55,848 nt of DNA. Origin: an uncultured Eubacteriales bacterium (GTDB taxonomy: Bacteria > Bacillota > Clostridia > Peptostreptococcales > Anaerovoracaceae). Positions 1-55,848 of the stretch are shown one piece after another. The translations under genes were made by a program, and so were the position numbers. The notes under the pieces are model-generated. The model searched no databases. It was not told the DNA's origin and worked only from the letters and a program-made list of their open reading frames with translations. The DNA lies in contig CADADV010000012.1 of NCBI GenBank assembly GCA_902786815.1, positions 1 through 55,848 on the forward strand, in the 5' to 3' direction. Within the stretch, counting starts at the first letter, position 1, and each line of letters starts with the position of its first letter.

Positions 1-98
1 GCGCACGGGGATAGCTCGCTGATACTGACAGGGATGCCTGTCTTGAACGAGAAGCCCCCTCCTCTAAGCCGCAAGGCGTAGGTGGGGGAGCACGTCAC
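1..98 (+). mobile_element. Right end of an IS200/IS605-family (TnpB-type) element, partial
   Basis: The first 98 bases have no gene. Positions 50-90 form a long hairpin: CCCCCTCC (54-61) pairs with GGTGGGGG (81-88) with one mismatch, and the inner stem is closed by a GCAA tetraloop. The segment then ends in CACGTCAC. A GAAGCCCC hairpin followed by a short tail ending in TCAC is typical of the right end of IS200/IS605 elements, where the 3' part of tnpB and its omega RNA lie. The tnpB gene would be left of the window. The end overlaps the stop codon of the neighbouring minus-strand gene. The call rests on pattern memory and needs the missing flank. Confidence 0.55.
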
Positions 99-1561
99 TG
101 GTTGAACGTAATCGAGTCGCTGCCCAGTTCCTCCTGAGTGTTTTTGTCATAGATCCGGAAGGACAGTGTTCCTTCCTGGGCGAAGATCGGCACGGGGTAG
201 GAGAAGCGGGCGGAGCCTTTGGATCCGGACTTCCATCCGTTGCCGAGCATGTCTGTCTGACGAGCGCCGGATGGCCACTTGGCGTCATAGTAAATATCCA
301 GCGCCTCGCCCGGAGGGCCTCCGCTGACAGAAACGTGGAAGTACACGGTGTCGGCTCTGCTGGCAGTGTCGATATCGTTGGAATAATCATCGGGGTCCAG
401 GTTGGCCACGATTTTGAAATGCCAGGCGTAGTACTCATTGTAGATTTTATCTACGCCTTCGTATCCGATTTCGTGGAGCTGACCGAGATATTTCTCGAAC
501 TTGTCGCCGCCGTCAGATTTGTGCGATTTGACATATCCATACTTGGCTTTGTTGATTTTGTCCGTAAGGTCCTCGCCGCCTTCGAAGTCGGATGCTTTTG
601 CATAGAGCCGTAGAGCCCGTTCATAGCTTTCGCCGTCAAGGCTTTTGTTGCCTGCGGTGATGTAGCTGTCTCTGAGGAATGCGTCCATGTCTTCCGTGCA
701 GACGGGAACGTTGGCTTCGATGCTTTCTGCCATCGCCCTGGCCTTGGCGGCAGCTTCCTTTTCCATGTTTGGTTTGATGATATAGTAATAAGAACACAGA
801 CCTGCCGTTGCTGCGAGTACTACGATCACGGCGATGGCGATGATGAGCTTCGCTTTCGTGGACAGCTTGTTGTCTTTTACCTCCACATTTGTGTAAGTGA
901 CATCCATGCCTTCGTATTTCCCGGGTTCTTCTCCCGGTTCATGGAGGAAGAACAGTGCCCTGAGCAGATCTCGCTCCAATCCGCAGTTCGAGCAGGAGTC
1001 ACCCTTGTTCAGCTGACCGCAGGTGCAGTACCAGTGGTCGCCTTGTTCTTTGAACCAGTACTTGGGTTTTGTAGGATTCGAGGACATCTTCTCTGTGACA
1101 ACTTCATAGTTGTCCATGATGTCATCGTATTTCTCATCGCTCGGCGTCAGCGGCTGTAATGTAAATTGATTCCCTACGAGTGCGGCACTGCCGTCGCTGT
1201 CCTCGCCATCGTAGTATTCGATATCCGGCTCCGGCTCGAATACAGGGTCTGAATCTTCTGTTGGCTCATAGTCCTCCGCAGGATCATACACCGGCTCCGG
1301 GTCACGCGGACCGAAGTCGCGCACCGCATCCAGCGCATCATAACTGTGCGTGCGGCTCATCTCCTTGTGGCTGTGGGACTCCTTTTGAAGCCGCACCATA
1401 TCCTCCAGATCGTCCGCGCTCTGGGTGTCGCGGCTGACCGGCGCCTCACCGCGGTCGTAGCCTTCCGAGCCCTTGGCGATCTCCTCTATTTCCACGTCCG
1501 TCAGCGTTTGCGTCGTGAACGCCTTGTCTCTGAACTTGTCGGCGAATTTTCCTTTTTTCAT
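95..1561 (-). CDS. Zinc-ribbon single-pass membrane protein, function unknown
   Basis: 488 residues from the ATG at 1561, chosen over the ATG at 1594 because a GGGAG ribosome site lies about 11 bases upstream of it. The first ~170 residues are acidic and rich in D, E and P and look disordered. Residues ~174-196 carry CTCGQLNKGDSCSNCG, a four-cysteine zinc ribbon. A single hydrophobic segment follows at ~237-262. The C-terminal ~230 residues should lie outside the membrane; they begin with a helical, TPR-like stretch (SYERALRLYAKASDFEGGEDL) and end in a beta-rich domain. Zinc-ribbon plus one membrane helix is a common layout of uncharacterised Clostridia sensor-like or surface proteins. The stop codon lies within the presumed IS end, so the C-terminus may be native or slightly trimmed. 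It is divergent from hypF. Confidence 0.75.
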   Translation of the reverse strand: MKKGKFADKFRDKAFTTQTLTDVEIEEIAKGSEGYDRGEAPVSRDTQSADDLEDMVRLQKESHSHKEMSRTHSYDALDAVRDFGPRDPEPVYDPAEDYEPTEDSDPVFEPEPDIEYYDGEDSDGSAALVGNQFTLQPLTPSDEKYDDIMDNYEVVTEKMSSNPTKPKYWFKEQGDHWYCTCGQLNKGDSCSNCGLERDLLRALFFLHEPGEEPGKYEGMDVTYTNVEVKDNKLSTKAKLIIAIAVIVVLAATAGLCSYYYIIKPNMEKEAAAKARAMAESIEANVPVCTEDMDAFLRDSYITAGNKSLDGESYERALRLYAKASDFEGGEDLTDKINKAKYGYVKSHKSDGGDKFEKYLGQLHEIGYEGVDKIYNEYYAWHFKIVANLDPDDYSNDIDTASRADTVYFHVSVSGGPPGEALDIYYDAKWPSGARQTDMLGNGWKSGSKGSARFSYPVPIFAQEGTLSFRIYDKNTQEELGSDSITFNQ

Positions 1562-1710
1562 TTCGTCTGATACTCCCTTACCCCCAAGGTGCAACTGCCT
1601 TCTGCAGCGCAGTCTTATCCACTTATATTATATCAACCGCGTTTCGGGTGAACAATAATACAAATCTTATTATTTGATAAGACTTTGATATAAGACTTAT
1701 AAGGCCGCCA

Positions 1711-1719
1711 TGTTATAAT
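1711..1719 (+). promoter_or_regulatory. Extended -10 promoter of hypF, placing the start site on the ATG
   Basis: TGTTATAAT is a perfect extended -10 element (TGn plus TATAAT at 1714-1719). Six bases separate it from the ATG at 1726, so transcription is expected to begin on or beside the A of the start codon, giving a leaderless mRNA. No -35 is seen at 17 bases and no convincing Shine-Dalgarno sequence precedes the ATG. Confidence 0.6.
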
Positions 1720-1725
1720 AGACGC

Positions 1726-4095
1726 ATGGATAAGGCAATGAAGACAACTATGACAAACACAACAACAGAACGCATCCGGCTCTGGGGCATTGTGCAGGGA
1801 GTCGGATTCCGGCCGTTCGTGGCGAAGATCGCGGACCGGCTTGGGATGAAAGGCGAGGTGCTGAACATCGGCGGGCTCGTGGACATCACTGTGACGGATA
1901 CGCCGGAGCGGATCGAGGTATTTATCGACACGCTCGTAAAGGAGAAACCCGGCCCGTCGGAAATCGTACACATCAAGAGGCAAAAGCTTCCGCGCGAGGA
2001 TTTCAGCGCGTTCACGATCATACGAAGTGATGAAGGCGATGATGAGGCGGCCATGATCCCGGCAGATCTGGCGATCTGCCCGGACTGCCTGCGGGAACTT
2101 TATGACAAAAGCAACCCGCGCCATCTGCATCCGTTCATCAGCTGCCAGCTCTGCGGACCCAGATACACGATCATCGACAAGATCCCTTACGACAGGGACA
2201 ACACATCCATGATCGATTTCCCGATGTGTGATTTTTGCGAAGGAGAGTACACAGATCTGCATGACAGGCGCCATCACGCACAGACAATTTCCTGTCATGA
2301 GTGCGGGCCGAAGCTGATTTGGGCGGGCAGCGAAGGAGAGTGCTCCGGCGGGGACCCCGCATCGGACGCAGCCATTCTGGACCGCGCGGCGCAGATCCTG
2401 AAAGCCGGCGGCGTCATCGCATTCAAATCCGTCGGCGGATATAATCTGGTGGCAGATCCGTTCAGTGAAACCGCAGTTGCGAAACTCAGAGAGATCAAGA
2501 ACCGGGAAACAAAGCCCTTCGCGGTCATGTTCAGAAGCTTGGAAGAGATCCGCACGTACTGCGAGGTCGACGAAACAGAAGAAAAACTGCTGCAGTCTTC
2601 GGCGCGGCCGATCATTCTGCTGGAGCACAGACTGGATGAGCTCAAAGCAGATGGGCGGTCCTTCGACGACTTGAAACGCAGCCGGTTTATCGGTTCGTTT
2701 CTGCCGAGCTTCGCTGCCCAGTACCTGCTGCTGGACCGCATCAGCCCCCTGATCTTCACGAGCGCGAATCCATCGGATATGCCCATGATCAAAGATGAAG
2801 ACGAGATCGGGAGCTTTTGCAAAAGGGCGGGGAAGGTCGATGGCATCCTGTACAACAAGCGGCGGATCAATGTCCGCGTGGACGATTCGGTGGTGCGCGC
2901 GATCGACGGGCAGCCGCAGATGATCCGGCGGAGCAAAGGATACGCGCCGGTGCCGCTCTATGTGAGCGCAGGGAGCACGGAGGAAGAATCCAAATTCAGC
3001 CTGCTGGCCTGCGGCGGACAACTCAAAAATTCCTTCGCGCTGACGAAGGGGCCGTTCGCCTATGTGAGCCAGTTCTTCGGCGATATGGACAGCGTTGAGA
3101 ATCAGTTGATCTATGAAGAAAACGTGGAACGCATGAAGGATCTGTTTAGGATCCGGCCGCAGGCGGTCGTCTGCGATATGCACCCGCTCTACCAGCCGAC
3201 GCTCTATGCTGAAAAATATGCGGAGGAGAACGGACTGCCTTTGCTGAAGGTGCAGCATCACCACGCCCATGTCGCGTCGGTCATGGCCGAAAACAATCTG
3301 GAAGGCAAGGTCATCGGCGTGGCCTTTGACGGCACAGGGTACGGGACGGACGGCGCCATCTGGGGCGGAGAGTTCCTGCTCTGCGAGCGCGGAGAGTTCA
3401 CGCGCAAAGCCCATTTGAAATATGTGGATATGATCGGCGGAGATTCGTCTATGAAAGACGCGCGCCGGTCGGCGCTGAGTTATATGGCGGCGTACCGGAA
3501 CGGATATCTGGACGCGGAGGATGCCGGGGATGACGGAACTGCAAAGTCAGAAGCGGCTGATGAAAGAAGCCGTGAGATCGCGGTGGATATTTCCGACATA
3601 ATAGAATACGGCGCAGCGCAGCTGGCCGGATGTCCGGACAGCCTGCTGATTCTCAAGGCTCTGGACAAAGGCGTCAACGCCATTCGCAGTTCCAGCATGG
3701 GACGGCTTTTTGACGGAGTGTCGGCGCTGCTGGGTATCAAAGACTACAACGACTATGAGGGACAGTGCGCCATCATGCTCGAAGACGCGGCGGCCTTTGC
3801 GCAGAAACATCCGGGCGCAGACAGGGCGTCGGATCTGGCGCTTTCTTTCCACCGGCGGATCATCAATATGATCATACGTGAATGCGAGACGATCAGAGAG
3901 GAGACCGGCGCGCAGCAGGTCGCGCTGACCGGCGGAACCTTCCAGAACAAGATCCTGATGGAAGGAGTCCTGGAGAAACTGCGGGCAGGCGGCTTTGAAC
4001 CTTACTACAATATCAGCGTGAGCCCGAACGATGGAGGCGTCGCTCTTGGGCAGGCATTCGTAGGAATGCACAAGATATTGACAAATGACAGATAA
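1726..4095 (+). CDS. hypF: Carbamoyltransferase HypF, [NiFe]-hydrogenase maturation
   Basis: HypF makes the carbamoyl group that becomes the cyanide ligand of the NiFe hydrogenase centre, passing it to HypE. All family parts are present in order. An acylphosphatase domain spans residues ~14-100 (motif VQGVGFRPFV). Two zinc-finger motifs follow at ~115-190 (CPDC..CQLC and CDFC..CHEC). Next come a YrdC-like domain at ~210-400 and a Kae1-like domain with HHHAH, DGTGYG and TGGTFQN. At 789 residues it is slightly longer than usual because of an acidic insertion near residue 590. The start at 1726 fits the leaderless promoter; ATGs at 1738 and 1750 are alternatives. No hydrogenase or other hyp gene is next to it; hypA lies 18 kb away. 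Confidence 0.95.
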   Translation: MDKAMKTTMTNTTTERIRLWGIVQGVGFRPFVAKIADRLGMKGEVLNIGGLVDITVTDTPERIEVFIDTLVKEKPGPSEIVHIKRQKLPREDFSAFTIIRSDEGDDEAAMIPADLAICPDCLRELYDKSNPRHLHPFISCQLCGPRYTIIDKIPYDRDNTSMIDFPMCDFCEGEYTDLHDRRHHAQTISCHECGPKLIWAGSEGECSGGDPASDAAILDRAAQILKAGGVIAFKSVGGYNLVADPFSETAVAKLREIKNRETKPFAVMFRSLEEIRTYCEVDETEEKLLQSSARPIILLEHRLDELKADGRSFDDLKRSRFIGSFLPSFAAQYLLLDRISPLIFTSANPSDMPMIKDEDEIGSFCKRAGKVDGILYNKRRINVRVDDSVVRAIDGQPQMIRRSKGYAPVPLYVSAGSTEEESKFSLLACGGQLKNSFALTKGPFAYVSQFFGDMDSVENQLIYEENVERMKDLFRIRPQAVVCDMHPLYQPTLYAEKYAEENGLPLLKVQHHHAHVASVMAENNLEGKVIGVAFDGTGYGTDGAIWGGEFLLCERGEFTRKAHLKYVDMIGGDSSMKDARRSALSYMAAYRNGYLDAEDAGDDGTAKSEAADERSREIAVDISDIIEYGAAQLAGCPDSLLILKALDKGVNAIRSSSMGRLFDGVSALLGIKDYNDYEGQCAIMLEDAAAFAQKHPGADRASDLALSFHRRIINMIIRECETIREETGAQQVALTGGTFQNKILMEGVLEKLRAGGFEPYYNISVSPNDGGVALGQAFVGMHKILTNDR

Positions 4096-4106
4096 TTGGT
4101 TATACT
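4078..4106 (+). promoter_or_regulatory. Promoter of the fatty-acid synthesis operon
   Basis: TTGACA (4078-4083), a 17-base spacer and TATACT (4101-4106) form a near-consensus housekeeping promoter. It begins within the last codons of hypF and points at acpP. The predicted start site, about 4113, falls inside the TCTAACAGTTAGA palindrome. Confidence 0.8.
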
Positions 4107-4107
4107 A

Positions 4108-4145
4108 TCTAACAGTTAGACAACTTAATCGTTTGTGCGTCTAAC
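4108..4145 (+). promoter_or_regulatory. Operator palindrome of the fab operon, candidate MarR/FabT site
   Basis: TCTAACAGTTAGA (4108-4120) is a perfect 6-1-6 palindrome directly after the -10 box, over the predicted start site. A second inverted copy follows: GTTAGAC (4115-4121) is exactly complementary to GTCTAAC (4139-4145). The pair can be read as two operator half-sites or as a hairpin in the 5' leader. It differs from the known FapR and streptococcal FabT boxes. The MarR-type regulator at the end of the same operon is the natural candidate to bind it. Confidence 0.6.
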
Positions 4146-4230
4146 TGATTTAATGTTGTATATCAGAGATCAGAAAGAAATCAATAAAGATCTCACTATT
4201 ATGAAGTTTATGTTTTAGGAGGAAATGAAA

Positions 4231-4452
4231 ATGTTGTTTGATCAGATTGCAGCTATCGTAGCAGAACACCTGGATTGTGACGTTGAGGAAATCAAGAGAG
4301 AGTCAACCTTCGAATCACTGGGAATCGATTCACTGGATGCAGTAGAACTGGTTATGAAAATCGAAGAGGAACTCGGCGTTCAGATGGACCTCGACAGAGA
4401 TCTGGAAACAGTCGACGAGCTCATCAAATTCGTAGAAGAGAAGATGAACTAA
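4231..4452 (+). CDS. acpP: Acyl carrier protein
   Basis: This small acidic carrier holds growing acyl chains on a phosphopantetheine arm during fatty-acid synthesis. The attachment motif GIDSLDAVEL is clear, with Ser34 as the modified residue. The 73-residue length is normal. The ATG at 4231 is preferred over the ATG at 4225 because AGGAGG (4217-4222) lies 8 bases before the former and only 2 before the latter. It is the first gene of the fab operon and is followed by a hairpin that may raise its expression over the downstream genes. Confidence 0.95.
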   Translation: MLFDQIAAIVAEHLDCDVEEIKRESTFESLGIDSLDAVELVMKIEEELGVQMDLDRDLETVDELIKFVEEKMN

Positions 4453-4477
4453 TCATTGACAATAAAGAAGATGAAAT

Positions 4478-4500
4478 GACGGCCGCTTTTGGGGCCGTCA
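4478..4500 (+). terminator. Hairpin between acpP and fabK, partial terminator or processing site
   Basis: TGACGGCC (4478-4485) and GGCCGTCA (4493-4500) form a perfect 8-bp stem with a 7-base loop. The 3' side lacks a run of T, so complete termination is unlikely. In this position it would more plausibly stabilise the acpP message or limit read-through, matching the high demand for acyl carrier protein. Confidence 0.6.
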
Positions 4501-4536
4501 ATTCACAATTTGCAGAAATAGCATGGAGAATTGATT

Positions 4537-5481
4537 ATGAAAAAAGGAAGAATAGCTGAAATGCTGGGTATCGAATACCCGATTTTTCAGGGCGGCATGG
4601 CGTGGATCGCGGATGCGGATCTGGCTGCAGCTGTTTCGAATGCAGGCGGCCTGGGCATCATCGCTGCAGGTAATGCGGACACAGAGTATGTAAGAGGCCA
4701 GGTCAGAAAGGCGAAGGAAATGACTAACAAGCCGTTCGGCCTGAACATTATGCTGCTCAGCCCGTTCGCGGATGAGATCGCGCAGATGGTCGTCGAGGAA
4801 GACGTCAAAGTCGTCACAACAGGCGCCGGCAATGCGGGCAAGTACATGAGCCTTTGGAACGAAGCGGGCGTCAAAGTCATTCCTGTCGTTCCTTCCGTGA
4901 CCTTTGCCAAGATGGCAGCGAGAACCGGAGCTTTTGCAGTCATCGCTGAAGGCGGTGAGAGCGGCGGCCATATCGGAGAACTGGCAACAATGACACTGGT
5001 GCCGCAGGTATGCGACGCAGTGGATCTGCCGGTCATCGCAGCAGGCGGCATTGCGGACGGACGCGGCATCGCAGCGGCGCTGTCGCTGGGTGCGGAGGCA
5101 GTCCAGCTCGGGACTAGATTCCTCTCCGCTAAAGAATGCAATATTCACGAAAACTACAGAAAGAAAGTCTTCAAGGCAGGCGACACCGCCACGGTCGTAA
5201 CAGGCAGGAGACTGGGACATCCGGTCAGAAGCATCAAGAACCAGTTTGCCAGAGAGTACGGGAAAATCGAGTACACAGATATTTCCGATGAGGAACTCGA
5301 TCAGTTTGCAGCAGGCAGACTGCGCATGGCCGTTGTCGAAGGAGATGAGAAGGAAGGCTGCTTCCTGGCAGGACAGAGTGCAGGTATGGTCACAAAAGAG
5401 CAGACATGCGCAGAGATCATCGCCGACCTTATGCAGGATGCAGACAGAGTATTAGGAGAACTTAGAAAATGGGAAAAATAG
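4537..5481 (+). CDS. fabK: Enoyl-ACP reductase II, FMN-dependent
   Basis: FabK reduces the enoyl-ACP intermediate at the last step of each elongation cycle and replaces FabI in many Firmicutes. The 314-residue protein opens with GIEYPIFQGGMAWIADADLAAAVSNAG, typical of the nitronate monooxygenase/FabK TIM-barrel family, followed by GGLGIIAAGN. The FMN-phosphate region GGESGGHIGELATM lies mid-protein and AAGGIADGRGIAAALSLGA further on. The ATG at 4537 is chosen because GGAG (4525-4528) is 8 bases upstream; an in-frame TTG at 4531 is less likely. Its position between acpP and fabD supports FabK over a nitronate monooxygenase. Confidence 0.93.
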   Translation: MKKGRIAEMLGIEYPIFQGGMAWIADADLAAAVSNAGGLGIIAAGNADTEYVRGQVRKAKEMTNKPFGLNIMLLSPFADEIAQMVVEEDVKVVTTGAGNAGKYMSLWNEAGVKVIPVVPSVTFAKMAARTGAFAVIAEGGESGGHIGELATMTLVPQVCDAVDLPVIAAGGIADGRGIAAALSLGAEAVQLGTRFLSAKECNIHENYRKKVFKAGDTATVVTGRRLGHPVRSIKNQFAREYGKIEYTDISDEELDQFAAGRLRMAVVEGDEKEGCFLAGQSAGMVTKEQTCAEIIADLMQDADRVLGELRKWEK

Positions 5482-6389
5482 CTTTTGTATTTGCAGGTCA
5501 GGGCGCCCAGAGTGTGGGCATGGGCAAGGATGTATATGACGCGATTCCTGCTGCCCGTGAAGTGTTCACGAAGGCGGACGCAGTACGGCCTGAAACCAGC
5601 GCGCAGTGTTTCGAAGCAGATGCTGCTGAACTGATGCAGACGAAGAATACGCAGCCTTGCGTATATACAGTAGACCTGGCCATGGCGGCAGCGCTTGAAG
5701 CAGAGGGTATCCACGCTGATATGGCGGCAGGCTACTCACTGGGAGAGCTGGCGGCACTCACATACGCAGGTGCCATGACGATCGAAGAAGGAACCAGAGT
5801 CGTAGCAGAAAGAGGCAGACTCATGCAGATCGCTTCTGAAGCGCACGAAACCGGAATGGCTGCAGTCCTGAAACTGCAGGACGATAAAGTTGAGGAAATC
5901 TGCGCGAAGTACCCGGATCTTTATCCGGTCAACTACAACAGTGACGGACAGGTTTCCGTCGCAGGCGACAAGGAACAGCTGCAGCAGATGGCAGACGATG
6001 TCAAGGCTGAAAAGGGACTCGCTAAGATCCTGGATGTCAGCGGCGCGTTCCACTCACCGTATATGAACCAGGCTGCGGAAGATTTTGCGACATTCCTGGC
6101 TGACGCTGAGATCGGAACTGTGAATATCCCTGTATATTCCAACCGCACGGCGCTTCCTTATGAGGGCGACTACAAACAGCTTCTCGTGGAACAGATCATC
6201 AATCCTGTCTACTGGAAGAAGCTTGTCAGGAACATGATCGATGAAGGCGTAGATACGTTCATCGAACTGGGACCGGGCAAGGCGCTGACTTCCATGATCA
6301 CAAGGATTTCAAAGGACGTCAAGATGTATCGTGTGAGCGATATGGAAACTCTGCAGAAGACAGTGGAAGGAGTAAAGAACAATGGGTAA
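5469..6389 (+). CDS. fabD: Malonyl-CoA:ACP transacylase
   Basis: FabD moves malonyl groups from CoA to acyl carrier protein, supplying the extender unit. The 306-residue protein has the GQGAQ oxyanion motif at its start, the nucleophile elbow GYSLGELAAL with Ser90, and the catalytic histidine in SGAFHSPYM (His195). The elbow reads GYSLG where most FabD proteins read GHSLG. The start overlaps the end of fabK by 13 bases, indicating translational coupling. Confidence 0.95.
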   Translation: MGKIAFVFAGQGAQSVGMGKDVYDAIPAAREVFTKADAVRPETSAQCFEADAAELMQTKNTQPCVYTVDLAMAAALEAEGIHADMAAGYSLGELAALTYAGAMTIEEGTRVVAERGRLMQIASEAHETGMAAVLKLQDDKVEEICAKYPDLYPVNYNSDGQVSVAGDKEQLQQMADDVKAEKGLAKILDVSGAFHSPYMNQAAEDFATFLADAEIGTVNIPVYSNRTALPYEGDYKQLLVEQIINPVYWKKLVRNMIDEGVDTFIELGPGKALTSMITRISKDVKMYRVSDMETLQKTVEGVKNNG

Positions 6390-7110
6390 AACAGCAGTCG
6401 TAACAGGAGGAGGATCCGGCATCGGCAGAGTGACAGCACTCAAACTGGCTGCGGGCGGTGCGGACATCGTCATCATCCACATGGATCCGGAAGAGAAAGC
6501 GGCGGAAGTCGTCAAAGAGATCGAAGCGCTGGGAGTCAAAGCAAAGGCAATCCGCATGAACGTTGCAGATTTTGCAGCAGTCAAGGATACAGTAGCAGAT
6601 ATTGTAAAAGAATTCGGCAGCATCGACATTCTGATCAACTGCGCAGGCATCACGAGAGACGGTCTCATCGCTATGATGAAGGAAGATCAGTTCGACGCGG
6701 TCATCGGCGTCAACCTGAAGGGAACGTTCAACATGATCCGCCACTGCACGCCGGTATTCATGAAGCAGAGAAGCGGATGCATCGTCAATGTATCCTCCGT
6801 ATCCGGCCTCATCGGCAATCCGGGACAGGCTAACTACAGCACCTCCAAGGCAGGTGTCGTAGGACTCACCAAGTCAACAGCCAAGGAACTGGTTGGAAGA
6901 GGCGTACGCTGCAACGCGGTTGCTCCGGGATTCATCGCAACAGAGATGACAGCGAACCTGAGCAAAAACAATAAACTGGTCGACATGATCCCGATGAAGA
7001 GAATGGGAACTGCAGAAGAAGTTGCAGATCTGATCGTCTTCCTGGCATCGGACGCAGCAAGCTATATCACAGGCGAGATCATCAAGGTTGATGGCGGAAT
7101 CGCAATGTAA
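6382..7110 (+). CDS. fabG: 3-oxoacyl-ACP reductase
   Basis: FabG reduces 3-oxoacyl-ACP with NADPH. This 242-residue short-chain dehydrogenase has the cofactor motif TGGGSGIG at residues 7-14, the NCAG motif, and the catalytic set Ser139, Tyr152 and Lys156 (NVSSVSG...YSTSK). The C-terminus has the usual SYITGEIIKVDGG. It overlaps the 3' end of fabD by 8 bases and lies in a canonical fabK-fabD-fabG-fabF order. Confidence 0.95.
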   Translation: MGKTAVVTGGGSGIGRVTALKLAAGGADIVIIHMDPEEKAAEVVKEIEALGVKAKAIRMNVADFAAVKDTVADIVKEFGSIDILINCAGITRDGLIAMMKEDQFDAVIGVNLKGTFNMIRHCTPVFMKQRSGCIVNVSSVSGLIGNPGQANYSTSKAGVVGLTKSTAKELVGRGVRCNAVAPGFIATEMTANLSKNNKLVDMIPMKRMGTAEEVADLIVFLASDAASYITGEIIKVDGGIAM

Positions 7111-7137
7111 GTGGAGAAATCCAACAGGAGAAATTAA

Positions 7138-8379
7138 ATGGAAAGAAAAGTAGTAGTAACAGGAATGGGCCTGGTTTCACCGGTAGGAAATGACGTAGAG
7201 ACATTCTGGAACAATATCATTTCAGGCGTGAACGGCATCGGCCCGATCACAAGATTCGACACAACAGACTACGCAGTCAAGATCGGCGCGGAGGTCAAGG
7301 ACTTCGATCCGACGCAGTACATGGAGAAGAGCGAAGTCAGAAGATCCGACCACAACGTGCACATGGGAGTCGCGGCTGCGGTCCAGGCGTTTGAAGACAG
7401 CGGCATCGAGGGTCAGTATGATCCGGAGAGAGCAGCGGTCTACTTCGGCTCCGGAATCGGCGGCATCGAGACGTTTGAAAACAATTTCGAAAAGCTTCTG
7501 ACGAAGGGTCCGAGATTCGTATCACCATACTTCATTCCGATGATGATACCGAACATGGCCGCCGGTACGATTGCCATCAGATACGGCATGCGTGGTCCGG
7601 CTCTGCCATCTGTATCCGCATGCGCATCAGGAACCAACGCCATCGGCGAAGCTCTGCGTCTGATCAGACACGGATATGCAGACGTGGTCATCACAGGCGG
7701 AACAGAAGCAGCGCTGACGCGGACCGGCCTTTCAGGATTCATCAAGATGCAGGCGCTGAACATGACAGATGATGTGAACAGAGCAAGCCTTCCGTTCAAT
7801 AAGGAAAGAGGCGGCTTCGTCATCGGCGAAGGCGCAGGTGCTCTGGTCATCGAGAGCGAAGAGCATGCCAAGGCAAGAGGCGCGAAGATCTACGCTGAGC
7901 TGGCGGGTTACGGCTCGACCTGCGACGCGCATCATATGACAGCACCGGATCCGGAAGCAAAAGCAGGCTCAAAGGCAATCAAGGACGCTTACGACGAATG
8001 CTGCAAGGAAGGCATCATCGATCCGGCGAAAGTATATGTCAACGCCCATGGAACAGGCACACCGCTCAATGACAAATCAGAGACCATCGCTCTGAAGAAA
8101 GTGTTCGGCGACGACGCCTACAAGATCACCATCAGCTCCACCAAGTCCATGACAGGGCATATGCTCGGCGGAACAGGCGCAGTTGAGGCAATCGCTTCGA
8201 TCTTAACCATCAAAAACGGAATCGTGCCTCCGACAATCAATCTGGATGTTCCGGATCCGGAGTGCGATCTGAACTACACACCGAATGTTGCGGCGAAGGG
8301 CGAGTTCGACTGTGCTCTCTCCACATCCCTCGGATTCGGCGGTCACAATGCATGTATAGGATTTAAGAAATATGAATAA
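7138..8379 (+). CDS. fabF: 3-oxoacyl-ACP synthase II
   Basis: FabF condenses malonyl-ACP with acyl-ACP to lengthen the chain. The 413-residue protein has the full KAS I/II triad: Cys162 (SACASG), His304 (NAHGTGTPLND) and His341 (MTGHMLGGTGA), plus the C-terminal GFGGHN motif. AGGAG lies 8 to 12 bases before the ATG. Its stop overlaps the start of fabZ. A second complete KAS II enzyme is encoded two genes on, which is unusual. Confidence 0.94.
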   Translation: MERKVVVTGMGLVSPVGNDVETFWNNIISGVNGIGPITRFDTTDYAVKIGAEVKDFDPTQYMEKSEVRRSDHNVHMGVAAAVQAFEDSGIEGQYDPERAAVYFGSGIGGIETFENNFEKLLTKGPRFVSPYFIPMMIPNMAAGTIAIRYGMRGPALPSVSACASGTNAIGEALRLIRHGYADVVITGGTEAALTRTGLSGFIKMQALNMTDDVNRASLPFNKERGGFVIGEGAGALVIESEEHAKARGAKIYAELAGYGSTCDAHHMTAPDPEAKAGSKAIKDAYDECCKEGIIDPAKVYVNAHGTGTPLNDKSETIALKKVFGDDAYKITISSTKSMTGHMLGGTGAVEAIASILTIKNGIVPPTINLDVPDPECDLNYTPNVAAKGEFDCALSTSLGFGGHNACIGFKKYE

Positions 8380-8815
8380 AGAAGAATTAATGAAAATACT
8401 GCCTCACAGAGACAATATGCTGCTCGTGGAAGAGGCTGAAGTAGTTACTGAAACAGACAAGGACGGAAATGAGAAAAAGGTCTCCTACGGCAAGTATCAT
8501 GTCCGCGGTGATGAGTTTTTCCTGCAGGGACATTTCCCGGGGAATCCGATCGTGCCGGGCGTGATCCTTTGCGAGATGATGGCCCAGTCCTCCTGCGTAC
8601 TTCTGCAGGATGTTGTAGAAGAAGGTACAGGAACTATGTTCACAGGTCTTAATAACGTGAAATTCAGAAGCCCTGTGAAGCCGGGAGATACATTCGAATC
8701 GAAGTGCGAGATCGTCAAGGCGAAGCCGCCGTTCTATTTCGCCAAGGGCGAAGGCCGTGTGGACGGCAAGGTGGCAGTTAAAGCTGAGTTTTCATTCGTG
8801 CTTGTGAAGGAGTAA
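8372..8815 (+). CDS. fabZ: 3-hydroxyacyl-ACP dehydratase
   Basis: FabZ removes water from 3-hydroxyacyl-ACP to give the trans-2-enoyl intermediate. The 147-residue hot-dog fold protein has LPHRDNMLLVEE at the start. The catalytic pair is His54 (GHFPGNPIVPGV) and Glu68 (LCEMMAQ), with the 14-residue spacing of the family. An insertion (TETDKDGNEKK) precedes the core. No fabM or other unsaturated-chain isomerase gene is nearby, so an isomerising FabN-like activity is possible but cannot be read from the sequence. It overlaps fabF by 8 bases. Confidence 0.92.
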   Translation: MNKEELMKILPHRDNMLLVEEAEVVTETDKDGNEKKVSYGKYHVRGDEFFLQGHFPGNPIVPGVILCEMMAQSSCVLLQDVVEEGTGTMFTGLNNVKFRSPVKPGDTFESKCEIVKAKPPFYFAKGEGRVDGKVAVKAEFSFVLVKE

Positions 8816-8817
8816 TA

Positions 8818-10038
8818 ATGGATAAAAAACTAGTAATAACCGGTATGGGGGCAGTCACTCCCATCGGCATTGGCGTGCAGGAATATTGGGACAATCTGAT
8901 GTCCTGCAAGACAGGAATCGATTACATCCGGAACATTGATACAGATGACCTGCCGATCAAATTCGCCGGAGAGCTCCATGACTTCAATCCGAAGGATTTC
9001 ATCCCGCGCAAGAAGGCCGGTGAGATGGACCGTTTCATGCAGCTTGCTTATGTGGCGGCCGGAGAAGCGATCTCCGAGGTGGAAATCGATCCCTACAGAA
9101 CAGGAATCGTTGTTGGAACAGCACTGAACGGAATCGGCACGATCACGGAAACTGAGCGGTCATATCTCACTTCTGCAATGAAGAGAGTCGGCCCGAGATT
9201 CCTCCCGAAATCCTTGGGCAATGTGTGCGCTTCGCAGATCGCGATCGAGCACGATATCCACGGTCCGAGCATGACCCTTAACACGGCATGCGCATCCGGC
9301 GGTGATGCGATCACCCTTTCTGCAATGATGCTGCAGTTTGGCATGGCCGACATGATGGTCGCAGTAGGCGCCGAGTCCGGAACGGAACCGATCCTGATCC
9401 AGTCTCTGGCTTCTGCCAAGGCGCTCAGCACAAACAATGATGACCCGCAGCACGCATGCAGACCATTCGACAAGGACAGAGATGGTTTTGTATTAGGAGA
9501 AGGCGGCGGAGCAATCGTTATCGAGACAGAGGAACATGCGAAGGCGAGAGGCGCGAAGATCTATGCGGAGCTCGCAGGCTTCGGCAACAATACAGACGCA
9601 TATCACCCTGTCACACCTCGTCCTGACGGAGAGGGAGAAATCCTGTGCATGAAGCAGGCCATTGAGATCGCCGGCATCAAACCGGAAGACATCGGATACA
9701 TCAATACACACGGCACAGCGACCCACAAGGGCGACGTTGCCGAAACAGAAGCCGTAAAGGCAGTATTCGGAGATGCGGCGAAGGATCTGGTTCTGAATTC
9801 AACAAAGGCTGCGACCGGACATATGATGGGAGCCGGCGGCATCACTGAAGTGATCACCTGCATTCGTTCCATCGAAACAGGAATGATCGCGGCGACGCTG
9901 AATCTGGACAACCCTGACCCGCTCTGTGATCTGAACTATGTTTCAACGATCACTGCCAAAACCCTTAAGTATGCTATGTCCAATGCATTCGGATTCGGAG
10001 GACAGAACTCCAGCATTATCGTTGGAGCGTATAAGTAA
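8818..10038 (+). CDS. Second 3-oxoacyl-ACP synthase, KAS II type
   Basis: A 406-residue condensing enzyme related to but clearly distinct from the fabF product two genes upstream. The triad is complete: Cys158 (NTACASGGD), His298 (NTHGTATHKGD) and His335 (ATGHMMGAGG). The N-terminal half departs from FabF, with a shorter linker and YRTGIVVGTALNG where FabF has YFGSGIGG. The Cys-His-His triad excludes a FabH (Cys-His-Asn) enzyme. Two bases separate it from fabZ and one base from the marR gene. It may have a different chain-length preference, or may start chains by decarboxylating malonyl-ACP in place of FabH. Both roles are inference. Confidence 0.88.
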   Translation: MDKKLVITGMGAVTPIGIGVQEYWDNLMSCKTGIDYIRNIDTDDLPIKFAGELHDFNPKDFIPRKKAGEMDRFMQLAYVAAGEAISEVEIDPYRTGIVVGTALNGIGTITETERSYLTSAMKRVGPRFLPKSLGNVCASQIAIEHDIHGPSMTLNTACASGGDAITLSAMMLQFGMADMMVAVGAESGTEPILIQSLASAKALSTNNDDPQHACRPFDKDRDGFVLGEGGGAIVIETEEHAKARGAKIYAELAGFGNNTDAYHPVTPRPDGEGEILCMKQAIEIAGIKPEDIGYINTHGTATHKGDVAETEAVKAVFGDAAKDLVLNSTKAATGHMMGAGGITEVITCIRSIETGMIAATLNLDNPDPLCDLNYVSTITAKTLKYAMSNAFGFGGQNSSIIVGAYK

Positions 10039-10039
10039 A

Positions 10040-10504
10040 ATGACTGAGTTCACCAGCAAGTTAAATGCTGTCCTGACGGAGGCATATCATAATGTGCTCC
10101 TGGCTGAAGAGACCAAGAGAAAGTACAGCAGCGGCAATTTCACATTCCGTGACCGGAACGCTGTAACTTTTATCATGGGTTTCAAGAACGGGACGAATAT
10201 CAGCAGTGTTGCGGACTATCTTAAGATATCCCGGCCTTCTGCTACCATGACCATCAAAAAGCTGGAGAAACATGGTCTGGTCGAACGAAAGGTGGATCCG
10301 ACCAATCACCGGAACATCCTCGTTAAAGTGACGCGCAAAGGCAGGATATACGCCCGGTATCAACTCAAGTACAGCGAAGAGATGGCCCGTGCCCTGAGCG
10401 AGGACCTGACTCCCGAAGAGCAGGACGCCCTTTACTCGGGGCTGTGCAAGCTGAACCAGTTCTTCGCAGACAGCACCAGAGAATCCGAAAAGAAACACAA
10501 ATAA
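10040..10504 (+). CDS. MarR-family regulator, probable fatty-acid operon repressor (FabT-like)
   Basis: A 154-residue winged-helix protein. Residues ~40-110 form the DNA-binding part (ISSVADYLKISRPSATMTIKKLEKHGLVERKVDPTNHRNILVKVTRKG), the standard MarR recognition helix and wing. The ATG at 10040 starts one base after the stop of the second KAS gene, so the two are coupled. In streptococci and relatives the MarR protein FabT sits at the head of the fab operon and represses it with acyl-ACP as corepressor. Here the gene sits at the tail. Autogenous control through the palindrome at 4108-4120 is inferred from context only. Confidence 0.82.
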   Translation: MTEFTSKLNAVLTEAYHNVLLAEETKRKYSSGNFTFRDRNAVTFIMGFKNGTNISSVADYLKISRPSATMTIKKLEKHGLVERKVDPTNHRNILVKVTRKGRIYARYQLKYSEEMARALSEDLTPEEQDALYSGLCKLNQFFADSTRESEKKHK

Positions 10505-10534
10505 AGCATAATAAAGTATCGATTTAGCATCAAA

Positions 10535-10577
10535 AAAACACTCCTTCGCTATTATCAGAATCGCGAAGGGGTGTTTT
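10535..10577. terminator. Bidirectional intrinsic terminator between the fab operon and trpB2
   Basis: A 15-base arm (10535-10549) pairs with 10563-10577 with one G-T pair, around a 13-base loop. On the plus strand it is followed by a T-rich stretch and closes the fab operon. On the minus strand it ends in seven T (10533-10539 read in reverse) and closes trpB2. Confidence 0.9.
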
Positions 10578-10624
10578 CGTTATTATTATTCGAAGGAGAT
10601 GATTCTTTTCTTGTGGATGATTCT

Positions 10625-11998
10625 TTAATCAATCTTTGGCAATGTCTCAAAGTACTTCTGCAGTTCTTCGTCAGTCGGGATGTAGTCGTCCATGACGCCG
10701 TCGTGGAATTTCTCGTAGGCGACCATGTCGAAATAACCAGTTCCAGTGAGTCCGAAAACGATGGTCTTCTCTTCGCCTGTTTCGATGCACTTCTTGGCTT
10801 CGTCAAGCGCGACCTTGATAGCGTGGGAGCTTTCCGGAGCAGGCAGGATGCCTTCCACTCTGGCGAACTCTTCCGCGGCAGCGAAGACTTCCGTCTGCGG
10901 AACAGAAATGGCTTCCATGAGACCGTCGTCGTAGAGCTGTGAAAGCACCGGGCTCATGCCATGGTACCGCAGGCCGCCGGCGTGGTTGGCAGCAGGGATG
11001 AATCCGCTTCCGAGCGTGTACATCTTGGCCAGCGGGCATACCATGCCTGTGTCGCAGAAGTCATAGGCATATTTGCCTCTTGTGAAACTCGGGCAAGACT
11101 GCGGTTCGACCGCGACGATGCGGTAGTCTGCGTTGCCTTTGATCTTCTCACCCATGAACGGTGCAATGAGCCCGCCCAGGTTGGAACCGCCGCCGGCGCA
11201 GCCGATGATCATATCCGGAACGATGCCGTACTTATCGAGAGCAGCTTTTGTTTCCAGGCCGATGATGGACTGGTGGAGCAGGACCTGATTGAGCACGCTT
11301 CCCAGAACATATCTGTATCCCGGTGTGGATGTTGCCACTTCAACGGCTTCTGAAATAGCGCAGCCGAGGCTTCCGGTCGTACCGGGGTGATCCGCAAGGA
11401 TCTTCTTACCGATTTCTGTCGTTGTCGATGGGGAAGGTGTGACGTCAGCGCCGTAGGTTCTCATGACCTCTCTTCTGAACGGTTTCTGCTCATAGGATAC
11501 CTTGACCATGAAGACTTTGCAGTCCAGATCGAAGTAGGAGCAGGCCATGGAAAGGGCAGTGCCCCACTGGCCGGCACCGGTCTCTGTGGTCACGCCTTTG
11601 AGTCCTTGCTGCTTGGCGTAGTACGCCTGGGCGATGGCGGAGTTGAGCTTGTGGCTGCCGCTGGTGTTGTTGCCCTCGAACTTGTAGTAGATTTTGGCCG
11701 GGGTTCCCAGCTTTTCCTCCAGGCAGTATGCTCTGACGAGCGGTGACGGCCGGTACATCTTGTAGAAGTCCCGGATCTCCTGCGGGATCTCGATGAACGG
11801 ATCTTCGTTGTTCAGTTCCTGTTTGCAAAGCTCCTCGCAGAATACCGGAGCGAGATCTTCCAGCGTCATCGGCTGGTGCGTGCCCGGATGGATCAGCGGC
11901 GCAGGCTTGTTGATCATGTCCGCCCGCAGATTGTACCATGCCTGCGGCATCTCATTTTCTTCGAGGTATATCTTATATGGGATTTCTTTCGTAGTCAT
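10625..11998 (-). CDS. trpB: Tryptophan synthase beta chain, TrpB2 class (stand-alone)
   Basis: TrpB joins indole to serine with pyridoxal phosphate to make tryptophan. The 457-residue protein belongs to the longer TrpB2 class: it has an N-terminal extension (LRADMINKPAPLIHPGT) and the class motif RPSPLVRAYCLEEKLGTPAKIYYKFEGNNTSGSHK with the cofactor Lys117. GCAGGGSNLGG, the phosphate-binding loop, follows. TrpB2 proteins usually lack contacts for TrpA, and no trpA or other trp gene is in the window. An indole-salvage role has been proposed for the class. The gene has a 400-nt leader with a Trp-codon attenuator, which supports a true role in tryptophan supply. It could otherwise act on another serine-like substrate. 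Confidence 0.92.
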   Translation of the reverse strand: MTTKEIPYKIYLEENEMPQAWYNLRADMINKPAPLIHPGTHQPMTLEDLAPVFCEELCKQELNNEDPFIEIPQEIRDFYKMYRPSPLVRAYCLEEKLGTPAKIYYKFEGNNTSGSHKLNSAIAQAYYAKQQGLKGVTTETGAGQWGTALSMACSYFDLDCKVFMVKVSYEQKPFRREVMRTYGADVTPSPSTTTEIGKKILADHPGTTGSLGCAISEAVEVATSTPGYRYVLGSVLNQVLLHQSIIGLETKAALDKYGIVPDMIIGCAGGGSNLGGLIAPFMGEKIKGNADYRIVAVEPQSCPSFTRGKYAYDFCDTGMVCPLAKMYTLGSGFIPAANHAGGLRYHGMSPVLSQLYDDGLMEAISVPQTEVFAAAEEFARVEGILPAPESSHAIKVALDEAKKCIETGEEKTIVFGLTGTGYFDMVAYEKFHDGVMDDYIPTDEELQKYFETLPKID

Positions 11999-12150
11999 TG
12001 CGTTTGTTTCCTTTCTCTATTGCATCTGGTATTGCATCTGTTATTGATACAAAGCCTGACTTTGTTCTTTTCGTTAGTTTGTTGTAATAATATTTCTAAT
12101 TGTGTTGTTTGGTTTGGTGTTGTCGTCAGCTGTGGTTTTATCTTAATAAT

Positions 12151-12192
12151 TCATATTCCGGCGCGGCAGCGCCAATACTTGGTATATTTCAT
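12151..12192 (-). CDS. Second leader mini-ORF upstream of trpB2, MKYTKYWRCRAGI
   Basis: A 13-codon reading frame ending in TGA, with AGGAG (12201-12205, minus strand) 8 bases before its ATG, as good a ribosome site as any in the window. It lies just after the attenuator terminator and 152 bases before trpB2. Codon 7 is Trp, followed by Arg-Cys-Arg. The first leader peptide also has its Trp codons after Tyr and before Cys. The coding bases contain a GGCGC-TGCC-GCGCC hairpin. It may be a second regulatory peptide whose stalling controls read-through into trpB2. No family assignment is claimed. Confidence 0.55.
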   Translation of the reverse strand: MKYTKYWRCRAGI

Positions 12193-12210
12193 GATTTCTT
12201 CTCCTGTAAT

Positions 12211-12241
12211 AAAAACGCGGCTCCAGGTCTGCCTGTGCCGC
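12211..12241 (-). terminator. Attenuator terminator in the trpB2 leader
   Basis: On the minus strand GCGGC-A-CAGG-CAGA-CCTG-GA-GCCGC forms a 5+4 bp stem with a small internal loop and a 4-base loop, followed at once by GTTTTTATT. It sits about 70 bases after the Trp-Trp leader peptide and before the second mini-ORF. Termination here would stop transcription before trpB2. Region TGCTG (minus; plus 12288-12292) can pair either with CAGCA next to the Trp codons (plus 12328-12332) or with CGGCA of the terminator arm (plus 12236-12240). These alternatives are only 5 bp. Confidence 0.75.
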
Positions 12242-12313
12242 TTCGTGTTTCTGTGATTATCGTGTTTCTTCAAATGATTCAGATACTCAGCATTGCAAAC
12301 TGACCTTACAATC

Positions 12314-12373
12314 TTAGGTTGTAAAGCTGCTGCACCACCAATATCCGTTTGTGAAAACTCTCGTAATCATCAT
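12314..12373 (-). CDS. Trp leader peptide (trpL-like) of trpB2
   Basis: A 19-residue peptide, MMITRVFTNGYWWCSSFTT, with AGGAG (plus 12381-12385) exactly 7 bases before its ATG. It begins about 27 bases after the predicted transcription start. Codons 12 and 13 are tandem TGG. Two Trp codons in a 19-codon leader followed by an intrinsic terminator and a tryptophan gene is the textbook layout of ribosome-mediated attenuation. When Trp-tRNA is scarce the ribosome stalls at these codons and the terminator should be avoided. In Firmicutes, trp genes are more often controlled by T-box or TRAP, neither of which is visible here. Confidence 0.8.
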   Translation of the reverse strand: MMITRVFTNGYWWCSSFTT

Positions 12374-12406
12374 CTGAAAACTCCTGTAGTCTATTTTTAT
12401 GTGGTT

Positions 12407-12435
12407 ACTTTAGCACTCTAAAATGCTGTTGTCAA
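12407..12435 (-). promoter_or_regulatory. Promoter of the trpB2 leader transcript
   Basis: On the minus strand TTGACA (plus 12430-12435), a 17-base spacer and TAAAGT (plus 12407-12412) form a good promoter with a predicted start near 12400. The transcript would carry both leader ORFs and about 400 bases of leader before trpB2. Confidence 0.75.
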
Positions 12436-12523
12436 GAGAAAATTTTGACAAATTGGGAGTTGGCGGGGCGCGTGCACTGGCATTCGCCTCGTATTCGCCC
12501 CGTGCAACAAGGCAGCAAATGCC

Positions 12524-12802
12524 AAAGTACAAACCGCAAGTGCCGGACCCCTTGATGCTTCGTAGATCATTTGTACTTTCGTGACAGCCGTGTCGGCAAA
12601 GTACACAAGGCAGGTGCTGGAGCTGTTGAAACATCGTAGATCATTTGTACTTTTGAGTCGGTCGGGCCGAGAAAGTACAAAAGTCAGGTGACGGAACCGT
12701 TGAAACATCGTATGTGATTTGTACCTTCGAGTTGATAGCTTCAAGAAAGTACAAACGACAAACATTGAAACAGTTGACACTTCGCAAATCGTTTGTACTT
12801 TT
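12524..12802. repeat. Array 1: four 57-bp units at an exact 74-bp period, dyad ends
   Basis: Units start at 12524, 12598, 12672 and 12746. Each is 57 bp, opens with AAAGTACAAA (AAAGTACACA in unit 2) and closes with TTTGTACTTT (one mismatch in unit 3), and is followed by a spacer of 17 bp. Closing and opening ends of neighbouring units face each other as 38-bp inverted repeats (12570-12607, 12644-12681, 12718-12755). Interiors share GTTGAAACATCGTA-like sequence; the 17-bp loops differ but most hold their own 4-bp inverted repeat. Because 74 is not a multiple of 3, it does not encode a repeat protein. No known element was recognised. Confidence 0.85.
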
Positions 12803-12871
12803 GATTGAGAGAGTCGACATAAGGAAGCAGGAGTCATTCTTGAGTAGCAGTCGGTCCACATCTTCAAGCCT

Positions 12872-13222
12872 CAACCAACGGCCCAACGCAGCATCAAGGG
12901 TTGCGAACGTCAGCAGTTGGTTACGGGCGAGCTGTGGACTGTCCGCAACCAACGGCCCAACGCAGTATCAAGGGTTGCGAGGGTCAGCAGTTGGTTACGG
13001 GCGAACTGTGGAACGTCCGCAACCAACAGCCCAACGCAGTATCAAGGCTTGCGGGGGTCAGCAGTTGGTTACGGGCAAGCTGTGGACCGTCCGCAACCAA
13101 CGGTCCAATGCAGTATCAAGGGTTGCGGGGGTCAGCAGTTGGTTACGGGCAAACTGTGGACCGTCCGCAACCAACGGTCCAACGCAGTATCAAGGGTTGC
13201 GGGGGTCAACCGGTGGTTACAC
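12872..13222. repeat. Array 2: four and a half 74-bp tandem repeats
   Basis: Units start at 12872, 12946, 13020, 13094 and 13168 (partial). They are 90% or more alike by eye along their whole length, unlike array 1. Each unit holds GTTGGTTACGG, whose partner CCGCAACCAAC spans the start of the next unit. Ten of eleven bases pair, and the inverted repeat is 38 bp long, the same length as in array 1. A second possible pairing joins GGTTGCGG inside the unit with CCGCAACC. Open frames across the array arise because all three frames lack stops; protein coding is unlikely. Confidence 0.9.
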
Positions 13223-13446
13223 AGAAAGAGCTGATCCCAGCACGCCCGCAGACCTCGCTTGTCAAAGGAGGAAAACCGGTAATGATGTTTCCTGTCAGCT
13301 GGAATCTGCGTATGGCGGGCAGTGTATGGCGGGTGATATAATGCAAGGGAAAAGGGGAAACAAGGCAGGGAACGTGTTCGGCGCGATTCGCCCAAGAAAG
13401 CAATTCGCTCAAGAAAGCGATTCACTCAAGAGAGCAACGGATAACG

Positions 13447-14322
13447 ATGAACATGGAACAGACGAAATTCAGCAGATGGCCCGAAGCGCTTATCATTCTG
13501 CAGTCGATCATCTACGGCTTCGGCGACCCTATATCCAAGATCGCATTCGAGGTTACGCCGGTATATACGATGATGTCGGTGCGCTATTTGATTGCCTTCG
13601 TGATCTGCGTGGTCATCTTTCACAGGCGGATTCTCGATACGCTCCGAACAGTGCCTGTCAAAGCCTGGCTGATTCCGGGCGTGTGCATCGGCATGAGTTA
13701 TCTACTCAATAATGTCGCACTGTCCATGACGGATGCGACCTCTGTGGCGTTTCTCCGTTCCCTGGCAGTCGTCATGACACCGGCGCTGGCATTTCTCGCG
13801 TTCCGAACACGGTATTCATGGAAACTGATCTTCATACAGGTGATGGTGCTCCCGGGCACATACCTTCTGTGTGTCAGGGGAGGGCTTTCCGGATTCGGAG
13901 CAGGGGAGATGGTTGCCCTTGCCGCCGCGGCGCTGATGGCAGCTGCCCTTGTCTTCACAAAAAACTATCTGGACACGGTCGATCCCGCGAGCATGACGTC
14001 ACTGCAGGCAGGATGCTCCGCCGTGCTCGCACTGATCGGGTGCATGATATTTGAAGGAGGACTGCATCTGGAAACGACGACCGGCACAGCCTGGCTGATC
14101 ATACTGTACCTGGCCATCACATGCACCTTCCTCGGATATCTGATGCAAAATCTGGCGCTGACGAAGATTTCCGACCGTACTGTGGCGCTGCTGCAGAGCC
14201 TTTGCCCGGTCATGACAGCTGTGTTTGCATTGCTTTTGCTTGGGGAGACACTGTCGGCGGCAGGTATCGTAGGTGCGGTGATCATCGTTTGCTGCGTCGC
14301 CGCAGGGTCTGTGACGAGGTAG
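13447..14322 (+). CDS. EamA/DMT-family transporter
   Basis: A 291-residue integral membrane protein with about ten hydrophobic segments in two homologous halves, the mark of the drug/metabolite transporter (EamA) superfamily. The first half begins IILQSIIYGFGDPISKIAFEVTPVYTMMSVRYLIAF and the second ends ALLQSLCPVMTAVFALLLLGETLSAAGIVGAVII, which matches the family's typical last two helices. Substrates vary widely (amino acids, metabolites) and cannot be told from sequence. The ATG at 13447 is followed in frame by another ATG at 13453; neither has a strong ribosome site. It stands alone between the repeat arrays and thiN. Confidence 0.85.
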   Translation: MNMEQTKFSRWPEALIILQSIIYGFGDPISKIAFEVTPVYTMMSVRYLIAFVICVVIFHRRILDTLRTVPVKAWLIPGVCIGMSYLLNNVALSMTDATSVAFLRSLAVVMTPALAFLAFRTRYSWKLIFIQVMVLPGTYLLCVRGGLSGFGAGEMVALAAAALMAAALVFTKNYLDTVDPASMTSLQAGCSAVLALIGCMIFEGGLHLETTTGTAWLIILYLAITCTFLGYLMQNLALTKISDRTVALLQSLCPVMTAVFALLLLGETLSAAGIVGAVIIVCCVAAGSVTR

Positions 14323-14361
14323 ACAGCGGGTGTATAATGAGACTGGCAAGGAGGAAATATC

Positions 14362-14997
14362 ATGAAACGATGCGTCATCGTCGGCGGTGCCGGAATAAAT
14401 GAATACGACAGGGTGCGGGCTGCGCTGCTTCCGGACGATTTGTTCGTCTTCTGTGACTGCGGATTGAAGCACATGGATGCATTGGGTGTGAAGCCTGATT
14501 TGATCGTGGGGGATTTCGATTCCCATGAGAATCCGCGCATGGATGCGGAGACCATCGTGCTGCCGCGGGAAAAGGATGACACGGATACGGTTTTTGCGGC
14601 GAAAGAAATGATGAGGCGGGGCTTTGATGACTTCCTGCTCATCGGCGTCATCGGGGCAAGGCTCGATCATACGCTAGCCAACGTATCGATTCTTCTGATG
14701 CTCGATACGGCAGGAAAAAAGGCAAAAGCAATCGATGACTTCGGCGAGATTGAGATCGTGTCGGCAGCAGATGGCCGGCAGGGAAGGGCAACCATCGATG
14801 ATTCCTATCCCTATTTCTCGCTTTTGAACATCACCGGCGAGGCGGAAGGCATCACGATCCGAAACGCCAAGTTCCCCCTCGAAGATGGTAGAATCGACTG
14901 CGATTACCAGTACGCCGTCAGCAACGAAGTGCTGCCCGGTCAGACAGCAGAGGTTACGATCACAAAAGGCAGGGTGCTGCTGATCAAAATAGTATAG
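14362..14997 (+). CDS. thiN: Thiamine pyrophosphokinase
   Basis: ThiN phosphorylates thiamine to the active cofactor thiamine diphosphate. The 211-residue protein has the expected motifs: CDCGLKHMDALGVKPDLIVGDFDS near the start, REKDDTDTVFAAKEM for metal and ATP binding, and GARLDHTLANV. A C-terminal beta domain (YFSLLNITGEAEGITIRNAKFPLEDG) binds thiamine. TATAAT at 14333-14338 and AAGGAGG shortly before the ATG give it its own promoter and ribosome site. It is followed by a strong terminator, so it appears to be a single-gene unit. IorA in the same window needs this cofactor. Confidence 0.92.
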   Translation: MKRCVIVGGAGINEYDRVRAALLPDDLFVFCDCGLKHMDALGVKPDLIVGDFDSHENPRMDAETIVLPREKDDTDTVFAAKEMMRRGFDDFLLIGVIGARLDHTLANVSILLMLDTAGKKAKAIDDFGEIEIVSAADGRQGRATIDDSYPYFSLLNITGEAEGITIRNAKFPLEDGRIDCDYQYAVSNEVLPGQTAEVTITKGRVLLIKIV

Positions 14998-15012
14998 CGG
15001 GTAATCCCGCCT

Positions 15013-15040
15013 CCGGAGCGCGACTGCTCCGGTTTTTTTT
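15013..15040 (+). terminator. Intrinsic terminator after thiN
   Basis: CCGGAGC (15013-15019) pairs with GCTCCGG (15026-15032), with a 6-base loop, and eight T follow directly. Confidence 0.95.
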
Positions 15041-15056
15041 GTTATGCGGAGAAATA

Positions 15057-15065
15057 TGGTATAAT
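15057..15065 (+). promoter_or_regulatory. Extended -10 promoter of the large secreted protein
   Basis: TGGTATAAT is a perfect extended -10 element (TATAAT at 15060-15065). About 90 bases of AT-rich leader follow before the gene, with no terminator or ORF that suggests attenuation. Confidence 0.6.
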
Positions 15066-15158
15066 TAATAAACGTTAAGATAAATCGAACTATTCAAAAC
15101 AATCAAAGAGAACACATCATCTTTTTTGTTATTTGGATTTGATGGGAAGGAGGATATT

Positions 15159-18100
15159 ATGACGCAGGTATCGAAACGGCTGCCGGTTCTGCTTGCATTG
15201 CTCGTAGGATTGGCGATGGCCTTTGCGGTCTGGGCACTGCCGAACGCAGTATTTGCGGATGACGAGAAACAACTGGAAACTGTCAGCTTTGGAAATGGTT
15301 ATGACGCCGGCTGGGCACAGTTTTTCTTTGTTGCTGGTCTGAACGGAACAGTAGATATGGATTATCTTAATATCTCAGTTTTTGATAAAGGCGGTAATCT
15401 GGTCGAGCCGGAAAATTACGATCTGGTAATTAGCGTGAATGAGGGTAATGAGGCGATAGCCGGACCGTATGGCATTCGGGATGAAGTAAGTGGATTTACG
15501 GAATACCTTGTTGACGCCGTGGCGAAGGAAGAAAGCGAATATGTGGGTGATGCACATAAAGAATTTGCTGTTGCCGATGAACATTCACTGGGATTCTTCT
15601 GCTCATATAATGATTTTTCCGGAAAGGTAAACAAACACGACTGGAGAATGCACGACAGGTTCTGGTTACGGCAAGGTCAAGATGTGAATCTTGTTGTGAA
15701 AGAAAAAGCTGGAATGCCAGAAGCCAATATACTGACGGAGGGCGAGGACTACGATGTTACCTACTATCGGAGGTCAGGGAGTCCGGAAGACATGAATAAC
15801 CCTGACAAGCCATTCGAGGACATTCTCATTGCTAGTGAGGATACCTTGGTAAAGGATGACCAAGGCAATCCTGCCGTTCCGACGGAACTTGGAGGATACT
15901 TCGCGAGAATCGAAGGTATAGCGCCATACTATGGTGGGAATGATGTCCTTTTGGATATCGTAGAAAGCGACGCAGTTTTAGACATATTTTTTGAAACAAG
16001 GGGCGATAACAACCTCTGGTCCGATCAGGATAAGGACTATAGCGTGGCTGTTCCGGAAGGTATAGAAGGCAAGCTGGCGATCGAGGTAGGTTTCTGGAAC
16101 CCTGATGCAGGCAAATGGGGAGAAAAGTTCCCCGACAACGAGGGTTATTATGAGTTCAACAGTGCAACGTCGACCCTGACACTGCATGGAAATAGTATCA
16201 TTCAAGAGTATGGCGACCCGAACTTCCCGATGACGCTGTATGCGACGATTACAGATGCAAGCGGAAAAACTCTGGCTAGAGGATTTGAAGATGTCTTCCT
16301 CAGACAGGAGGTATACGACTACCAAAATATGCCGGATACGCAGGATGAGCTCCTGCCCGGATGGGATGGATGGATCGATAAGGATATTTATGCATTCATT
16401 AGAAACCCAAAATATCCGGATGGTGAGAATTTTGCTTTGCCTGTCACAGATATCAACCTTGATGACCCGGATGGTATCCTTGAATTGACAAATGAAGGCG
16501 AGCAATGGAAATATGTGGCGAAGAAGCCTGGGGAAGCAACGATTCACCTAACGTATCATGATTATGACGACACGTCAGTGAGCATCGAAATTCGAGTCAT
16601 TGTTTCTAATACAGTCTACCGAGTGGATATGCGGTCTGCGAACGGTTTCAGAAACGGGCTCCCGGGAAGCAGTCTCACACTGCTTGCACAGGCAGAAAAA
16701 GAGCTGCTTGTGCCGAATTACGATGATCCGGAGCATCCGGACTATGATAATACGACAAAAGGCCTGACGTATCAGTGGTCTGTCACAGAAGGAAAGAGTT
16801 ACGCTACGATCACGCCGGATGCGAACGATCCTGCAAAGGCTGTGCTCAAATTCAAAGCACTGCCAAATGGCCAGGATTGGATCGATGAACAAGTCAAGGT
16901 CAAAGTTGCCATTGTTGATTCGGAGAGCGATGATCCGGCTGCCGAACGTACGCAGAGAGATGAAGAATTCTGGGTGAACAGCGAATTCTATCAGATCTGG
17001 CCGGCTGTGATCAACGAAGATCTGGAAGTGGGACAGACAATCACCCTCAAGCCGGAAGTCCGCCTCTATCGGTATGGGCAGAAGAATTACAGTGTAGTAA
17101 AGAATGTGGAATATGAGATGCATCATGATGATGCTGTTGAAGTTCAGGAAAACAACGGCACATTTACCATCAAACGTGTGAAAGATTGGGACACATGGTT
17201 TGATATGGACGCCCGTTGGGATGGCGGTGGCGCATGGCAGAATTATCATCTGAACAACAAGGACTACCGGATCGAGTTCGGATTCTGGGATGTTGATTTA
17301 TATGATGACAGCACCGTGACGATCTCCCCGCAGATCAGAGACGCTGTCTCATTCGGTGACAACGATTATCGTATCGATTATAGAGTCGGTACCATGCATT
17401 GGGATGAAGTTAATGAAGAAGACGTCTGGGATTCTGATGTTGCTGCAGACAGCGGTGTTTATACCGTCGACGGGAATAAACTGATATTCGACGGAGCCGA
17501 GATGGCAAAGGCAGGACTGAATGAACTCAGAGTCCGGGCGGAACTCACGATCAATGGAGAAAACTATGGCTCTGAGGATTGTGAAGTAAGGCTCCGGGTG
17601 TCCTGCCCGACACGGGGTCACGATCACAACTGGATCAAGAGTGTGGTCAAGAACCCTACGCTAACAGAGGTAGGCTATGAATTCTGGATCTGCCCGGATT
17701 TCATGTTCCTCGACGGCTGCGGCGAGACACGTCTCGTTGAGATCCCGAAACTGAGCAACATCAGCGGCGCGACGGTTTCCGCAGTCAAGAATCAGACTTA
17801 CACAGGCAAGGCGCTGACGCCGGCACTGATAGTGAAGGTCGGCAGCACGGCGCTGAAGGCCGGAACGGATTACACCGCGGCATATACAAACAACACGAAG
17901 GTCGGCAATGCGACTGTGACACTCACAGGCAAAGGCAAGTACGGCGGCACGAAGAAGGCGACCTTCAAGATCGTGAAGGCGAAGAATCCAATGGTCATCA
18001 AGACGAAGGCTGTTACGCTGAAGGCAAAGGATGTGAAGAAAAAGAACAAGACCATCAAGGCAGCTGCTGCCTTTGCAGTAACAAAGAACCAGGGCAAGGT

Positions 18101-18278
18101 GACTTACAAAAAGAAGAGCGGCGACGCGAAGATCACCATTGCTGCAAACGGCACGATCACAGTGAAGAAGGGACTGAAGAAGGGCAAATACAAATTCGTG
18201 GTGAACGTGACAGCGGCAGGCGATGCGAACTACAACAAGATCACAAAGGCTGCTACAGTCAACATCACCGTGAAATAA
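15159..18278 (+). CDS. Large secreted surface protein with Ig-like and Lys-rich C-terminal modules
   Basis: A 1039-residue secreted protein of unknown function. The ATG at 15159 follows GGAGG by 8 bases; an earlier in-frame ATG at 15126 has none. A signal peptide is clear: MTQVSKRLPVLL, a hydrophobic core, then a likely cut after AVFA at residue ~31. The middle is beta-rich and acidic, with stretches like Ig-like domains (ATIHLTYHDYDDTSVSIEIRVIVSN near residue 465). Residues ~866-1039 are two modules. The first reads YTGKALTPALIVKVGSTALKAGTDY, a common repeat of Clostridia surface proteins. The second is a lysine-rich beta domain (NPMVIKTKAVTLKAKDVKKKNKTIKA). The same pair ends the NlpC/P60 protein at 44764-46782. 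There is no LPxTG-type sorting signal. Confidence 0.85.
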   Translation: MTQVSKRLPVLLALLVGLAMAFAVWALPNAVFADDEKQLETVSFGNGYDAGWAQFFFVAGLNGTVDMDYLNISVFDKGGNLVEPENYDLVISVNEGNEAIAGPYGIRDEVSGFTEYLVDAVAKEESEYVGDAHKEFAVADEHSLGFFCSYNDFSGKVNKHDWRMHDRFWLRQGQDVNLVVKEKAGMPEANILTEGEDYDVTYYRRSGSPEDMNNPDKPFEDILIASEDTLVKDDQGNPAVPTELGGYFARIEGIAPYYGGNDVLLDIVESDAVLDIFFETRGDNNLWSDQDKDYSVAVPEGIEGKLAIEVGFWNPDAGKWGEKFPDNEGYYEFNSATSTLTLHGNSIIQEYGDPNFPMTLYATITDASGKTLARGFEDVFLRQEVYDYQNMPDTQDELLPGWDGWIDKDIYAFIRNPKYPDGENFALPVTDINLDDPDGILELTNEGEQWKYVAKKPGEATIHLTYHDYDDTSVSIEIRVIVSNTVYRVDMRSANGFRNGLPGSSLTLLAQAEKELLVPNYDDPEHPDYDNTTKGLTYQWSVTEGKSYATITPDANDPAKAVLKFKALPNGQDWIDEQVKVKVAIVDSESDDPAAERTQRDEEFWVNSEFYQIWPAVINEDLEVGQTITLKPEVRLYRYGQKNYSVVKNVEYEMHHDDAVEVQENNGTFTIKRVKDWDTWFDMDARWDGGGAWQNYHLNNKDYRIEFGFWDVDLYDDSTVTISPQIRDAVSFGDNDYRIDYRVGTMHWDEVNEEDVWDSDVAADSGVYTVDGNKLIFDGAEMAKAGLNELRVRAELTINGENYGSEDCEVRLRVSCPTRGHDHNWIKSVVKNPTLTEVGYEFWICPDFMFLDGCGETRLVEIPKLSNISGATVSAVKNQTYTGKALTPALIVKVGSTALKAGTDYTAAYTNNTKVGNATVTLTGKGKYGGTKKATFKIVKAKNPMVIKTKAVTLKAKDVKKKNKTIKAAAAFAVTKNQGKVTYKKKSGDAKITIAANGTITVKKGLKKGKYKFVVNVTAAGDANYNKITKAATVNITVK

Positions 18279-18318
18279 GTCTTTGTGAACGTCCCTGCAA
18301 AAATGTACAAAAAATGTA

Positions 18319-18347
18319 TTGACACTATTCTGATAGTGTGTTAGTTT
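18319..18347 (+). promoter_or_regulatory. Promoter and palindromic operator before the aromatic leader peptide
   Basis: TTGACA (18319-18324) with a 17-base spacer leads to a weak -10 (TAGTTT, 18342-18347). ACACTAT (18322-18328) and ATAGTGT (18333-18339) form a perfect 7-bp inverted repeat with a 4-base centre inside the promoter, the position of a repressor site. The bound protein is unknown. Confidence 0.5.
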
Positions 18348-18400
18348 TGATACTGTATTAAAACGAAGTGTGCGTAAAACACGTGCAGGAGAATAAACCA

Positions 18401-18499
18401 ATGGCTAAGCTGATGAACATCGCAAATGCATACTACTACTTTTACTTCGGCTTTACTGGCGCAGACAGTAGGGTTAATTTGCGATGTGAGAGTGAGTAG
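18401..18499 (+). CDS. Aromatic (Tyr/Phe) leader peptide of the symporter-paaK operon
   Basis: A 32-residue reading frame with AGGAG (18387-18391) 9 bases before its ATG. Residues 11-18 read YYYFYFGF: four Tyr and three Phe codons among eight, in the middle of the peptide. An intrinsic terminator follows 28 bases after its stop. This is the layout of pheL-type ribosome-mediated attenuation, in which shortage of charged Tyr- or Phe-tRNA stalls the ribosome and lets transcription continue. An alternative structure is visible: GGTTAA (18472-18477) and TGTGA (18485-18489) can pair with TTAACC (18541-18546) and TCACA (18534-18538), which would break the terminator stem. Confidence 0.82.
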   Translation: MAKLMNIANAYYYFYFGFTGADSRVNLRCESE

Positions 18500-18527
18500 T
18501 TGATCAGCAATCAATAAGTTATCATTC

Positions 18528-18561
18528 AGAGCGTCACAGGTTAACCTGAGGCGCTCTTTTT
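18528..18561 (+). terminator. Attenuator terminator in the aromatic leader
   Basis: AGAGCGTC-A-CAGG-TTAA-CCTG-A-GGCGCTCT forms a near-perfect 12-bp stem with one A-A mismatch and one G-T pair, followed by five T. It lies between the Tyr/Phe leader peptide and the symporter gene, so it would decide expression of the operon. Confidence 0.9.
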
Positions 18562-18652
18562 CATGAGACGGCCGGGCGGCGGACAGGCAGGCTCGGCACA
18601 AACCAAACAAGTTTTTATTAGTACTTATTTTATACAAAGAGAGGAACATCTT

Positions 18653-20212
18653 ATGAACGCTACCACTATTCTGACCCTGTGCCTGATCATCATCTTTTTC
18701 GCAGTGATGATGACCATCGGTATCAGGACGAGAAAACACGCCAGAGACGTGGCAGGATTCGTTCTGGGTTCCAGGTCCGTAGGACCGTGGCTGAGTGCTT
18801 TTGCATTCGGCACATCATACTTTTCGGCAGTTATCTTCGTCGGATACGCCGGACAGTTCGGATGGAACTTCGGAATGGCGTCCACATGGATCGGCCTGGG
18901 AAACGCCTTTATCGGCTCACTCCTCGCATGGCTGATTCTGGGAAGACGTACAAGAATCATGACCAATCATCTGGACAGCCGTACGATGCCTGACTTCTTC
19001 GGCTCAAGATTCAGCTCCAAGAAGCTCAGAGTAACGGCATCCGTTATCACCTTCGTCTTTCTGATCCCGTATACAGCATCTCTGTACAACGGACTTTCGA
19101 GACTGTTCGCCATCGCCTTCCCGGGCATCGACTACGCGGCCTGCGTCGTGGTCATGGCAGCGCTCACATGCGCATACGTAGTTCTGGGCGGCTACATGGC
19201 AACAGCTACGAACGACTTCATCCAGGGCTGTATCATGCTGATCGGAATCGCTGCAGTCATCATCGCAGTGCTGCACGACAACGGAGGTCTGAACGCCGCA
19301 ATGGAGACGCTGGCTACGGGAGATAACGGAGGCTGGCAGTACGCCTCGTTCCTGGGAGCAGATCCTGTATCACTGTTCTTCGTCATCATGCTGACGTCGC
19401 TGGGAACATGGGGACTGCCGCAGATGGTCGGAAAGTTCTACGCCATCACAAACGAAGACGCGATCAAGAAGGGCACCGTAATATCCACTTTCTTCGCACT
19501 GGTCGTTGCAGGCGGATGTTACTTCCTCGGAGGATTCGGAAGGCTCTACAACATAGATGTCGAAACAGAAGGATTCGACGCGATCATCCCGAGTATGCTT
19601 TCCACACTTCCGGCGATCATCATCGGAATCATCATCGTGCTTGTGCTCTCCGCGTCCATGTCCACACTGTCGTCACTGGTTCTGACCAGCTCGTCGACGA
19701 TCACGCTGGACTTCATTTCGCCATTAAGCAAAAGCAAAATAAAGGAAACGACAAAGGTTGTCATCATGCGTGTGTTCATCGCCGTATTCGTCATCATCTC
19801 GGCGTACATCGCGATCCGGCAGGCGCATGCGAAGAGTCTCTTCATCGCACAGATGATGGGTATTTCATGGGGAGCTCTGGCAGGATCCTTCCTGGCTCCG
19901 TTCCTCTATGGACTGTACACGAAGCACGTTTCAAGAGTAGCGGTGGCATGCTGCTTCATCTGGGCTTCCTGCCTGGAGATCCTGCAGCTGTTCATCTCGC
20001 TGGGAATGCTGGATGTATCCGGCAGCGCACTGCTTAGCTTCGTATTCAGGAACTCGCTGTATTCAGGTGTGTTCGCCATGGTCGGCGGACTCGTGATCAT
20101 ACCGATCGTTACAGCGCTCACCAGAGGCGCGATTCCTGACAATACAGAAGAGATCTTCAGCTGCTACAAGTCACAGCGGACGGTTGGAATCACTGACAAC
20201 CTTGGTAAATAA
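18653..20212 (+). CDS. Sodium:solute symporter (SSS family), candidate aromatic acid importer
   Basis: A 519-residue membrane protein with about thirteen hydrophobic segments. Family motifs are visible: an N-terminal TRKHARDVAGFVLGSRSVGPWLSAFAFGTSYFSA like PutP/PanF, and VVLGGYMATATNDFIQG, the classic SSS signature. The ATG at 18653 follows GAGAGGAAC; the frame is open back to 18563, inside the terminator tail, but without a ribosome site. Transport substrates of the family include amino acids, sugars and carboxylates. The Tyr/Phe leader upstream and the arylacetate-CoA ligase 14 bases downstream suggest an aromatic amino acid or aryl acid, which is inference. Confidence 0.9.
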   Translation: MNATTILTLCLIIIFFAVMMTIGIRTRKHARDVAGFVLGSRSVGPWLSAFAFGTSYFSAVIFVGYAGQFGWNFGMASTWIGLGNAFIGSLLAWLILGRRTRIMTNHLDSRTMPDFFGSRFSSKKLRVTASVITFVFLIPYTASLYNGLSRLFAIAFPGIDYAACVVVMAALTCAYVVLGGYMATATNDFIQGCIMLIGIAAVIIAVLHDNGGLNAAMETLATGDNGGWQYASFLGADPVSLFFVIMLTSLGTWGLPQMVGKFYAITNEDAIKKGTVISTFFALVVAGGCYFLGGFGRLYNIDVETEGFDAIIPSMLSTLPAIIIGIIIVLVLSASMSTLSSLVLTSSSTITLDFISPLSKSKIKETTKVVIMRVFIAVFVIISAYIAIRQAHAKSLFIAQMMGISWGALAGSFLAPFLYGLYTKHVSRVAVACCFIWASCLEILQLFISLGMLDVSGSALLSFVFRNSLYSGVFAMVGGLVIIPIVTALTRGAIPDNTEEIFSCYKSQRTVGITDNLGK

Positions 20213-20226
20213 AGGAGTAATACGAT

Positions 20227-21534
20227 ATGACACACTATTATCAGAAGGACATCGAAACTGCATCGCGGGAAGAAATCCTGAAGATCCAGAATGAAAAGAT
20301 CCGCAAGCAGGTCAAGCATGTCTATGAACATGTACCATATTACAGAAACCTGATGGACGAAAAGGGCGTAAAGCCTGAGGACATCCAGAGCGTAGACGAC
20401 ATCAAAAAACTGCCGTTCCTTTCGAAGGCAGATCTGAGAGAGTCGTATCCATACGGACTTCTGGCGGTTCCATTAAATGACTGCGTCCGCATCCATTCCA
20501 CATCGGGAACCACAGGAAAGCGCGTCGTGGCGTTCTACACGCAGCACGACATCGATCTGTGGGAGGACTGCGTCGCCAGGGCAATCGTTGCCGCAGGCGG
20601 AACAGAGGAAGATGTGGTCCAGGTCTGCTACGGCTATGGGCTGTTCACCGGAGGTTCGGGGATCCACGGCGGATCCCACAAAGTGGGATGCCTGACCCTG
20701 CCGATGTCTTCCGGAAACACGGACCGTCAGATTCAGTTCATGATGGACCTGAATTCGACCATCATCTGCTGCACGCCGTCCTATGCGGCGTTCATCGGAG
20801 AGTCTCTCGCAGAGAGAGGCTACAAGCCGGACGACAACAAACTCAAAGCCGGCATTTTCGGTGCAGAACCATGGACGGAGGAGATGCGTCAAAGCATCGA
20901 GAAGAGCCTGGGCATCAAGGCCTATGATATCTACGGGCTCACAGAGACCAGCGGTCCGGGTGTCGCTTTTGAATGCGAAGCGCAGAACGGTATGCACATC
21001 AATGAAGACCATTTCTACGCGGAGATCATCGATCCGGATACAGGAGAGGTCCTTCCGGAGGGATCCAAAGGCGAGCTGGTGTTCACAGCGCTGGACAAAG
21101 AAGCATTCCCGCTTTTGCGGTACCGCACCCGCGATATATGCGTGCTCACCCGTGAGAAATGCTCCTGCGGACGCACCTTTGTGAAGATGTGCAAGCCGAT
21201 GGGAAGAAGCGACGACATGCTGATCATCCGCGGCGTCAACGTGTTCCCGAGCCAGATCGAGACCGTGCTCCTCAACGAAGGATACACGCCGAACTACCAG
21301 ATCGAGATCGGCCGCAAAAACAACACGGATACTCTGGACATTTATGTGGAAGCAGATCCATCGAGAATCTCCGACAAGGTCGCAGACATCCAGGATATGG
21401 AAGCCGGTCTGGCATCCGCTATGCGGACCATGCTCGGTATCGGTCCGAAGATCCACCTTGTGCCGCCTAAGACGATCACAAGAAGCGAAGGCAAAGCCGT
21501 CAGAGTCATAGATAACCGTAAACTGCACGATTAG
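20227..21534 (+). CDS. paaK: Phenylacetate-CoA ligase (arylacetate-CoA ligase)
   Basis: PaaK activates phenylacetate or related aryl acids to the CoA thioester with ATP. The 435-residue protein has the adenylate-forming motif HSTSGTTGKRVVAFY at ~residue 95, the A5-like YGLTETSGPG, the hinge region RYRTRDICVL, and the PaaK C-terminal lid ending RSEGKAVRVIDNRK. GGAG lies before the ATG. It is co-directional with the symporter (14-base gap) and the ACT-domain gene (12-base gap). In anaerobes with indolepyruvate oxidoreductase, such ligases can feed arylacetyl-CoA into reductive carboxylation, or recover CoA esters in fermentation; the leader peptide favours the former. Confidence 0.93.
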   Translation: MTHYYQKDIETASREEILKIQNEKIRKQVKHVYEHVPYYRNLMDEKGVKPEDIQSVDDIKKLPFLSKADLRESYPYGLLAVPLNDCVRIHSTSGTTGKRVVAFYTQHDIDLWEDCVARAIVAAGGTEEDVVQVCYGYGLFTGGSGIHGGSHKVGCLTLPMSSGNTDRQIQFMMDLNSTIICCTPSYAAFIGESLAERGYKPDDNKLKAGIFGAEPWTEEMRQSIEKSLGIKAYDIYGLTETSGPGVAFECEAQNGMHINEDHFYAEIIDPDTGEVLPEGSKGELVFTALDKEAFPLLRYRTRDICVLTREKCSCGRTFVKMCKPMGRSDDMLIIRGVNVFPSQIETVLLNEGYTPNYQIEIGRKNNTDTLDIYVEADPSRISDKVADIQDMEAGLASAMRTMLGIGPKIHLVPPKTITRSEGKAVRVIDNRKLHD

Positions 21535-21546
21535 GGAGGTAGAACA

Positions 21547-21951
21547 ATGGCTATTACACAATTATCGATTTTTCTTGAGAATAAACCGGGACAGCTGCAT
21601 GAAGTCGTAAAACGCCTGTCAGAGGCTGGCGTCAACATCCGCGCCATGACCATTGCGGAGGTAAGAGACTTCGGCATCCTGAGGATCATCGTATCCGATG
21701 TAGAAAAAGCAAAGGCCGTCCTCGAGGATGATCACATCATCACAACGACAGAAGTCGTGTCAGCCATTATGGAAGACAAGGCCGGCGCGCTCTATGACAT
21801 CCTGCAGGCATTGGAATCAGCGAATGTCAACATCGAGTATATGTATGCATATACAGGCGAAGTCACGGGAAGCGCGAATGTCGTCTTCCGTGTCGACGAC
21901 ATCGAAGGAGCAGAAGCGAAGCTCAAAGAAGCTGGCGTAGAAGTCCTGTAA
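21547..21951 (+). CDS. Tandem ACT-domain protein, amino-acid sensor
   Basis: A 134-residue protein made of two ACT domains (residues ~3-65 and ~70-134). The first starts ITQLSIFLENKPGQLHEVVKRLSEAGVNIRAMTIAE and the second VVSAIMEDKAGALYDILQALESANVNIEYMYAY; both have the ligand-binding turn NKPGQL / DKAGAL. ACT domains bind amino acids and regulate partner enzymes. Stand-alone pairs of this kind are often found beside phenylacetate-CoA ligase and indolepyruvate oxidoreductase genes. Its likely role is feedback control of the ligase by an aromatic amino acid, which is inference. A strong GGGAGG site precedes the ATG. Confidence 0.88.
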   Translation: MAITQLSIFLENKPGQLHEVVKRLSEAGVNIRAMTIAEVRDFGILRIIVSDVEKAKAVLEDDHIITTTEVVSAIMEDKAGALYDILQALESANVNIEYMYAYTGEVTGSANVVFRVDDIEGAEAKLKEAGVEVL

Positions 21952-22293
21952 CTATTCGATCTCGATCGTATCGATGTAGAATTCCTTGCCGATCTCGGAC
22001 GGGCCGCCCTGGCCCCCGCAGTAAGGGCATTCGAAGCTGAGCAGCTGTTTTTTGAACAGCTTGCCGCACTTCTCGCAGCGCAGCTGCGGTTCAACAGTAC
22101 GAAATTCAAAGGAGGCGCCCTCGCAGAGGGTGCCTTCTGCTATGATGCCGAAATAGGTCCGGATGGCTTCTCCCACATAACCGGAGTAGTCGCCGATGAC
22201 CATGTTGACTTTGCGGACGCGTGATCCGCCGTTTTCACGGCAGTGTTCGTCCGCGATCTTTACGATTTTCTGTGTGATGGGTAGTTCGTGCAT
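21952..22293 (-). CDS. hypA: Hydrogenase/urease nickel chaperone HypA
   Basis: HypA hands nickel to the hydrogenase precursor. The start at 22293 gives the invariant MHE, whose His2 binds nickel; a longer open frame reaching 22341 would hide it. The 113-residue protein has the zinc site CEKCGKL...FECPYCG at ~70-90 and the family pattern VRKVNMVIGDYSGYV. It is convergent with the ACT-domain gene with no gap, and divergent from the AAA ATPase. It is the only other hydrogenase-maturation gene seen besides hypF. Confidence 0.93.
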   Translation of the reverse strand: MHELPITQKIVKIADEHCRENGGSRVRKVNMVIGDYSGYVGEAIRTYFGIIAEGTLCEGASFEFRTVEPQLRCEKCGKLFKKQLLSFECPYCGGQGGPSEIGKEFYIDTIEIE

Positions 22294-22299
22294 GTGGTT

Positions 22300-22308
22300 A
22301 TTGTAGCA
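22300..22308 (-). promoter_or_regulatory. Extended -10 promoter of hypA, leaderless layout
   Basis: On the minus strand TGCTACAAT is an extended -10 box followed by six bases (AACCAC) and the ATG of hypA. The predicted start site therefore falls on the ATG. There is no Shine-Dalgarno sequence. The spacing is identical to that before hypF. Confidence 0.6.
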
Positions 22309-22314
22309 CAGATG

Positions 22315-22323
22315 TGTTAAAAT
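22315..22323 (+). promoter_or_regulatory. Extended -10 promoter of the AAA ATPase gene
   Basis: TGTTAAAAT is an extended -10 element divergent from the hypA promoter and only 7 bases from it. The predicted start falls near an ATG at 22329 that opens a 6-codon frame ending at 22349, right where the AAAGGA ribosome site of the ATPase gene begins. Whether that mini-frame is translated is unknown. Confidence 0.5.
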
Positions 22324-22361
22324 ACGAAATGAAGATTTCAATGGACTGAAAGGATATACCG

Positions 22362-24038
22362 ATGGACAAATATGAACAGTTGAGAAATGATTTCAACAGT
22401 CTGGAAAGCCTGGTGTCAGGGTTTTGCAGCAGCGATAATGAGTTCCGCAATTTCACGCAGGAATGCGCCGTGCGTATCTGGAGCAAAAACCTGAGCTGCG
22501 CGGAAGAATACGCAAAGGCTTTTGAGATCATATCAGGCAAATACTACAGCGATGAACAGCTTGAAACGGTCATCAGCTCATTTCGGGGAAATACCAAAGA
22601 GCCTAAAGCACCGGCGTTTTTCGCGAGGATGGCAGGCCACGACAGGGAAATCGGGGAATTCATCACGGGATTCAACAGCCTGCTTGTCTCTCTGGCAGCC
22701 ATCAACGGGGACTTCAATCTGGAAGAGGCAAATGAAGTCCAGCGGATCATGTACGTGTTCTACAGTCAGGGAAAGTCAGGCGGATACAGCGGGATCCTCA
22801 GTCCGGTGTTCGGCGCCATCGACGAAATGCTGGATTTCGGCTCGGATCTGATCACGCCGAAGCGTCCGTCAAAGCCGGCAGCGCCGGGCAATACCGATGA
22901 TTCCCTGGATCAGAAGCTGGATGATTTCCAAAAGGAACTGCAGAATCTGACCAATGTCAACCGTCCGGGGAGCAGACCGGATCCTGCGCAGAAGGCAGGA
23001 CCGGACGGGCCGATGCAGGAAAAAATGGCCGAAGCCAAGGAACCGGAGGTTCCGCGGTGCCAGGAAGAACTGGACAAGCTCATGGAGGAGATGAATGAGC
23101 TCGTCGGCATGGAGAACATCAAAAGCGATGTCCGCAGCCTTATGAATTTCATCAAGATCACGAAACTGCGGGAAGAGCGGGGGTTGAAGAACTCAAAGAT
23201 TTCCTATCACCTGGTCTTCACAGGCAATCCGGGCACAGGCAAAACCACCATTGCCCGGCTGATCGCGTCTCTGTACTACCAGATCGGGGTGCTCCCGAAG
23301 GGGCAGCTCGTTGAGGTCGACAGGGGTCTGCTGGTTGCCGGTTATGTAGGACAGACCGCCATCAAGACCCAGAAGGTCATCGATGAAGCCATGGGAGGCG
23401 TCCTGTTCATCGACGAGGCCTATTCGCTGGCGAACAATCAGGATGATGGGTTCGGACAGGAGGCTATCGAGACCATCCTTAAGAATATGGAGGATCACCG
23501 GGACGAACTGGTGGTCATCGTTGCAGGTTATCCGGAACTGATGCACAAGTTCATCGACTCCAATCCGGGGCTTTCATCCAGATTCAACAAATACTTTGAA
23601 TTCAAAGACTACACAGGCATGGAGATGCTGGGCATCTTCAAGATGTTCTGCAAGAAGAACGGATACACGGTAGACGGCGATACGGAAGAGATGCTTTTGG
23701 ACCGGTTCGATAAAATGTATGAGAACAGGGACGAGAATTTCGGCAACGGCAGAACCGTCAGAAACATCTTTGAGAAGGCCATCGGCGCGCAGGCCGACCG
23801 TCTGGCAGCGCTGGAGGAAGTATCGAAAGCAACAGACGACCAGCTGAGCCTCATCACCCAGGAAGATCTGGAAATCGGATTTGCCACCGTGGAAGGCGTG
23901 AACCTGCCGAAAGAGACAGCTGAAGCAACTGCGGCTCCCGCCGCGGACGAAGGTGTCGCGGAGGTCAACCTGGACGATGTGATCGGAATGGATCATCCGG
24001 AAGATCCGCAGGAAGGGACGGACACGCCGCAAAACTGA
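22362..24038 (+). CDS. AAA ATPase of the SpoVK/CbbX family
   Basis: A 558-residue protein. Residues ~70-150 look like a helical TerB-type region (ITGFNSLLVSLAAINGDFNLEEANEVQRIMYVFY). A proline-rich linker follows. The AAA module spans ~230-480, with Walker A GNPGTGKTTIARL, Walker B GVLFIDEAYSL, sensor GYPELMHKF and an arginine-finger region LSSRFNKYFEF. The C-terminus is acidic. Relatives include SpoVK of sporulation and the Rubisco activase CbbX; in other bacteria they act as remodelling ATPases. No partner gene is adjacent, so the target is unknown. Confidence 0.88.
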   Translation: MDKYEQLRNDFNSLESLVSGFCSSDNEFRNFTQECAVRIWSKNLSCAEEYAKAFEIISGKYYSDEQLETVISSFRGNTKEPKAPAFFARMAGHDREIGEFITGFNSLLVSLAAINGDFNLEEANEVQRIMYVFYSQGKSGGYSGILSPVFGAIDEMLDFGSDLITPKRPSKPAAPGNTDDSLDQKLDDFQKELQNLTNVNRPGSRPDPAQKAGPDGPMQEKMAEAKEPEVPRCQEELDKLMEEMNELVGMENIKSDVRSLMNFIKITKLREERGLKNSKISYHLVFTGNPGTGKTTIARLIASLYYQIGVLPKGQLVEVDRGLLVAGYVGQTAIKTQKVIDEAMGGVLFIDEAYSLANNQDDGFGQEAIETILKNMEDHRDELVVIVAGYPELMHKFIDSNPGLSSRFNKYFEFKDYTGMEMLGIFKMFCKKNGYTVDGDTEEMLLDRFDKMYENRDENFGNGRTVRNIFEKAIGAQADRLAALEEVSKATDDQLSLITQEDLEIGFATVEGVNLPKETAEATAAPAADEGVAEVNLDDVIGMDHPEDPQEGTDTPQN

Positions 24039-24072
24039 TGGAAACCCAGGCAGGGTAGGATGCTTTTGCATG

Positions 24073-24116
24073 AAACCCGTGGGACAGAAGGGTCTCACGG
24101 GTTTTGTTATTTTTTG
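24073..24116 (+). terminator. Intrinsic terminator after the AAA ATPase
   Basis: AAACCCGTG (24073-24081) pairs with CACGGGTTT (24096-24104); the inner GAC/GTC extends the stem. A T-rich stretch, TTGTTATTTTTT, follows. Confidence 0.9.
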
Positions 24117-24126
24117 TCAACTTTCA

Positions 24127-24155
24127 TTGACGAAAGCAGGGTTTAACTATATAAT
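24127..24155 (+). promoter_or_regulatory. Promoter of rny
   Basis: TTGACG (24127-24132), a 17-base spacer and TATAAT (24150-24155) make a near-consensus promoter with a start near 24162, leaving a 113-base leader before rny. Confidence 0.8.
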
Positions 24156-24274
24156 ATCTATGTATGCTTTTAACTTCTAATAATACCTATTTCAGTTAAA
24201 AATATAATCTGTCCGGCACTACGCCAGGCAGTGCATCTTGAAAACAGAATAACGGAAAGGAGGAATGATACCAC

Positions 24275-25819
24275 ATGACAAGTGTAATCATTACTATAGT
24301 GGTGGGTCTGGCAGCTTTGCTTATTGGGCTGCTGGTTGGATATATATTACGTAAATCCATTGGCGAAAAAACAATCGGAAACGCCGAAACAAAAGCCAGA
24401 AACATGCTTTTGGACGCGGAAAAGAACGCCGAAAGCATCAAAAAAGAAATTGTATTAGAAGCGAAAGAAGAGGCGCAGAGACAGCGCAACAGTGCGGATA
24501 AGGAAATCAGAGAGAGAAGAAACGAAATTTCCAAGGCCGAGAGGAGACTGAATCAGAAGGAAGACTCTATTGATCGTAAGCTTGAGAACATAGAGAAAAA
24601 AGAAGAAAGCATTACAAACAAAGAAAGAAAAATCGAAAACAGACTTGCTGAACAGGACAAAGTGCTGAAGAGACAGCTCGAGGAACTCGAGAAAATCTCC
24701 GGCTACACCATTGAGGAAGCAAGAGAAATCATACTGCAGAAGGTCGAGCAGGAAGCGAGAAGTGATGCGGCGATGCTCTATAAGGAAATCGAGAGCAAAG
24801 CCAAGGACGAAGCCGATAAGAAGGCTAAGGAGATCATCACAGGCGCGATCCAGAGATGTGCGGCAGACCATGTCGCTGAATCGACCGTATCTGTTGTGCC
24901 TTTGCCGAATGATGAGATGAAGGGACGCATCATCGGACGTGAAGGCCGCAACATCAGAGCAATCGAGAACGCAACGGGCATCGATCTGATCATCGATGAT
25001 ACGCCGGAAGCGGTCATCCTGTCAGGTTTTGATCCTGTCAGAAGAGAGATCGCCAGACTCGCGCTCGAGAAGCTCATCGTGGACGGACGCATCCATCCGG
25101 CAAGGATCGAAGAGATGGTCAACAAGTCGGAGCGCGAAGTCAACACGATCATCAAGGAAGCCGGCGAACAGGCGACCTTCGATGTGGGCATCCACAATCT
25201 GCATCCGGAACTGGTCAAGCTCCTGGGCAGACTGAAATACAGAACATCATACGGACAGAATGTACTCAAGCATTCCGTCGAAGTCGCACATCTGGCAGGT
25301 CTGATGGCCGGCGAGCTGGGACTCGATGTGACCCTTGCGAAGCGCGCGGGACTGCTGCATGATATCGGCAAGGCCCTTGACCATGAGCGCGAAGGTACAC
25401 ACGTAGATATCGGCATGGAAGTGCTGAAGAAGTACAAGGAATCCGAAGCCGTCATCAACGGCATGGCAGCTCACCACGGCGACTACGAACCAAAGTCAGT
25501 GGAAGCCGTTCTGATCGCTGCAGCGGACGCACTTTCGGCTGCCCGTCCGGGCGCACGCCGTGAGACACTGGAATCCTATATCAAGAGACTCCAGAAACTC
25601 GAAGAGATCGCCAATACGACGAAGGGCGTTGAGAATTCCTATGCGATCCAGGCAGGACGTGAGATCAGGATCATCGCGAAGCCGGACGAAGTGGGCGACG
25701 ATTCCATCGCTCTGCTGGCACGCGACATTTCCAAGAAGATCGAGTCTGAACTGGAATATCCGGGACAGATCAAGGTCAACGTGGTCCGCGAGACCCGCGC
25801 CATCGACTACGCGAAGTAG
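24275..25819 (+). CDS. rny: Ribonuclease Y
   Basis: RNase Y is the membrane-anchored endonuclease that starts mRNA decay and processing in Gram-positive bacteria. The 514-residue protein has the standard order. A transmembrane helix lies at ~3-27, followed by a long charged coiled coil (~30-200). The KH RNA-binding domain includes [31 protein letters not shown]. The HD domain carries [13 protein letters not shown] and [20 protein letters not shown] precedes the ATG. It is the usual housekeeping version, in its own transcription unit. Confidence 0.96.
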
Positions 25820-25877
25820 CAAGGGGCGCCGTGCGGCAGCGGGGAGCCGCCACATGGCAGCAATACTGAGAACACAG

Positions 25878-25909
25878 AAGTTGGCAGAAGGAACACCTTC
25901 TGTCAACTT
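25878..25909 (+). terminator. Hairpin after rny, probable weak terminator
   Basis: AAGTTGGCAGAAGG (25878-25891) and CCTTCTGTCAACTT (25896-25909) form a 14-bp stem with one G-T pair and an AACA loop, but only TTTAG follows. Some read-through into the cysteine desulfurase gene 16 bases on is likely. Confidence 0.7.
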
Positions 25910-25924
25910 TTAGAATAGGAACAG

Positions 25925-27160
25925 ATGATTTATTTAGACAACAGTGCAACGACAAGACAATATGATGAAGTAACGGCCGCGATGGTCCGTGCGATGCAGG
26001 AGGATTACGGCAATCCGTCATCCCTGTATCAGCTCGGCGTTGATGCGGAGAAGGCCGTCAAGGCGGCGCGACGGCATGTGCTGGAAGCAGCCGGATGGTT
26101 TGCTGCGTCCGACTGGGACGTGGTCTTCACATCCGGAGGCACGGAAGCAGACAACATGGCGATCTTCGGTGCGGCAAAGGCGCTGCGCAGGCAGGGAAAC
26201 CGCATCATCACAACGGCTGTAGAACATCCGGCAGTGCTTGAGTGTATGAAGCAGCTCGAGTCAGAAGGCTTCGAAGTGATCCGCATCGGTGTGGACGCCC
26301 AGTGCAATCCGGATATGAAGCAGCTGGAGGAAGCCATCGACGGGCACACGATCCTGGTCAGCATGATGCATGTGAACAATGAGGTCGGCACGGTCATGCC
26401 GGTCGGCAAAGTCAAAGAGATCATGCGCAGCAAAGGCGCCCCGGGACTGTTCCACTGCGACGCCGTGCAGAGCTTCGGCAAGATGCCCCTTCCGTCAGAG
26501 GCAGATCTGATTTCGGTCAGCGGCCACAAGATCCACGGACCGAAGGGCAGCGGCGCGCTCCTGATGAACAGAAACACGGCAGGCGCAAGCGCAGGCAGCG
26601 GCGCCTCAGGAAAAGGCGTCAGCATTCCGGCGTTCATCGTCGGCGGCGGACAGGAGTCCGGACGCCGGTCAGGCACAGAGAATGTGCCGGCGATCATCGG
26701 ATTAGGCTGCGCGGCAAAGATCGCCGCGGCGGACGGTGCAGACGATGCGGACGGCGGTTACCTGTCCATGGCGGAAATCGCAGGGATGAGACAGCAGCTG
26801 CTGGATGGCCTTTGCAGTAAGATCGAAGACATAGAAATCAACAGCCCGCCGGCGGCAGGATTGGCTCCGGGCCAGTGCTGCCCGAGCGTGCTGAATGTGA
26901 ATTTCAAGGACACCCGCGGGGAAGTGATCCTGCATACGCTGGAGCAGGAAGACATCTGCGTGTCCACGGGCTCGGCGTGCTCGTCCAACAAGAAAGGACA
27001 GAGCCATGTGCTGGAGGCTATGGGACAGTCTTCCAAGGACATCGAAGGCGCGATCCGGTTCAGCCTGGGACGGCTGAACAGTCCGGACGAAGTAGATGTC
27101 GTAGTCGATGCAGTTGCGTCCGCGGTCAAACGGTTCCGGCGGCTGGGCAGCTTCCGGTAG
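25925..27160 (+). CDS. Cysteine desulfurase, partner of ThiI
   Basis: This NifS/IscS-like enzyme takes sulfur from cysteine with pyridoxal phosphate. The 411-residue protein starts MIYLDNSATT as in the family, has the cofactor lysine in SGHKIHGPKGSGAL (Lys202) and the active cysteine in STGSACSS (Cys352) on a short loop. A Gly/Ala/Ser-rich insertion (NTAGASAGSGASGKG, ~217-231) and an acidic one near 270 are unusual. The next gene is thiI, 43 bases away, an arrangement seen in Bacillus where NifZ donates sulfur for 4-thiouridine in tRNA. That partnership is the most likely job here. Confidence 0.93.
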   Translation: MIYLDNSATTRQYDEVTAAMVRAMQEDYGNPSSLYQLGVDAEKAVKAARRHVLEAAGWFAASDWDVVFTSGGTEADNMAIFGAAKALRRQGNRIITTAVEHPAVLECMKQLESEGFEVIRIGVDAQCNPDMKQLEEAIDGHTILVSMMHVNNEVGTVMPVGKVKEIMRSKGAPGLFHCDAVQSFGKMPLPSEADLISVSGHKIHGPKGSGALLMNRNTAGASAGSGASGKGVSIPAFIVGGGQESGRRSGTENVPAIIGLGCAAKIAAADGADDADGGYLSMAEIAGMRQQLLDGLCSKIEDIEINSPPAAGLAPGQCCPSVLNVNFKDTRGEVILHTLEQEDICVSTGSACSSNKKGQSHVLEAMGQSSKDIEGAIRFSLGRLNSPDEVDVVVDAVASAVKRFRRLGSFR

Positions 27161-27203
27161 GCGCGGCAGGTTTCAAAGTCTGAATGATAACGAGGAAAGA
27201 ATT

Positions 27204-28442
27204 ATGGCACAAGACGAATACATTTTCATAGTCAGATGCGGCGAGGTTGCGCTGAAGGGGATGAATAAGCCCTACTTCGAGCGTATGCTGCTGGAGCGCA
27301 TCAAGAAGCTGCTGAAGAAATTCGACGGGGTCAGGGCGTACAGGCATGAGGGACTCATCTACGTGCGCGCGGAGAAGGTTCCCGGCGGCGAGGGTCAGGC
27401 TTCCGCAGATCCGGCAGCGATGAAGGCAAGAAAGGAAGCGATCATCCGCGAGATCGGCAAGGTGTTCGGCGTGGCGTCGATCAGCCCGGCCATGGAGTGC
27501 GAGAGCACCATGGAGGACATCGGACGCACAGCTGTGGAATACATGATGGAAGCCATCGAGGAGCGCGGCGTGAAGACCTTCAAGGTCGAGGCCAAGCGGG
27601 CGGACAAGAACTTCCCTGTGAAATCGCCGGACATCGCCCGGCAGATCGGAGCGGCGGTGCTCAAGGGATGCAAGGTCCTGCGGGTCGATGTGCACGATCC
27701 GGATGTGCGGCTGTTCGTAGATGTGCGGCACGACAAGTCCTATGTGTACCAGGACAAGATCCCGGGATTCGGCGGACTGCCCCTGGGGACGAACGGCAAG
27801 GGCATGACGCTGCTGAGCGGCGGCATCGACTCGCCGGTGTCGACATGGATGATGGCCAAGCGGGGCATGCTGATAGAAGCTGTACACTTCCACTCCTATC
27901 CGTACACGAGCCAGAGAGCCAGGGAAAAGGTAGAAGAACTGGCGAGCCTGGTGGCGACGTACTGCGGAAGGTTCAGAATGCACGTGATCAACCTGCTTCC
28001 GATCCAGGAGCAGATCGTGACCAACTGCCCGGAAGAGGAGACGACGATCCTGGTGCGGCGGTTCATGATGCGGATCGCAGAAGAACTTGCGAAGGCCAAC
28101 GGCTGCAATATGCTCATTACAGGAGAAAACCTCGGTCAGGTAGCGAGCCAGACGGCAGAGGCGCTGGTTGTCACAGATGCCAGCGTGCAGATGCCGGTCA
28201 TGCGTCCGCTCATCGGGATGGACAAGGTGGACATCATGGATCTGGCTCAGGAGATCGGGACCTACGAGAAATCCATCGAGCCGTATGAGGATTGCTGCAC
28301 GGTATTTCTGCCGAAGCATCCGAGCACGAAGCCGAGACTGGAGCGCATCCTGGAGAGCGAGGCGAAGCTGGACTGCGAGCAGCTCATCAAGGATGCCATC
28401 GCGTCAGAGGAGATCGTAAACATACTTCCGCATAGAGACTGA
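27204..28442 (+). CDS. thiI: tRNA 4-thiouridine synthase ThiI
   Basis: ThiI adenylates uridine 8 of tRNA and inserts sulfur; in some species it also serves thiazole synthesis. The ATG at 27204 follows GAGGAAAG and gives MAQDEYIFIVRCGEVALKGMNKPYFE, the family start. A THUMP domain spans ~60-170 and the PP-loop ATPase motif LLSGGIDSPVSTWMM follows near 205. The 412-residue protein ends without a rhodanese domain, as in many Firmicutes, so the sulfur must come directly from the adjacent desulfurase. Confidence 0.95.
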   Translation: MAQDEYIFIVRCGEVALKGMNKPYFERMLLERIKKLLKKFDGVRAYRHEGLIYVRAEKVPGGEGQASADPAAMKARKEAIIREIGKVFGVASISPAMECESTMEDIGRTAVEYMMEAIEERGVKTFKVEAKRADKNFPVKSPDIARQIGAAVLKGCKVLRVDVHDPDVRLFVDVRHDKSYVYQDKIPGFGGLPLGTNGKGMTLLSGGIDSPVSTWMMAKRGMLIEAVHFHSYPYTSQRAREKVEELASLVATYCGRFRMHVINLLPIQEQIVTNCPEEETTILVRRFMMRIAEELAKANGCNMLITGENLGQVASQTAEALVVTDASVQMPVMRPLIGMDKVDIMDLAQEIGTYEKSIEPYEDCCTVFLPKHPSTKPRLERILESEAKLDCEQLIKDAIASEEIVNILPHRD

Positions 28443-28489
28443 GAGGCAAAAGCCTCCGTGCGGGGATGAGGATATAAGGAGAAAAAACA

Positions 28490-30232
28490 ATGAAACGAAT
28501 CATGTTAGGCAATGAAGCATTCGCGAGAGGCGCCTGGGAAGCAGGCGTGAGAGTGGTCAGCTCATACCCGGGAACGCCGAGTACAGAGGTGACGGAAACT
28601 CTGGCGAAATGCGGCGACGAAGTGCATGTAGAATGGTCGCCGAATGAGAAGGTCGGCGTCGAGGTCGCAGTAGGCGCGTCCATAGGCGGCGCGAGAGCCC
28701 TTTCCTGCATGAAGCATGTAGGACTGAACGTCGCGGCGGACCCGTTCTTCACGGCAGCGTATAACGGCGTGACCGGAGGGCTGGTCGTGCTGGTGGCGGA
28801 CGACAACGGCTGTCATTCCAGCCAGAATGAACAGGACTCAAGATATCACGGAAGAGGCGCCGGCGTTCCGGTACTGGAACCGGCAGACCCGACCGAGTGC
28901 AAAGAGTTCATGAAGCTGGCCTTCGACATGAGTGAGAAATACGACACGGTGGTGCTCGTACGCTCCGGTACGAGGATCTCCCATTCCAGAGGGATCGTCG
29001 AAGAAGGCGAGCGCGTAGAGCGTGAGGTGATCCCGTATGAGAAGAACTTCCGCAAATATGTCGCCATGCCGGCGATGGCCCGCGTGAACCACGTGAAGCA
29101 GGAGCAGCGTCTGGCGCAGATCGCGGCGGATGCTCATGAGATCATGGCAGGGAGCATCCCGCTGAACAAAGAAGAGATGAATGATCCGGAAATCGGCATC
29201 GTGACCAGCGGTATCTGTTACCAGTACGTCAAGGAAGCGCTTCCGGACGCCAGCGTATTCAAACTGGGACTGGTCAACCCCTTGCCGCTGCAGGACATTG
29301 CAGCTTTTGCATCGAAGGTTGAGAAGTTATATGTCATCGAAGAAGGCAATCCGTTCCTGGAGGAACAGATCCGCGCAGCCGGCATTCCGGTGCACGGAGG
29401 CAAGGATATGTTCACGATCCAGGGCGAATACAGCGCCAACATGCTCCGGAAGGGATTCGGCGTCGCACTGCCTGATGCAGGAATAGACAATACAGATGCT
29501 CCCGGCAGACCGCCGCTTCTTTGCGCAGGCTGCCCGCACAGAGGTCTGTTCCATGTGCTCAGCAAACTGAAGACGACGGTCATGGGCGACATCGGCTGCT
29601 ACACGCTGGCTGCTCTGGCACCGACCAACGCCATCGATTCCTGCCTCTGCATGGGCGGATCGATCGGTATGGAGCACGGATTCGAGAAAGCGACAGGCAA
29701 CAGCAAGAACCTCGTTGCAGTCCTCGGAGATTCCACGTTCATCCATTCAGGCATCACCGGCCTGGTGAACATGGTCTACAATGAAGCCAAAGGAACAGTC
29801 ATCATTCTGGACAACCGCATCACGGGTATGACAGGACACCAGCAGAACCCGGCTTCCGGAAAGAACGCCAAAGGCGAGATCGCACCGGCGCTGGATATCG
29901 CCACGCTGTGCAGAGCCATCGGCGTGAAGAACGTCTTTGAAATCGATCCGTTCGAGATCAAGGAACTGGAGGAACTGATCAAGGCGGAGACGGAGCGGGA
30001 TGAGCTGTCCGTCATCATCACCAAGCGGCCATGCGTGATGATCGTCAAGCAGACTGAGCCGCCGCAGATGATCACAGATGCATGCAAGAACTGCCGCCAG
30101 TGCATGAAGATCGGCTGTCCTGCTATCGAGATCAAGGACGGAAGACCGTACATCATAAAAGAAAGCTGCATCGGATGCGGGCTTTGCGCGAAGGTGTGTC
30201 CGTTTGATGCAATCAAGAAGGAGGACAAATAA
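28490..30232 (+). CDS. iorA: Indolepyruvate:ferredoxin oxidoreductase, alpha subunit
   Basis: IorA with IorB interconverts aryl pyruvates and arylacetyl-CoA plus CO2 using ferredoxin. The 580-residue protein opens with the pyrimidine-binding domain (GNEAFARGAWEAGVRVVSSYPGTPSTEVTE) and the thiamine-diphosphate domain (GDIGCYTLAALAPTNAIDSCLCMGGSIGMEHG, with GDSTFIHSGI). It ends with an eight-cysteine 2[4Fe-4S] ferredoxin domain (CKNCRQCMKIGCP...CIGCGLCAKVCP). iorB begins 1 base after its stop. The enzyme is usually catabolic in amino-acid fermenters but is known to run as a reductive carboxylase in methanogens. No leader peptide is visible before it. Confidence 0.96.
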   Translation: MKRIMLGNEAFARGAWEAGVRVVSSYPGTPSTEVTETLAKCGDEVHVEWSPNEKVGVEVAVGASIGGARALSCMKHVGLNVAADPFFTAAYNGVTGGLVVLVADDNGCHSSQNEQDSRYHGRGAGVPVLEPADPTECKEFMKLAFDMSEKYDTVVLVRSGTRISHSRGIVEEGERVEREVIPYEKNFRKYVAMPAMARVNHVKQEQRLAQIAADAHEIMAGSIPLNKEEMNDPEIGIVTSGICYQYVKEALPDASVFKLGLVNPLPLQDIAAFASKVEKLYVIEEGNPFLEEQIRAAGIPVHGGKDMFTIQGEYSANMLRKGFGVALPDAGIDNTDAPGRPPLLCAGCPHRGLFHVLSKLKTTVMGDIGCYTLAALAPTNAIDSCLCMGGSIGMEHGFEKATGNSKNLVAVLGDSTFIHSGITGLVNMVYNEAKGTVIILDNRITGMTGHQQNPASGKNAKGEIAPALDIATLCRAIGVKNVFEIDPFEIKELEELIKAETERDELSVIITKRPCVMIVKQTEPPQMITDACKNCRQCMKIGCPAIEIKDGRPYIIKESCIGCGLCAKVCPFDAIKKEDK

Positions 30233-30233
30233 G

Positions 30234-30806
30234 ATGGAAAAGAATATTCTTATCGTAGGAGTCGGCGGTCAGGGAACACTGCTGGCAAGTGTCCTTCTGG
30301 GAAATCTGGCATTGATGAAAAACTATGACGTCAAGCTCTCCGAGGTCCACGGCATGAGCCAGCGGGGCGGCGACGTTGTGACACACGTCAAGATCAGCGA
30401 CACTACAGTCGCTTCACCGCTCATCGAAAAGGGCGAGGCGGATATCATCATCGCATTCGAGAAACTGGAAGCCTACCGGTGGCTGCCGTATCTGAAGAAG
30501 GGCGGCGCCATGTATGTGAATGAGCAGCAGATCATGCCGATGCCCGTCGTTCTGGGACAGGTGGACTATCCGGCGGACATCGATGAAACTCTTGCAAAGG
30601 CAGCGCAGACGCTCGTGAAATTCGATGCGCTGGCTTTAGCGGAGGAGGCCGGCAGCAGCAAGGCGGTCAACGTCGTCCTGCTCGGCGCCGCATCCAACGC
30701 GCTGCCGTTCACGGAAGAGGAATGGATGGATGTCATCGAGAAATACGTCAAGCCGAAGTTCATTGCACTGAACAAGGATGCTTTTGCAAAAGGACAGGCA
30801 GTATAA
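30234..30806 (+). CDS. iorB: Indolepyruvate:ferredoxin oxidoreductase, beta subunit
   Basis: IorB is the gamma-like subunit of the oxidoreductase, needed with IorA for catalysis. The 190-residue protein begins NILIVGVGGQGTLLASVLLGNLAL and has the family motif LSEVHGMSQRGGDVVTHVKIS. The ATG at 30234 is preceded by GGAGGACAAAT; an open frame back to 30204 lies in iorA and is not used. Confidence 0.96.
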   Translation: MEKNILIVGVGGQGTLLASVLLGNLALMKNYDVKLSEVHGMSQRGGDVVTHVKISDTTVASPLIEKGEADIIIAFEKLEAYRWLPYLKKGGAMYVNEQQIMPMPVVLGQVDYPADIDETLAKAAQTLVKFDALALAEEAGSSKAVNVVLLGAASNALPFTEEEWMDVIEKYVKPKFIALNKDAFAKGQAV

Positions 30807-30845
30807 GACAGATCGTTATCAGCATAGAAGGAGAAGACAGGCATT

Positions 30846-31634
30846 ATGGCAAAAGGAAAAGGCAGGGGAAACAGGGGTCTGATCAGCTGGATCCTGATCA
30901 TAATATGCGCCATCGTATTCTGCGGAAGCGCAGCGCATCTGCTTTTGTATGCCAAGGATAAGCTGGACGCCGAAAAAGACTTCAGCCAGATCCGCGATCA
31001 TTCAAGAAACCTGTCGGAAATCTATGAACTGAACCATGACTTTATAGGATGGATCAAGATCGAGGATACGAAAATCAACTATCCGGTCATGCAGACGCCG
31101 GACGATCCGGAGTACTATCTGCACAGGGATTTCAGCGGCGAGTACTCTGCATCCGGGGTGCCGTTTCTGGACGCGATGAGTGTGGTCAAGCCGCGGGATG
31201 CGGTCATCGATGGAGAAGAGTATCATCTGGATACGTCATGGAACTGGCTCATCTACGGCCACAACATGAAATTCGGAACGATGTTCCATGACCTGCAGGA
31301 GTACGATTCGAAAGAATTCTGGGAAAGTCACAAGACATTTACGTTTGATGTGTATGACCCGGAGACGGGCAAAACGGACAGCGGCGTCTATGAGATCTTC
31401 GCTGCGAGCCGTTCCCAGATAAGGGCAGAGGATTCGACAGCCTTCCAGTACTATCAGTACGCGGGCCTTTCCGATGAGGAAACCTTTTATGAATATGTAA
31501 ACGGCGTTATGGCCGAGTCAAGCTACGACACAGGCATCGAGCCGCAGTTCGGCGATCAGCTGGTGACGCTGTCGACCTGCGCGTACCACACCAACGAGGG
31601 CAGGATGTATATCGTCGGAAGACGCATCAAATAA
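30846..31634 (+). CDS. srtB: Class B sortase
   Basis: Sortases cut a sorting signal and link proteins to the cell wall. The 262-residue protein has an N-terminal membrane anchor (~13-36) and a class B core: IGWIKIEDTKINYPVMQTPDDPEYYLHRDF, the catalytic histidine in IYGHNM (His139), the cysteine in LSTCAYHTNEGRMYIVGRR (Cys245) and the arginine in the same motif (~259). A long insertion between the two marks class B over class A. No protein with a recognisable NPxTN or LPxTG signal is encoded in the window, so its substrate is elsewhere. It is 39 bases after iorB and may be co-transcribed. Confidence 0.92.
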   Translation: MAKGKGRGNRGLISWILIIICAIVFCGSAAHLLLYAKDKLDAEKDFSQIRDHSRNLSEIYELNHDFIGWIKIEDTKINYPVMQTPDDPEYYLHRDFSGEYSASGVPFLDAMSVVKPRDAVIDGEEYHLDTSWNWLIYGHNMKFGTMFHDLQEYDSKEFWESHKTFTFDVYDPETGKTDSGVYEIFAASRSQIRAEDSTAFQYYQYAGLSDEETFYEYVNGVMAESSYDTGIEPQFGDQLVTLSTCAYHTNEGRMYIVGRRIK

Positions 31635-31644
31635 AGAGGATAAT

Positions 31645-32646
31645 ATGAGTGTATTATTGACAGGCGGTGCGGGATTTATCGGATCCCATACTGCAGTGGA
31701 ATTGATAGAATCAGGATATGAGGTCGTTATTGCAGACAACCTCTCTAACAGTGAGCGGTCTGTTATAGACCGGATCGGGGAAATCACCGGCAGGAAGCCG
31801 CTGCTTTACGAGATCGATGTCACTGATGCGGATGCAGTGGAGAAACTGTTTGCGGAGCAGGATATCGAAGCGGTGATCCATTTCGCAGGATTCAAGGCGG
31901 TCGGCGAGTCTGTGGAAAAGCCTCTGGAATACTATCGGAACAATATTGATGCGACGCTTACTCTGCTGGAGGCGATGCGGCGTCACGGCGTCCGCCAGTT
32001 CATCTTCAGCTCGTCAGCGACGGTTTACAGCCTCGTTGACGAAGTGCCTTTCACAGAGAAGTCCGGTCCGCTCGGCTGTACGAATCCATACGGATGGACC
32101 AAGTACATGATCGAGCAGATCCTGCGGGATGTCTGCGCAGCCGACCCGGAAATGGCTGTGGTGCTTTTGCGGTATTTCAATCCGATTGGTGCTCATGAAT
32201 CGGGGCTGATCGGGGAAAAGCCCAGCGGCATCCCAAACAATCTCATGCCGTACATCACGCAGGTCGCACAAGGCATCCGTCCGAAGCTGAACGTCTTTGG
32301 CGACGATTATCCGACCCATGACGGCACGGGGGTGCGGGATTACATCCACGTGGTGGATCTGGCCCGCGGACATGTGGCAGCGCTCCGGTACGCGCAGGGG
32401 CATCCGGGCTGTGAGGTGTTCAACCTGGGAACCGGCAAGGGGTACAGCGTCCTGGATCTGGTGAAAACCTTCGAACGCGTCAATGGCATTCCCGTCCCTT
32501 ATGAAATCGCGGACAGGCGCCCCGGCGATATCGCTGTCTGCTACGCCGGCACAGCAAAAGCCGAAGAGATCCTCGGCTGGAAGGCGGAAAAGGGCATCGA
32601 AGACATGTGCAGGGACGCCTGGAACTGGCAGAAATCACAAGAATAG
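31645..32646 (+). CDS. galE: UDP-glucose 4-epimerase
   Basis: GalE interconverts UDP-glucose and UDP-galactose for sugar use and for cell-surface polysaccharide. The 333-residue extended short-chain dehydrogenase starts with the NAD motif VLLTGGAGFIGSHTAVEL. It has the catalytic Ser-Tyr-Lys set (SSSATVY, NPYGWTKYMIEQ) and the family stretch LRYFNPIGAHESGLIGE. It follows the sortase gene by 10 bases, suggesting a cell-envelope unit. Confidence 0.95.
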   Translation: MSVLLTGGAGFIGSHTAVELIESGYEVVIADNLSNSERSVIDRIGEITGRKPLLYEIDVTDADAVEKLFAEQDIEAVIHFAGFKAVGESVEKPLEYYRNNIDATLTLLEAMRRHGVRQFIFSSSATVYSLVDEVPFTEKSGPLGCTNPYGWTKYMIEQILRDVCAADPEMAVVLLRYFNPIGAHESGLIGEKPSGIPNNLMPYITQVAQGIRPKLNVFGDDYPTHDGTGVRDYIHVVDLARGHVAALRYAQGHPGCEVFNLGTGKGYSVLDLVKTFERVNGIPVPYEIADRRPGDIAVCYAGTAKAEEILGWKAEKGIEDMCRDAWNWQKSQE

Positions 32647-32662
32647 ATAACACAGCAGAATC

Positions 32663-32686
32663 AACCGGCAATATGCCGGTTTTTTG
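32663..32686 (+). terminator. Intrinsic terminator after galE
   Basis: AACCGGC (32663-32669) pairs with GCCGGTT (32675-32681), 5-base loop, then a run of T. Confidence 0.95.
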
Positions 32687-32731
32687 TTGTGGTTTCAGCA
32701 AATTAAAGCGCACACAACCCCCTATATGTAG

Positions 32732-32737
32732 TATAAT
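32732..32737 (+). promoter_or_regulatory. -10 box of the HerA-like ATPase gene
   Basis: A perfect TATAAT lies 38 bases before the ATG, after the galE terminator. A matching -35 is not obvious. AGGAGG stands at 32763-32768. Confidence 0.5.
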
Positions 32738-32775
32738 AACTATGTGTTTTTGTATATGAAACAGGAGGTACTGTT

Positions 32776-34368
32776 ATGAACGATAATGGCATGATTTATT
32801 TCGCGAAAAAAGGCCCGGAAGAACAGCCGAACGAGAAGATTTATCTGAATCCGGCGATGGCCAACCGGCACGGATTCATCGGCGGCGCGACCGGTACAGG
32901 CAAGTCCGTTACCCTGAAGGTGCTGGCGGAGTCTTTTTCCCAGCTGGGCGTTCCCACATTCTTCTCCGATGTCAAGGGAGACATGGCGGGAATCGCAGTA
33001 CCCGGACAGGACAGCGAGGGCATGCAGAAGCGGCTCGACCGGTTCGATATCCGGGAGCAGTTCCAGTACAGAGGCTTTCCTGTTACGATCTACGATATCT
33101 ACGGCGAAAAGGGCATTCCGCTCAGAACGACTGTCAGCGAGATGGGCCCGCAGCTCATGTCCCAGATCCTGGATCTGAACGACACGCAGACAGACCTGCT
33201 GACGGTAGCTTACAAGATCGCCGATGACCAGCAGCTGCTGCTCATCGACACGAAGGATCTGAAAGCGATGCTGACGTACCTCACAGAACACGCAGCTGAG
33301 TTTGAAACAGACTACGGCCACATGTCAAAAACATCTTTGGCGACCATCATCCGTGCCATCGTGGCGCTGGAAGCAGAGGGCGCAGACAAGTTCTTCGGCG
33401 AGCCCGCCATCAACATCACAGATTTCTTTACGCTGGGTCCTGACGGCAGGGGAATGGTCAACATTCTGGATTCGGAGGCACTGATCAGCAAACCGAAACT
33501 GTATTCGGCATTCATGCTGTATCTTCTCAGCGAACTCTTCGAGATCCTGCCGGAGGTTGGCGATATCGAAAAGCCCAAGATGGTCTTCTTCTTTGACGAA
33601 GCCCACTGCCTCTTCAACAATGCATCCAGACCGCTCCTTGAGAAAATCGAGCAGGTCGTGAAGCTGATCCGTTCCAAGGGGATCGGACTGTTCTTCATCA
33701 CACAGAGCCCGGGCGACATTCCGGCTTCCGTGATGGCGCAGCTGGGCAATAAGATCGAGCACGGTCTCCACGCCTATACGCCGGCAGAGCAGAAGGTCGT
33801 CAAGGCCGCGGCTGATTCGTTCCGGGAAAATCCGGAATTCGATACAGAGGAAGTTCTGAAGAATCTGGGTACCGGAGAGGCTGTTGTTTCTACGCTGGAT
33901 GAGAAGGGAGCACCTTCCGTGGCGGAATACGCCTACATCCTGCCGCCGGAAAGCTCCATGGGAGCGATCACCGATGAGACCAGAGACCATCTGGTCAAGG
34001 AATCGATCCTGTACACCAAGTATTCCGCGGCGGTGGATGCGGACTCCGCCTTTGAGATCCTGACAAGGATGAAGGCGCAGGTCGAAGAAGCCAAGGCGCA
34101 GGAAGCAGCACAGGCGGCACAGCAGGCGCAGGAAGAGAAAGAAGCAAAAGCAGCTGCGAAAGAGGCCGAAAAAGCAGAGAAGAAGAGAGAAAAAGAAGCC
34201 AACAAGATCAAGACCAACGTTGCCAAGACCACAGGCGGTTCCGTAGGAAGGGAAGTCGGCAAGGTCGTGGGCGAGGCGGTCTTCGGCAAGAAAGGCAAAA
34301 CCATATTCGGCAACATAGGTTCGACCATCGGAAGAAATATCATGGGCACTCTCATGAAAGGGAAATAA
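32776..34368 (+). CDS. HerA/DUF853-family ATPase with glycine-zipper tail
   Basis: A 530-residue ATPase of the DUF853 (YjgR, HerA-like) group. The Walker A motif GGATGTGKSVTLKVL is at ~32-46 and Walker B (PKMVFFFDEAHCLF) near 270, followed by RSKGIGLFFITQSPGDIP. Residues ~430-480 form a charged Ala/Glu/Lys coiled coil. The last 50 residues repeat small-residue motifs (GGSVGREVGKVVGEAVFGKKGKTIFGNIG), like a glycine zipper that could insert in or bind a membrane. HerA relatives pump DNA or move along it; the role of DUF853 proteins is unknown. Confidence 0.87.
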   Translation: MNDNGMIYFAKKGPEEQPNEKIYLNPAMANRHGFIGGATGTGKSVTLKVLAESFSQLGVPTFFSDVKGDMAGIAVPGQDSEGMQKRLDRFDIREQFQYRGFPVTIYDIYGEKGIPLRTTVSEMGPQLMSQILDLNDTQTDLLTVAYKIADDQQLLLIDTKDLKAMLTYLTEHAAEFETDYGHMSKTSLATIIRAIVALEAEGADKFFGEPAINITDFFTLGPDGRGMVNILDSEALISKPKLYSAFMLYLLSELFEILPEVGDIEKPKMVFFFDEAHCLFNNASRPLLEKIEQVVKLIRSKGIGLFFITQSPGDIPASVMAQLGNKIEHGLHAYTPAEQKVVKAAADSFRENPEFDTEEVLKNLGTGEAVVSTLDEKGAPSVAEYAYILPPESSMGAITDETRDHLVKESILYTKYSAAVDADSAFEILTRMKAQVEEAKAQEAAQAAQQAQEEKEAKAAAKEAEKAEKKREKEANKIKTNVAKTTGGSVGREVGKVVGEAVFGKKGKTIFGNIGSTIGRNIMGTLMKGK

Positions 34369-34396
34369 ACCAAAGGGTACGGTTGGAACATAGATT

Positions 34397-37027
34397 ATGA
34401 AAGACAGAAGAACAATCATACTGGACGGCGGCATGGGAACGATGCTGCAGGCCAGAGGAATGAAGGCAGGCGAAGACTCGACGGCTTTTGCATTAGCACA
34501 TCCGGATGTGCTCGAAGACGTCGCGCGGCAGTACCTGGAGGCAGGCTCCCAGTTCGTGTACACGCCGACATTCAATCTGACGCGCGAGAAAGTCGCAGGG
34601 CTTGGGGAGACAGTGGAATCTCTGTGCCTGAAGCTTTCTGAGCCGGCGCGCCGGCTCCGCGCGGAATACGCAGAAAAAGGCAGGACCATCCTGATCGGGT
34701 TCGACATGGGGCCGCAGGGGGAACTGGTGGAGCCGCTGGGCAGACTCACCTTCGAGGACGCCTACGATTTCTACGCCCTGCAGGCGAAGGCAGCGGTTGC
34801 CTGCGGTGCGGATGCGGCTGTCATCGAAACCATGACAGACATCTATGATACGAAGGCTGCTGTACTGGCAGTAAAGGAGAACACGGATCTGCCTCTCATG
34901 GTCACGATGTCCTTCGAAGCGAACGGACGGACCTTCCTGGGAACCGGGCTTGAGAACATGGCCATGATCCTGGAGGGACTGGGCGCGGACGCAATCGGCA
35001 TCAACTGCTCGCTGGGTCCGGGACAGATTCTGCCCCTGATCAAAGAACTGATGACATACACGGATCTGCCGGTCATCGCCAAGCCGAACGCGGGACTGCC
35101 GGATCCGGCTACGGGCGCATACGATATCGATGCCGCTGAGTTCATCGAGATCATGAAACAGTATGTGGACGCCGGCGTCGCAATGGTCGGCGGATGCTGC
35201 GGCACAAATCCGGATTACATCCGGGGCATCGCCCGGTACGTTGCGGAGACAGAAGCTGCCGGCGGTGCAGGCAGCGCTTCCGACAGCGGGCAGGAACTGC
35301 AGGAAGGCGTCGGCCTGTATACAGGCGAATACTTCCGCCGCCCAACGGGACCGCTGACAGACGCCATCGAAGCAGCGCACAGACCCCAGGAGTTTACATT
35401 GAACAGCCTCTTCGGAATGGGAAAACCGGAGAAGCCCCTGAAGGTCTGCAGCGGCAGCAAGGTGGTCACGGTCGATCATGTGACGGTCATCGGCGAGCGG
35501 CTCAATCCGACCGGTAAGAAGAAACTCAAGAACGCACTGATCAACAAGGATTTTGATTATATCATCGAGCAGGCTATGAAGCAGATCGAAGCAGGCGCCG
35601 AGATCCTGGATGTGAACGTCGGCGTGCCGGGAATCGATGAGGCGGCGCTCATGCCGCTGGTCGTCAAGAAACTGCAGGCAGTGACCAATCTGCCTTTGCA
35701 GATCGATTCGTCGAATGCTGACGCCATCGAGGCGGCCCTGCGGGTCTACAACGGCAAACCCATCGTGAATTCCGTCAACGGCGACGATGAGGTCATGGAC
35801 CGCATCCTGCCAATCGTGAAGAAGTACGGGGCTGCGGTCATCGGGCTGACGCTGGACAGCAGGGGTATCCCTGCCACCTGTGAGGAGCGCTTCGAGATCG
35901 CCCAGCGCATTGTAAGCCGTGCAGAGGAATACGGCATCCCGCGTGAAAACGTGATCATCGACTGCCTGACCTTGACCGCATCTGCCCAACAGAAAGAAGT
36001 GGACGAGACGCTCAAGACTGTCCGCATGGTCAAAGAAAGACTGGGCCTGGCGACGGCGCTCGGCGTTTCCAATGTCAGCTTCGGACTGCCGCTGCGGCCG
36101 GTGGTCAACCGCACATTCATGACCATGGCTCTGGAAAACGGCCTGGACCTGCCGATCATCAACCCCAATGATGAAGATATGATGGCTTCCATCTACGCCT
36201 TCAACGTTCTCAAGAACAGGGACGAAGGCGCTGCGGCCTACATCGAACGGTACAAGGACGCATCCGCGAAGAAGACCATAGAGAAGTCCGGAAATGCCGG
36301 GAGCACGCCTGCTGCCGGCGCGCAGCAGGAAGCAGGCAGCGGGGAAGCCGCTGTAGCCCACGCCATTGAGAACGGCCTGGAGGGAGAAGCCGCAAAAGCA
36401 ATCGAAGCTCTGCTGAAGATCAAAGACCCCCTCGACATCGTGAATCAGGATCTGATTCCTGCGCTCGACCGGGTCGGGAAAGGATTCGAACGGGGAGAAG
36501 TCTTCCTGCCGTCCATGCTGCAGTCGGCGCAGGCCGCGCAGGTGGGCTTCGATGTGATCAAGAAGGCCATGGATGAAGCGGGCGTCAGAGGCGAGAACGC
36601 AGGCGACGTGATCATCGCAACCGTCAAGGGCGACATCCACGATATCGGCAAGAATATCGTCAAAGTCATCATGGAGAATTACGGGTTCAACATGATCGAC
36701 CTGGGACGGGACGTGCCGCCGGAAGATGTGGTCGACAACGTCCGGACCAAGGGAATCCGGCTGGTGGGTCTGTCGGCCCTCATGACGACCACGCTGGCCA
36801 GCATGGAGGAGACCATCAAGGCCATCAAGGCAGAGGATCCGACCGTGAAGGTCATGGTAGGCGGAGCGGTCCTGACGGAAGACTACGCATACCAGATGGG
36901 AGCGGATTTCTACTGCAGCGACGCCATGAAATCCGTCGAAGCGGCGCAGAATGTTTTTGCAGAACTGCTGCGCGAAGGAAATGAGACAGAAAAAAAGAAT
37001 TTGACACCTGAAAGGGAGGAAAGATAG
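34397..37027 (+). CDS. metH: Cobalamin-dependent methionine synthase lacking the reactivation domain
   Basis: MetH moves a methyl group from methyl-tetrahydrofolate through cobalamin to homocysteine. The 876-residue protein has three parts in order. First is the zinc-dependent homocysteine domain (DGGMGTMLQ; zinc cysteines in INCSLG and GGCCGTNP). Second is a pterin-binding barrel (VIGERLNPTGKKKLKNALINKDF). Third is the cobalamin cap and Rossmann domain (GDIHDIGKNIVKVIMENYGFNMIDLG, with His as lower ligand). The S-adenosylmethionine reactivation domain of full-length MetH is missing, as is common in Clostridia, so a separate activase is expected. A low-complexity linker (GNAGSTPAAGAQQEAGSGEAA) separates the second and third parts. 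Confidence 0.93.
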   Translation: MKDRRTIILDGGMGTMLQARGMKAGEDSTAFALAHPDVLEDVARQYLEAGSQFVYTPTFNLTREKVAGLGETVESLCLKLSEPARRLRAEYAEKGRTILIGFDMGPQGELVEPLGRLTFEDAYDFYALQAKAAVACGADAAVIETMTDIYDTKAAVLAVKENTDLPLMVTMSFEANGRTFLGTGLENMAMILEGLGADAIGINCSLGPGQILPLIKELMTYTDLPVIAKPNAGLPDPATGAYDIDAAEFIEIMKQYVDAGVAMVGGCCGTNPDYIRGIARYVAETEAAGGAGSASDSGQELQEGVGLYTGEYFRRPTGPLTDAIEAAHRPQEFTLNSLFGMGKPEKPLKVCSGSKVVTVDHVTVIGERLNPTGKKKLKNALINKDFDYIIEQAMKQIEAGAEILDVNVGVPGIDEAALMPLVVKKLQAVTNLPLQIDSSNADAIEAALRVYNGKPIVNSVNGDDEVMDRILPIVKKYGAAVIGLTLDSRGIPATCEERFEIAQRIVSRAEEYGIPRENVIIDCLTLTASAQQKEVDETLKTVRMVKERLGLATALGVSNVSFGLPLRPVVNRTFMTMALENGLDLPIINPNDEDMMASIYAFNVLKNRDEGAAAYIERYKDASAKKTIEKSGNAGSTPAAGAQQEAGSGEAAVAHAIENGLEGEAAKAIEALLKIKDPLDIVNQDLIPALDRVGKGFERGEVFLPSMLQSAQAAQVGFDVIKKAMDEAGVRGENAGDVIIATVKGDIHDIGKNIVKVIMENYGFNMIDLGRDVPPEDVVDNVRTKGIRLVGLSALMTTTLASMEETIKAIKAEDPTVKVMVGGAVLTEDYAYQMGADFYCSDAMKSVEAAQNVFAELLREGNETEKKNLTPEREER

Positions 37028-37429
37028 ATGTTCAACGGAAGATACGGAATCGACGAGCTGGGCAGATTCATGCTCATCGTGGCAGGAATACTTGTAGTGC
37101 TGCGGCTGTTTGTCAATGTGCACGCATTGTCAGTGGCGGCAGTCATCCTGCTTATACTGGTCTACAGCAGGGCGTTCTCGAGATACTTCGATAAGAGAAG
37201 AGCGGAGAACATGAAGTTCCTGGAGATGAAGGCCAAATTCACAGGCGGAAAGCAGGGCGGCTTCAGCCGGCCGGGCGGCAGCGCAGGATTCGGCCCCAAA
37301 CCGAAGAACGACGGCAAGCGCGTTCTGATCTGCCCGTACTGCAAGGAAAAACTGAGAGTTCCGGTCGGAGCAGGAACGATCAAGATCAACTGCCCGCACT
37401 GCCACAGGCAGTTTGAGGAGACGGTGTAG
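37028..37429 (+). CDS. Small membrane protein with C-terminal zinc ribbon
   Basis: A 133-residue protein whose ATG directly follows the metH stop. One or two hydrophobic segments lie at ~12-45 (FMLIVAGILVVLRLF and ALSVAAVILLILVYSRAF). A basic Gly-rich linker follows, then a zinc ribbon at ~100-128 (LICPYCKEKLRVPVGAGTIKINCPHCHRQF), of the type often found in prokaryotic zinc-ribbon proteins. Its role is unknown; the contact with metH suggests co-translation only. Confidence 0.8.
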   Translation: MFNGRYGIDELGRFMLIVAGILVVLRLFVNVHALSVAAVILLILVYSRAFSRYFDKRRAENMKFLEMKAKFTGGKQGGFSRPGGSAGFGPKPKNDGKRVLICPYCKEKLRVPVGAGTIKINCPHCHRQFEETV

Positions 37430-37498
37430 CCGCCTCACAACAGTCGTTAAACAATATCATTATATAAAGCCGAAGACATTCAGTCGAAAGGAGAGCAC

Positions 37499-38935
37499 AT
37501 GTTTCATTCAGTAGCAGAAGTACAGAAGTACATCAAAGAGCACGATGTCAAGATGGTCGACTTCAAGATGGTCGACCTGGAAGGAAGATGGAGACACCTG
37601 TCCATCCCCGTGGAAAGATTTACAGAAAGCACGATGGTTGACGGCATCGGATTCGACGGATCCAACTACGGATACGCGCCAATCGAAAAATCAGATATGG
37701 TATTCATACCGAATCTGAAGACAGCAATCTTTGACAAGTTCGCGGAGATCCCGACCATCACCATGATGGGCGATGTGTTTGTCATCGATGAGCCGGAGAA
37801 CAGACCCTTTGATCAATATCCGAGAAACGTGGCGCTGGCAGCCGAAAAGTACATGAGGGATCAGGATATCGCCGACCAGATGATCGTCGGTCCGGAATTC
37901 GAATTTTATCTTTTCGACAGGGTGGCTTATCAGGTCAGGGAAGAGTCCGTGTTCTGTGAGGTCGACACCAAGCAGGCAGAATGGAACTCAGCAATGGAGG
38001 ACGATATCAGAAACAAGGGCTATCAGGTGGGACGCAAAAAAGGCTACCACGCTGACATCCCGCAGGATATCACATACAACTCAAGAGCCAAGATGTGCAT
38101 GACCATGGAAGACTGGGGCATCAAGGTCAAGTACCATCACCACGAAGTCGGCGGCCCGGGCCAGGTCGAAATCGAAGTAGAACTGGACGACATGGTCGAA
38201 ATGGCGGACGCAGTCATGGCGACGAAGTACATCGTCAAGAACACTGCAGTAGAGGACGACAGAACAGCGACGTTCCTGCCGAAGCCGATCTATGATGAGG
38301 CGGGATCAGGTCTGCACGTCCACATGCACCTGTTCAAGGACGGCAAGCCCCTGTTCTATGATAAGAACGGCTACTCCGGATTGTCGGAGCTGGCGCTGTG
38401 CTTCATGGGCGGGATCCTGAAGCATGCACCAAGCCTTTGCGCTTTTACAAATCCGTCCACAAATTCCTACAAGAGACTGGTGCCGGGATTTGAAGCGCCG
38501 GTCACGATTGGTTTTGCGACAGCCAACAGAAGCTCCGTCATCAGAATCCCTGCATACGCCAAGTCGCCGGAAAACAAGCGCTTTGAACTGCGGAATCCGG
38601 ACGGAACAGCAAATCCTTACTACGCCTTTGCAGCGATTCTCATGGCCGGCATCGACGGCGTCAAGAACAAGATCAACGCGATGGACGGCGGCTGGGGTCC
38701 GTACGACTTCAACCTCTATGACATGACAGAAGAGCAGAAGAGGGAAGTCAAGGCACTGCCGAGGAGCCTGATGGACGCCCTTGACGCGCTGCGTGACGAC
38801 CACGATTATCTGACCGCAGGCGGCGTGTTCCCGGAGGAACTGATCGACCTGTGGATCGAAAAGAAAAAGGCTGACTATCAGAAAGTGCACTCGATTCCGC
38901 ACCCTGCGGAGTTCTCGCTGTACTACGACCTGTAA
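37499..38935 (+). CDS. glnA: Glutamine synthetase, type I
   Basis: GlnA makes glutamine from glutamate, ammonia and ATP. The 478-residue protein has the type I signatures: FDGSNYGYAPIEKSDM (like GSSI), VGPEFEFYLFD, HHHEVGGPGQVEIE with metal ligands, LHVHMHLFKDG and NPSTNSYKRLVPGFEAPV. It is longer than the ~444-residue Gram-positive form, with an insertion around ~155-185 (EWNSAMEDDIRNKGYQVGRKKG). Near the end NLYDMTEEQK matches the position of the adenylylated tyrosine of the enteric enzyme. TATAAA precedes it by about 30 bases and AAAGGAGAG is the ribosome site. Confidence 0.95.
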   Translation: MFHSVAEVQKYIKEHDVKMVDFKMVDLEGRWRHLSIPVERFTESTMVDGIGFDGSNYGYAPIEKSDMVFIPNLKTAIFDKFAEIPTITMMGDVFVIDEPENRPFDQYPRNVALAAEKYMRDQDIADQMIVGPEFEFYLFDRVAYQVREESVFCEVDTKQAEWNSAMEDDIRNKGYQVGRKKGYHADIPQDITYNSRAKMCMTMEDWGIKVKYHHHEVGGPGQVEIEVELDDMVEMADAVMATKYIVKNTAVEDDRTATFLPKPIYDEAGSGLHVHMHLFKDGKPLFYDKNGYSGLSELALCFMGGILKHAPSLCAFTNPSTNSYKRLVPGFEAPVTIGFATANRSSVIRIPAYAKSPENKRFELRNPDGTANPYYAFAAILMAGIDGVKNKINAMDGGWGPYDFNLYDMTEEQKREVKALPRSLMDALDALRDDHDYLTAGGVFPEELIDLWIEKKKADYQKVHSIPHPAEFSLYYDL

Positions 38936-38975
38936 AGAGACCGACTGGAACAATTCGACGGAAGATAAACAATAA

Positions 38976-40235
38976 ATGGGGAAAATACTCAATAGCGGAT
39001 ACGGGGCGATCTTCGGGACCTACTGGATCATCTACGCAGTGGTCAGCAGCTTCGCCTCCGTGTTCATGCTGGCAAAAGGATATACAAATTCACAGATCGG
39101 GATCACGCTGGCAGCAGCCAATGTGCTGGCGGTCGTCATGCAGCCTCTGATCGCGGACTTCGTGGACCGGTCGAAACGATTGGATGTCATCGGCACGACG
39201 ACGATCATGACTGTGTGCATGATGATCTTTACGATCGGCATGCTCACATTCAAAGGCGGAAGTCTGGGACTCTGCGTGGTGTTCGTGCTGCTCATCGCGT
39301 TTCACACGGTGCTGCAGCCGCTGTTCAATTCACTGGCGTTCAGGCTGGAGGAGGCCGGGGTGTCCATCAATTTCGGCATCGCCCGGTCCGTCGGTTCTCT
39401 GGCGTACTCGATTTTCTGCGCGGTGTTCGGCACGATCGTGGATCATCTGGGCATCAACGTCATGCCTGCTGCAAGTGAACTGTCCTGTTTGCTGCTGATC
39501 GCGAGCCTTGCCTTTACCGGATACTATTTCCGCAAAGGCAAAGCATTGCAGGGGAAGGCAAAGAATACTGAACCGGTCGCTGTCGGAAAGCAGGAAGACG
39601 GGCACACTGCAGAAGGGACTGCGGAAGAGATCGAAAAAGAGATCGAAGAAGAGATCAATCTGGTCCAGTTCATTCGGAGGAACAAGATGTTCTTCATCAT
39701 GAATCTGGGTGTGCTTGGGCTTTTCTTCAGCAACGCTGTGCTCAACAACTACATGGCGCAGATCTGCACCGGCGTCGGCGGTACGACGGAAGACATGGGC
39801 CGGATCCTGGGCGTGATGGCGTTCCTGGAGATCCCGACGATGGTGTTTTTTAAGCAGCTGCGCGGTCGTTTTTCCTGCCAGTTTCTGCTGAAAGTGGCGG
39901 CCATTGGATTTACGGTGAAGATCGCCATCTGCTGGATCGCGAATTCCGTAGTGCTGCTTTACATCGGGCAGCTTTTCCAGCCGGTGTCCTTCGCTCTGTT
40001 CCTGCCCGGGATGGTGTACTTCTCTGATGAGATGATGAGCAGAGGGGAAGCGGTCAAAGGGCAGGCGCTGTATACGACCATGATCACGATCACGACCATT
40101 TTCGCTACACTTTTGGGAGGCGTGATCCTGGATGGGAGCGGACCGAAGATGCTCACCTTCGTTTCGACGCTGCTTTCTGCAGCCGGGGCGTTGGTCGTCA
40201 TCCTCGCAGTTGATAAAGTCAAAAGCAATAAGTGA
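38976..40235 (+). CDS. Major facilitator transporter, LacY/NHS-like group
   Basis: A 419-residue protein with about twelve hydrophobic segments. The opening GAIFGTYWIIYAVVSSFASVFMLAKGYTNSQIGITLAAANVLAVVMQPLIADFVDR resembles the MFS_1_like group that includes sugar and nucleoside proton symporters. A charged central loop (AEGTAEEIEKEIEEEINLVQF) joins the two six-helix halves. The substrate is unknown. The spacing to glnA (40 bases) and to the sirtuin gene (24 bases) allows co-transcription. Confidence 0.85.
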   Translation: MGKILNSGYGAIFGTYWIIYAVVSSFASVFMLAKGYTNSQIGITLAAANVLAVVMQPLIADFVDRSKRLDVIGTTTIMTVCMMIFTIGMLTFKGGSLGLCVVFVLLIAFHTVLQPLFNSLAFRLEEAGVSINFGIARSVGSLAYSIFCAVFGTIVDHLGINVMPAASELSCLLLIASLAFTGYYFRKGKALQGKAKNTEPVAVGKQEDGHTAEGTAEEIEKEIEEEINLVQFIRRNKMFFIMNLGVLGLFFSNAVLNNYMAQICTGVGGTTEDMGRILGVMAFLEIPTMVFFKQLRGRFSCQFLLKVAAIGFTVKIAICWIANSVVLLYIGQLFQPVSFALFLPGMVYFSDEMMSRGEAVKGQALYTTMITITTIFATLLGGVILDGSGPKMLTFVSTLLSAAGALVVILAVDKVKSNK

Positions 40236-40259
40236 TTTCAGATCAGAAGGAGGTTCCAT

Positions 40260-41000
40260 ATGTACGAAGAACTTACAGAAATACTGAGGAACAGCGACAA
40301 CATCGTTTTCTTCGGCGGCGCAGGGGTTTCCACGGAGAGCAATATTCCGGACTTCCGCTCCGAAGCGGGGCTCTACAGCGCCCAGTCAAATTACGGAATG
40401 TCACCGGAGCAGATGCTCTCCCACAGTTTCTTCATGAGAGATACGCAGACATTCTTTGACTACTATAAAAACAATCTGATCTATACAGATGCCGAGCCGA
40501 ATGACGCCCACAAGGCACTGGCGAAGCTGGAGGAAATGGGCAAGCTCAAGGCAGTCGTGACGCAGAACATCGACGGGCTTCACCAGAAGGCCGGAAGCAA
40601 AACCGTCTATGAACTGCATGGATCAGTCCTAAGGAACAGCTGCATGAAGTGCGGCGCGCCATTTGACCTTGACTATGTGATGGATCCGGCACATTGTGAC
40701 GGCCTGATTCCGAAGTGCGATAAGTGCGGCGGGATCATCAAGCCGGATGTTGTCCTCTATGAGGAAGCGCTGGATGAATACCAGATCAGCAGGGCAGTAG
40801 ATGCCATCAGGAATGCCGATGTGCTGATCATCGGCGGGACATCACTCGTTGTTTATCCTGCTGCGGGCTTCGTGAATTACTTCAGAGGAAGCAAACTGGT
40901 GCTGATCAACAAGAGCAGCACATCCTTCGACAACCGGGCGGATCTTGTGATCCACGATCCTATCGGGAAGGTCATGAAAGGCGCACTGGATGGACTCTAA
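40260..41000 (+). CDS. cobB: NAD-dependent protein deacylase, sirtuin family
   Basis: Sirtuins remove acyl groups from lysine using NAD. The 246-residue protein has FFGGAGVSTESNIPDFRSEAGLY, the catalytic histidine region TQNIDGLHQKAGSKTVYELHGS, four zinc cysteines (CMKC...CDKC) and GTSLVVYPAAGFVNYF. GGAGG lies 7 bases before the ATG. Its last 11 bases overlap terC, so the two are translationally coupled. Confidence 0.94.
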   Translation: MYEELTEILRNSDNIVFFGGAGVSTESNIPDFRSEAGLYSAQSNYGMSPEQMLSHSFFMRDTQTFFDYYKNNLIYTDAEPNDAHKALAKLEEMGKLKAVVTQNIDGLHQKAGSKTVYELHGSVLRNSCMKCGAPFDLDYVMDPAHCDGLIPKCDKCGGIIKPDVVLYEEALDEYQISRAVDAIRNADVLIIGGTSLVVYPAAGFVNYFRGSKLVLINKSSTSFDNRADLVIHDPIGKVMKGALDGL

Positions 41001-41943
41001 AGTCTGGAAAGCCATATGGCAGTATAAGTGGCTGTACTTCTGGGTCCTGATGGCCTGTGCTTTTGGTGTGGTGATCTACATCTGGCAGGGTGCGTCTCAG
41101 GCAATCGACTATTTCAGCGGTTACCTGATCGAGCTGAGTCTGTCCGTGGACAATCTGTTCGTGTTCCTGCTGATTTTCATCAGTTTCGGAATCAGGGAGC
41201 ACGCTCAGCACAAGGTGCTCAACTACGGAATCGCCGGAACCATCGTGCTCCGGTTTCTGTTCATTTTTGTCGGACTCTCGCTCATCAACCACTTTGAATG
41301 GCTGCTGTGGCTGTTCGGGGCATTGCTTGTGTTCAGCGGAATCAGGATGTTCAAGGAGGATGATGAGGAGGATGATCCCCGGGACGGCGTTCTCTATAAG
41401 ATCATCGCCAAATTCCTGCCCATGAGCGCGGACTTTGAAGGAGAGAAATTCCTCATCAAGAACGACGGCGCAAATTACGACAAGTCAAGCCTGCTGTCAA
41501 AGAGGGCGAAAACCCTTTGTACGCCGCTCACTGTGGTCATGGTGCTTTTGCTGTTTTCGGACATCATATTTGCCATTGACTCGGTTCCGGCGGTCATCTC
41601 TATGACCCGGGACCTGTTCATTGTATATACGTCAAACATGTTCGCAGTCATGGGCCTGCGGCAGATGTTCTTCGTGCTGGAACATATGCATGAGCGGTTC
41701 CAGTACGTCAAGTACGGCGTCGCGGTGATCCTGATATTTACAGGCGTGAAGATGCTGCTGGATATCGTTGATATCCACATCCACAACCTGATTTCCATTG
41801 CTGTCATTCTGGTCTTGCTGGTTGCCAGCATCATCGCATCTGTGATCGTGACCAGGCGCGAGGCGGCGAAAGACAAGGCGGACAGATTGGAGAAGAAAAA
41901 AGAAATCGAAGAAGCATTCGAAGAAGCTGAGGAGAAACAGTAA
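40990..41943 (+). CDS. TerC-family membrane protein, probable manganese exporter
   Basis: TerC proteins (Alx, MeeF/MeeY, YkoY relatives) export manganese or help load metal into secreted proteins. The 317-residue protein has about eight hydrophobic segments. The family acid-rich motifs are visible: ELSLSVDNLFVFLLIF in the first repeat and DIIFAIDSVPAVIS in the second. A charged C-terminal coil ends in EEAFEEAEEKQ. mntP, a manganese efflux gene, follows 13 bases later, which supports manganese as the substrate. No yybP-ykoY manganese riboswitch is seen, as the gene overlaps the sirtuin gene. Confidence 0.92.
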   Translation: MDSKVWKAIWQYKWLYFWVLMACAFGVVIYIWQGASQAIDYFSGYLIELSLSVDNLFVFLLIFISFGIREHAQHKVLNYGIAGTIVLRFLFIFVGLSLINHFEWLLWLFGALLVFSGIRMFKEDDEEDDPRDGVLYKIIAKFLPMSADFEGEKFLIKNDGANYDKSSLLSKRAKTLCTPLTVVMVLLLFSDIIFAIDSVPAVISMTRDLFIVYTSNMFAVMGLRQMFFVLEHMHERFQYVKYGVAVILIFTGVKMLLDIVDIHIHNLISIAVILVLLVASIIASVIVTRREAAKDKADRLEKKKEIEEAFEEAEEKQ

Positions 41944-41956
41944 CGGAGAAGAGGTC

Positions 41957-42544
41957 ATGAACTGGAGCATCATCTTCTTTTTCAACAGCATACTTCTGGG
42001 CGTGGGGTTGGCCATGGACGCTTTCAGTGTGTCTATAGCCAACGGCCTCACGGAACCGGGCATGCGGAAGCGGAAGCGTCGGATCATCGCCGGGACTTTC
42101 GGGTTCTTTCAGTTCTTCATGCCGATGGCAGGCTGGGTGTGCGTACACTTCATTGCGGAGCGTTTCGAGATGTTCCAGAAGGCGGTGCCGTGGATCGCGC
42201 TGGTTTTGCTCCTGTTCATCGGCGGCAAGATGCTGATCGAAGGGATCCGCAATCGTCAGGAAGAAGAGGTCCAGACGGTGCGTCTTTCCGGACCGGCTCT
42301 CCTGGTGCAGGGGATCGCCACATCGATCGACGCGCTGTCGGTTGGTTTTGCGATATCGTCCTACGGATGGCTGCAGGCTGCGGTCTGCGCGCTGATTATT
42401 GGCGTTGTCACCTATTTCATCAGCAGGATCGGCCTGCAGCTGGGAAAGAAAGCAGGCGAGAAATTATCCGGCAGGGCGGAGATCCTCGGAGGATGCATTC
42501 TCATATTCATTGGAATCGAAATATTCATCAGAGGAGTACTGTAG
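41957..42544 (+). CDS. mntP: Manganese efflux pump MntP
   Basis: MntP expels Mn2+. The 195-residue protein has six hydrophobic segments in two repeats with the conserved aspartates in GLAMDAFSVSIANGL and GIATSIDALSVGFAI. AGAAGAGG precedes the ATG. With terC just upstream it forms a two-exporter unit. The next gene starts at the base after its stop. Confidence 0.93.
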   Translation: MNWSIIFFFNSILLGVGLAMDAFSVSIANGLTEPGMRKRKRRIIAGTFGFFQFFMPMAGWVCVHFIAERFEMFQKAVPWIALVLLLFIGGKMLIEGIRNRQEEEVQTVRLSGPALLVQGIATSIDALSVGFAISSYGWLQAAVCALIIGVVTYFISRIGLQLGKKAGEKLSGRAEILGGCILIFIGIEIFIRGVL

Positions 42545-43507
42545 ATGTCAAAAGCGGAATATGATGTTCCCAAAATAAGTTTATATGCGGCGGGCGTCGC
42601 GTTCACGCTCTCGATAGGGTTTTCCTTTTTCGGGATCAAGCAGTGCGTTCCTTATGCGGATACGCTGACGATCCTCTGCTACAGATATGTTGCGGCCCTC
42701 ATCAGCGTGGTGCTGTGGATCGGCATTGCAAGGGCTCTGGGGAGATATCCGAAGCCGGAACCGGGCAGACCGAAAGGAAAACTGTACATGACGGCGGTCT
42801 TTTATATTGCCTTCATGATACTGCAGATCTTGTCGATGTTCTTCGCGACCTCCATTGAGGGCGCGATCGTCTTCGCAATGTCGCCGATCTTCGCCAAGAT
42901 CATCGGGAGGATTGTTCTGGGCGAGCGGTCCACCAGACTGCAGATGCTCTTTATCGTTATGACCGTGACCGCACTGATCGTGCTGATCGTGCTGAACGCC
43001 ACGGACATCACACTGAACGTCACGGGTCTCGTCGTAATGACGATCGCGACGATTTTCATGGGATGTCAGAATGTCTCCGCGAGATACATCCGGGGCGTCT
43101 TCCGGCCAATCGAGATCACCGCCACCATCGCGGTGGGAGGATCGATTATATTCATCGGAGCATCTATTGTCAGAGCTGCTGTGAAAGACGACTGGAACGC
43201 GCTGATCGAGCCCCTGAAGCATCCGGATTTCGTCATCTGGGTGTCATTCCTGGGCGTATTCTGCATCCTGCTCTCGGCCCAGTTCATGGCGTACATGCTG
43301 GCGCATATGGAAATCATCCAGTCAACGGTGTTCAGCAGCGCGTCGACGCTGGTGTCGATCATCGCCGGAGCGCTGATCCTGGGAGAACCGCTGCGGTGGT
43401 ATCACTTCATCTGCGGCGCAATCATTCTGGCCGGCGTCGTCGGTCTGATGCTGGCTCCGGCAAAAGCAGAAAACGCAGGCAAATCGCTTGCTGATGATAT
43501 GGAATAA
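42545..43507 (+). CDS. EamA/DMT-family transporter
   Basis: A 320-residue membrane protein with about ten hydrophobic segments. The first half has FGIKQCVPYADTLTILCYRYVAALISVVLWIGIA and the second half MAHMEIIQSTVFSSASTLVSIIAGALILGEPLRWYHFICGAIIL, the helix 9-10 signature of EamA proteins. GAGGAG precedes the ATG, which follows the mntP stop directly. The substrate is unknown. It is only a distant relative of the transporter at 13447-14322. Confidence 0.86.
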   Translation: MSKAEYDVPKISLYAAGVAFTLSIGFSFFGIKQCVPYADTLTILCYRYVAALISVVLWIGIARALGRYPKPEPGRPKGKLYMTAVFYIAFMILQILSMFFATSIEGAIVFAMSPIFAKIIGRIVLGERSTRLQMLFIVMTVTALIVLIVLNATDITLNVTGLVVMTIATIFMGCQNVSARYIRGVFRPIEITATIAVGGSIIFIGASIVRAAVKDDWNALIEPLKHPDFVIWVSFLGVFCILLSAQFMAYMLAHMEIIQSTVFSSASTLVSIIAGALILGEPLRWYHFICGAIILAGVVGLMLAPAKAENAGKSLADDME

Positions 43508-43542
43508 GAATAAGACGATATAGTTTTGTGAAGGAGGAAACC

Positions 43543-44736
43543 ATGAGAGGATCATTTACTTACTGCAATCCGACAAAACTCTACTTTGGCAAAAGCGCGC
43601 TGAAGAATCTGGCCAGTGAACTTGAGAAATACGGGCCGAAGGTGCAGCTGATCTACGGCGGCGGCTCCATTAAAAAGAACGGGGTCTACGATCAGGTCTG
43701 CGAGGCTTTGACTGCGTGCGGAAAGACGGTCATTGAAGACGGCGGCGTCATGCCGAACCCGACCGTAGAGAAACTCCGCGAGGGCGTGCAGATCGCTCGT
43801 GACAACGACGTGGATCTGCTCCTGGCGGTAGGCGGCGGCTCCTGCTGCGATTATGCAAAAGCAGTCTCCGTTTCTGTCCATGCCGATGACGATCCCTGGG
43901 AGAAATACTATGTCCGCTTCGAAGACCCGGACTGTGAAATCGTTCCGGTCGGATGCGTGCTGACCATGGCAGGGACCGGATCCGAGATGAACGGGGGTGC
44001 GGTCATCACCAACCACGAAACGAAACAGAAAATCGGACATGTCTTCGGAACAGAGGTCATGCCGAAGTTTACAGTTTTGAATCCGATGTTCACACTGAGC
44101 CTGCCGCATTACCAGATGGTGGCGGGAATCTACGATATTTTCAATCACATCTGTGAACAGTATTTCAGCGGCGCCGATGATAACGTGAGCGATTACATCA
44201 GCGAGGGACTCATGCGGTCCCTGATCCACAGCTCCCGTATCGCCAACATCGATCCGGAGGACTACGAAGCGCGCTCCAACATCATGTGGACGGCAACATG
44301 GGCGCTGAACACGCTGCTGTCCCGCGGCAAGAGCACCGACTGGATGGTCCACATGCTGGGACAGGCGGCAGGCGCGTATACGGACGCGACACACGGTATG
44401 ACGCTGGCCGCAGTTTCACTGCCGTATTACAAGTATCTGATCCGCACGGCAGGGGAGGCATGCGTCGCGAAATTCGCCCGCTTTGCCACGGAAGTATGGG
44501 GCATATCAACAGAAGGTGAAGACGGCCTGATTCGCAGCCAGGCAGAGATTGCCTTTGCAGGACTGGACGCTCTGGAAGCGTGGATGAATGAACTGGGTCT
44601 TGTGATGAGTCTCAGAGAACTCGGCGCTGACGAAGATATGATCGACGGCATCGCAGCCAGCACGATCATTCTCAAAGGCGGCTACAAAGTCCTTTCCAGG
44701 GAAGAGGTCGCTGAGATTTTGAAAGAAAGCCTGTAA
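43543..44736 (+). CDS. Iron-containing alcohol dehydrogenase, butanol dehydrogenase (BdhA/YqhD) type
   Basis: The enzyme reduces short-chain aldehydes to alcohols with NAD(P)H. The 397-residue protein starts FTYCNPTKLYFGKSAL, has the cofactor turn YGGGSIKKNGVYD and LLAVGGGSCCDYAKAVS, and the metal-site region VAGIYDIFNHICEQYFSG...ATHGMTLAAVSLPYYKYL. The ATG at 43543 follows AGGAGG by 5 bases; a GTG at 43528 is not supported. In fermenting Clostridia such enzymes dispose of reducing power or detoxify aldehydes. Confidence 0.92.
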   Translation: MRGSFTYCNPTKLYFGKSALKNLASELEKYGPKVQLIYGGGSIKKNGVYDQVCEALTACGKTVIEDGGVMPNPTVEKLREGVQIARDNDVDLLLAVGGGSCCDYAKAVSVSVHADDDPWEKYYVRFEDPDCEIVPVGCVLTMAGTGSEMNGGAVITNHETKQKIGHVFGTEVMPKFTVLNPMFTLSLPHYQMVAGIYDIFNHICEQYFSGADDNVSDYISEGLMRSLIHSSRIANIDPEDYEARSNIMWTATWALNTLLSRGKSTDWMVHMLGQAAGAYTDATHGMTLAAVSLPYYKYLIRTAGEACVAKFARFATEVWGISTEGEDGLIRSQAEIAFAGLDALEAWMNELGLVMSLRELGADEDMIDGIAASTIILKGGYKVLSREEVAEILKESL

Positions 44737-44763
44737 AAGGGGCGCTAGGAAAGGGAAAAAATT

Positions 44764-46782
44764 ATGATCAGGAAACTGGGCCTTTGTTTGTTATGCATCA
44801 TGGTAGCGGTCACCGGTATGGCTCTGCCCGCGGGGGCGGCTGTGCGGTACATGCCCGATGTGACGAAGGAAATGAGCAAAGCGTCGTACTGGGTAGACAA
44901 GGTGGGCGATCCCCAGCGGGTGCAGACAGATCTGGAGAAGATCAAGGCAATCAATCAGAAAATCTATGCCGACTCATCCATGACCAATGATCTGCGCGCA
45001 TACACAGAAAGCAAGACCTTCAACGGGGTACAACAGGTCTACAATCTGACACATGAGGAAGAGACGGTGGAGGACAGCGGATCGCTGTGGTCAGATGCGC
45101 AGTATGATTACAGTATGGGCGTACAGTACTATCAGGAGCCCGGATCTTCCGAGTGGGAGACGCTGCCGTGGGAGTGGAATCCTGACGACACAACAGCCCG
45201 GACCGCGACGAATCTCATCTACCGGCGGATGATCGAGAACGCCAAGGATCCCGCTGCGACGGAAAAGATGCATTACAAGTTCGCGATCTGCACCACCCGG
45301 ACCTGCCTGCAGGCGTTCCCGTCCCCGCAGGAATTGTATGACGATCCGAATGATCCGGATTTCAGTTACAAAACGCACACCGTGATCCGCGTCAATGAAC
45401 CGGTCGTCCTCATGACCTGTTCAGCGGACGGAAAATACTATCTCGCGATCACAGCGGGAATGCGGGGAGGATGGATTCCAACGGCGGACATCGCTGTCTG
45501 CGAAGACCGGGATGAATGGCTGGACGCCTGGTGTACAGACAACGTGCTGGTCGTTCTGGAGGACAAAATCTACACAGAAGAGTCCAACTCCACACCGCAG
45601 ACGGGCGGCCGCAAGCTGACCATGGGGACCCGCCTGAAACTGGCAGAGGAATCTGTGATCAGCGGCAGTATCGGAAACCGTACCGCCCACAACAATCATG
45701 TCGTCTGGATGCCGATCCGCAAGGCTGACGGTTCCTTTACGAAAAAACTCGCTCTTATCGGCGAGAACCGCAAAGTCAGAGAAGGATATCTGCCGGTCAC
45801 GACGGAAAACATCCTGCAGGTAGCCATGAATCAGCTGGGCGACACCTACGGATGGGGCGGCATGCTGGAATCTGAGGATTGCTCCGGATTCATGCGCACC
45901 GTCTACAGCTGCTTCGGCCTGGATCTGCCGCGCAACGTCGACCGGACAAACGGGGTCCTGAAGGCGTGGGATCTCTCAAAAATGAGTGACACAAAAAAAA
46001 CCGCATTCATCAGGACACTGCCGCCGGGTACGATCCTGGTCTTCCCGGGGCATGAGATGATGTACCTGGGATACGAAGGCGACAAGCTCTATGTCATCAG
46101 TTCCGTAAGCACGGTCATGCTGGACGGCGAGCGGACCCGCGTCCGCGGCGGGATCATCAACACACTGGATATGATGCGGCCGAGCGGGCACACATGGCTG
46201 ACGGATCTGAAAACTGCGGAAGTACCGTATCTGAGCAGCGACGATCCCGATCCGCAGCTGTCTCTGGCAAAGGCATCCGTCACCGGGATCAAGAACAAGA
46301 TCTTCACAGGGAAGGCGCTGACCCAGAAGCCGTCTGTCAGCATGGGCGGCATCACCCTCGCGGCCGGAACTGACTACAAGATCACCTACAGCAAAAACAA
46401 AAATGCCGGCACGGCCAGCTTCACGATCAAGGGAATCGGAGCTTATAAAGATACGATCAAGAAGACCTTCCGCATCGCAAAGGCCTCCAATCCTATGAAG
46501 GTCAGCGGGAAGACCGTCATGGTCAAACGCAAGACTCTGGAGGAAAAGGCCGTGACGATCAAAGCGTCGACTGCGTTCAAGGCCACCGCTGCCCAGGGCA
46601 AACGCACCTTCACGAAACAGAAGGGCAGCAAGAAACTCACCGTGAAGAAGAACGGAACGATCATCGTAAAGAAGAAAACACGCAAGGGAACCTACAAGGT
46701 GAAAGTCCGTGTGAAAGCTGCCGGAAACGCGAACTACAAGAGCAGCACCAAGACCGTCACCGTAACCGTACGTGTGAAATAA
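44764..46782 (+). CDS. Secreted NlpC/P60 peptidoglycan peptidase with the Lys-rich C-terminal module
   Basis: A 672-residue exported enzyme. The signal peptide runs to AGA at ~26. Residues ~190-340 contain two SH3-like stretches (VNEPVVLMTCSADGKYYLAITAGMRGGWIPTADIAV). The NlpC/P60 domain (~350-480) has the catalytic cysteine in SEDCSGFMRTVYSCF (Cys373) and the histidine in PGHEMMYLG (His430), so it probably cuts peptide stems of peptidoglycan. Residues ~501-672 repeat the YTGKAL-like module and Lys-rich domain of the secreted protein at 15159-18278. That tail may bind the cell envelope, which is inference. Confidence 0.9.
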   Translation: MIRKLGLCLLCIMVAVTGMALPAGAAVRYMPDVTKEMSKASYWVDKVGDPQRVQTDLEKIKAINQKIYADSSMTNDLRAYTESKTFNGVQQVYNLTHEEETVEDSGSLWSDAQYDYSMGVQYYQEPGSSEWETLPWEWNPDDTTARTATNLIYRRMIENAKDPAATEKMHYKFAICTTRTCLQAFPSPQELYDDPNDPDFSYKTHTVIRVNEPVVLMTCSADGKYYLAITAGMRGGWIPTADIAVCEDRDEWLDAWCTDNVLVVLEDKIYTEESNSTPQTGGRKLTMGTRLKLAEESVISGSIGNRTAHNNHVVWMPIRKADGSFTKKLALIGENRKVREGYLPVTTENILQVAMNQLGDTYGWGGMLESEDCSGFMRTVYSCFGLDLPRNVDRTNGVLKAWDLSKMSDTKKTAFIRTLPPGTILVFPGHEMMYLGYEGDKLYVISSVSTVMLDGERTRVRGGIINTLDMMRPSGHTWLTDLKTAEVPYLSSDDPDPQLSLAKASVTGIKNKIFTGKALTQKPSVSMGGITLAAGTDYKITYSKNKNAGTASFTIKGIGAYKDTIKKTFRIAKASNPMKVSGKTVMVKRKTLEEKAVTIKASTAFKATAAQGKRTFTKQKGSKKLTVKKNGTIIVKKKTRKGTYKVKVRVKAAGNANYKSSTKTVTVTVRVK

Positions 46783-46788
46783 GGAAAC

Positions 46789-47943
46789 ATGGTTCACAGG
46801 AAACAGTACGTCAGATATATCATGGCATTAGGGCACTTCTGCGTGGACTTCACGCAGGGGACGCTCTCGGCCGTGCTGCCGTTTCTGATCGCGTCATATC
46901 ACTACAGTTACGCGACAGCTGCGGTGCTTGTCATGGTTTCCAATCTGATCGGCTCTGTGATCCAGCCGGTCTTCGGCGTGATCGCGGACAAAGTCGACAG
47001 GCCCCATCTTGTGACGATCGGCGCGCTCCTCGCCGGAGGAGGGATGGCGGCGGTCGGATTCATCCCGAGCTTTTGGGGCCTTTGCATTGCTGTTATTGTA
47101 ACAGGCGTCGGTGTCGCAATGCTCCACCCGCAGGCGGCCAGAATGGTCAACCGCATGGCAGATGAAAGCAACAGGGGCATGAGCATGGGCATCTTTTCCT
47201 TTGGAGGCAATGCCGGATTCACCCTTGGCCCTGTCTGCGCCGCGAGCGCAGTCACGCTGCTTGGTCTGAAAGGGACGCTGACTTTCCTGATCCCTGCCTT
47301 CTTATTTGCGGCAGTCATGTGGCTGTTCTACCGGGATTACGAAGGGGAAGAGCAGATGGCGCCGCGCGAGGAGGAGGCTTCCGGACAGCCGGCTGATGAC
47401 TGGTGGGGCGCATTCATCAAACTCGGCGTTCTTATCACATGCCGCTCCATTATATTCAGTGGGATCAGTACGTTTCTGATTCTGTTCATGATCGAAGAAT
47501 TCTCGCTCAGCAAGCCGGCAGGCAGCGCGCTTTTGAGTCTGTATTACGGGATCGGGGCGATCAGCTCGCTGGTAGGGGGAAAACTCGCGGACCTGAACGG
47601 ACTGAAGCGGACGCTTGCTTTTTCCAGCTGCATTCTGGTGGCAGGGGCGGCCGTGTTCGCCTTTAGTCAGAACCTGCTGCTGGCCGCTGTGATGATTGTC
47701 ATCATGGGCCTGGGCAGCAATCTGGGCTACAGCGCCATGGTCACGCTCGGACAGCTTTATCTGCCCAATCATATCGGGCTTGCCTCCGGTGTCACACTGG
47801 GACTGTCCGTCAGCATCGGCGGGATCCTTGCTCCTGTGCTGGGAAGCATCGGAGATGTTTACGGCCTTCGGCTTGTGTTCTACATACTGGCAGGTCTTGC
47901 CGTCATCCAGACGCTGATCTCATTCGCCGTTCCGAACAGATGA
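46789..47943 (+). CDS. MFS efflux transporter, fosmidomycin-resistance (Fsr) group
   Basis: A 384-residue protein with about twelve hydrophobic segments. It begins ALGHFCVDFTQGTLSAVLPFLIASYHYSYATAAVLVM, has GVIADKVDRPHLVTIGALLAGGGMAAVGF and GVGVAMLHPQAARMVN, all typical of the Fsr group. The true substrate in this organism is not known. The ATG lies 6 bases after the previous stop, with AAGGAA as ribosome site. Confidence 0.88.
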   Translation: MVHRKQYVRYIMALGHFCVDFTQGTLSAVLPFLIASYHYSYATAAVLVMVSNLIGSVIQPVFGVIADKVDRPHLVTIGALLAGGGMAAVGFIPSFWGLCIAVIVTGVGVAMLHPQAARMVNRMADESNRGMSMGIFSFGGNAGFTLGPVCAASAVTLLGLKGTLTFLIPAFLFAAVMWLFYRDYEGEEQMAPREEEASGQPADDWWGAFIKLGVLITCRSIIFSGISTFLILFMIEEFSLSKPAGSALLSLYYGIGAISSLVGGKLADLNGLKRTLAFSSCILVAGAAVFAFSQNLLLAAVMIVIMGLGSNLGYSAMVTLGQLYLPNHIGLASGVTLGLSVSIGGILAPVLGSIGDVYGLRLVFYILAGLAVIQTLISFAVPNR

Positions 47944-48033
47944 CAGAAGGGCAGATGCACTCCCCCGATTTGCTCAGAAAAAACAGGTCAGAAAAAAACT
48001 ATTTTCCCACTACCTATCTGTCCGCAAATGTGC

Positions 48034-48039
48034 TATAAT
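48034..48039 (+). promoter_or_regulatory. -10 box of the tRNA-Ala gene
   Basis: A perfect TATAAT ends 13 bases before the first base of the tRNA. A -35 is not obvious. Confidence 0.55.
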
Positions 48040-48052
48040 GCATCTCGGACGC

Positions 48053-48128
48053 GGGGCATTAGCTCAGCTGGGAGAGCGCGTGGTTCGCAATCACGAGGTC
48101 AGGGGTTCGATCCCCCTATGCTCCACCA
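48053..48128 (+). tRNA. tRNA-Ala (anticodon CGC)
   Basis: Seventy-six bases fold as a standard cloverleaf: acceptor GGGGCAT/ATGCTCC, D stem GCTC/GAGC, anticodon stem CGTGG/TCACG with loop TTCGCAA, T arm with GGTTCGATCC, and an encoded CCA end. The anticodon CGC reads GCG (alanine), and the G3-T70 pair is the alanine identity mark. Its 3' part is the attachment site of the downstream element and was restored on integration. Confidence 0.95.
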
Positions 48129-48130
48129 TG
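48105..48130 (+). other. Attachment site, tRNA side (attL)
   Basis: This copy of the 26-bp core begins GTTCGATCCCCC and ends CTCCACCATG. It covers the T loop to the CCA end of the tRNA plus two bases. It is identical to 55702-55727. Confidence 0.93.
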
Positions 48131-48133
48131 TAC

Positions 48134-48157
48134 GGAACGTTGAATTTTCAACGTTCC
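48134..48157 (+). terminator. Terminator hairpin just inside the element, after tRNA-Ala
   Basis: GGAACGTTGAA (48134-48144) and TTCAACGTTCC (48147-48157) form a perfect 11-bp stem; TTCGTCTTTTTT follows. It is brought by the element and replaces the chromosomal terminator now at 55795-55822. Confidence 0.85.
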
Positions 48158-48200
48158 TTCGTCTTTTTTGGAATGGATTTTCAGATAGGTTACTGCATTT

Positions 48201-48262
48201 TGGTAACAGTTTTGGTAACACTTTTTGTTTTTTACGCAATTTCTTGCGACTTTTTGGTAACA
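48201..48262. repeat. Left integrase arm sites, TGGTAACA repeats
   Basis: TGGTAACA occurs at 48201-48208, 48213-48220 and 48255-48262, the last inside the 3' end of the integrase gene. The same motif occurs twice near the other end of the element (55602-55618), as expected of arm-type integrase binding sites. Confidence 0.65.
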
Positions 48263-49611
48263 CTGCCGCCTCTGAGTGCGGCAGAAATGGTTGATGGATC
48301 AGGCAGTCCGTCCCGTCTTCCGTAGTAGGATTTCATAATGACTGCCGGCGTATTTCCGGCCAGATTCGCGATCTGGGCCAGTGTAAGATCGGAATGATCT
48401 ACCATCGCAGTGATCCAGGTTTTGCGGAACACATACATGCGATGGTCGGGAAGACCTGCTTTTCTGCACATTTTTTTCATGCAGCGGTTCGCATGGCTGT
48501 AATCCACAGGATGATTATTGATAGAAAACAGATGGTCCGATTCTATGCCAAGTTCTTTCTTGACACGCTTCACTTCATCAAGGATGGCAAGAGCTTCATC
48601 CGTCAGTGGAACCACTCGTGAGATCTTGTAATTCTTCAGCCAGTTCTTAATCTTATAGACCTTCTCCCCGGTTTCCGGGTCTATCGAGTCTTCTGAATAA
48701 GCATAGAATCTTCTCACATGCAGGCCGTCTTTCATGACATCCTTGTGCTTCAGTTCAAGCAGCTCACCGATCCTCAGTCCGACTTCCCTCTCAAAGAGGA
48801 ACATCAGATATGTCAGCGGACGTTCGGTCTGCTTGTCATTCATCAGATCTCTTGCAGCGACTTCTATCTTTGCCAGTTCCTCATCTGTCAGAGTGATGAT
48901 TCCTTCCTGATTATCGTCTTCGTCCTCTTCCGAGTTTGCTGCCTTTTCCTTTGCCTTTCTGGCTTTCATTCCCTCGATCTTTGTGTTTCTGGACACGTTA
49001 TACTGCACGATATCGCGCGCGATAGCCTTGTCCAGTATCTCATTCACGATAGCCTTGACATTGTAGAAATGTCCAACCTTGCATCCTGGCTTTCCGTCGG
49101 TCCCATTGAGCAACCGCAATGCCCATGTTTTGATAATATCTACGTTCAGTTCCTTGATCGGCGTATCTACAAGCTGCTCACAAGGTTCGATGTCGTTGCG
49201 CCATTTTGATTCGATCGATATGATCGTACTTGCCTCCTGAAGCTGCTTTTTCTCCTCAAGCCAGATCGGATACAGCAATCTGATGGTTACGGTTTCGAGG
49301 ACCTTTTTCGTGCCTTCGACTCCGAAATAGTTCAGATTCAGAGCACGCTCCATGTCTTCAAGATAGGTCTTCGCAATCGCTTTCTTCTTCCCATCTGGTG
49401 TTGTGATTTTCGTACGCCATCTGCCGTCGGAGCTCTGCGTGATCGGCGCTGTATGGACTTTGCTGAACATTGCCTGCAGTTCATCCCGTTTCTTTTCTTC
49501 TTCAGTTTTTTTCGCTTTCATTATCACCTCCCTTGCCTGTGTCTCCGTAATTATACCATCTTCAACCATTCCCTGTAACTCCGGTCTTAAACTCCAATCT
49601 ATTTTTTTCAT
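48232..49611 (-). CDS. int: Tyrosine recombinase (integrase)
   Basis: The enzyme inserts and excises the element at the tRNA-Ala site. The 459-residue protein has an N-terminal arm-binding region (~50-85: SSDGRWRTKITTPDGKKKAIAKTYLED), a core-binding SAM-like domain (~115-215) and a catalytic domain (~230-459). The first catalytic arginine is in EVGLRIGELLELK and the tyrosine in MKSYYGRR. The usual HxxR box reads YVFRKTW and the usual GH reads GN, so two histidine positions are substituted. An acidic linker (NSEEDEDDNQEG) precedes the catalytic domain. The C-terminus points at the attachment site, the common orientation. Confidence 0.93.
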   Translation of the reverse strand: MKKIDWSLRPELQGMVEDGIITETQAREVIMKAKKTEEEKKRDELQAMFSKVHTAPITQSSDGRWRTKITTPDGKKKAIAKTYLEDMERALNLNYFGVEGTKKVLETVTIRLLYPIWLEEKKQLQEASTIISIESKWRNDIEPCEQLVDTPIKELNVDIIKTWALRLLNGTDGKPGCKVGHFYNVKAIVNEILDKAIARDIVQYNVSRNTKIEGMKARKAKEKAANSEEDEDDNQEGIITLTDEELAKIEVAARDLMNDKQTERPLTYLMFLFEREVGLRIGELLELKHKDVMKDGLHVRRFYAYSEDSIDPETGEKVYKIKNWLKNYKISRVVPLTDEALAILDEVKRVKKELGIESDHLFSINNHPVDYSHANRCMKKMCRKAGLPDHRMYVFRKTWITAMVDHSDLTLAQIANLAGNTPAVIMKSYYGRRDGLPDPSTISAALRGGSVTKKSQEIA

Positions 49612-49685
49612 AGCTTTCCCCTTTAAAATTCAAAACCCCTGTGAGAAATGGATTCCCACAAGGGTGTCTCGATACCGTATTCTTT

Positions 49686-51053
49686 TTATCTTGTTTCGTG
49701 CTCCTGCTTCTTTGTTTTCCGCCTCTGATCCTTGCCCCGAGCGGCGTATTCTCTGGTCACATCCTCCCGGATCTGCTCCGCCCGGTCCAGGATCTGACCG
49801 GCGGTTTTCTTATCCGTTCGAAGCGTTTTGATTTCCGCCGTCAGGCTGTCCCGCATTTGCCGAAGCCCAGTGAGCTCATCCTGGTCATGACATCTTCGCA
49901 TCCTGTTGCGGATCTTCTGCCGTTCATCGCAAAGGCTGGTGATGCGTTCATCGCATCTGTCGATCAGTGCTTTCACGTCATCTTCTGTGCTGAGATGTTC
50001 TCTGGCCAGGAGCCGTGCATGCCGGGAATATTCGTCGCATTTGCGCATCGCCGCTTTCATTTCAGGTGTCATCGGCTGATAATGATTTCGCTTCGGCCGG
50101 TAGCCGAGAAGATACAGATAGTGCAGATACAAAGCGAACAATCCTGTGATCTTCTGCTTTGGTTTCGGGCTTCGTGTATGGATCCTCTTTGGCTGAAATC
50201 TCATGCCGTTCCCATACATGAACCGGTAATAGTTTTCTCTGGTGCTGAGGTCATTTTCACAGACCCTCGCATAGATCTTCTGCGGTTCATACTCTGCGCC
50301 GAGCTGATAAAGTCTTGTAGGTCTGCCGCCATAAACAGAACAGATCACCGGGTATTTCCGGTTTGCGTCCGCCCGGATCCGGTAGCCCTTCTTCCGGAGA
50401 ACAGCCTCGAACATCTCAATATTTGTACTCGCGGAGACTGCATCATCGATTGCCCAGCGCATCAGATTGTATCTGGTTGCTTCGCCGTTTTTCTCCGCGA
50501 AATAGATCTGCCGCGGCGTTCTGCCTCCCGGTCGTTCAATCACGGACAGTTCGTGCTCCCTGCATAGTTTATCGGAAGTCTGCCGCAGCTTCCGGTAAGC
50601 AGCTTTGTTGTCATTGAACTTCTTTCCGTCAACGAAGGAGACAGAATTTACGATGAAATGATTGTGCAGATGCTCTTTATCAAGATGTGTCGCGACCAGC
50701 ACCTGATACCGGTCGCCCCAGAGCTTTTCGGCAAGTTCGACGCCGATCTGATGACACATCTGCGGCGTGACCTCGCCCGGTTTGAAGCTCTGATACGCAT
50801 GATAGGCTACATTGCCTCCGGTCTTTCCGAAAGACTCTTTAACTGCCATCATCTCTTCAAAGGCGGTGTCTGCATCGCACCGGATGCCGGTGGTCAGATA
50901 GACTTTTTCATCACCGAATCCCGTTTTTTCTCCGTTGACTGCGTAGCCGATGGAGGCTTTCAGGTCAGCATATTCTGTTTTCTCCGGATTCGAAGCATAT
51001 TCCGTGACCCGTCTCAGACTGTCCTTGATCGGCCATATCTTAGTCGTTGCCAT
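49686..51053 (-). CDS. MOBP-type relaxase
   Basis: The relaxase nicks the transfer origin and leads the strand into the recipient. The ATG at 51053 follows AAAGGAG and gives MATTKIWPIKDSLRRVTEYASNPEKT, a frequent start of Firmicutes relaxases; a start at 51089 is unlikely. The 455-residue protein has YQVLVATHLDKEHLHNHFIVNSVSF, the histidine-rich metal site, at ~115-140, followed by the family stretch YRKLRQTSDKLCREHELSVI. The C-terminal ~150 residues are a basic coiled coil. Its start overlaps mobC by 14 bases. Confidence 0.93.
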   Translation of the reverse strand: MATTKIWPIKDSLRRVTEYASNPEKTEYADLKASIGYAVNGEKTGFGDEKVYLTTGIRCDADTAFEEMMAVKESFGKTGGNVAYHAYQSFKPGEVTPQMCHQIGVELAEKLWGDRYQVLVATHLDKEHLHNHFIVNSVSFVDGKKFNDNKAAYRKLRQTSDKLCREHELSVIERPGGRTPRQIYFAEKNGEATRYNLMRWAIDDAVSASTNIEMFEAVLRKKGYRIRADANRKYPVICSVYGGRPTRLYQLGAEYEPQKIYARVCENDLSTRENYYRFMYGNGMRFQPKRIHTRSPKPKQKITGLFALYLHYLYLLGYRPKRNHYQPMTPEMKAAMRKCDEYSRHARLLAREHLSTEDDVKALIDRCDERITSLCDERQKIRNRMRRCHDQDELTGLRQMRDSLTAEIKTLRTDKKTAGQILDRAEQIREDVTREYAARGKDQRRKTKKQEHETR

Positions 51054-51402
51054 CTGATGATACTCCTTTCTGTCCTGCCTTTTTGACATCGTAGTTTGCC
51101 ATCAGAAGCAGCCAGATCCGGTTCATGATGTCTCTGAGTTCCTGCAGCTCATGGATATATTTTTCCTGCAGTGCAGCGTCTTCACTTGGCACCAGTTCGC
51201 TCAACAGCCGGCGGAATTTCCGGTCAAGACTGACCATTTCTTCATAGATTTCTCTCTTCGGAAGCTCTTTTGGCTCATGCTCCATCGCCAGTTTCCGGAG
51301 ATATTCTGATACTGTCAGGTTGCATCGTCCGGCGTTTTCGGTGATCGTTTTCTTCTCTGATTCCGTTACTCTGATGTTGATCCCTGTATTTCGTTCCCTC
51401 AT
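51040..51402 (-). CDS. MobC-like relaxosome protein
   Basis: A 120-residue helper that binds the transfer origin with the relaxase. The N-terminal ~45 residues form a ribbon-helix-helix motif (INIRVTESEKKTITENAGRCNLTVSEYLRKLAM) and the rest is a helical coil. The pairing with a relaxase gene is standard for mobilizable elements. Confidence 0.88.
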   Translation of the reverse strand: MRERNTGINIRVTESEKKTITENAGRCNLTVSEYLRKLAMEHEPKELPKREIYEEMVSLDRKFRRLLSELVPSEDAALQEKYIHELQELRDIMNRIWLLLMANYDVKKAGQKGVSSDGND

Positions 51403-51493
51403 TTTTTAACCTGCCTTTCCTGTTAATTTGTTGTGTGATCGAATCAATTTCTGCCGGAAAGTTCCCGGGGTCATAGGGGCGGGAGGCCCCAAT

Positions 51494-51536
51494 CCGGTGT
51501 ATGGCCGGGGCCGGTTTACCGGGCCGGCTACACCGG
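51494..51536. other. Nested inverted repeat upstream of mobC, candidate oriT
   Basis: CCGGTGTA (51494-51501) and TACACCGG (51529-51536) are the outer arms; GCCGG/CCGGC and CCGG/CCGG nest inside around a TTTA loop. The whole 43-base structure is very GC-rich and lies in the 206-base gap between the mob genes and the RepA-like gene, where transfer origins are usually found. A second small hairpin (GGGGCGGGAGGCCCC, 51477-51490) is close by. No nick sequence was recognised. Confidence 0.5.
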
Positions 51537-51608
51537 CGGCGATACATCGCCTATGCTCGCTACATTCGTAGACATACTTCTCACGGCAATACATTTCGTG
51601 GCCATACC

Positions 51609-52691
51609 TCATGTGCGCTCACCGCCCTTTGCGAGAATCTGCTTCGCCTTCGCAACGGATTCATCCCAGGTCTCCTGCGGCTCTTCAACCGGAGCATTGT
51701 TCTCGGGCTCTGGTTGGTACGTCAGTGTCATCAGGCGTTCGCTGGCCGTACGCTTCTGTGTCATGGTGATGCCTGCTGGGTAGAAGACCGTGTAGTAGAA
51801 CTTCGATATCTTCGCGCTGAGCATATTCGGCTGCATCTCTTTTTCGCCTGCTGCCTCAAGCAGCTGGCTGGCGGTCCCGGTCCACTCGCCGCGTTCTCTG
51901 ATAAAGTCCGTGATCCGGTAGAGCACCTCCGGGATCTCTTCCTGTGCGATCTCCTGTTCAGTCTCCTCTTTGATCAGCTTCCACCGAACATTCTCGAGCT
52001 CCAGAATCATCCTCCACTGCGGGCTGTCGCGACCGATGGCAGACAGTTCACCATGCGTCTGTCTCCGATCTTTCTTCAAAAGCAGGATCTGGTCAGGCAC
52101 GCTGCTCAGGGCGGCAGAGCCAAGGATCTCATTGACGGGGTCGCGCTTATCCGGCATCTTCCGCAGGTGGTGTACACAGACGATGGCAATGCCGTGATTG
52201 TCCGCAAAAGATTTGAGCTTTGAGACCTCTGCGTCGTCTTTGCTGTACTGATTCGCCGTGGATGTGCCGCTACCGTCATCGCGGATCTTCTGCAGCGTGT
52301 CGATGACTACCATCCGAATCCCCGGATGCTCCTGCAACGTTTCCCGGAGCTCTTTCAGAAAGCCGTGCTCCAGGTCTTTGCGTTCCGTGCAGATGTGCAG
52401 GTTTGGCGTCGGCGCCTCACCCAGATCGAGCATCCTGCTTTTCACCCGTTCTTCCTGATCCTCAAGGGGAAAGTATGCGACCTCGCAGTGAAGCGTCTTC
52501 CTTCCCAGAAAAGACCTCCCGGATGATACGGCAAGGCACATGTCCAGCATCATCCAGCTTTTGCCTGACTTGGGAGCGCCGGCTATCAGCGTCAGGCCCT
52601 GCGGGATCATATCCTCTATGATCATCTCTGCCTTTGCAGGATCCAGCGGCTGATAGAACAGCTCCTCCGCACTAATTAGTTTGAAAGCCAT
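51609..52691 (-). CDS. RepA-type AAA ATPase (hexameric helicase family)
   Basis: A 360-residue RecA-fold ATPase of the kind found in plasmids and mobilizable elements. Walker A AGAPKSGKSWMMLD is at ~38-51, Walker B MVVIDTLQKIRDD near 130, and IAIVCVHHLRK is the next strand. The C-terminal third (LYRITDFIRERGEWTGTASQLLEAAGE) looks like a winged helix. AGGAGG stands before the ATG. It probably opens or unwinds the element's replication origin; a repeat-rich candidate lies just upstream at 52733-52805. Confidence 0.85.
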   Translation of the reverse strand: MAFKLISAEELFYQPLDPAKAEMIIEDMIPQGLTLIAGAPKSGKSWMMLDMCLAVSSGRSFLGRKTLHCEVAYFPLEDQEERVKSRMLDLGEAPTPNLHICTERKDLEHGFLKELRETLQEHPGIRMVVIDTLQKIRDDGSGTSTANQYSKDDAEVSKLKSFADNHGIAIVCVHHLRKMPDKRDPVNEILGSAALSSVPDQILLLKKDRRQTHGELSAIGRDSPQWRMILELENVRWKLIKEETEQEIAQEEIPEVLYRITDFIRERGEWTGTASQLLEAAGEKEMQPNMLSAKISKFYYTVFYPAGITMTQKRTASERLMTLTYQPEPENNAPVEEPQETWDESVAKAKQILAKGGERT

Positions 52692-52732
52692 AATAATACC
52701 TCCTGTTGTTTTGGCTCCTGTGGTCTCTTCGA

Positions 52733-52805
52733 ATGACGATGATGACGATTGTGACGGTCATTTTGCCCAGGGCAAAAGCATCGTCATCTGCGTCATGACC
52801 GTCAC
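52733..52805. repeat. Nested GACGAT/GACGGT repeats, candidate replication origin
   Basis: Around a perfect palindrome TTTTGCCCAGGGCAAAA (52761-52777) lie GTGACGGTCA (52751-52760) with its inverse TGACCGTCAC (52796-52805), and GATGACGAT (52741-52749) with its inverse ATCGTCATC (52780-52788), plus another ATGACGAT at 52733-52740. Repeated short motifs before a RepA-like gene suggest iterons, or an operator for that gene. Confidence 0.5.
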
Positions 52806-53434
52806 TGCCGGCTTTCAGACCACGAAAAAAAGCCGGCATACACAGCCGTTTCTCTGCACAACAAAATAGGTGTGCTTGAAACAACTATGTATGCCGACTC
52901 TGTTTTTTCAGAATCAGGGGGATCAGATCAGTATCAAATGAAGGATCTGATCCCCGATAGTATCTTGACGTATCATGTGCGGAGTATTCGCAGCGCTCCG
53001 TCCGCTTCCCGGGCCATCCCGGGTCTGTCATCAGGCGAGAGGTTGCTGGGCTCTCTCATGGGAATCGAACTCCCCCGAAGGATCTCCACGGGCCGCCCCG
53101 CACCTTAGTGCTGCCGGACGGAAGTATCATTGTCCGCTTCGCTGGTCATGGCACAATTGCAGGTGCAACCTGCCTTTTGGATCCTCATTGCGTTTCTCGC
53201 TCCCCTGAACACAGGATCATGGCGCGCCGGTCATCGCATGCTCGCAGTCAAAACGAAAGTACCTGATGAAGGGATATTCAATTGTCAAAGTGCATTCCGT
53301 TCGTTATTGAACGGTTGTTCTGAGGCCATACTAACAGTTCAGAAATGAACTGTCAATACATTTTCGCAAAAAATATTTCATTTTTGAACGGTTTTTGTTA
53401 AAATGGAGAAAAATATAGACCTGGAGGGTAAGAA
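52806..53434. other. Long untranslated stretch of the mobile element
   Basis: About 630 bases without a credible gene. It contains a GCCGGCTTT/AAAGCCGGC inverted repeat (52808-52840) and a perfect 12-bp inverted repeat GGGGATCAGATC (52918-52929) / GATCTGATCCCC (52944-52955). A segment near 53050-53085 resembles the T arm of a tRNA but does not fold as one. The XRE operators and promoter follow. The middle part (53000-53290) gives no other signal. Confidence 0.5.
53297..53404 (+). promoter_or_regulatory. Paired GTTC-N6-GAAC operators and promoter of the XRE gene
   Basis: CCGTTC-GTTATT-GAACGG (53297-53314) and ACAGTTC-AGAAAT-GAACTGT (53334-53353) are perfect dyads with the same GTTC-N6-GAAC core. 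A half-site GAACGG is at 53386-53391. An extended -10, TGTTAAAAT (TAAAAT at 53399-53404), follows. The layout suggests autorepression by the XRE protein, as in phage-like switches. Confidence 0.65.
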
Positions 53435-53662
53435 ATGCTGTTTTTAGGATATTCAACAGGTATGAGAATACGTTATTTCCGGAAGAAGGCAGGTCTGACG
53501 CAGAAGGAACTGGCGGAGAAGATCGGCCTGAGTGACTCCGCGCTTAGGAACTATGAACTGGGTAATCGCAAACCGGACAGGGACACACTGACCTGTATCG
53601 CAGATGCGCTGCAGGTCAGCTATTATGCGCTGTCTATGTATGACATGTCACTTCCTCTTTGA
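53435..53662 (+). CDS. XRE-family transcriptional regulator
   Basis: A 75-residue protein that is almost entirely one Cro/CI-type helix-turn-helix (MRIRYFRKKAGLTQKELAEKIGLSDSALRNYELGNRKPDRDTLTCIADALQVS). GGAGGG precedes the ATG. It lies behind two matching dyads and probably represses its own promoter. Its stop is coupled to the next start (TGAAATG). Confidence 0.9.
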   Translation: MLFLGYSTGMRIRYFRKKAGLTQKELAEKIGLSDSALRNYELGNRKPDRDTLTCIADALQVSYYALSMYDMSLPL

Positions 53663-53663
53663 A

Positions 53664-54092
53664 ATGGAGGAGATGTATCAGCTGAAGCCTGATGTGATCG
53701 ATGGAGAACTGGTGCTCAGGTTTGATACTAAGAGGCTCAGGGAACTGATCGGCGACGATCCTTTCACCAGTGAGGAGCCGAAGCTGACAGAAGCAGAAAA
53801 ACAGGAACTGAATGAACTTTTCGAAAAGATACCGGCACCCGCAGCTGCGATCGATCTGGAGAACAATATCGGGAACTGGTATGATGCATATACTGATTAC
53901 CAGGAAGGACTGATCGATCAGGATACGTATGAGGACTGGAAATTCAAATATCCGGCCTTTGCAGGATTCGATGAGAACGACGTTGCCGTGATCTTTGATG
54001 AGAATCAGTCGCTGGTCCCACTCGATTTGTCAGAAGAAGAGCAAGAAGCGATATGGGGAGAATATGAAGGGGACGAAGAGGATGAGGAATAA
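53664..54092 (+). CDS. Highly acidic protein coupled to the XRE regulator
   Basis: A 142-residue protein of unknown function. Asp and Glu make up roughly a third of it, especially in the last 30 residues (LSEEEQEAIWGEYEGDEEDEE). The ATG at 53664 overlaps the region of the regulator's stop in TGAAATG; an in-frame ATG at 53673 is possible but too close to GGAGG. There is no signal peptide or membrane segment. Small acidic partners of XRE regulators may act as antirepressors or DNA mimics, but nothing here proves it. Confidence 0.7.
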   Translation: MEEMYQLKPDVIDGELVLRFDTKRLRELIGDDPFTSEEPKLTEAEKQELNELFEKIPAPAAAIDLENNIGNWYDAYTDYQEGLIDQDTYEDWKFKYPAFAGFDENDVAVIFDENQSLVPLDLSEEEQEAIWGEYEGDEEDEE

Positions 54093-54295
54093 ATGAGAAC
54101 ACGAGATTTTTCGTGTAGCAAAAAGTGTCAACACTGGTGACACAATTCCTATAATCAGAAAAGATTATGAAAGGATTGCTATGTGTTGAGAATGAATGCC
54201 CTGTGTGCTACATTGTAATAGGAGGTAAAGAGAAGCATTAAAAGAAAGATAACAATTCCCTTAATGATTTTGATACTGGTATTAGGTGTATTGGA
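54093..54295 (+). other. AT-rich gap with a ribosome site and a short hydrophobic frame
   Basis: AT-rich sequence marks the start of the cargo. GGAGG at 54222-54226 is followed by an open frame without an ATG near it (codons reading KRKITIPLMILILVLGVLE, then TGA at 54297-54299), which looks like a signal-peptide remnant. An internal ATG at 54263 is in the same frame. Its stop overlaps the ATG at 54296, so it could couple translation into the lipoprotein gene. Confidence 0.4.
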
Positions 54296-54754
54296 ATGAC
54301 TATGAAAAAGATACTATTGATAACACAATTTATATTACTAATTATGATCACATTGTGCGCATGTGAAAAAACCGATGAGCTTAAAGGAACTTGGGTATTG
54401 GACGGGGCGTACAATTTAGGTACTGGGGAAGTAATTAGTATGGAACAATTGCGAACGACTGATGCAAATACAGATATTTTAATGACATTTGATGGACTTG
54501 GCGATTATCAGCTTGAATATACTGATGCGAACGGAAAGAAACTTGAGTTAAAAGATACGTATGAAATCCCCGAAAACGAATATGAGTTGAAGCTTGGCGC
54601 CGATAGTTCTGCTATTCCTATAACAATCATGTACTATTCGGATGTATCTACATTTGAAGATAAACATGATAGTTTTCTGCTCATTTCTTTCGAAGAGAGA
54701 AATGATGTTGCTGATGGAAATGAGATGTTCTATCAATTGAGAAAGAGGAAATGA
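54296..54754 (+). CDS. Small lipoprotein, function unknown
   Basis: A 152-residue protein with a lipoprotein signal: MTMKKILLITQFILLIMITLCAC, where the last cysteine (~23) would carry the lipid. The mature part starts EKTDELKGTWVLDGAYNLGTG and has a repeated beta pattern like the small stress or calycin-like lipoproteins of Firmicutes. Start could be the ATG at 54296 or at 54302 (MKK). Codon use is AT-rich, unlike the chromosome. Its stop overlaps the start of the next gene (ATGA). Confidence 0.75.
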   Translation: MTMKKILLITQFILLIMITLCACEKTDELKGTWVLDGAYNLGTGEVISMEQLRTTDANTDILMTFDGLGDYQLEYTDANGKKLELKDTYEIPENEYELKLGADSSAIPITIMYYSDVSTFEDKHDSFLLISFEERNDVADGNEMFYQLRKRK

Positions 54755-55404
54755 AAGCGGATTTAATGGATATGAAACAAGATCATGTATTATTTACTTA
54801 TTTCAAATGGAACCGAAGATCCAGTATAATTCCGTGGGCACTGCTTATCATTGTTTGTGCAGCACTGATTATCGGGATAGTGCTTTTTGATTCCAGAGGA
54901 GTCCATTTGTACCCGCGTTACTGGTGCTTTATAGCTCCGGTCGTTATTATCATTGTAGCGATTCTTAGAAGATCATTATGGGCAAAAAAAGAACAAGGTG
55001 AATGCATAAAAAGGGGAGATTCCGTGTTCTTAAGTTTCGGGGCGAACAATCGTGATATAAATCTGGATGATATAAAAGAGATAAGATTATATGATAATCG
55101 AAAGACTGAGGGTGAGCGGAAATTTGATTTTTGGATAGGATCATCGGTTCAGTTTCTTGATCCGAAGTATGGGGCTGTTTGTTTGGAAGTCAAAACAGCA
55201 GAAAACAGTTACGTACTCATAGACAGAACAGAAAGTTCAAAAGTCACACCAATTAATACAAATGGATTGTATAAAACGATGAATCTGATAAGAAACACCT
55301 ATAAAATGAGGCCAAAACTTGATTCCAATAATATACCAATGATTGATGTTTACGTTTCCAAAACGGAAATTAATTCGTGCTCCAATTGGAACACGAGTGA
55401 CTAA
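54751..55404 (+). CDS. Two-helix membrane protein with PH-like domain
   Basis: A 217-residue protein with hydrophobic segments at ~28-48 and ~58-75, then a beta-rich soluble part (RGDSVFLSFGANNRDINLDDIKEIRLYDNRK...VCLEVKTAENSYVLIDRTESSKV) like the bacterial PH domains that follow paired helices. It overlaps the lipoprotein gene by 4 bases, so the pair probably works together in the envelope. AT-rich. Immunity, phage exclusion or entry exclusion are possible roles for such element cargo, without proof. Confidence 0.75.
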   Translation: MKADLMDMKQDHVLFTYFKWNRRSSIIPWALLIIVCAALIIGIVLFDSRGVHLYPRYWCFIAPVVIIIVAILRRSLWAKKEQGECIKRGDSVFLSFGANNRDINLDDIKEIRLYDNRKTEGERKFDFWIGSSVQFLDPKYGAVCLEVKTAENSYVLIDRTESSKVTPINTNGLYKTMNLIRNTYKMRPKLDSNNIPMIDVYVSKTEINSCSNWNTSD

Positions 55405-55525
55405 CGGCATCGGATACCAGTACTTGTTCCTCCGCAGAGGCAAAGAAATCGAATATATCTGTTATCTGGGACCAGAAAACCTGGAGGATCATGTTGAAGA
55501 AATAATTGGAGACTTAGATAACTAG
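55343..55525 (+). pseudogene. Possible gene remnant overlapping the end of the PH-like gene
   Basis: A second reading frame continues past the stop at 55404. It reads GIGYQYLFLRRGKEIEYICYLGPENLEDHVEEII and ends at 55525, looking like the C-terminal piece of a larger DNA-binding or recombination protein. It has only a TTG-ATG start and no ribosome site. A frameshift that once joined it to other sequence is possible. Confidence 0.3.
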
Positions 55526-55552
55526 CATAAATACTTCTATTAATGTTCAAAA

Positions 55553-55583
55553 AAACCCAGTCCGAATAGTCAGGACTGGGTTT
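55553..55583. terminator. Bidirectional terminator at the right end of the cargo
   Basis: AAACCCAGTCC (55553-55563) and GGACTGGGTTT (55573-55583) form a perfect 11-bp stem with a 9-base loop, flanked by A on the left and T on the right. Confidence 0.9.
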
Positions 55584-55601
55584 CCTGTAATAGCGCCCAG
55601 C

Positions 55602-55618
55602 AGGTAACACTGGTAACA
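55602..55618. repeat. Right integrase arm sites
   Basis: AGGTAACAC followed directly by TGGTAACAC, then TTTTTG. The left end has TGGTAACACTTTTTG as well, giving a shared 15-base string at the two ends. Confidence 0.6.
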
Positions 55619-55701
55619 CTTTTTGCTTTGACACAGGACTTTCAAACGCTGTAACCGTTGAAAAATGCACGTTTTTGAAATCGGTCCAACTCAATTTGAG
55701 T

Positions 55702-55727
55702 GTTCGATCCCCCTATGCTCCACCATG
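55702..55727 (+). other. Attachment site, distal side (attR)
   Basis: Perfect 26-bp copy of the tRNA-Ala 3' end core (48105-48130). It marks the right boundary of the mobile element. Confidence 0.93.
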
Positions 55728-55794
55728 AACAAAGCGAGACATCCAAAAGTGAAGTGGTAAAACAAAAGTAGACACTTCAAAAAGAGAGTCTCTT

Positions 55795-55826
55795 AAGCAG
55801 ACATTCGAAAGAGTGTCTGCTTTTTT
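55795..55826 (+). terminator. Chromosomal terminator, originally of tRNA-Ala
   Basis: AAGCAGACA (55795-55803) pairs with TGTCTGCTT (55814-55822), and more T follow. Before integration this hairpin would have followed tRNA-Ala by about 70 bases. Confidence 0.85.
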
Positions 55827-55848
55827 CTTTGGTAAAATGGAAATGGAG

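Follow-up and report, generated by a model that had tools for sequence, protein, structure and literature searches.

The window, by which we mean the whole stretch of 55,848 nt analyzed (positions 1 to 55,848 of the forward strand of contig CADADV010000012.1 in assembly GCA_902786815.1), derives from an uncultured Eubacteriales bacterium (Bacillota; Clostridia; Peptostreptococcales; Anaerovoracaceae) that is kin to rumen microbes. It carries a trpB2 gene on one strand and, on the other, an importer-paaK-ACT operon and an iorAB pair, the first two being preceded by a leader peptide and a terminator (Table 1). The trpB2 product scores above the cut-off of TIGR01415 and under that of TIGR00263 (trpB; 156.2 bits against 392.45) and has no trpA partner in the genome, which together mark it as TrpB2/TrpB-like; its nearest solved chains are 6hul (named beta chain 1) and 4qys and 6hte (beta chain 2), and it is predicted to make Trp from indole and serine or phosphoserine. 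The ligase reaches 534.4 bits against TIGR02155, below the cut-off of 646.3, and hence is described as PaaK-like; it has the PF14535 C-terminal domain (97.0 bits, cut-off 25) and matches the PDB PaaK chains 2y27, 2y4o, and 4r1l at E values of 1e-121 or better (1.1e-129 for 2y27). The importer passes the cut-off of none of the NCBIfam models listed, and its substrate would be an arylacetate or an aromatic amino acid.

Table 1. Positions, strands, and supporting evidence of the features in the window
Feature	Position	Strand	Evidence
trpB2, TrpB-like PLP enzyme	10625..11998	-	NF009057, 680.7 bits (cut-off 366); TIGR01415, 579.6 bits (cut-off 518.85)
Further conserved mini-ORF containing a single Trp codon, MKYTKYWRCRAGI	12151..12192	-	Lies between terminator and trpB2
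Intrinsic terminator, trpB2 attenuator	12211..12241	-	Hairpin of -16.4 kcal/mol plus T-run; equivalent element in 7/7 subclade members
Trp leader peptide MMITRVFTNGYWWCSSFTT	12314..12373	-	YWW run kept in 7/7 subclade members with trpB2
Phe/Tyr leader peptide MAKLMNIANAYYYFYFGFTGADSRVNLRCESE	18401..18499	+	Conserved in G007, G013, G020, G006, G014
1:2 hairpin, adjoining control codons	18450..18474 (18450-18458 with 18466-18474)	+	Pairing across 14 leaders
Antiterminator 2:3	18471..18547 (18471-18487 with 18531-18547)	+	Pairing across 14 leaders
Intrinsic terminator 3:4, importer-paaK-ACT attenuator	18528..18561	+	Hairpin of -18.6 kcal/mol plus T-run
SSS-family importer	about 18653..20212	+	PF00474, 166.6 bits (cut-off 22.8)
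PaaK-like AMP-forming arylacetate-CoA ligase	20227..21534	+	TIGR02155, PF14535, PDB PaaK chains
Paired ACT-domain protein	21547..21951	+	PF19571, 82.2 bits (cut-off 23.5)
IorA, indolepyruvate:ferredoxin oxidoreductase alpha subunit	28490..30232	+	TIGR03336, 673.3 bits (cut-off 650.9)
IorB, beta subunit	30234..30806	+	NF005325, 252.1 bits (cut-off 230)

Ribosome-mediated attenuators of the trp/phe type are recognized by tandem control codons in a leader peptide and by alternative 1:2, 2:3, and 3:4 structures in the leader RNA. The region upstream of the importer displays this anatomy throughout. Its leader peptide follows a Shine-Dalgarno sequence (CAGGAGAATAAACCA) and contains a YYYFYF run, which is also present in the diverged leader of G015; a peptide with seven Phe, Tyr, or Trp residues among nine arose in none of 2,000 dinucleotide shuffles of the 450 nt upstream of the importer. 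The leader RNA folds unusually well (z = -4.18, with 0 of 200 shuffles as good), and the antiterminator forms in folding once the 5' part of the leader is taken off. Across 14 leaders, the 1:2 hairpin is paired in 95.2% of 126 cells, with two pairs changed on both sides, and the antiterminator in 91.0% of 223 cells, 11 of them with both sides changed, while some measures of these pair counts (further pair types) are no higher than in shuffles. Shuffled tails equal the pairing of the window's antiterminator in only 3 of 200 cases, and in at most 9 of 200 for each of the 14 leaders. The pair count of the terminator in alignment A1 is mixed (73.7%, its covariation score being exceeded by slides of +1 and +2) because the alignment superimposes two registers of the hairpin; each leader taken singly has a strong terminator. 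Anatomy and covariation together show that the importer-paaK-ACT attenuator comprises mutually exclusive 1:2, 2:3, and 3:4 structures.

At trpB2, the YWW leader, which follows the Shine-Dalgarno sequence ACAGGAG, and the terminator are both evident; a WW peptide in this position arises in 9 of 2,000 dinucleotide shuffles. Folding of this leader RNA is not unusual (z = -1.58, with 12 of 200 shuffles equally good), and an antiterminator is weakly indicated by two of the seven leaders, those of the window and G019, which clearly beat shuffles (5 of 200 shuffled tails as good, the other five lying at 22 to 101 of 200). A peptide resembling MKYTKYWRCRAGI recurs in six of the seven subclade members and in L167. 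The two attenuators that the sequence-only reading had placed before trpB2 and before importer-paaK-ACT are present, each with its terminator, and its claim that both sense aromatic tRNAs is supported.

Searches with the Rfam T-box covariance model (RF00230, gathering score) found no T-box in the window; matches occur only before orthologues in relatives. T-boxes are a class switched on by uncharged tRNA. Fifteen precede paaK, with the gene for the ACT-domain protein detected in 14 of these loci, and all 15 combine a UUC specifier loop with a UGGU antiterminator, which, given the discriminator bases of tRNAs and the place of the codon in the loop, reads as a Phe T-box. Subject to a one-base doubt about the register, Ser and Val specificities were rejected, UUC being the triplet common to both loop layouts and UGGU a misfit to a G73 tRNA such as tRNA-Ser. 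The trpB2 T-box of G040 has a UGG specifier and a UGGC antiterminator. Phe-rich leaders stand ahead of paaK in L139, L140, L144, L148, L163, and G002, and a test for a leader plus terminator recovered 14 of 93 paaK-operon starts in relatives versus 2 of 541 other gene starts, of which one is a trpB2 leader. Among the 14, the match at L191 is probably due to chance, since that locus has a T-box. Because paaK of other lineages lies behind Phe-rich leaders or Phe T-boxes, and the T-box of trpB2 reads Trp, a role of the gated genes in supply, not breakdown, as the sequence-only reading had proposed, is well supported. Recognized sensors are lacking in 30 of 57 operons beginning with paaK, the importer, or trpB2, and in 35 of 36 beginning with iorA or iorB that have at least 300 nt of upstream sequence, in a scan where genes outside the query set could intervene and some true starts may be missed. 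A further SSS gene, in the L167 genome, follows a T-box-like leader and has no other query genes in the flank examined; the T-box-like leader before the L235 SSS gene could read Tyr UAC or Leu UUA.

The window's iorAB pair starts 6.5 kb after the ACT gene, with five ORFs between them, one on the opposite strand, and no aromatic leader was found before its iorA; it is a separate operon from importer-paaK-ACT. Nor was any sensor recognized before iorA in the iorA-first operons of relatives, save for a T-box at L213 that lies between iorB and paaK. Gene order in relatives nevertheless ties PaaK and ACT to both IorAB and trpB2, as had been claimed: iorAB and paaK are consecutive in 17 genus loci (some ended by contig edges) and in 34 of 78 named loci, ACT lies near paaK in 74 of the 78 named loci and 16 of the 17 iorAB-linked genus loci, and trpB2 adjoins importer-paaK-ACT on the same strand in G025, L151, and L165. 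At L167, trpB2-paaK-ACT form one operon behind the leader FYWFWFSF, which mixes Phe, Tyr, and Trp. The four SSS-iorA-iorB operons are preceded by an apparent second acyl-CoA ligase gene.

The expectation that the de novo aromatic routes had been lost held for Trp and, in the window's genome, failed for Phe and Tyr. Judging from gene content, the Trp route is lost: trpA is absent from the window's own genome, and IGPS from all 37 genus genomes compared, which are draft assemblies with a completeness of 71 to 99%. That the window's genome has lost the Phe/Tyr route is rejected, since matches to pheA, aroF, tyrA, aroB, aroA, aroC, and a chorismate mutase-aroE-aroK fusion are consecutive on contig C4, so that the bacterium can probably still make Phe and Tyr itself. 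A Phe/Tyr leader of its own, MIRRELTTAYFGFTFQGFYYSAGDLC, precedes this operon, and the sequence ahead of pheA reads as a hairpin and a run of T; the aro operon of G015 likewise has a Phe/Tyr leader. A complete de novo pathway under independent control had been named as a finding that would speak against salvage; the first half of this, the presence of the Phe/Tyr pathway, is borne out, but its control is not independent in kind, because the aro operon bears such a leader. In all seven nearest species, there is no pheA match and no tyrA match over the cut-off while paaK-ACT persists, and the aro locus is contracted in the six examined; in these species, pheA and tyrA were apparently lost and paaK-ACT retained. 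The sequence-only picture fits them better than the window's species. With pheA and tyrA present in the window's genome, and pheA in 41 of the 50 named genomes that carry a close paaK, most of these bacteria would not strictly need salvage.

On the basis of these observations, we propose, with a probability of roughly three in four, that aromatic amino acids are supplied by salvage under the control of two ribosome-mediated transcription attenuators. By analogy with other attenuators of this class, scarcity of charged tRNA-Tyr or tRNA-Phe would stall the ribosome in YYYFYF and mask positions 18450-18458, leaving segments 2 and 3 to pair and the genes for the importer, PaaK, and ACT to be transcribed; with plentiful charged tRNA, the ribosome would reach the stop codon and mask segment 2, and the terminator would form. 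The importer would then bring in arylacetates, PaaK would convert them to CoA thioesters, IorAB would carboxylate these reductively to arylpyruvates, and a transaminase would yield Phe or Tyr, while TrpB2 would join scavenged indole to serine or phosphoserine. The direction of the enzymes, the importer substrate, and the flux are all predictions from gene content, gene order, and regulation. In the window's genome, arylacetate salvage would be a second supply, running alongside the shikimate-prephenate operon under like control. Several observations weigh against this reading: iorAB of the window is a separate operon before which no leader was found, recognized sensors are lacking in nearly all iorA- or iorB-first operons and in more than half of those that begin with paaK, the importer, or trpB2, the trpB2 antiterminator is weakly indicated, the ligase falls short of the TIGR02155 cut-off, pheA and tyrA are present in this genome, the second ligase gene ahead of the four SSS-iorA-iorB operons has no place in the scheme, and IOR is also oxidative elsewhere.

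Transporters are commonly tRNA gated, and the operon might instead chiefly import Phe and Tyr through the SSS protein, whose substrate is not fixed by its family matches, with PaaK-ACT secondary, for example, in recycling arylacetates leaked by IOR. The SSS gene behind a T-box-like leader in the L167 genome would fit this. However, the sensor directly precedes paaK, without an intervening importer, in 6 leader loci and all 15 T-box loci, and at L209 the T-box sits between the SSS gene and paaK; the ligase itself is therefore under control, and we regard an uptake operon as unlikely. Less likely again is that the ligase and IOR also or mainly use indole-3-acetate and indolepyruvate to make Trp, one pair salvaging all three acids: IORs are reported to act on phenyl-, hydroxyphenyl-, and indolepyruvate (PMC13285125), and the leaders of G006 (YYWFYF), L163, and L167 include a Trp codon. 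Against this, the remaining leaders have only Phe and Tyr in the aromatic run, the T-boxes read Phe, and trpB2 would already supply a route to Trp. Least likely is catabolism, in which a Stickland-type operon for the fermentation of arylacetates or amino acids would be antiterminated by excess amino acid as in tnaC. IOR is oxidative in other organisms, some anaerobes among them (PMC13285125, PMC5817080), and three genes of the genome are IorA-like (one below the TIGR03336 cut-off), but this reading is rejected on the Phe T-boxes before paaK, a class turned on by uncharged tRNA, and on the anatomy of terminator and antiterminator with its tandem codons; the aro operon for de novo synthesis, too, bears the same kind of leader.

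Salvage under tRNA control bears on which way IorAB and its partner, an arylacetate-CoA ligase, run in bacteria of gut and rumen, making phenylacetate or consuming it for Phe; the control of the ligase gene by Phe/Tyr attenuators and Phe T-boxes favors its consumption here. If so, three compounds generally regarded as waste (phenylacetate, p-hydroxyphenylacetate, and indole) would also be nutrients exchanged among microbes, on which the sister species would depend. More tentatively, and with the odds somewhat against it, one may conceive of a mobile tRNA-gated cassette (paaK-ACT with or without the importer, iorAB, and trpB2) that moves among rumen and gut Bacillota with its own sensor, be it a Phe, Phe/Tyr, or Phe/Tyr/Trp leader or a Phe T-box. 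In the sister species, it might have replaced the prephenate branch altogether, Phe, Tyr, and Trp being drawn from phenylacetate, hydroxyphenylacetate, and indole of neighbors or the host diet, and the window's species might have been caught with both routes.

The salvage chemistry is already known; the tRNA gating of paaK is the part for which no precedent was found, the open-licence literature searched yielding no description of a phenylacetate-CoA ligase gene with T-box or like control, and neither paaK nor phenylacetate appearing in the main text of the T-box survey PMC2494555. Rumen bacteria were reported in 1965 to make Phe from phenylacetic acid (Allison 1965, cited in PMC7356843), for which our reading, if true, would supply a genetic basis, and methanogens have an anabolic IOR (Tersteegen 1997, cited in PMC13285125; Porat 2004, cited in PMC4902934). 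As in those systems, IorAB and a source of arylacetyl-CoA would here provide arylpyruvates for protein, but with an AMP-forming PaaK and its ACT partner, in Bacillota, under leader-peptide or T-box control, and paired with trpB2. In Bacteroides, an IOR gene adjoins one for an AMP-forming arylacetate-CoA ligase and is suggested to be biosynthetic (PMC13285125); the enzymes are the same, but the phylum differs, and direction was argued there from ligase energetics and here from regulation. TrpB2 salvages indole in Thermococcus kodakarensis (cited in PMC11085991), likewise a TrpB-type enzyme acting on free indole, whereas here no IGPS was found in the genus, the genome lacks trpA, and a leader peptide would be in control. 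The trpB-like gene of Dehalococcoides is under T-box control (PMC2494555), and like it, the window's trpB2 is a stand-alone gene apparently governed by Trp-tRNA, but through a leader peptide and not a T-box. Finally, hisS in Firmicutes has switched between T-box and leader peptide (PMC2965389); the present system has in common with hisS and the trp/phe attenuators the tandem codons, at importer-paaK-ACT the 1:2, 2:3, and 3:4 structures, and the interchange of leader peptide and T-box before a given gene, but it acts on different targets, namely an arylacetate ligase gene and a trpB2 that stands alone.

The sequence-only reading had taken control by charged tRNA to mean supply of aromatic amino acids, and not their breakdown; the sensors found ahead of paaK in relatives bear this out. 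T-boxes over the Rfam gathering score precede paaK at 15 loci, 11 of them in named genomes and four in members of three further families within the order (G040, G044, G055, and G056); ACT was found at 14. Every one of the 15 T-boxes carries UUC in its specifier loop together with an antiterminator UGGU, and the trpB2 T-box of G040 carries UGG and UGGC. UGGU matches A73 of tRNA-Phe, and UGGC matches G73 of tRNA-Trp. Phe-rich leaders lie directly ahead of paaK in five named Lachnospiraceae/Oscillospiraceae genomes and in genome G002. Those of G002 and locus L148 hold no other aromatic residue, the remaining ones add Tyr or Trp, and in L167 an FYWFWFSF leader stands ahead of trpB2-paaK-ACT. That paaK lies under two unrelated devices reading aromatic tRNAs is predicted by a supply function and not by breakdown. 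Supply is thus a well-supported reading, with confidence resting mainly on the paaK evidence and unaffected by the weaker trpB2 antiterminator described below.

The named paaK relatives used were the best 80 of 595 confirmed, mostly rumen and gut MAGs by title. Rfam was applied to the window, to 20 of 30 trpB2 loci, to 19 loci of the paaK/ior set, and to 16 selected ones, two of which overlap the other sets; the remaining named loci were scanned by motif only. Among operons with at least 300 nt upstream, no recognised sensor was seen in 35 of 36 that begin with iorA or iorB and in 30 of 57 that begin with paaK, the importer, or trpB2; no leader was found for iorAB of the window. Locus L235, from the same genome as L167, has a candidate T-box-like leader with UGGU upstream of an SSS importer; its loop reads UAC (Tyr) or UUA (Leu), depending on the register.

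Two aromatic attenuators had been proposed in the window, on trpB2 and on the importer-paaK-ACT operon, and both are confirmed by leader ORFs and hairpins with T-runs. Downstream of the MAKLMNIANAYYYFYFGFTGADSRVNLRCESE ORF lie a -18.6 kcal/mol hairpin and a T-run, and a comparable aromatic run upstream of the importer arose in none of 2000 dinucleotide shuffles. By PaaK, the nearest species (91 to 94% identity) are G007, G035, G020, G006, G014, G019, and G013; the leader is present in all five with sequence upstream of the importer, G035 and G019 being cut by contig edges. The G015 importer has a diverged leader that still reads YYYFYF, and no Phe/Tyr leader was found ahead of the G025 importer, which lies downstream of trpB2. 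A leader-plus-terminator test was positive at 14 of 93 paaK-operon starts (each with at least 300 nt upstream, the window not among them; 13 without L191, which has a T-box); elsewhere it was positive at 2 of 541 gene starts, and one of those two is a trpB2 leader.

Features of the window and its genome, with the genes found around ACT and iorAB
Feature	Position	Strand	Remark
Phe/Tyr leader ORF MAKLMNIANAYYYFYFGFTGADSRVNLRCESE	18401-18499	+	upstream of importer
RNA predicted to fold as 1:2 hairpin and terminator	18441-18561
RNA predicted to fold as antiterminator	18471-18565
Trp leader ORF MMITRVFTNGYWWCSSFTT	12314-12373	-	upstream of trpB2
Second mini-ORF	12151-12192	-	between terminator and trpB2
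Two direct-repeat sets, around ATCATTTGTACTTT and GGTCAGCAGTTGGTTACGGGC	12520-13220		between trpB2 and EamA gene; by eye
rny (RNase Y)	between ACT and iorA or behind iorB		over cut-off
nifS and sortase	between ACT and iorA or behind iorB		both under family cut-offs
thiI	between ACT and iorA or behind iorB		putative, from reading sequence
pemK RNA match (Rfam)	53056-53133	-	47.1 bits
IorA-like gene	G000:C5:192420-196190
IorA-like gene	G000:C21:9157-10977		under cut-off

In each of the 14 Phe/Tyr-type leaders, the tail pairs with the terminator's 5' arm, a pairing equalled by no more than 9 of 200 shuffled tails. In alignment A1, 95.2% of 126 cells are paired in the 1:2 hairpin, with two doubly changed pairs, and 91.0% of 223 cells in the 2:3 antiterminator, with 11 doubly changed cells. 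Slid controls lowered the paired cells to 25-58% and 31-41%, respectively, a comparison that favours the unslid versions because the tested structures came from the window and from duplex predictions. For both 1:2 and 2:3, percent paired and covariation exceeded those of all 500 column shuffles; the number of doubly changed pairs was matched by 26 (1:2) and 28 (2:3) of the 500, and 275 (1:2) and 425 (2:3) of them equalled the count of further pair types.

Ahead of trpB2, a -16.4 kcal/mol hairpin with a T-run comes after the MMITRVFTNGYWWCSSFTT ORF. A WW peptide arises there in 9 of 2000 dinucleotide shuffles, and therefore it is conservation that bears the case: a YWW leader with terminator occurs in all seven nearest-group members having trpB2; in the remaining 23 trpB2 loci (4 of them with less than 300 nt of upstream sequence) none was found. 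A clear antiterminator duplex is limited to the window and G019, where 5 of 200 shuffled tails are as good; for the other five leaders, 22 to 101 of 200 do equally well. The second mini-ORF has a Trp codon in a TK.WR pattern, often ends in RAGI, and overlaps a GGCGC/GCGCC inverted repeat. Similar peptides occur in six of seven subclade members and, in another family, at L167 2455-2499; it is possibly a second Trp-sensing step.

The predicted need for Trp salvage is supported: TrpA is absent from the host genome (a 2.2-Mb draft of 45 contigs, 91.9% complete, the window being one contig, G000:C12:1-55848), and IGPS from all 37 genus genomes. In G030 a partial TrpA match of 49 residues exceeds the cut-off, two other genus genomes have weaker ones, and TrpB2 matches at no less than 66% identity are found in most.

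A strict need for Phe/Tyr salvage in this genome is not supported, as pheA-aroF-tyrA-aroB-aroA-aroC-(chorismate mutase-aroE-aroK) lie in a row. The NCBIfam cut-offs are exceeded by aroF, aroB, and aroC, and the Pfam cut-offs by pheA, tyrA, and aroC; pheA (214.3/219), tyrA, aroA (241.5/287.25), aroE, and aroK score under those of NCBIfam. This pheA is preceded by a separate putative leader, MIRRELTTAYFGFTFQGFYYSAGDLC, and a hairpin with a T-run, read from the sequence. Among the seven nearest species, pheA has no match in any and tyrA none over the cut-off (weak partial matches in five), and aroC is kept in six. The aro locus of six yielded only aroF-aroC-(chorismate mutase-aroE-aroK), the G035 contig being short, and no aromatic-run peptide lies just upstream of aroF on the same strand in six such loci. 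At the aro loci of G006, G007, G013, G014, G020, and G028 (L218-L222, L227), aroC shares one open frame, 848 to 894 codons long, with the chorismate mutase-aroE-aroK part, probably a fusion. More widely, pheA is found in 17 of 37 genus genomes and in 41 of 50 named genomes with close paaK (50 of 78 distinct ones, completeness not stated). It is missing in L139, L163, L167, and L198, among 17 named genomes with a leader or T-box, and also in L151 and L165, where trpB2 lies beside paaK, and in L158, L177, and L207. The arylacetate route is therefore usually an additional source of Phe/Tyr, and in some lineages probably the sole one.

The functions of PaaK, IorAB, ACT, and the importer are those suggested by their families. 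iorB-paaK is found in 17 genus loci, with iorA, ACT, and a sortase-like gene each in 16 within the available sequence; rny-nifS-thiI precedes iorAB-paaK in four. The window and G007 have iorAB in these same surroundings, and in G007 that site lacks paaK-ACT. paaK and iorAB are divergent neighbours in G018 and G023, and trpB2 adjoins importer-paaK-ACT on the same strand in G025, L151, and L165. A PaaK tree of a 71-row sample (28 rows random from the ungrouped, 10 chosen, and the host's own paralogue twice) puts the window PaaK in a 51-row set with Lachnospiraceae and Oscillospiraceae MAG PaaKs, separate from the iorAB-linked PaaKs of its genus (98/96), and G002 inside the Phe-leader group (100/98); support is weak at many of the inner forks, and the root carries a long-branch warning. 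The simplest reading is horizontal transfer of paaK together with its leader. At 8 of 12 importer loci (L228, L229, L231-L233, and L236-L238), the SSS gene closely follows a long open frame with a putative acyl-CoA ligase-like end (PRN.TGKIEKP.LRK), read from sequence; four of these importers are in SSS-iorA-iorB operons, and there the ligase-like gene hints at a wider substrate range. The IorA-like gene on contig C5 of the host is in a row with iorB and a PaaK-like gene (43% identity), for which no aromatic leader was found. Kilobases from the pemK RNA match are an integrase-like ORF and tRNA-Ala, and the region is possibly an integrated element.

The literature searched yielded no description of a tRNA-gated paaK. 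A discussion of rumen cultures in PMC7356843, citing Allison 1965, holds that Phe can come from phenylacetate. Portions of PMC13285125 place a Bacteroides IOR, which may be biosynthetic, beside an AMP-forming arylacetate-CoA ligase, and also report that IOR takes part in converting Phe to phenylacetate in B. thetaiotaomicron. A passage of PMC11917138 cites TrpB2 enzymes as O-phosphoserine dependent. As for the sensors, extracts of PMC2494555 describe a T-box upstream of a trpB-like gene in Dehalococcoides, and those of PMC2965389 an exchange of T-box and leader peptide at hisS in Firmicutes.
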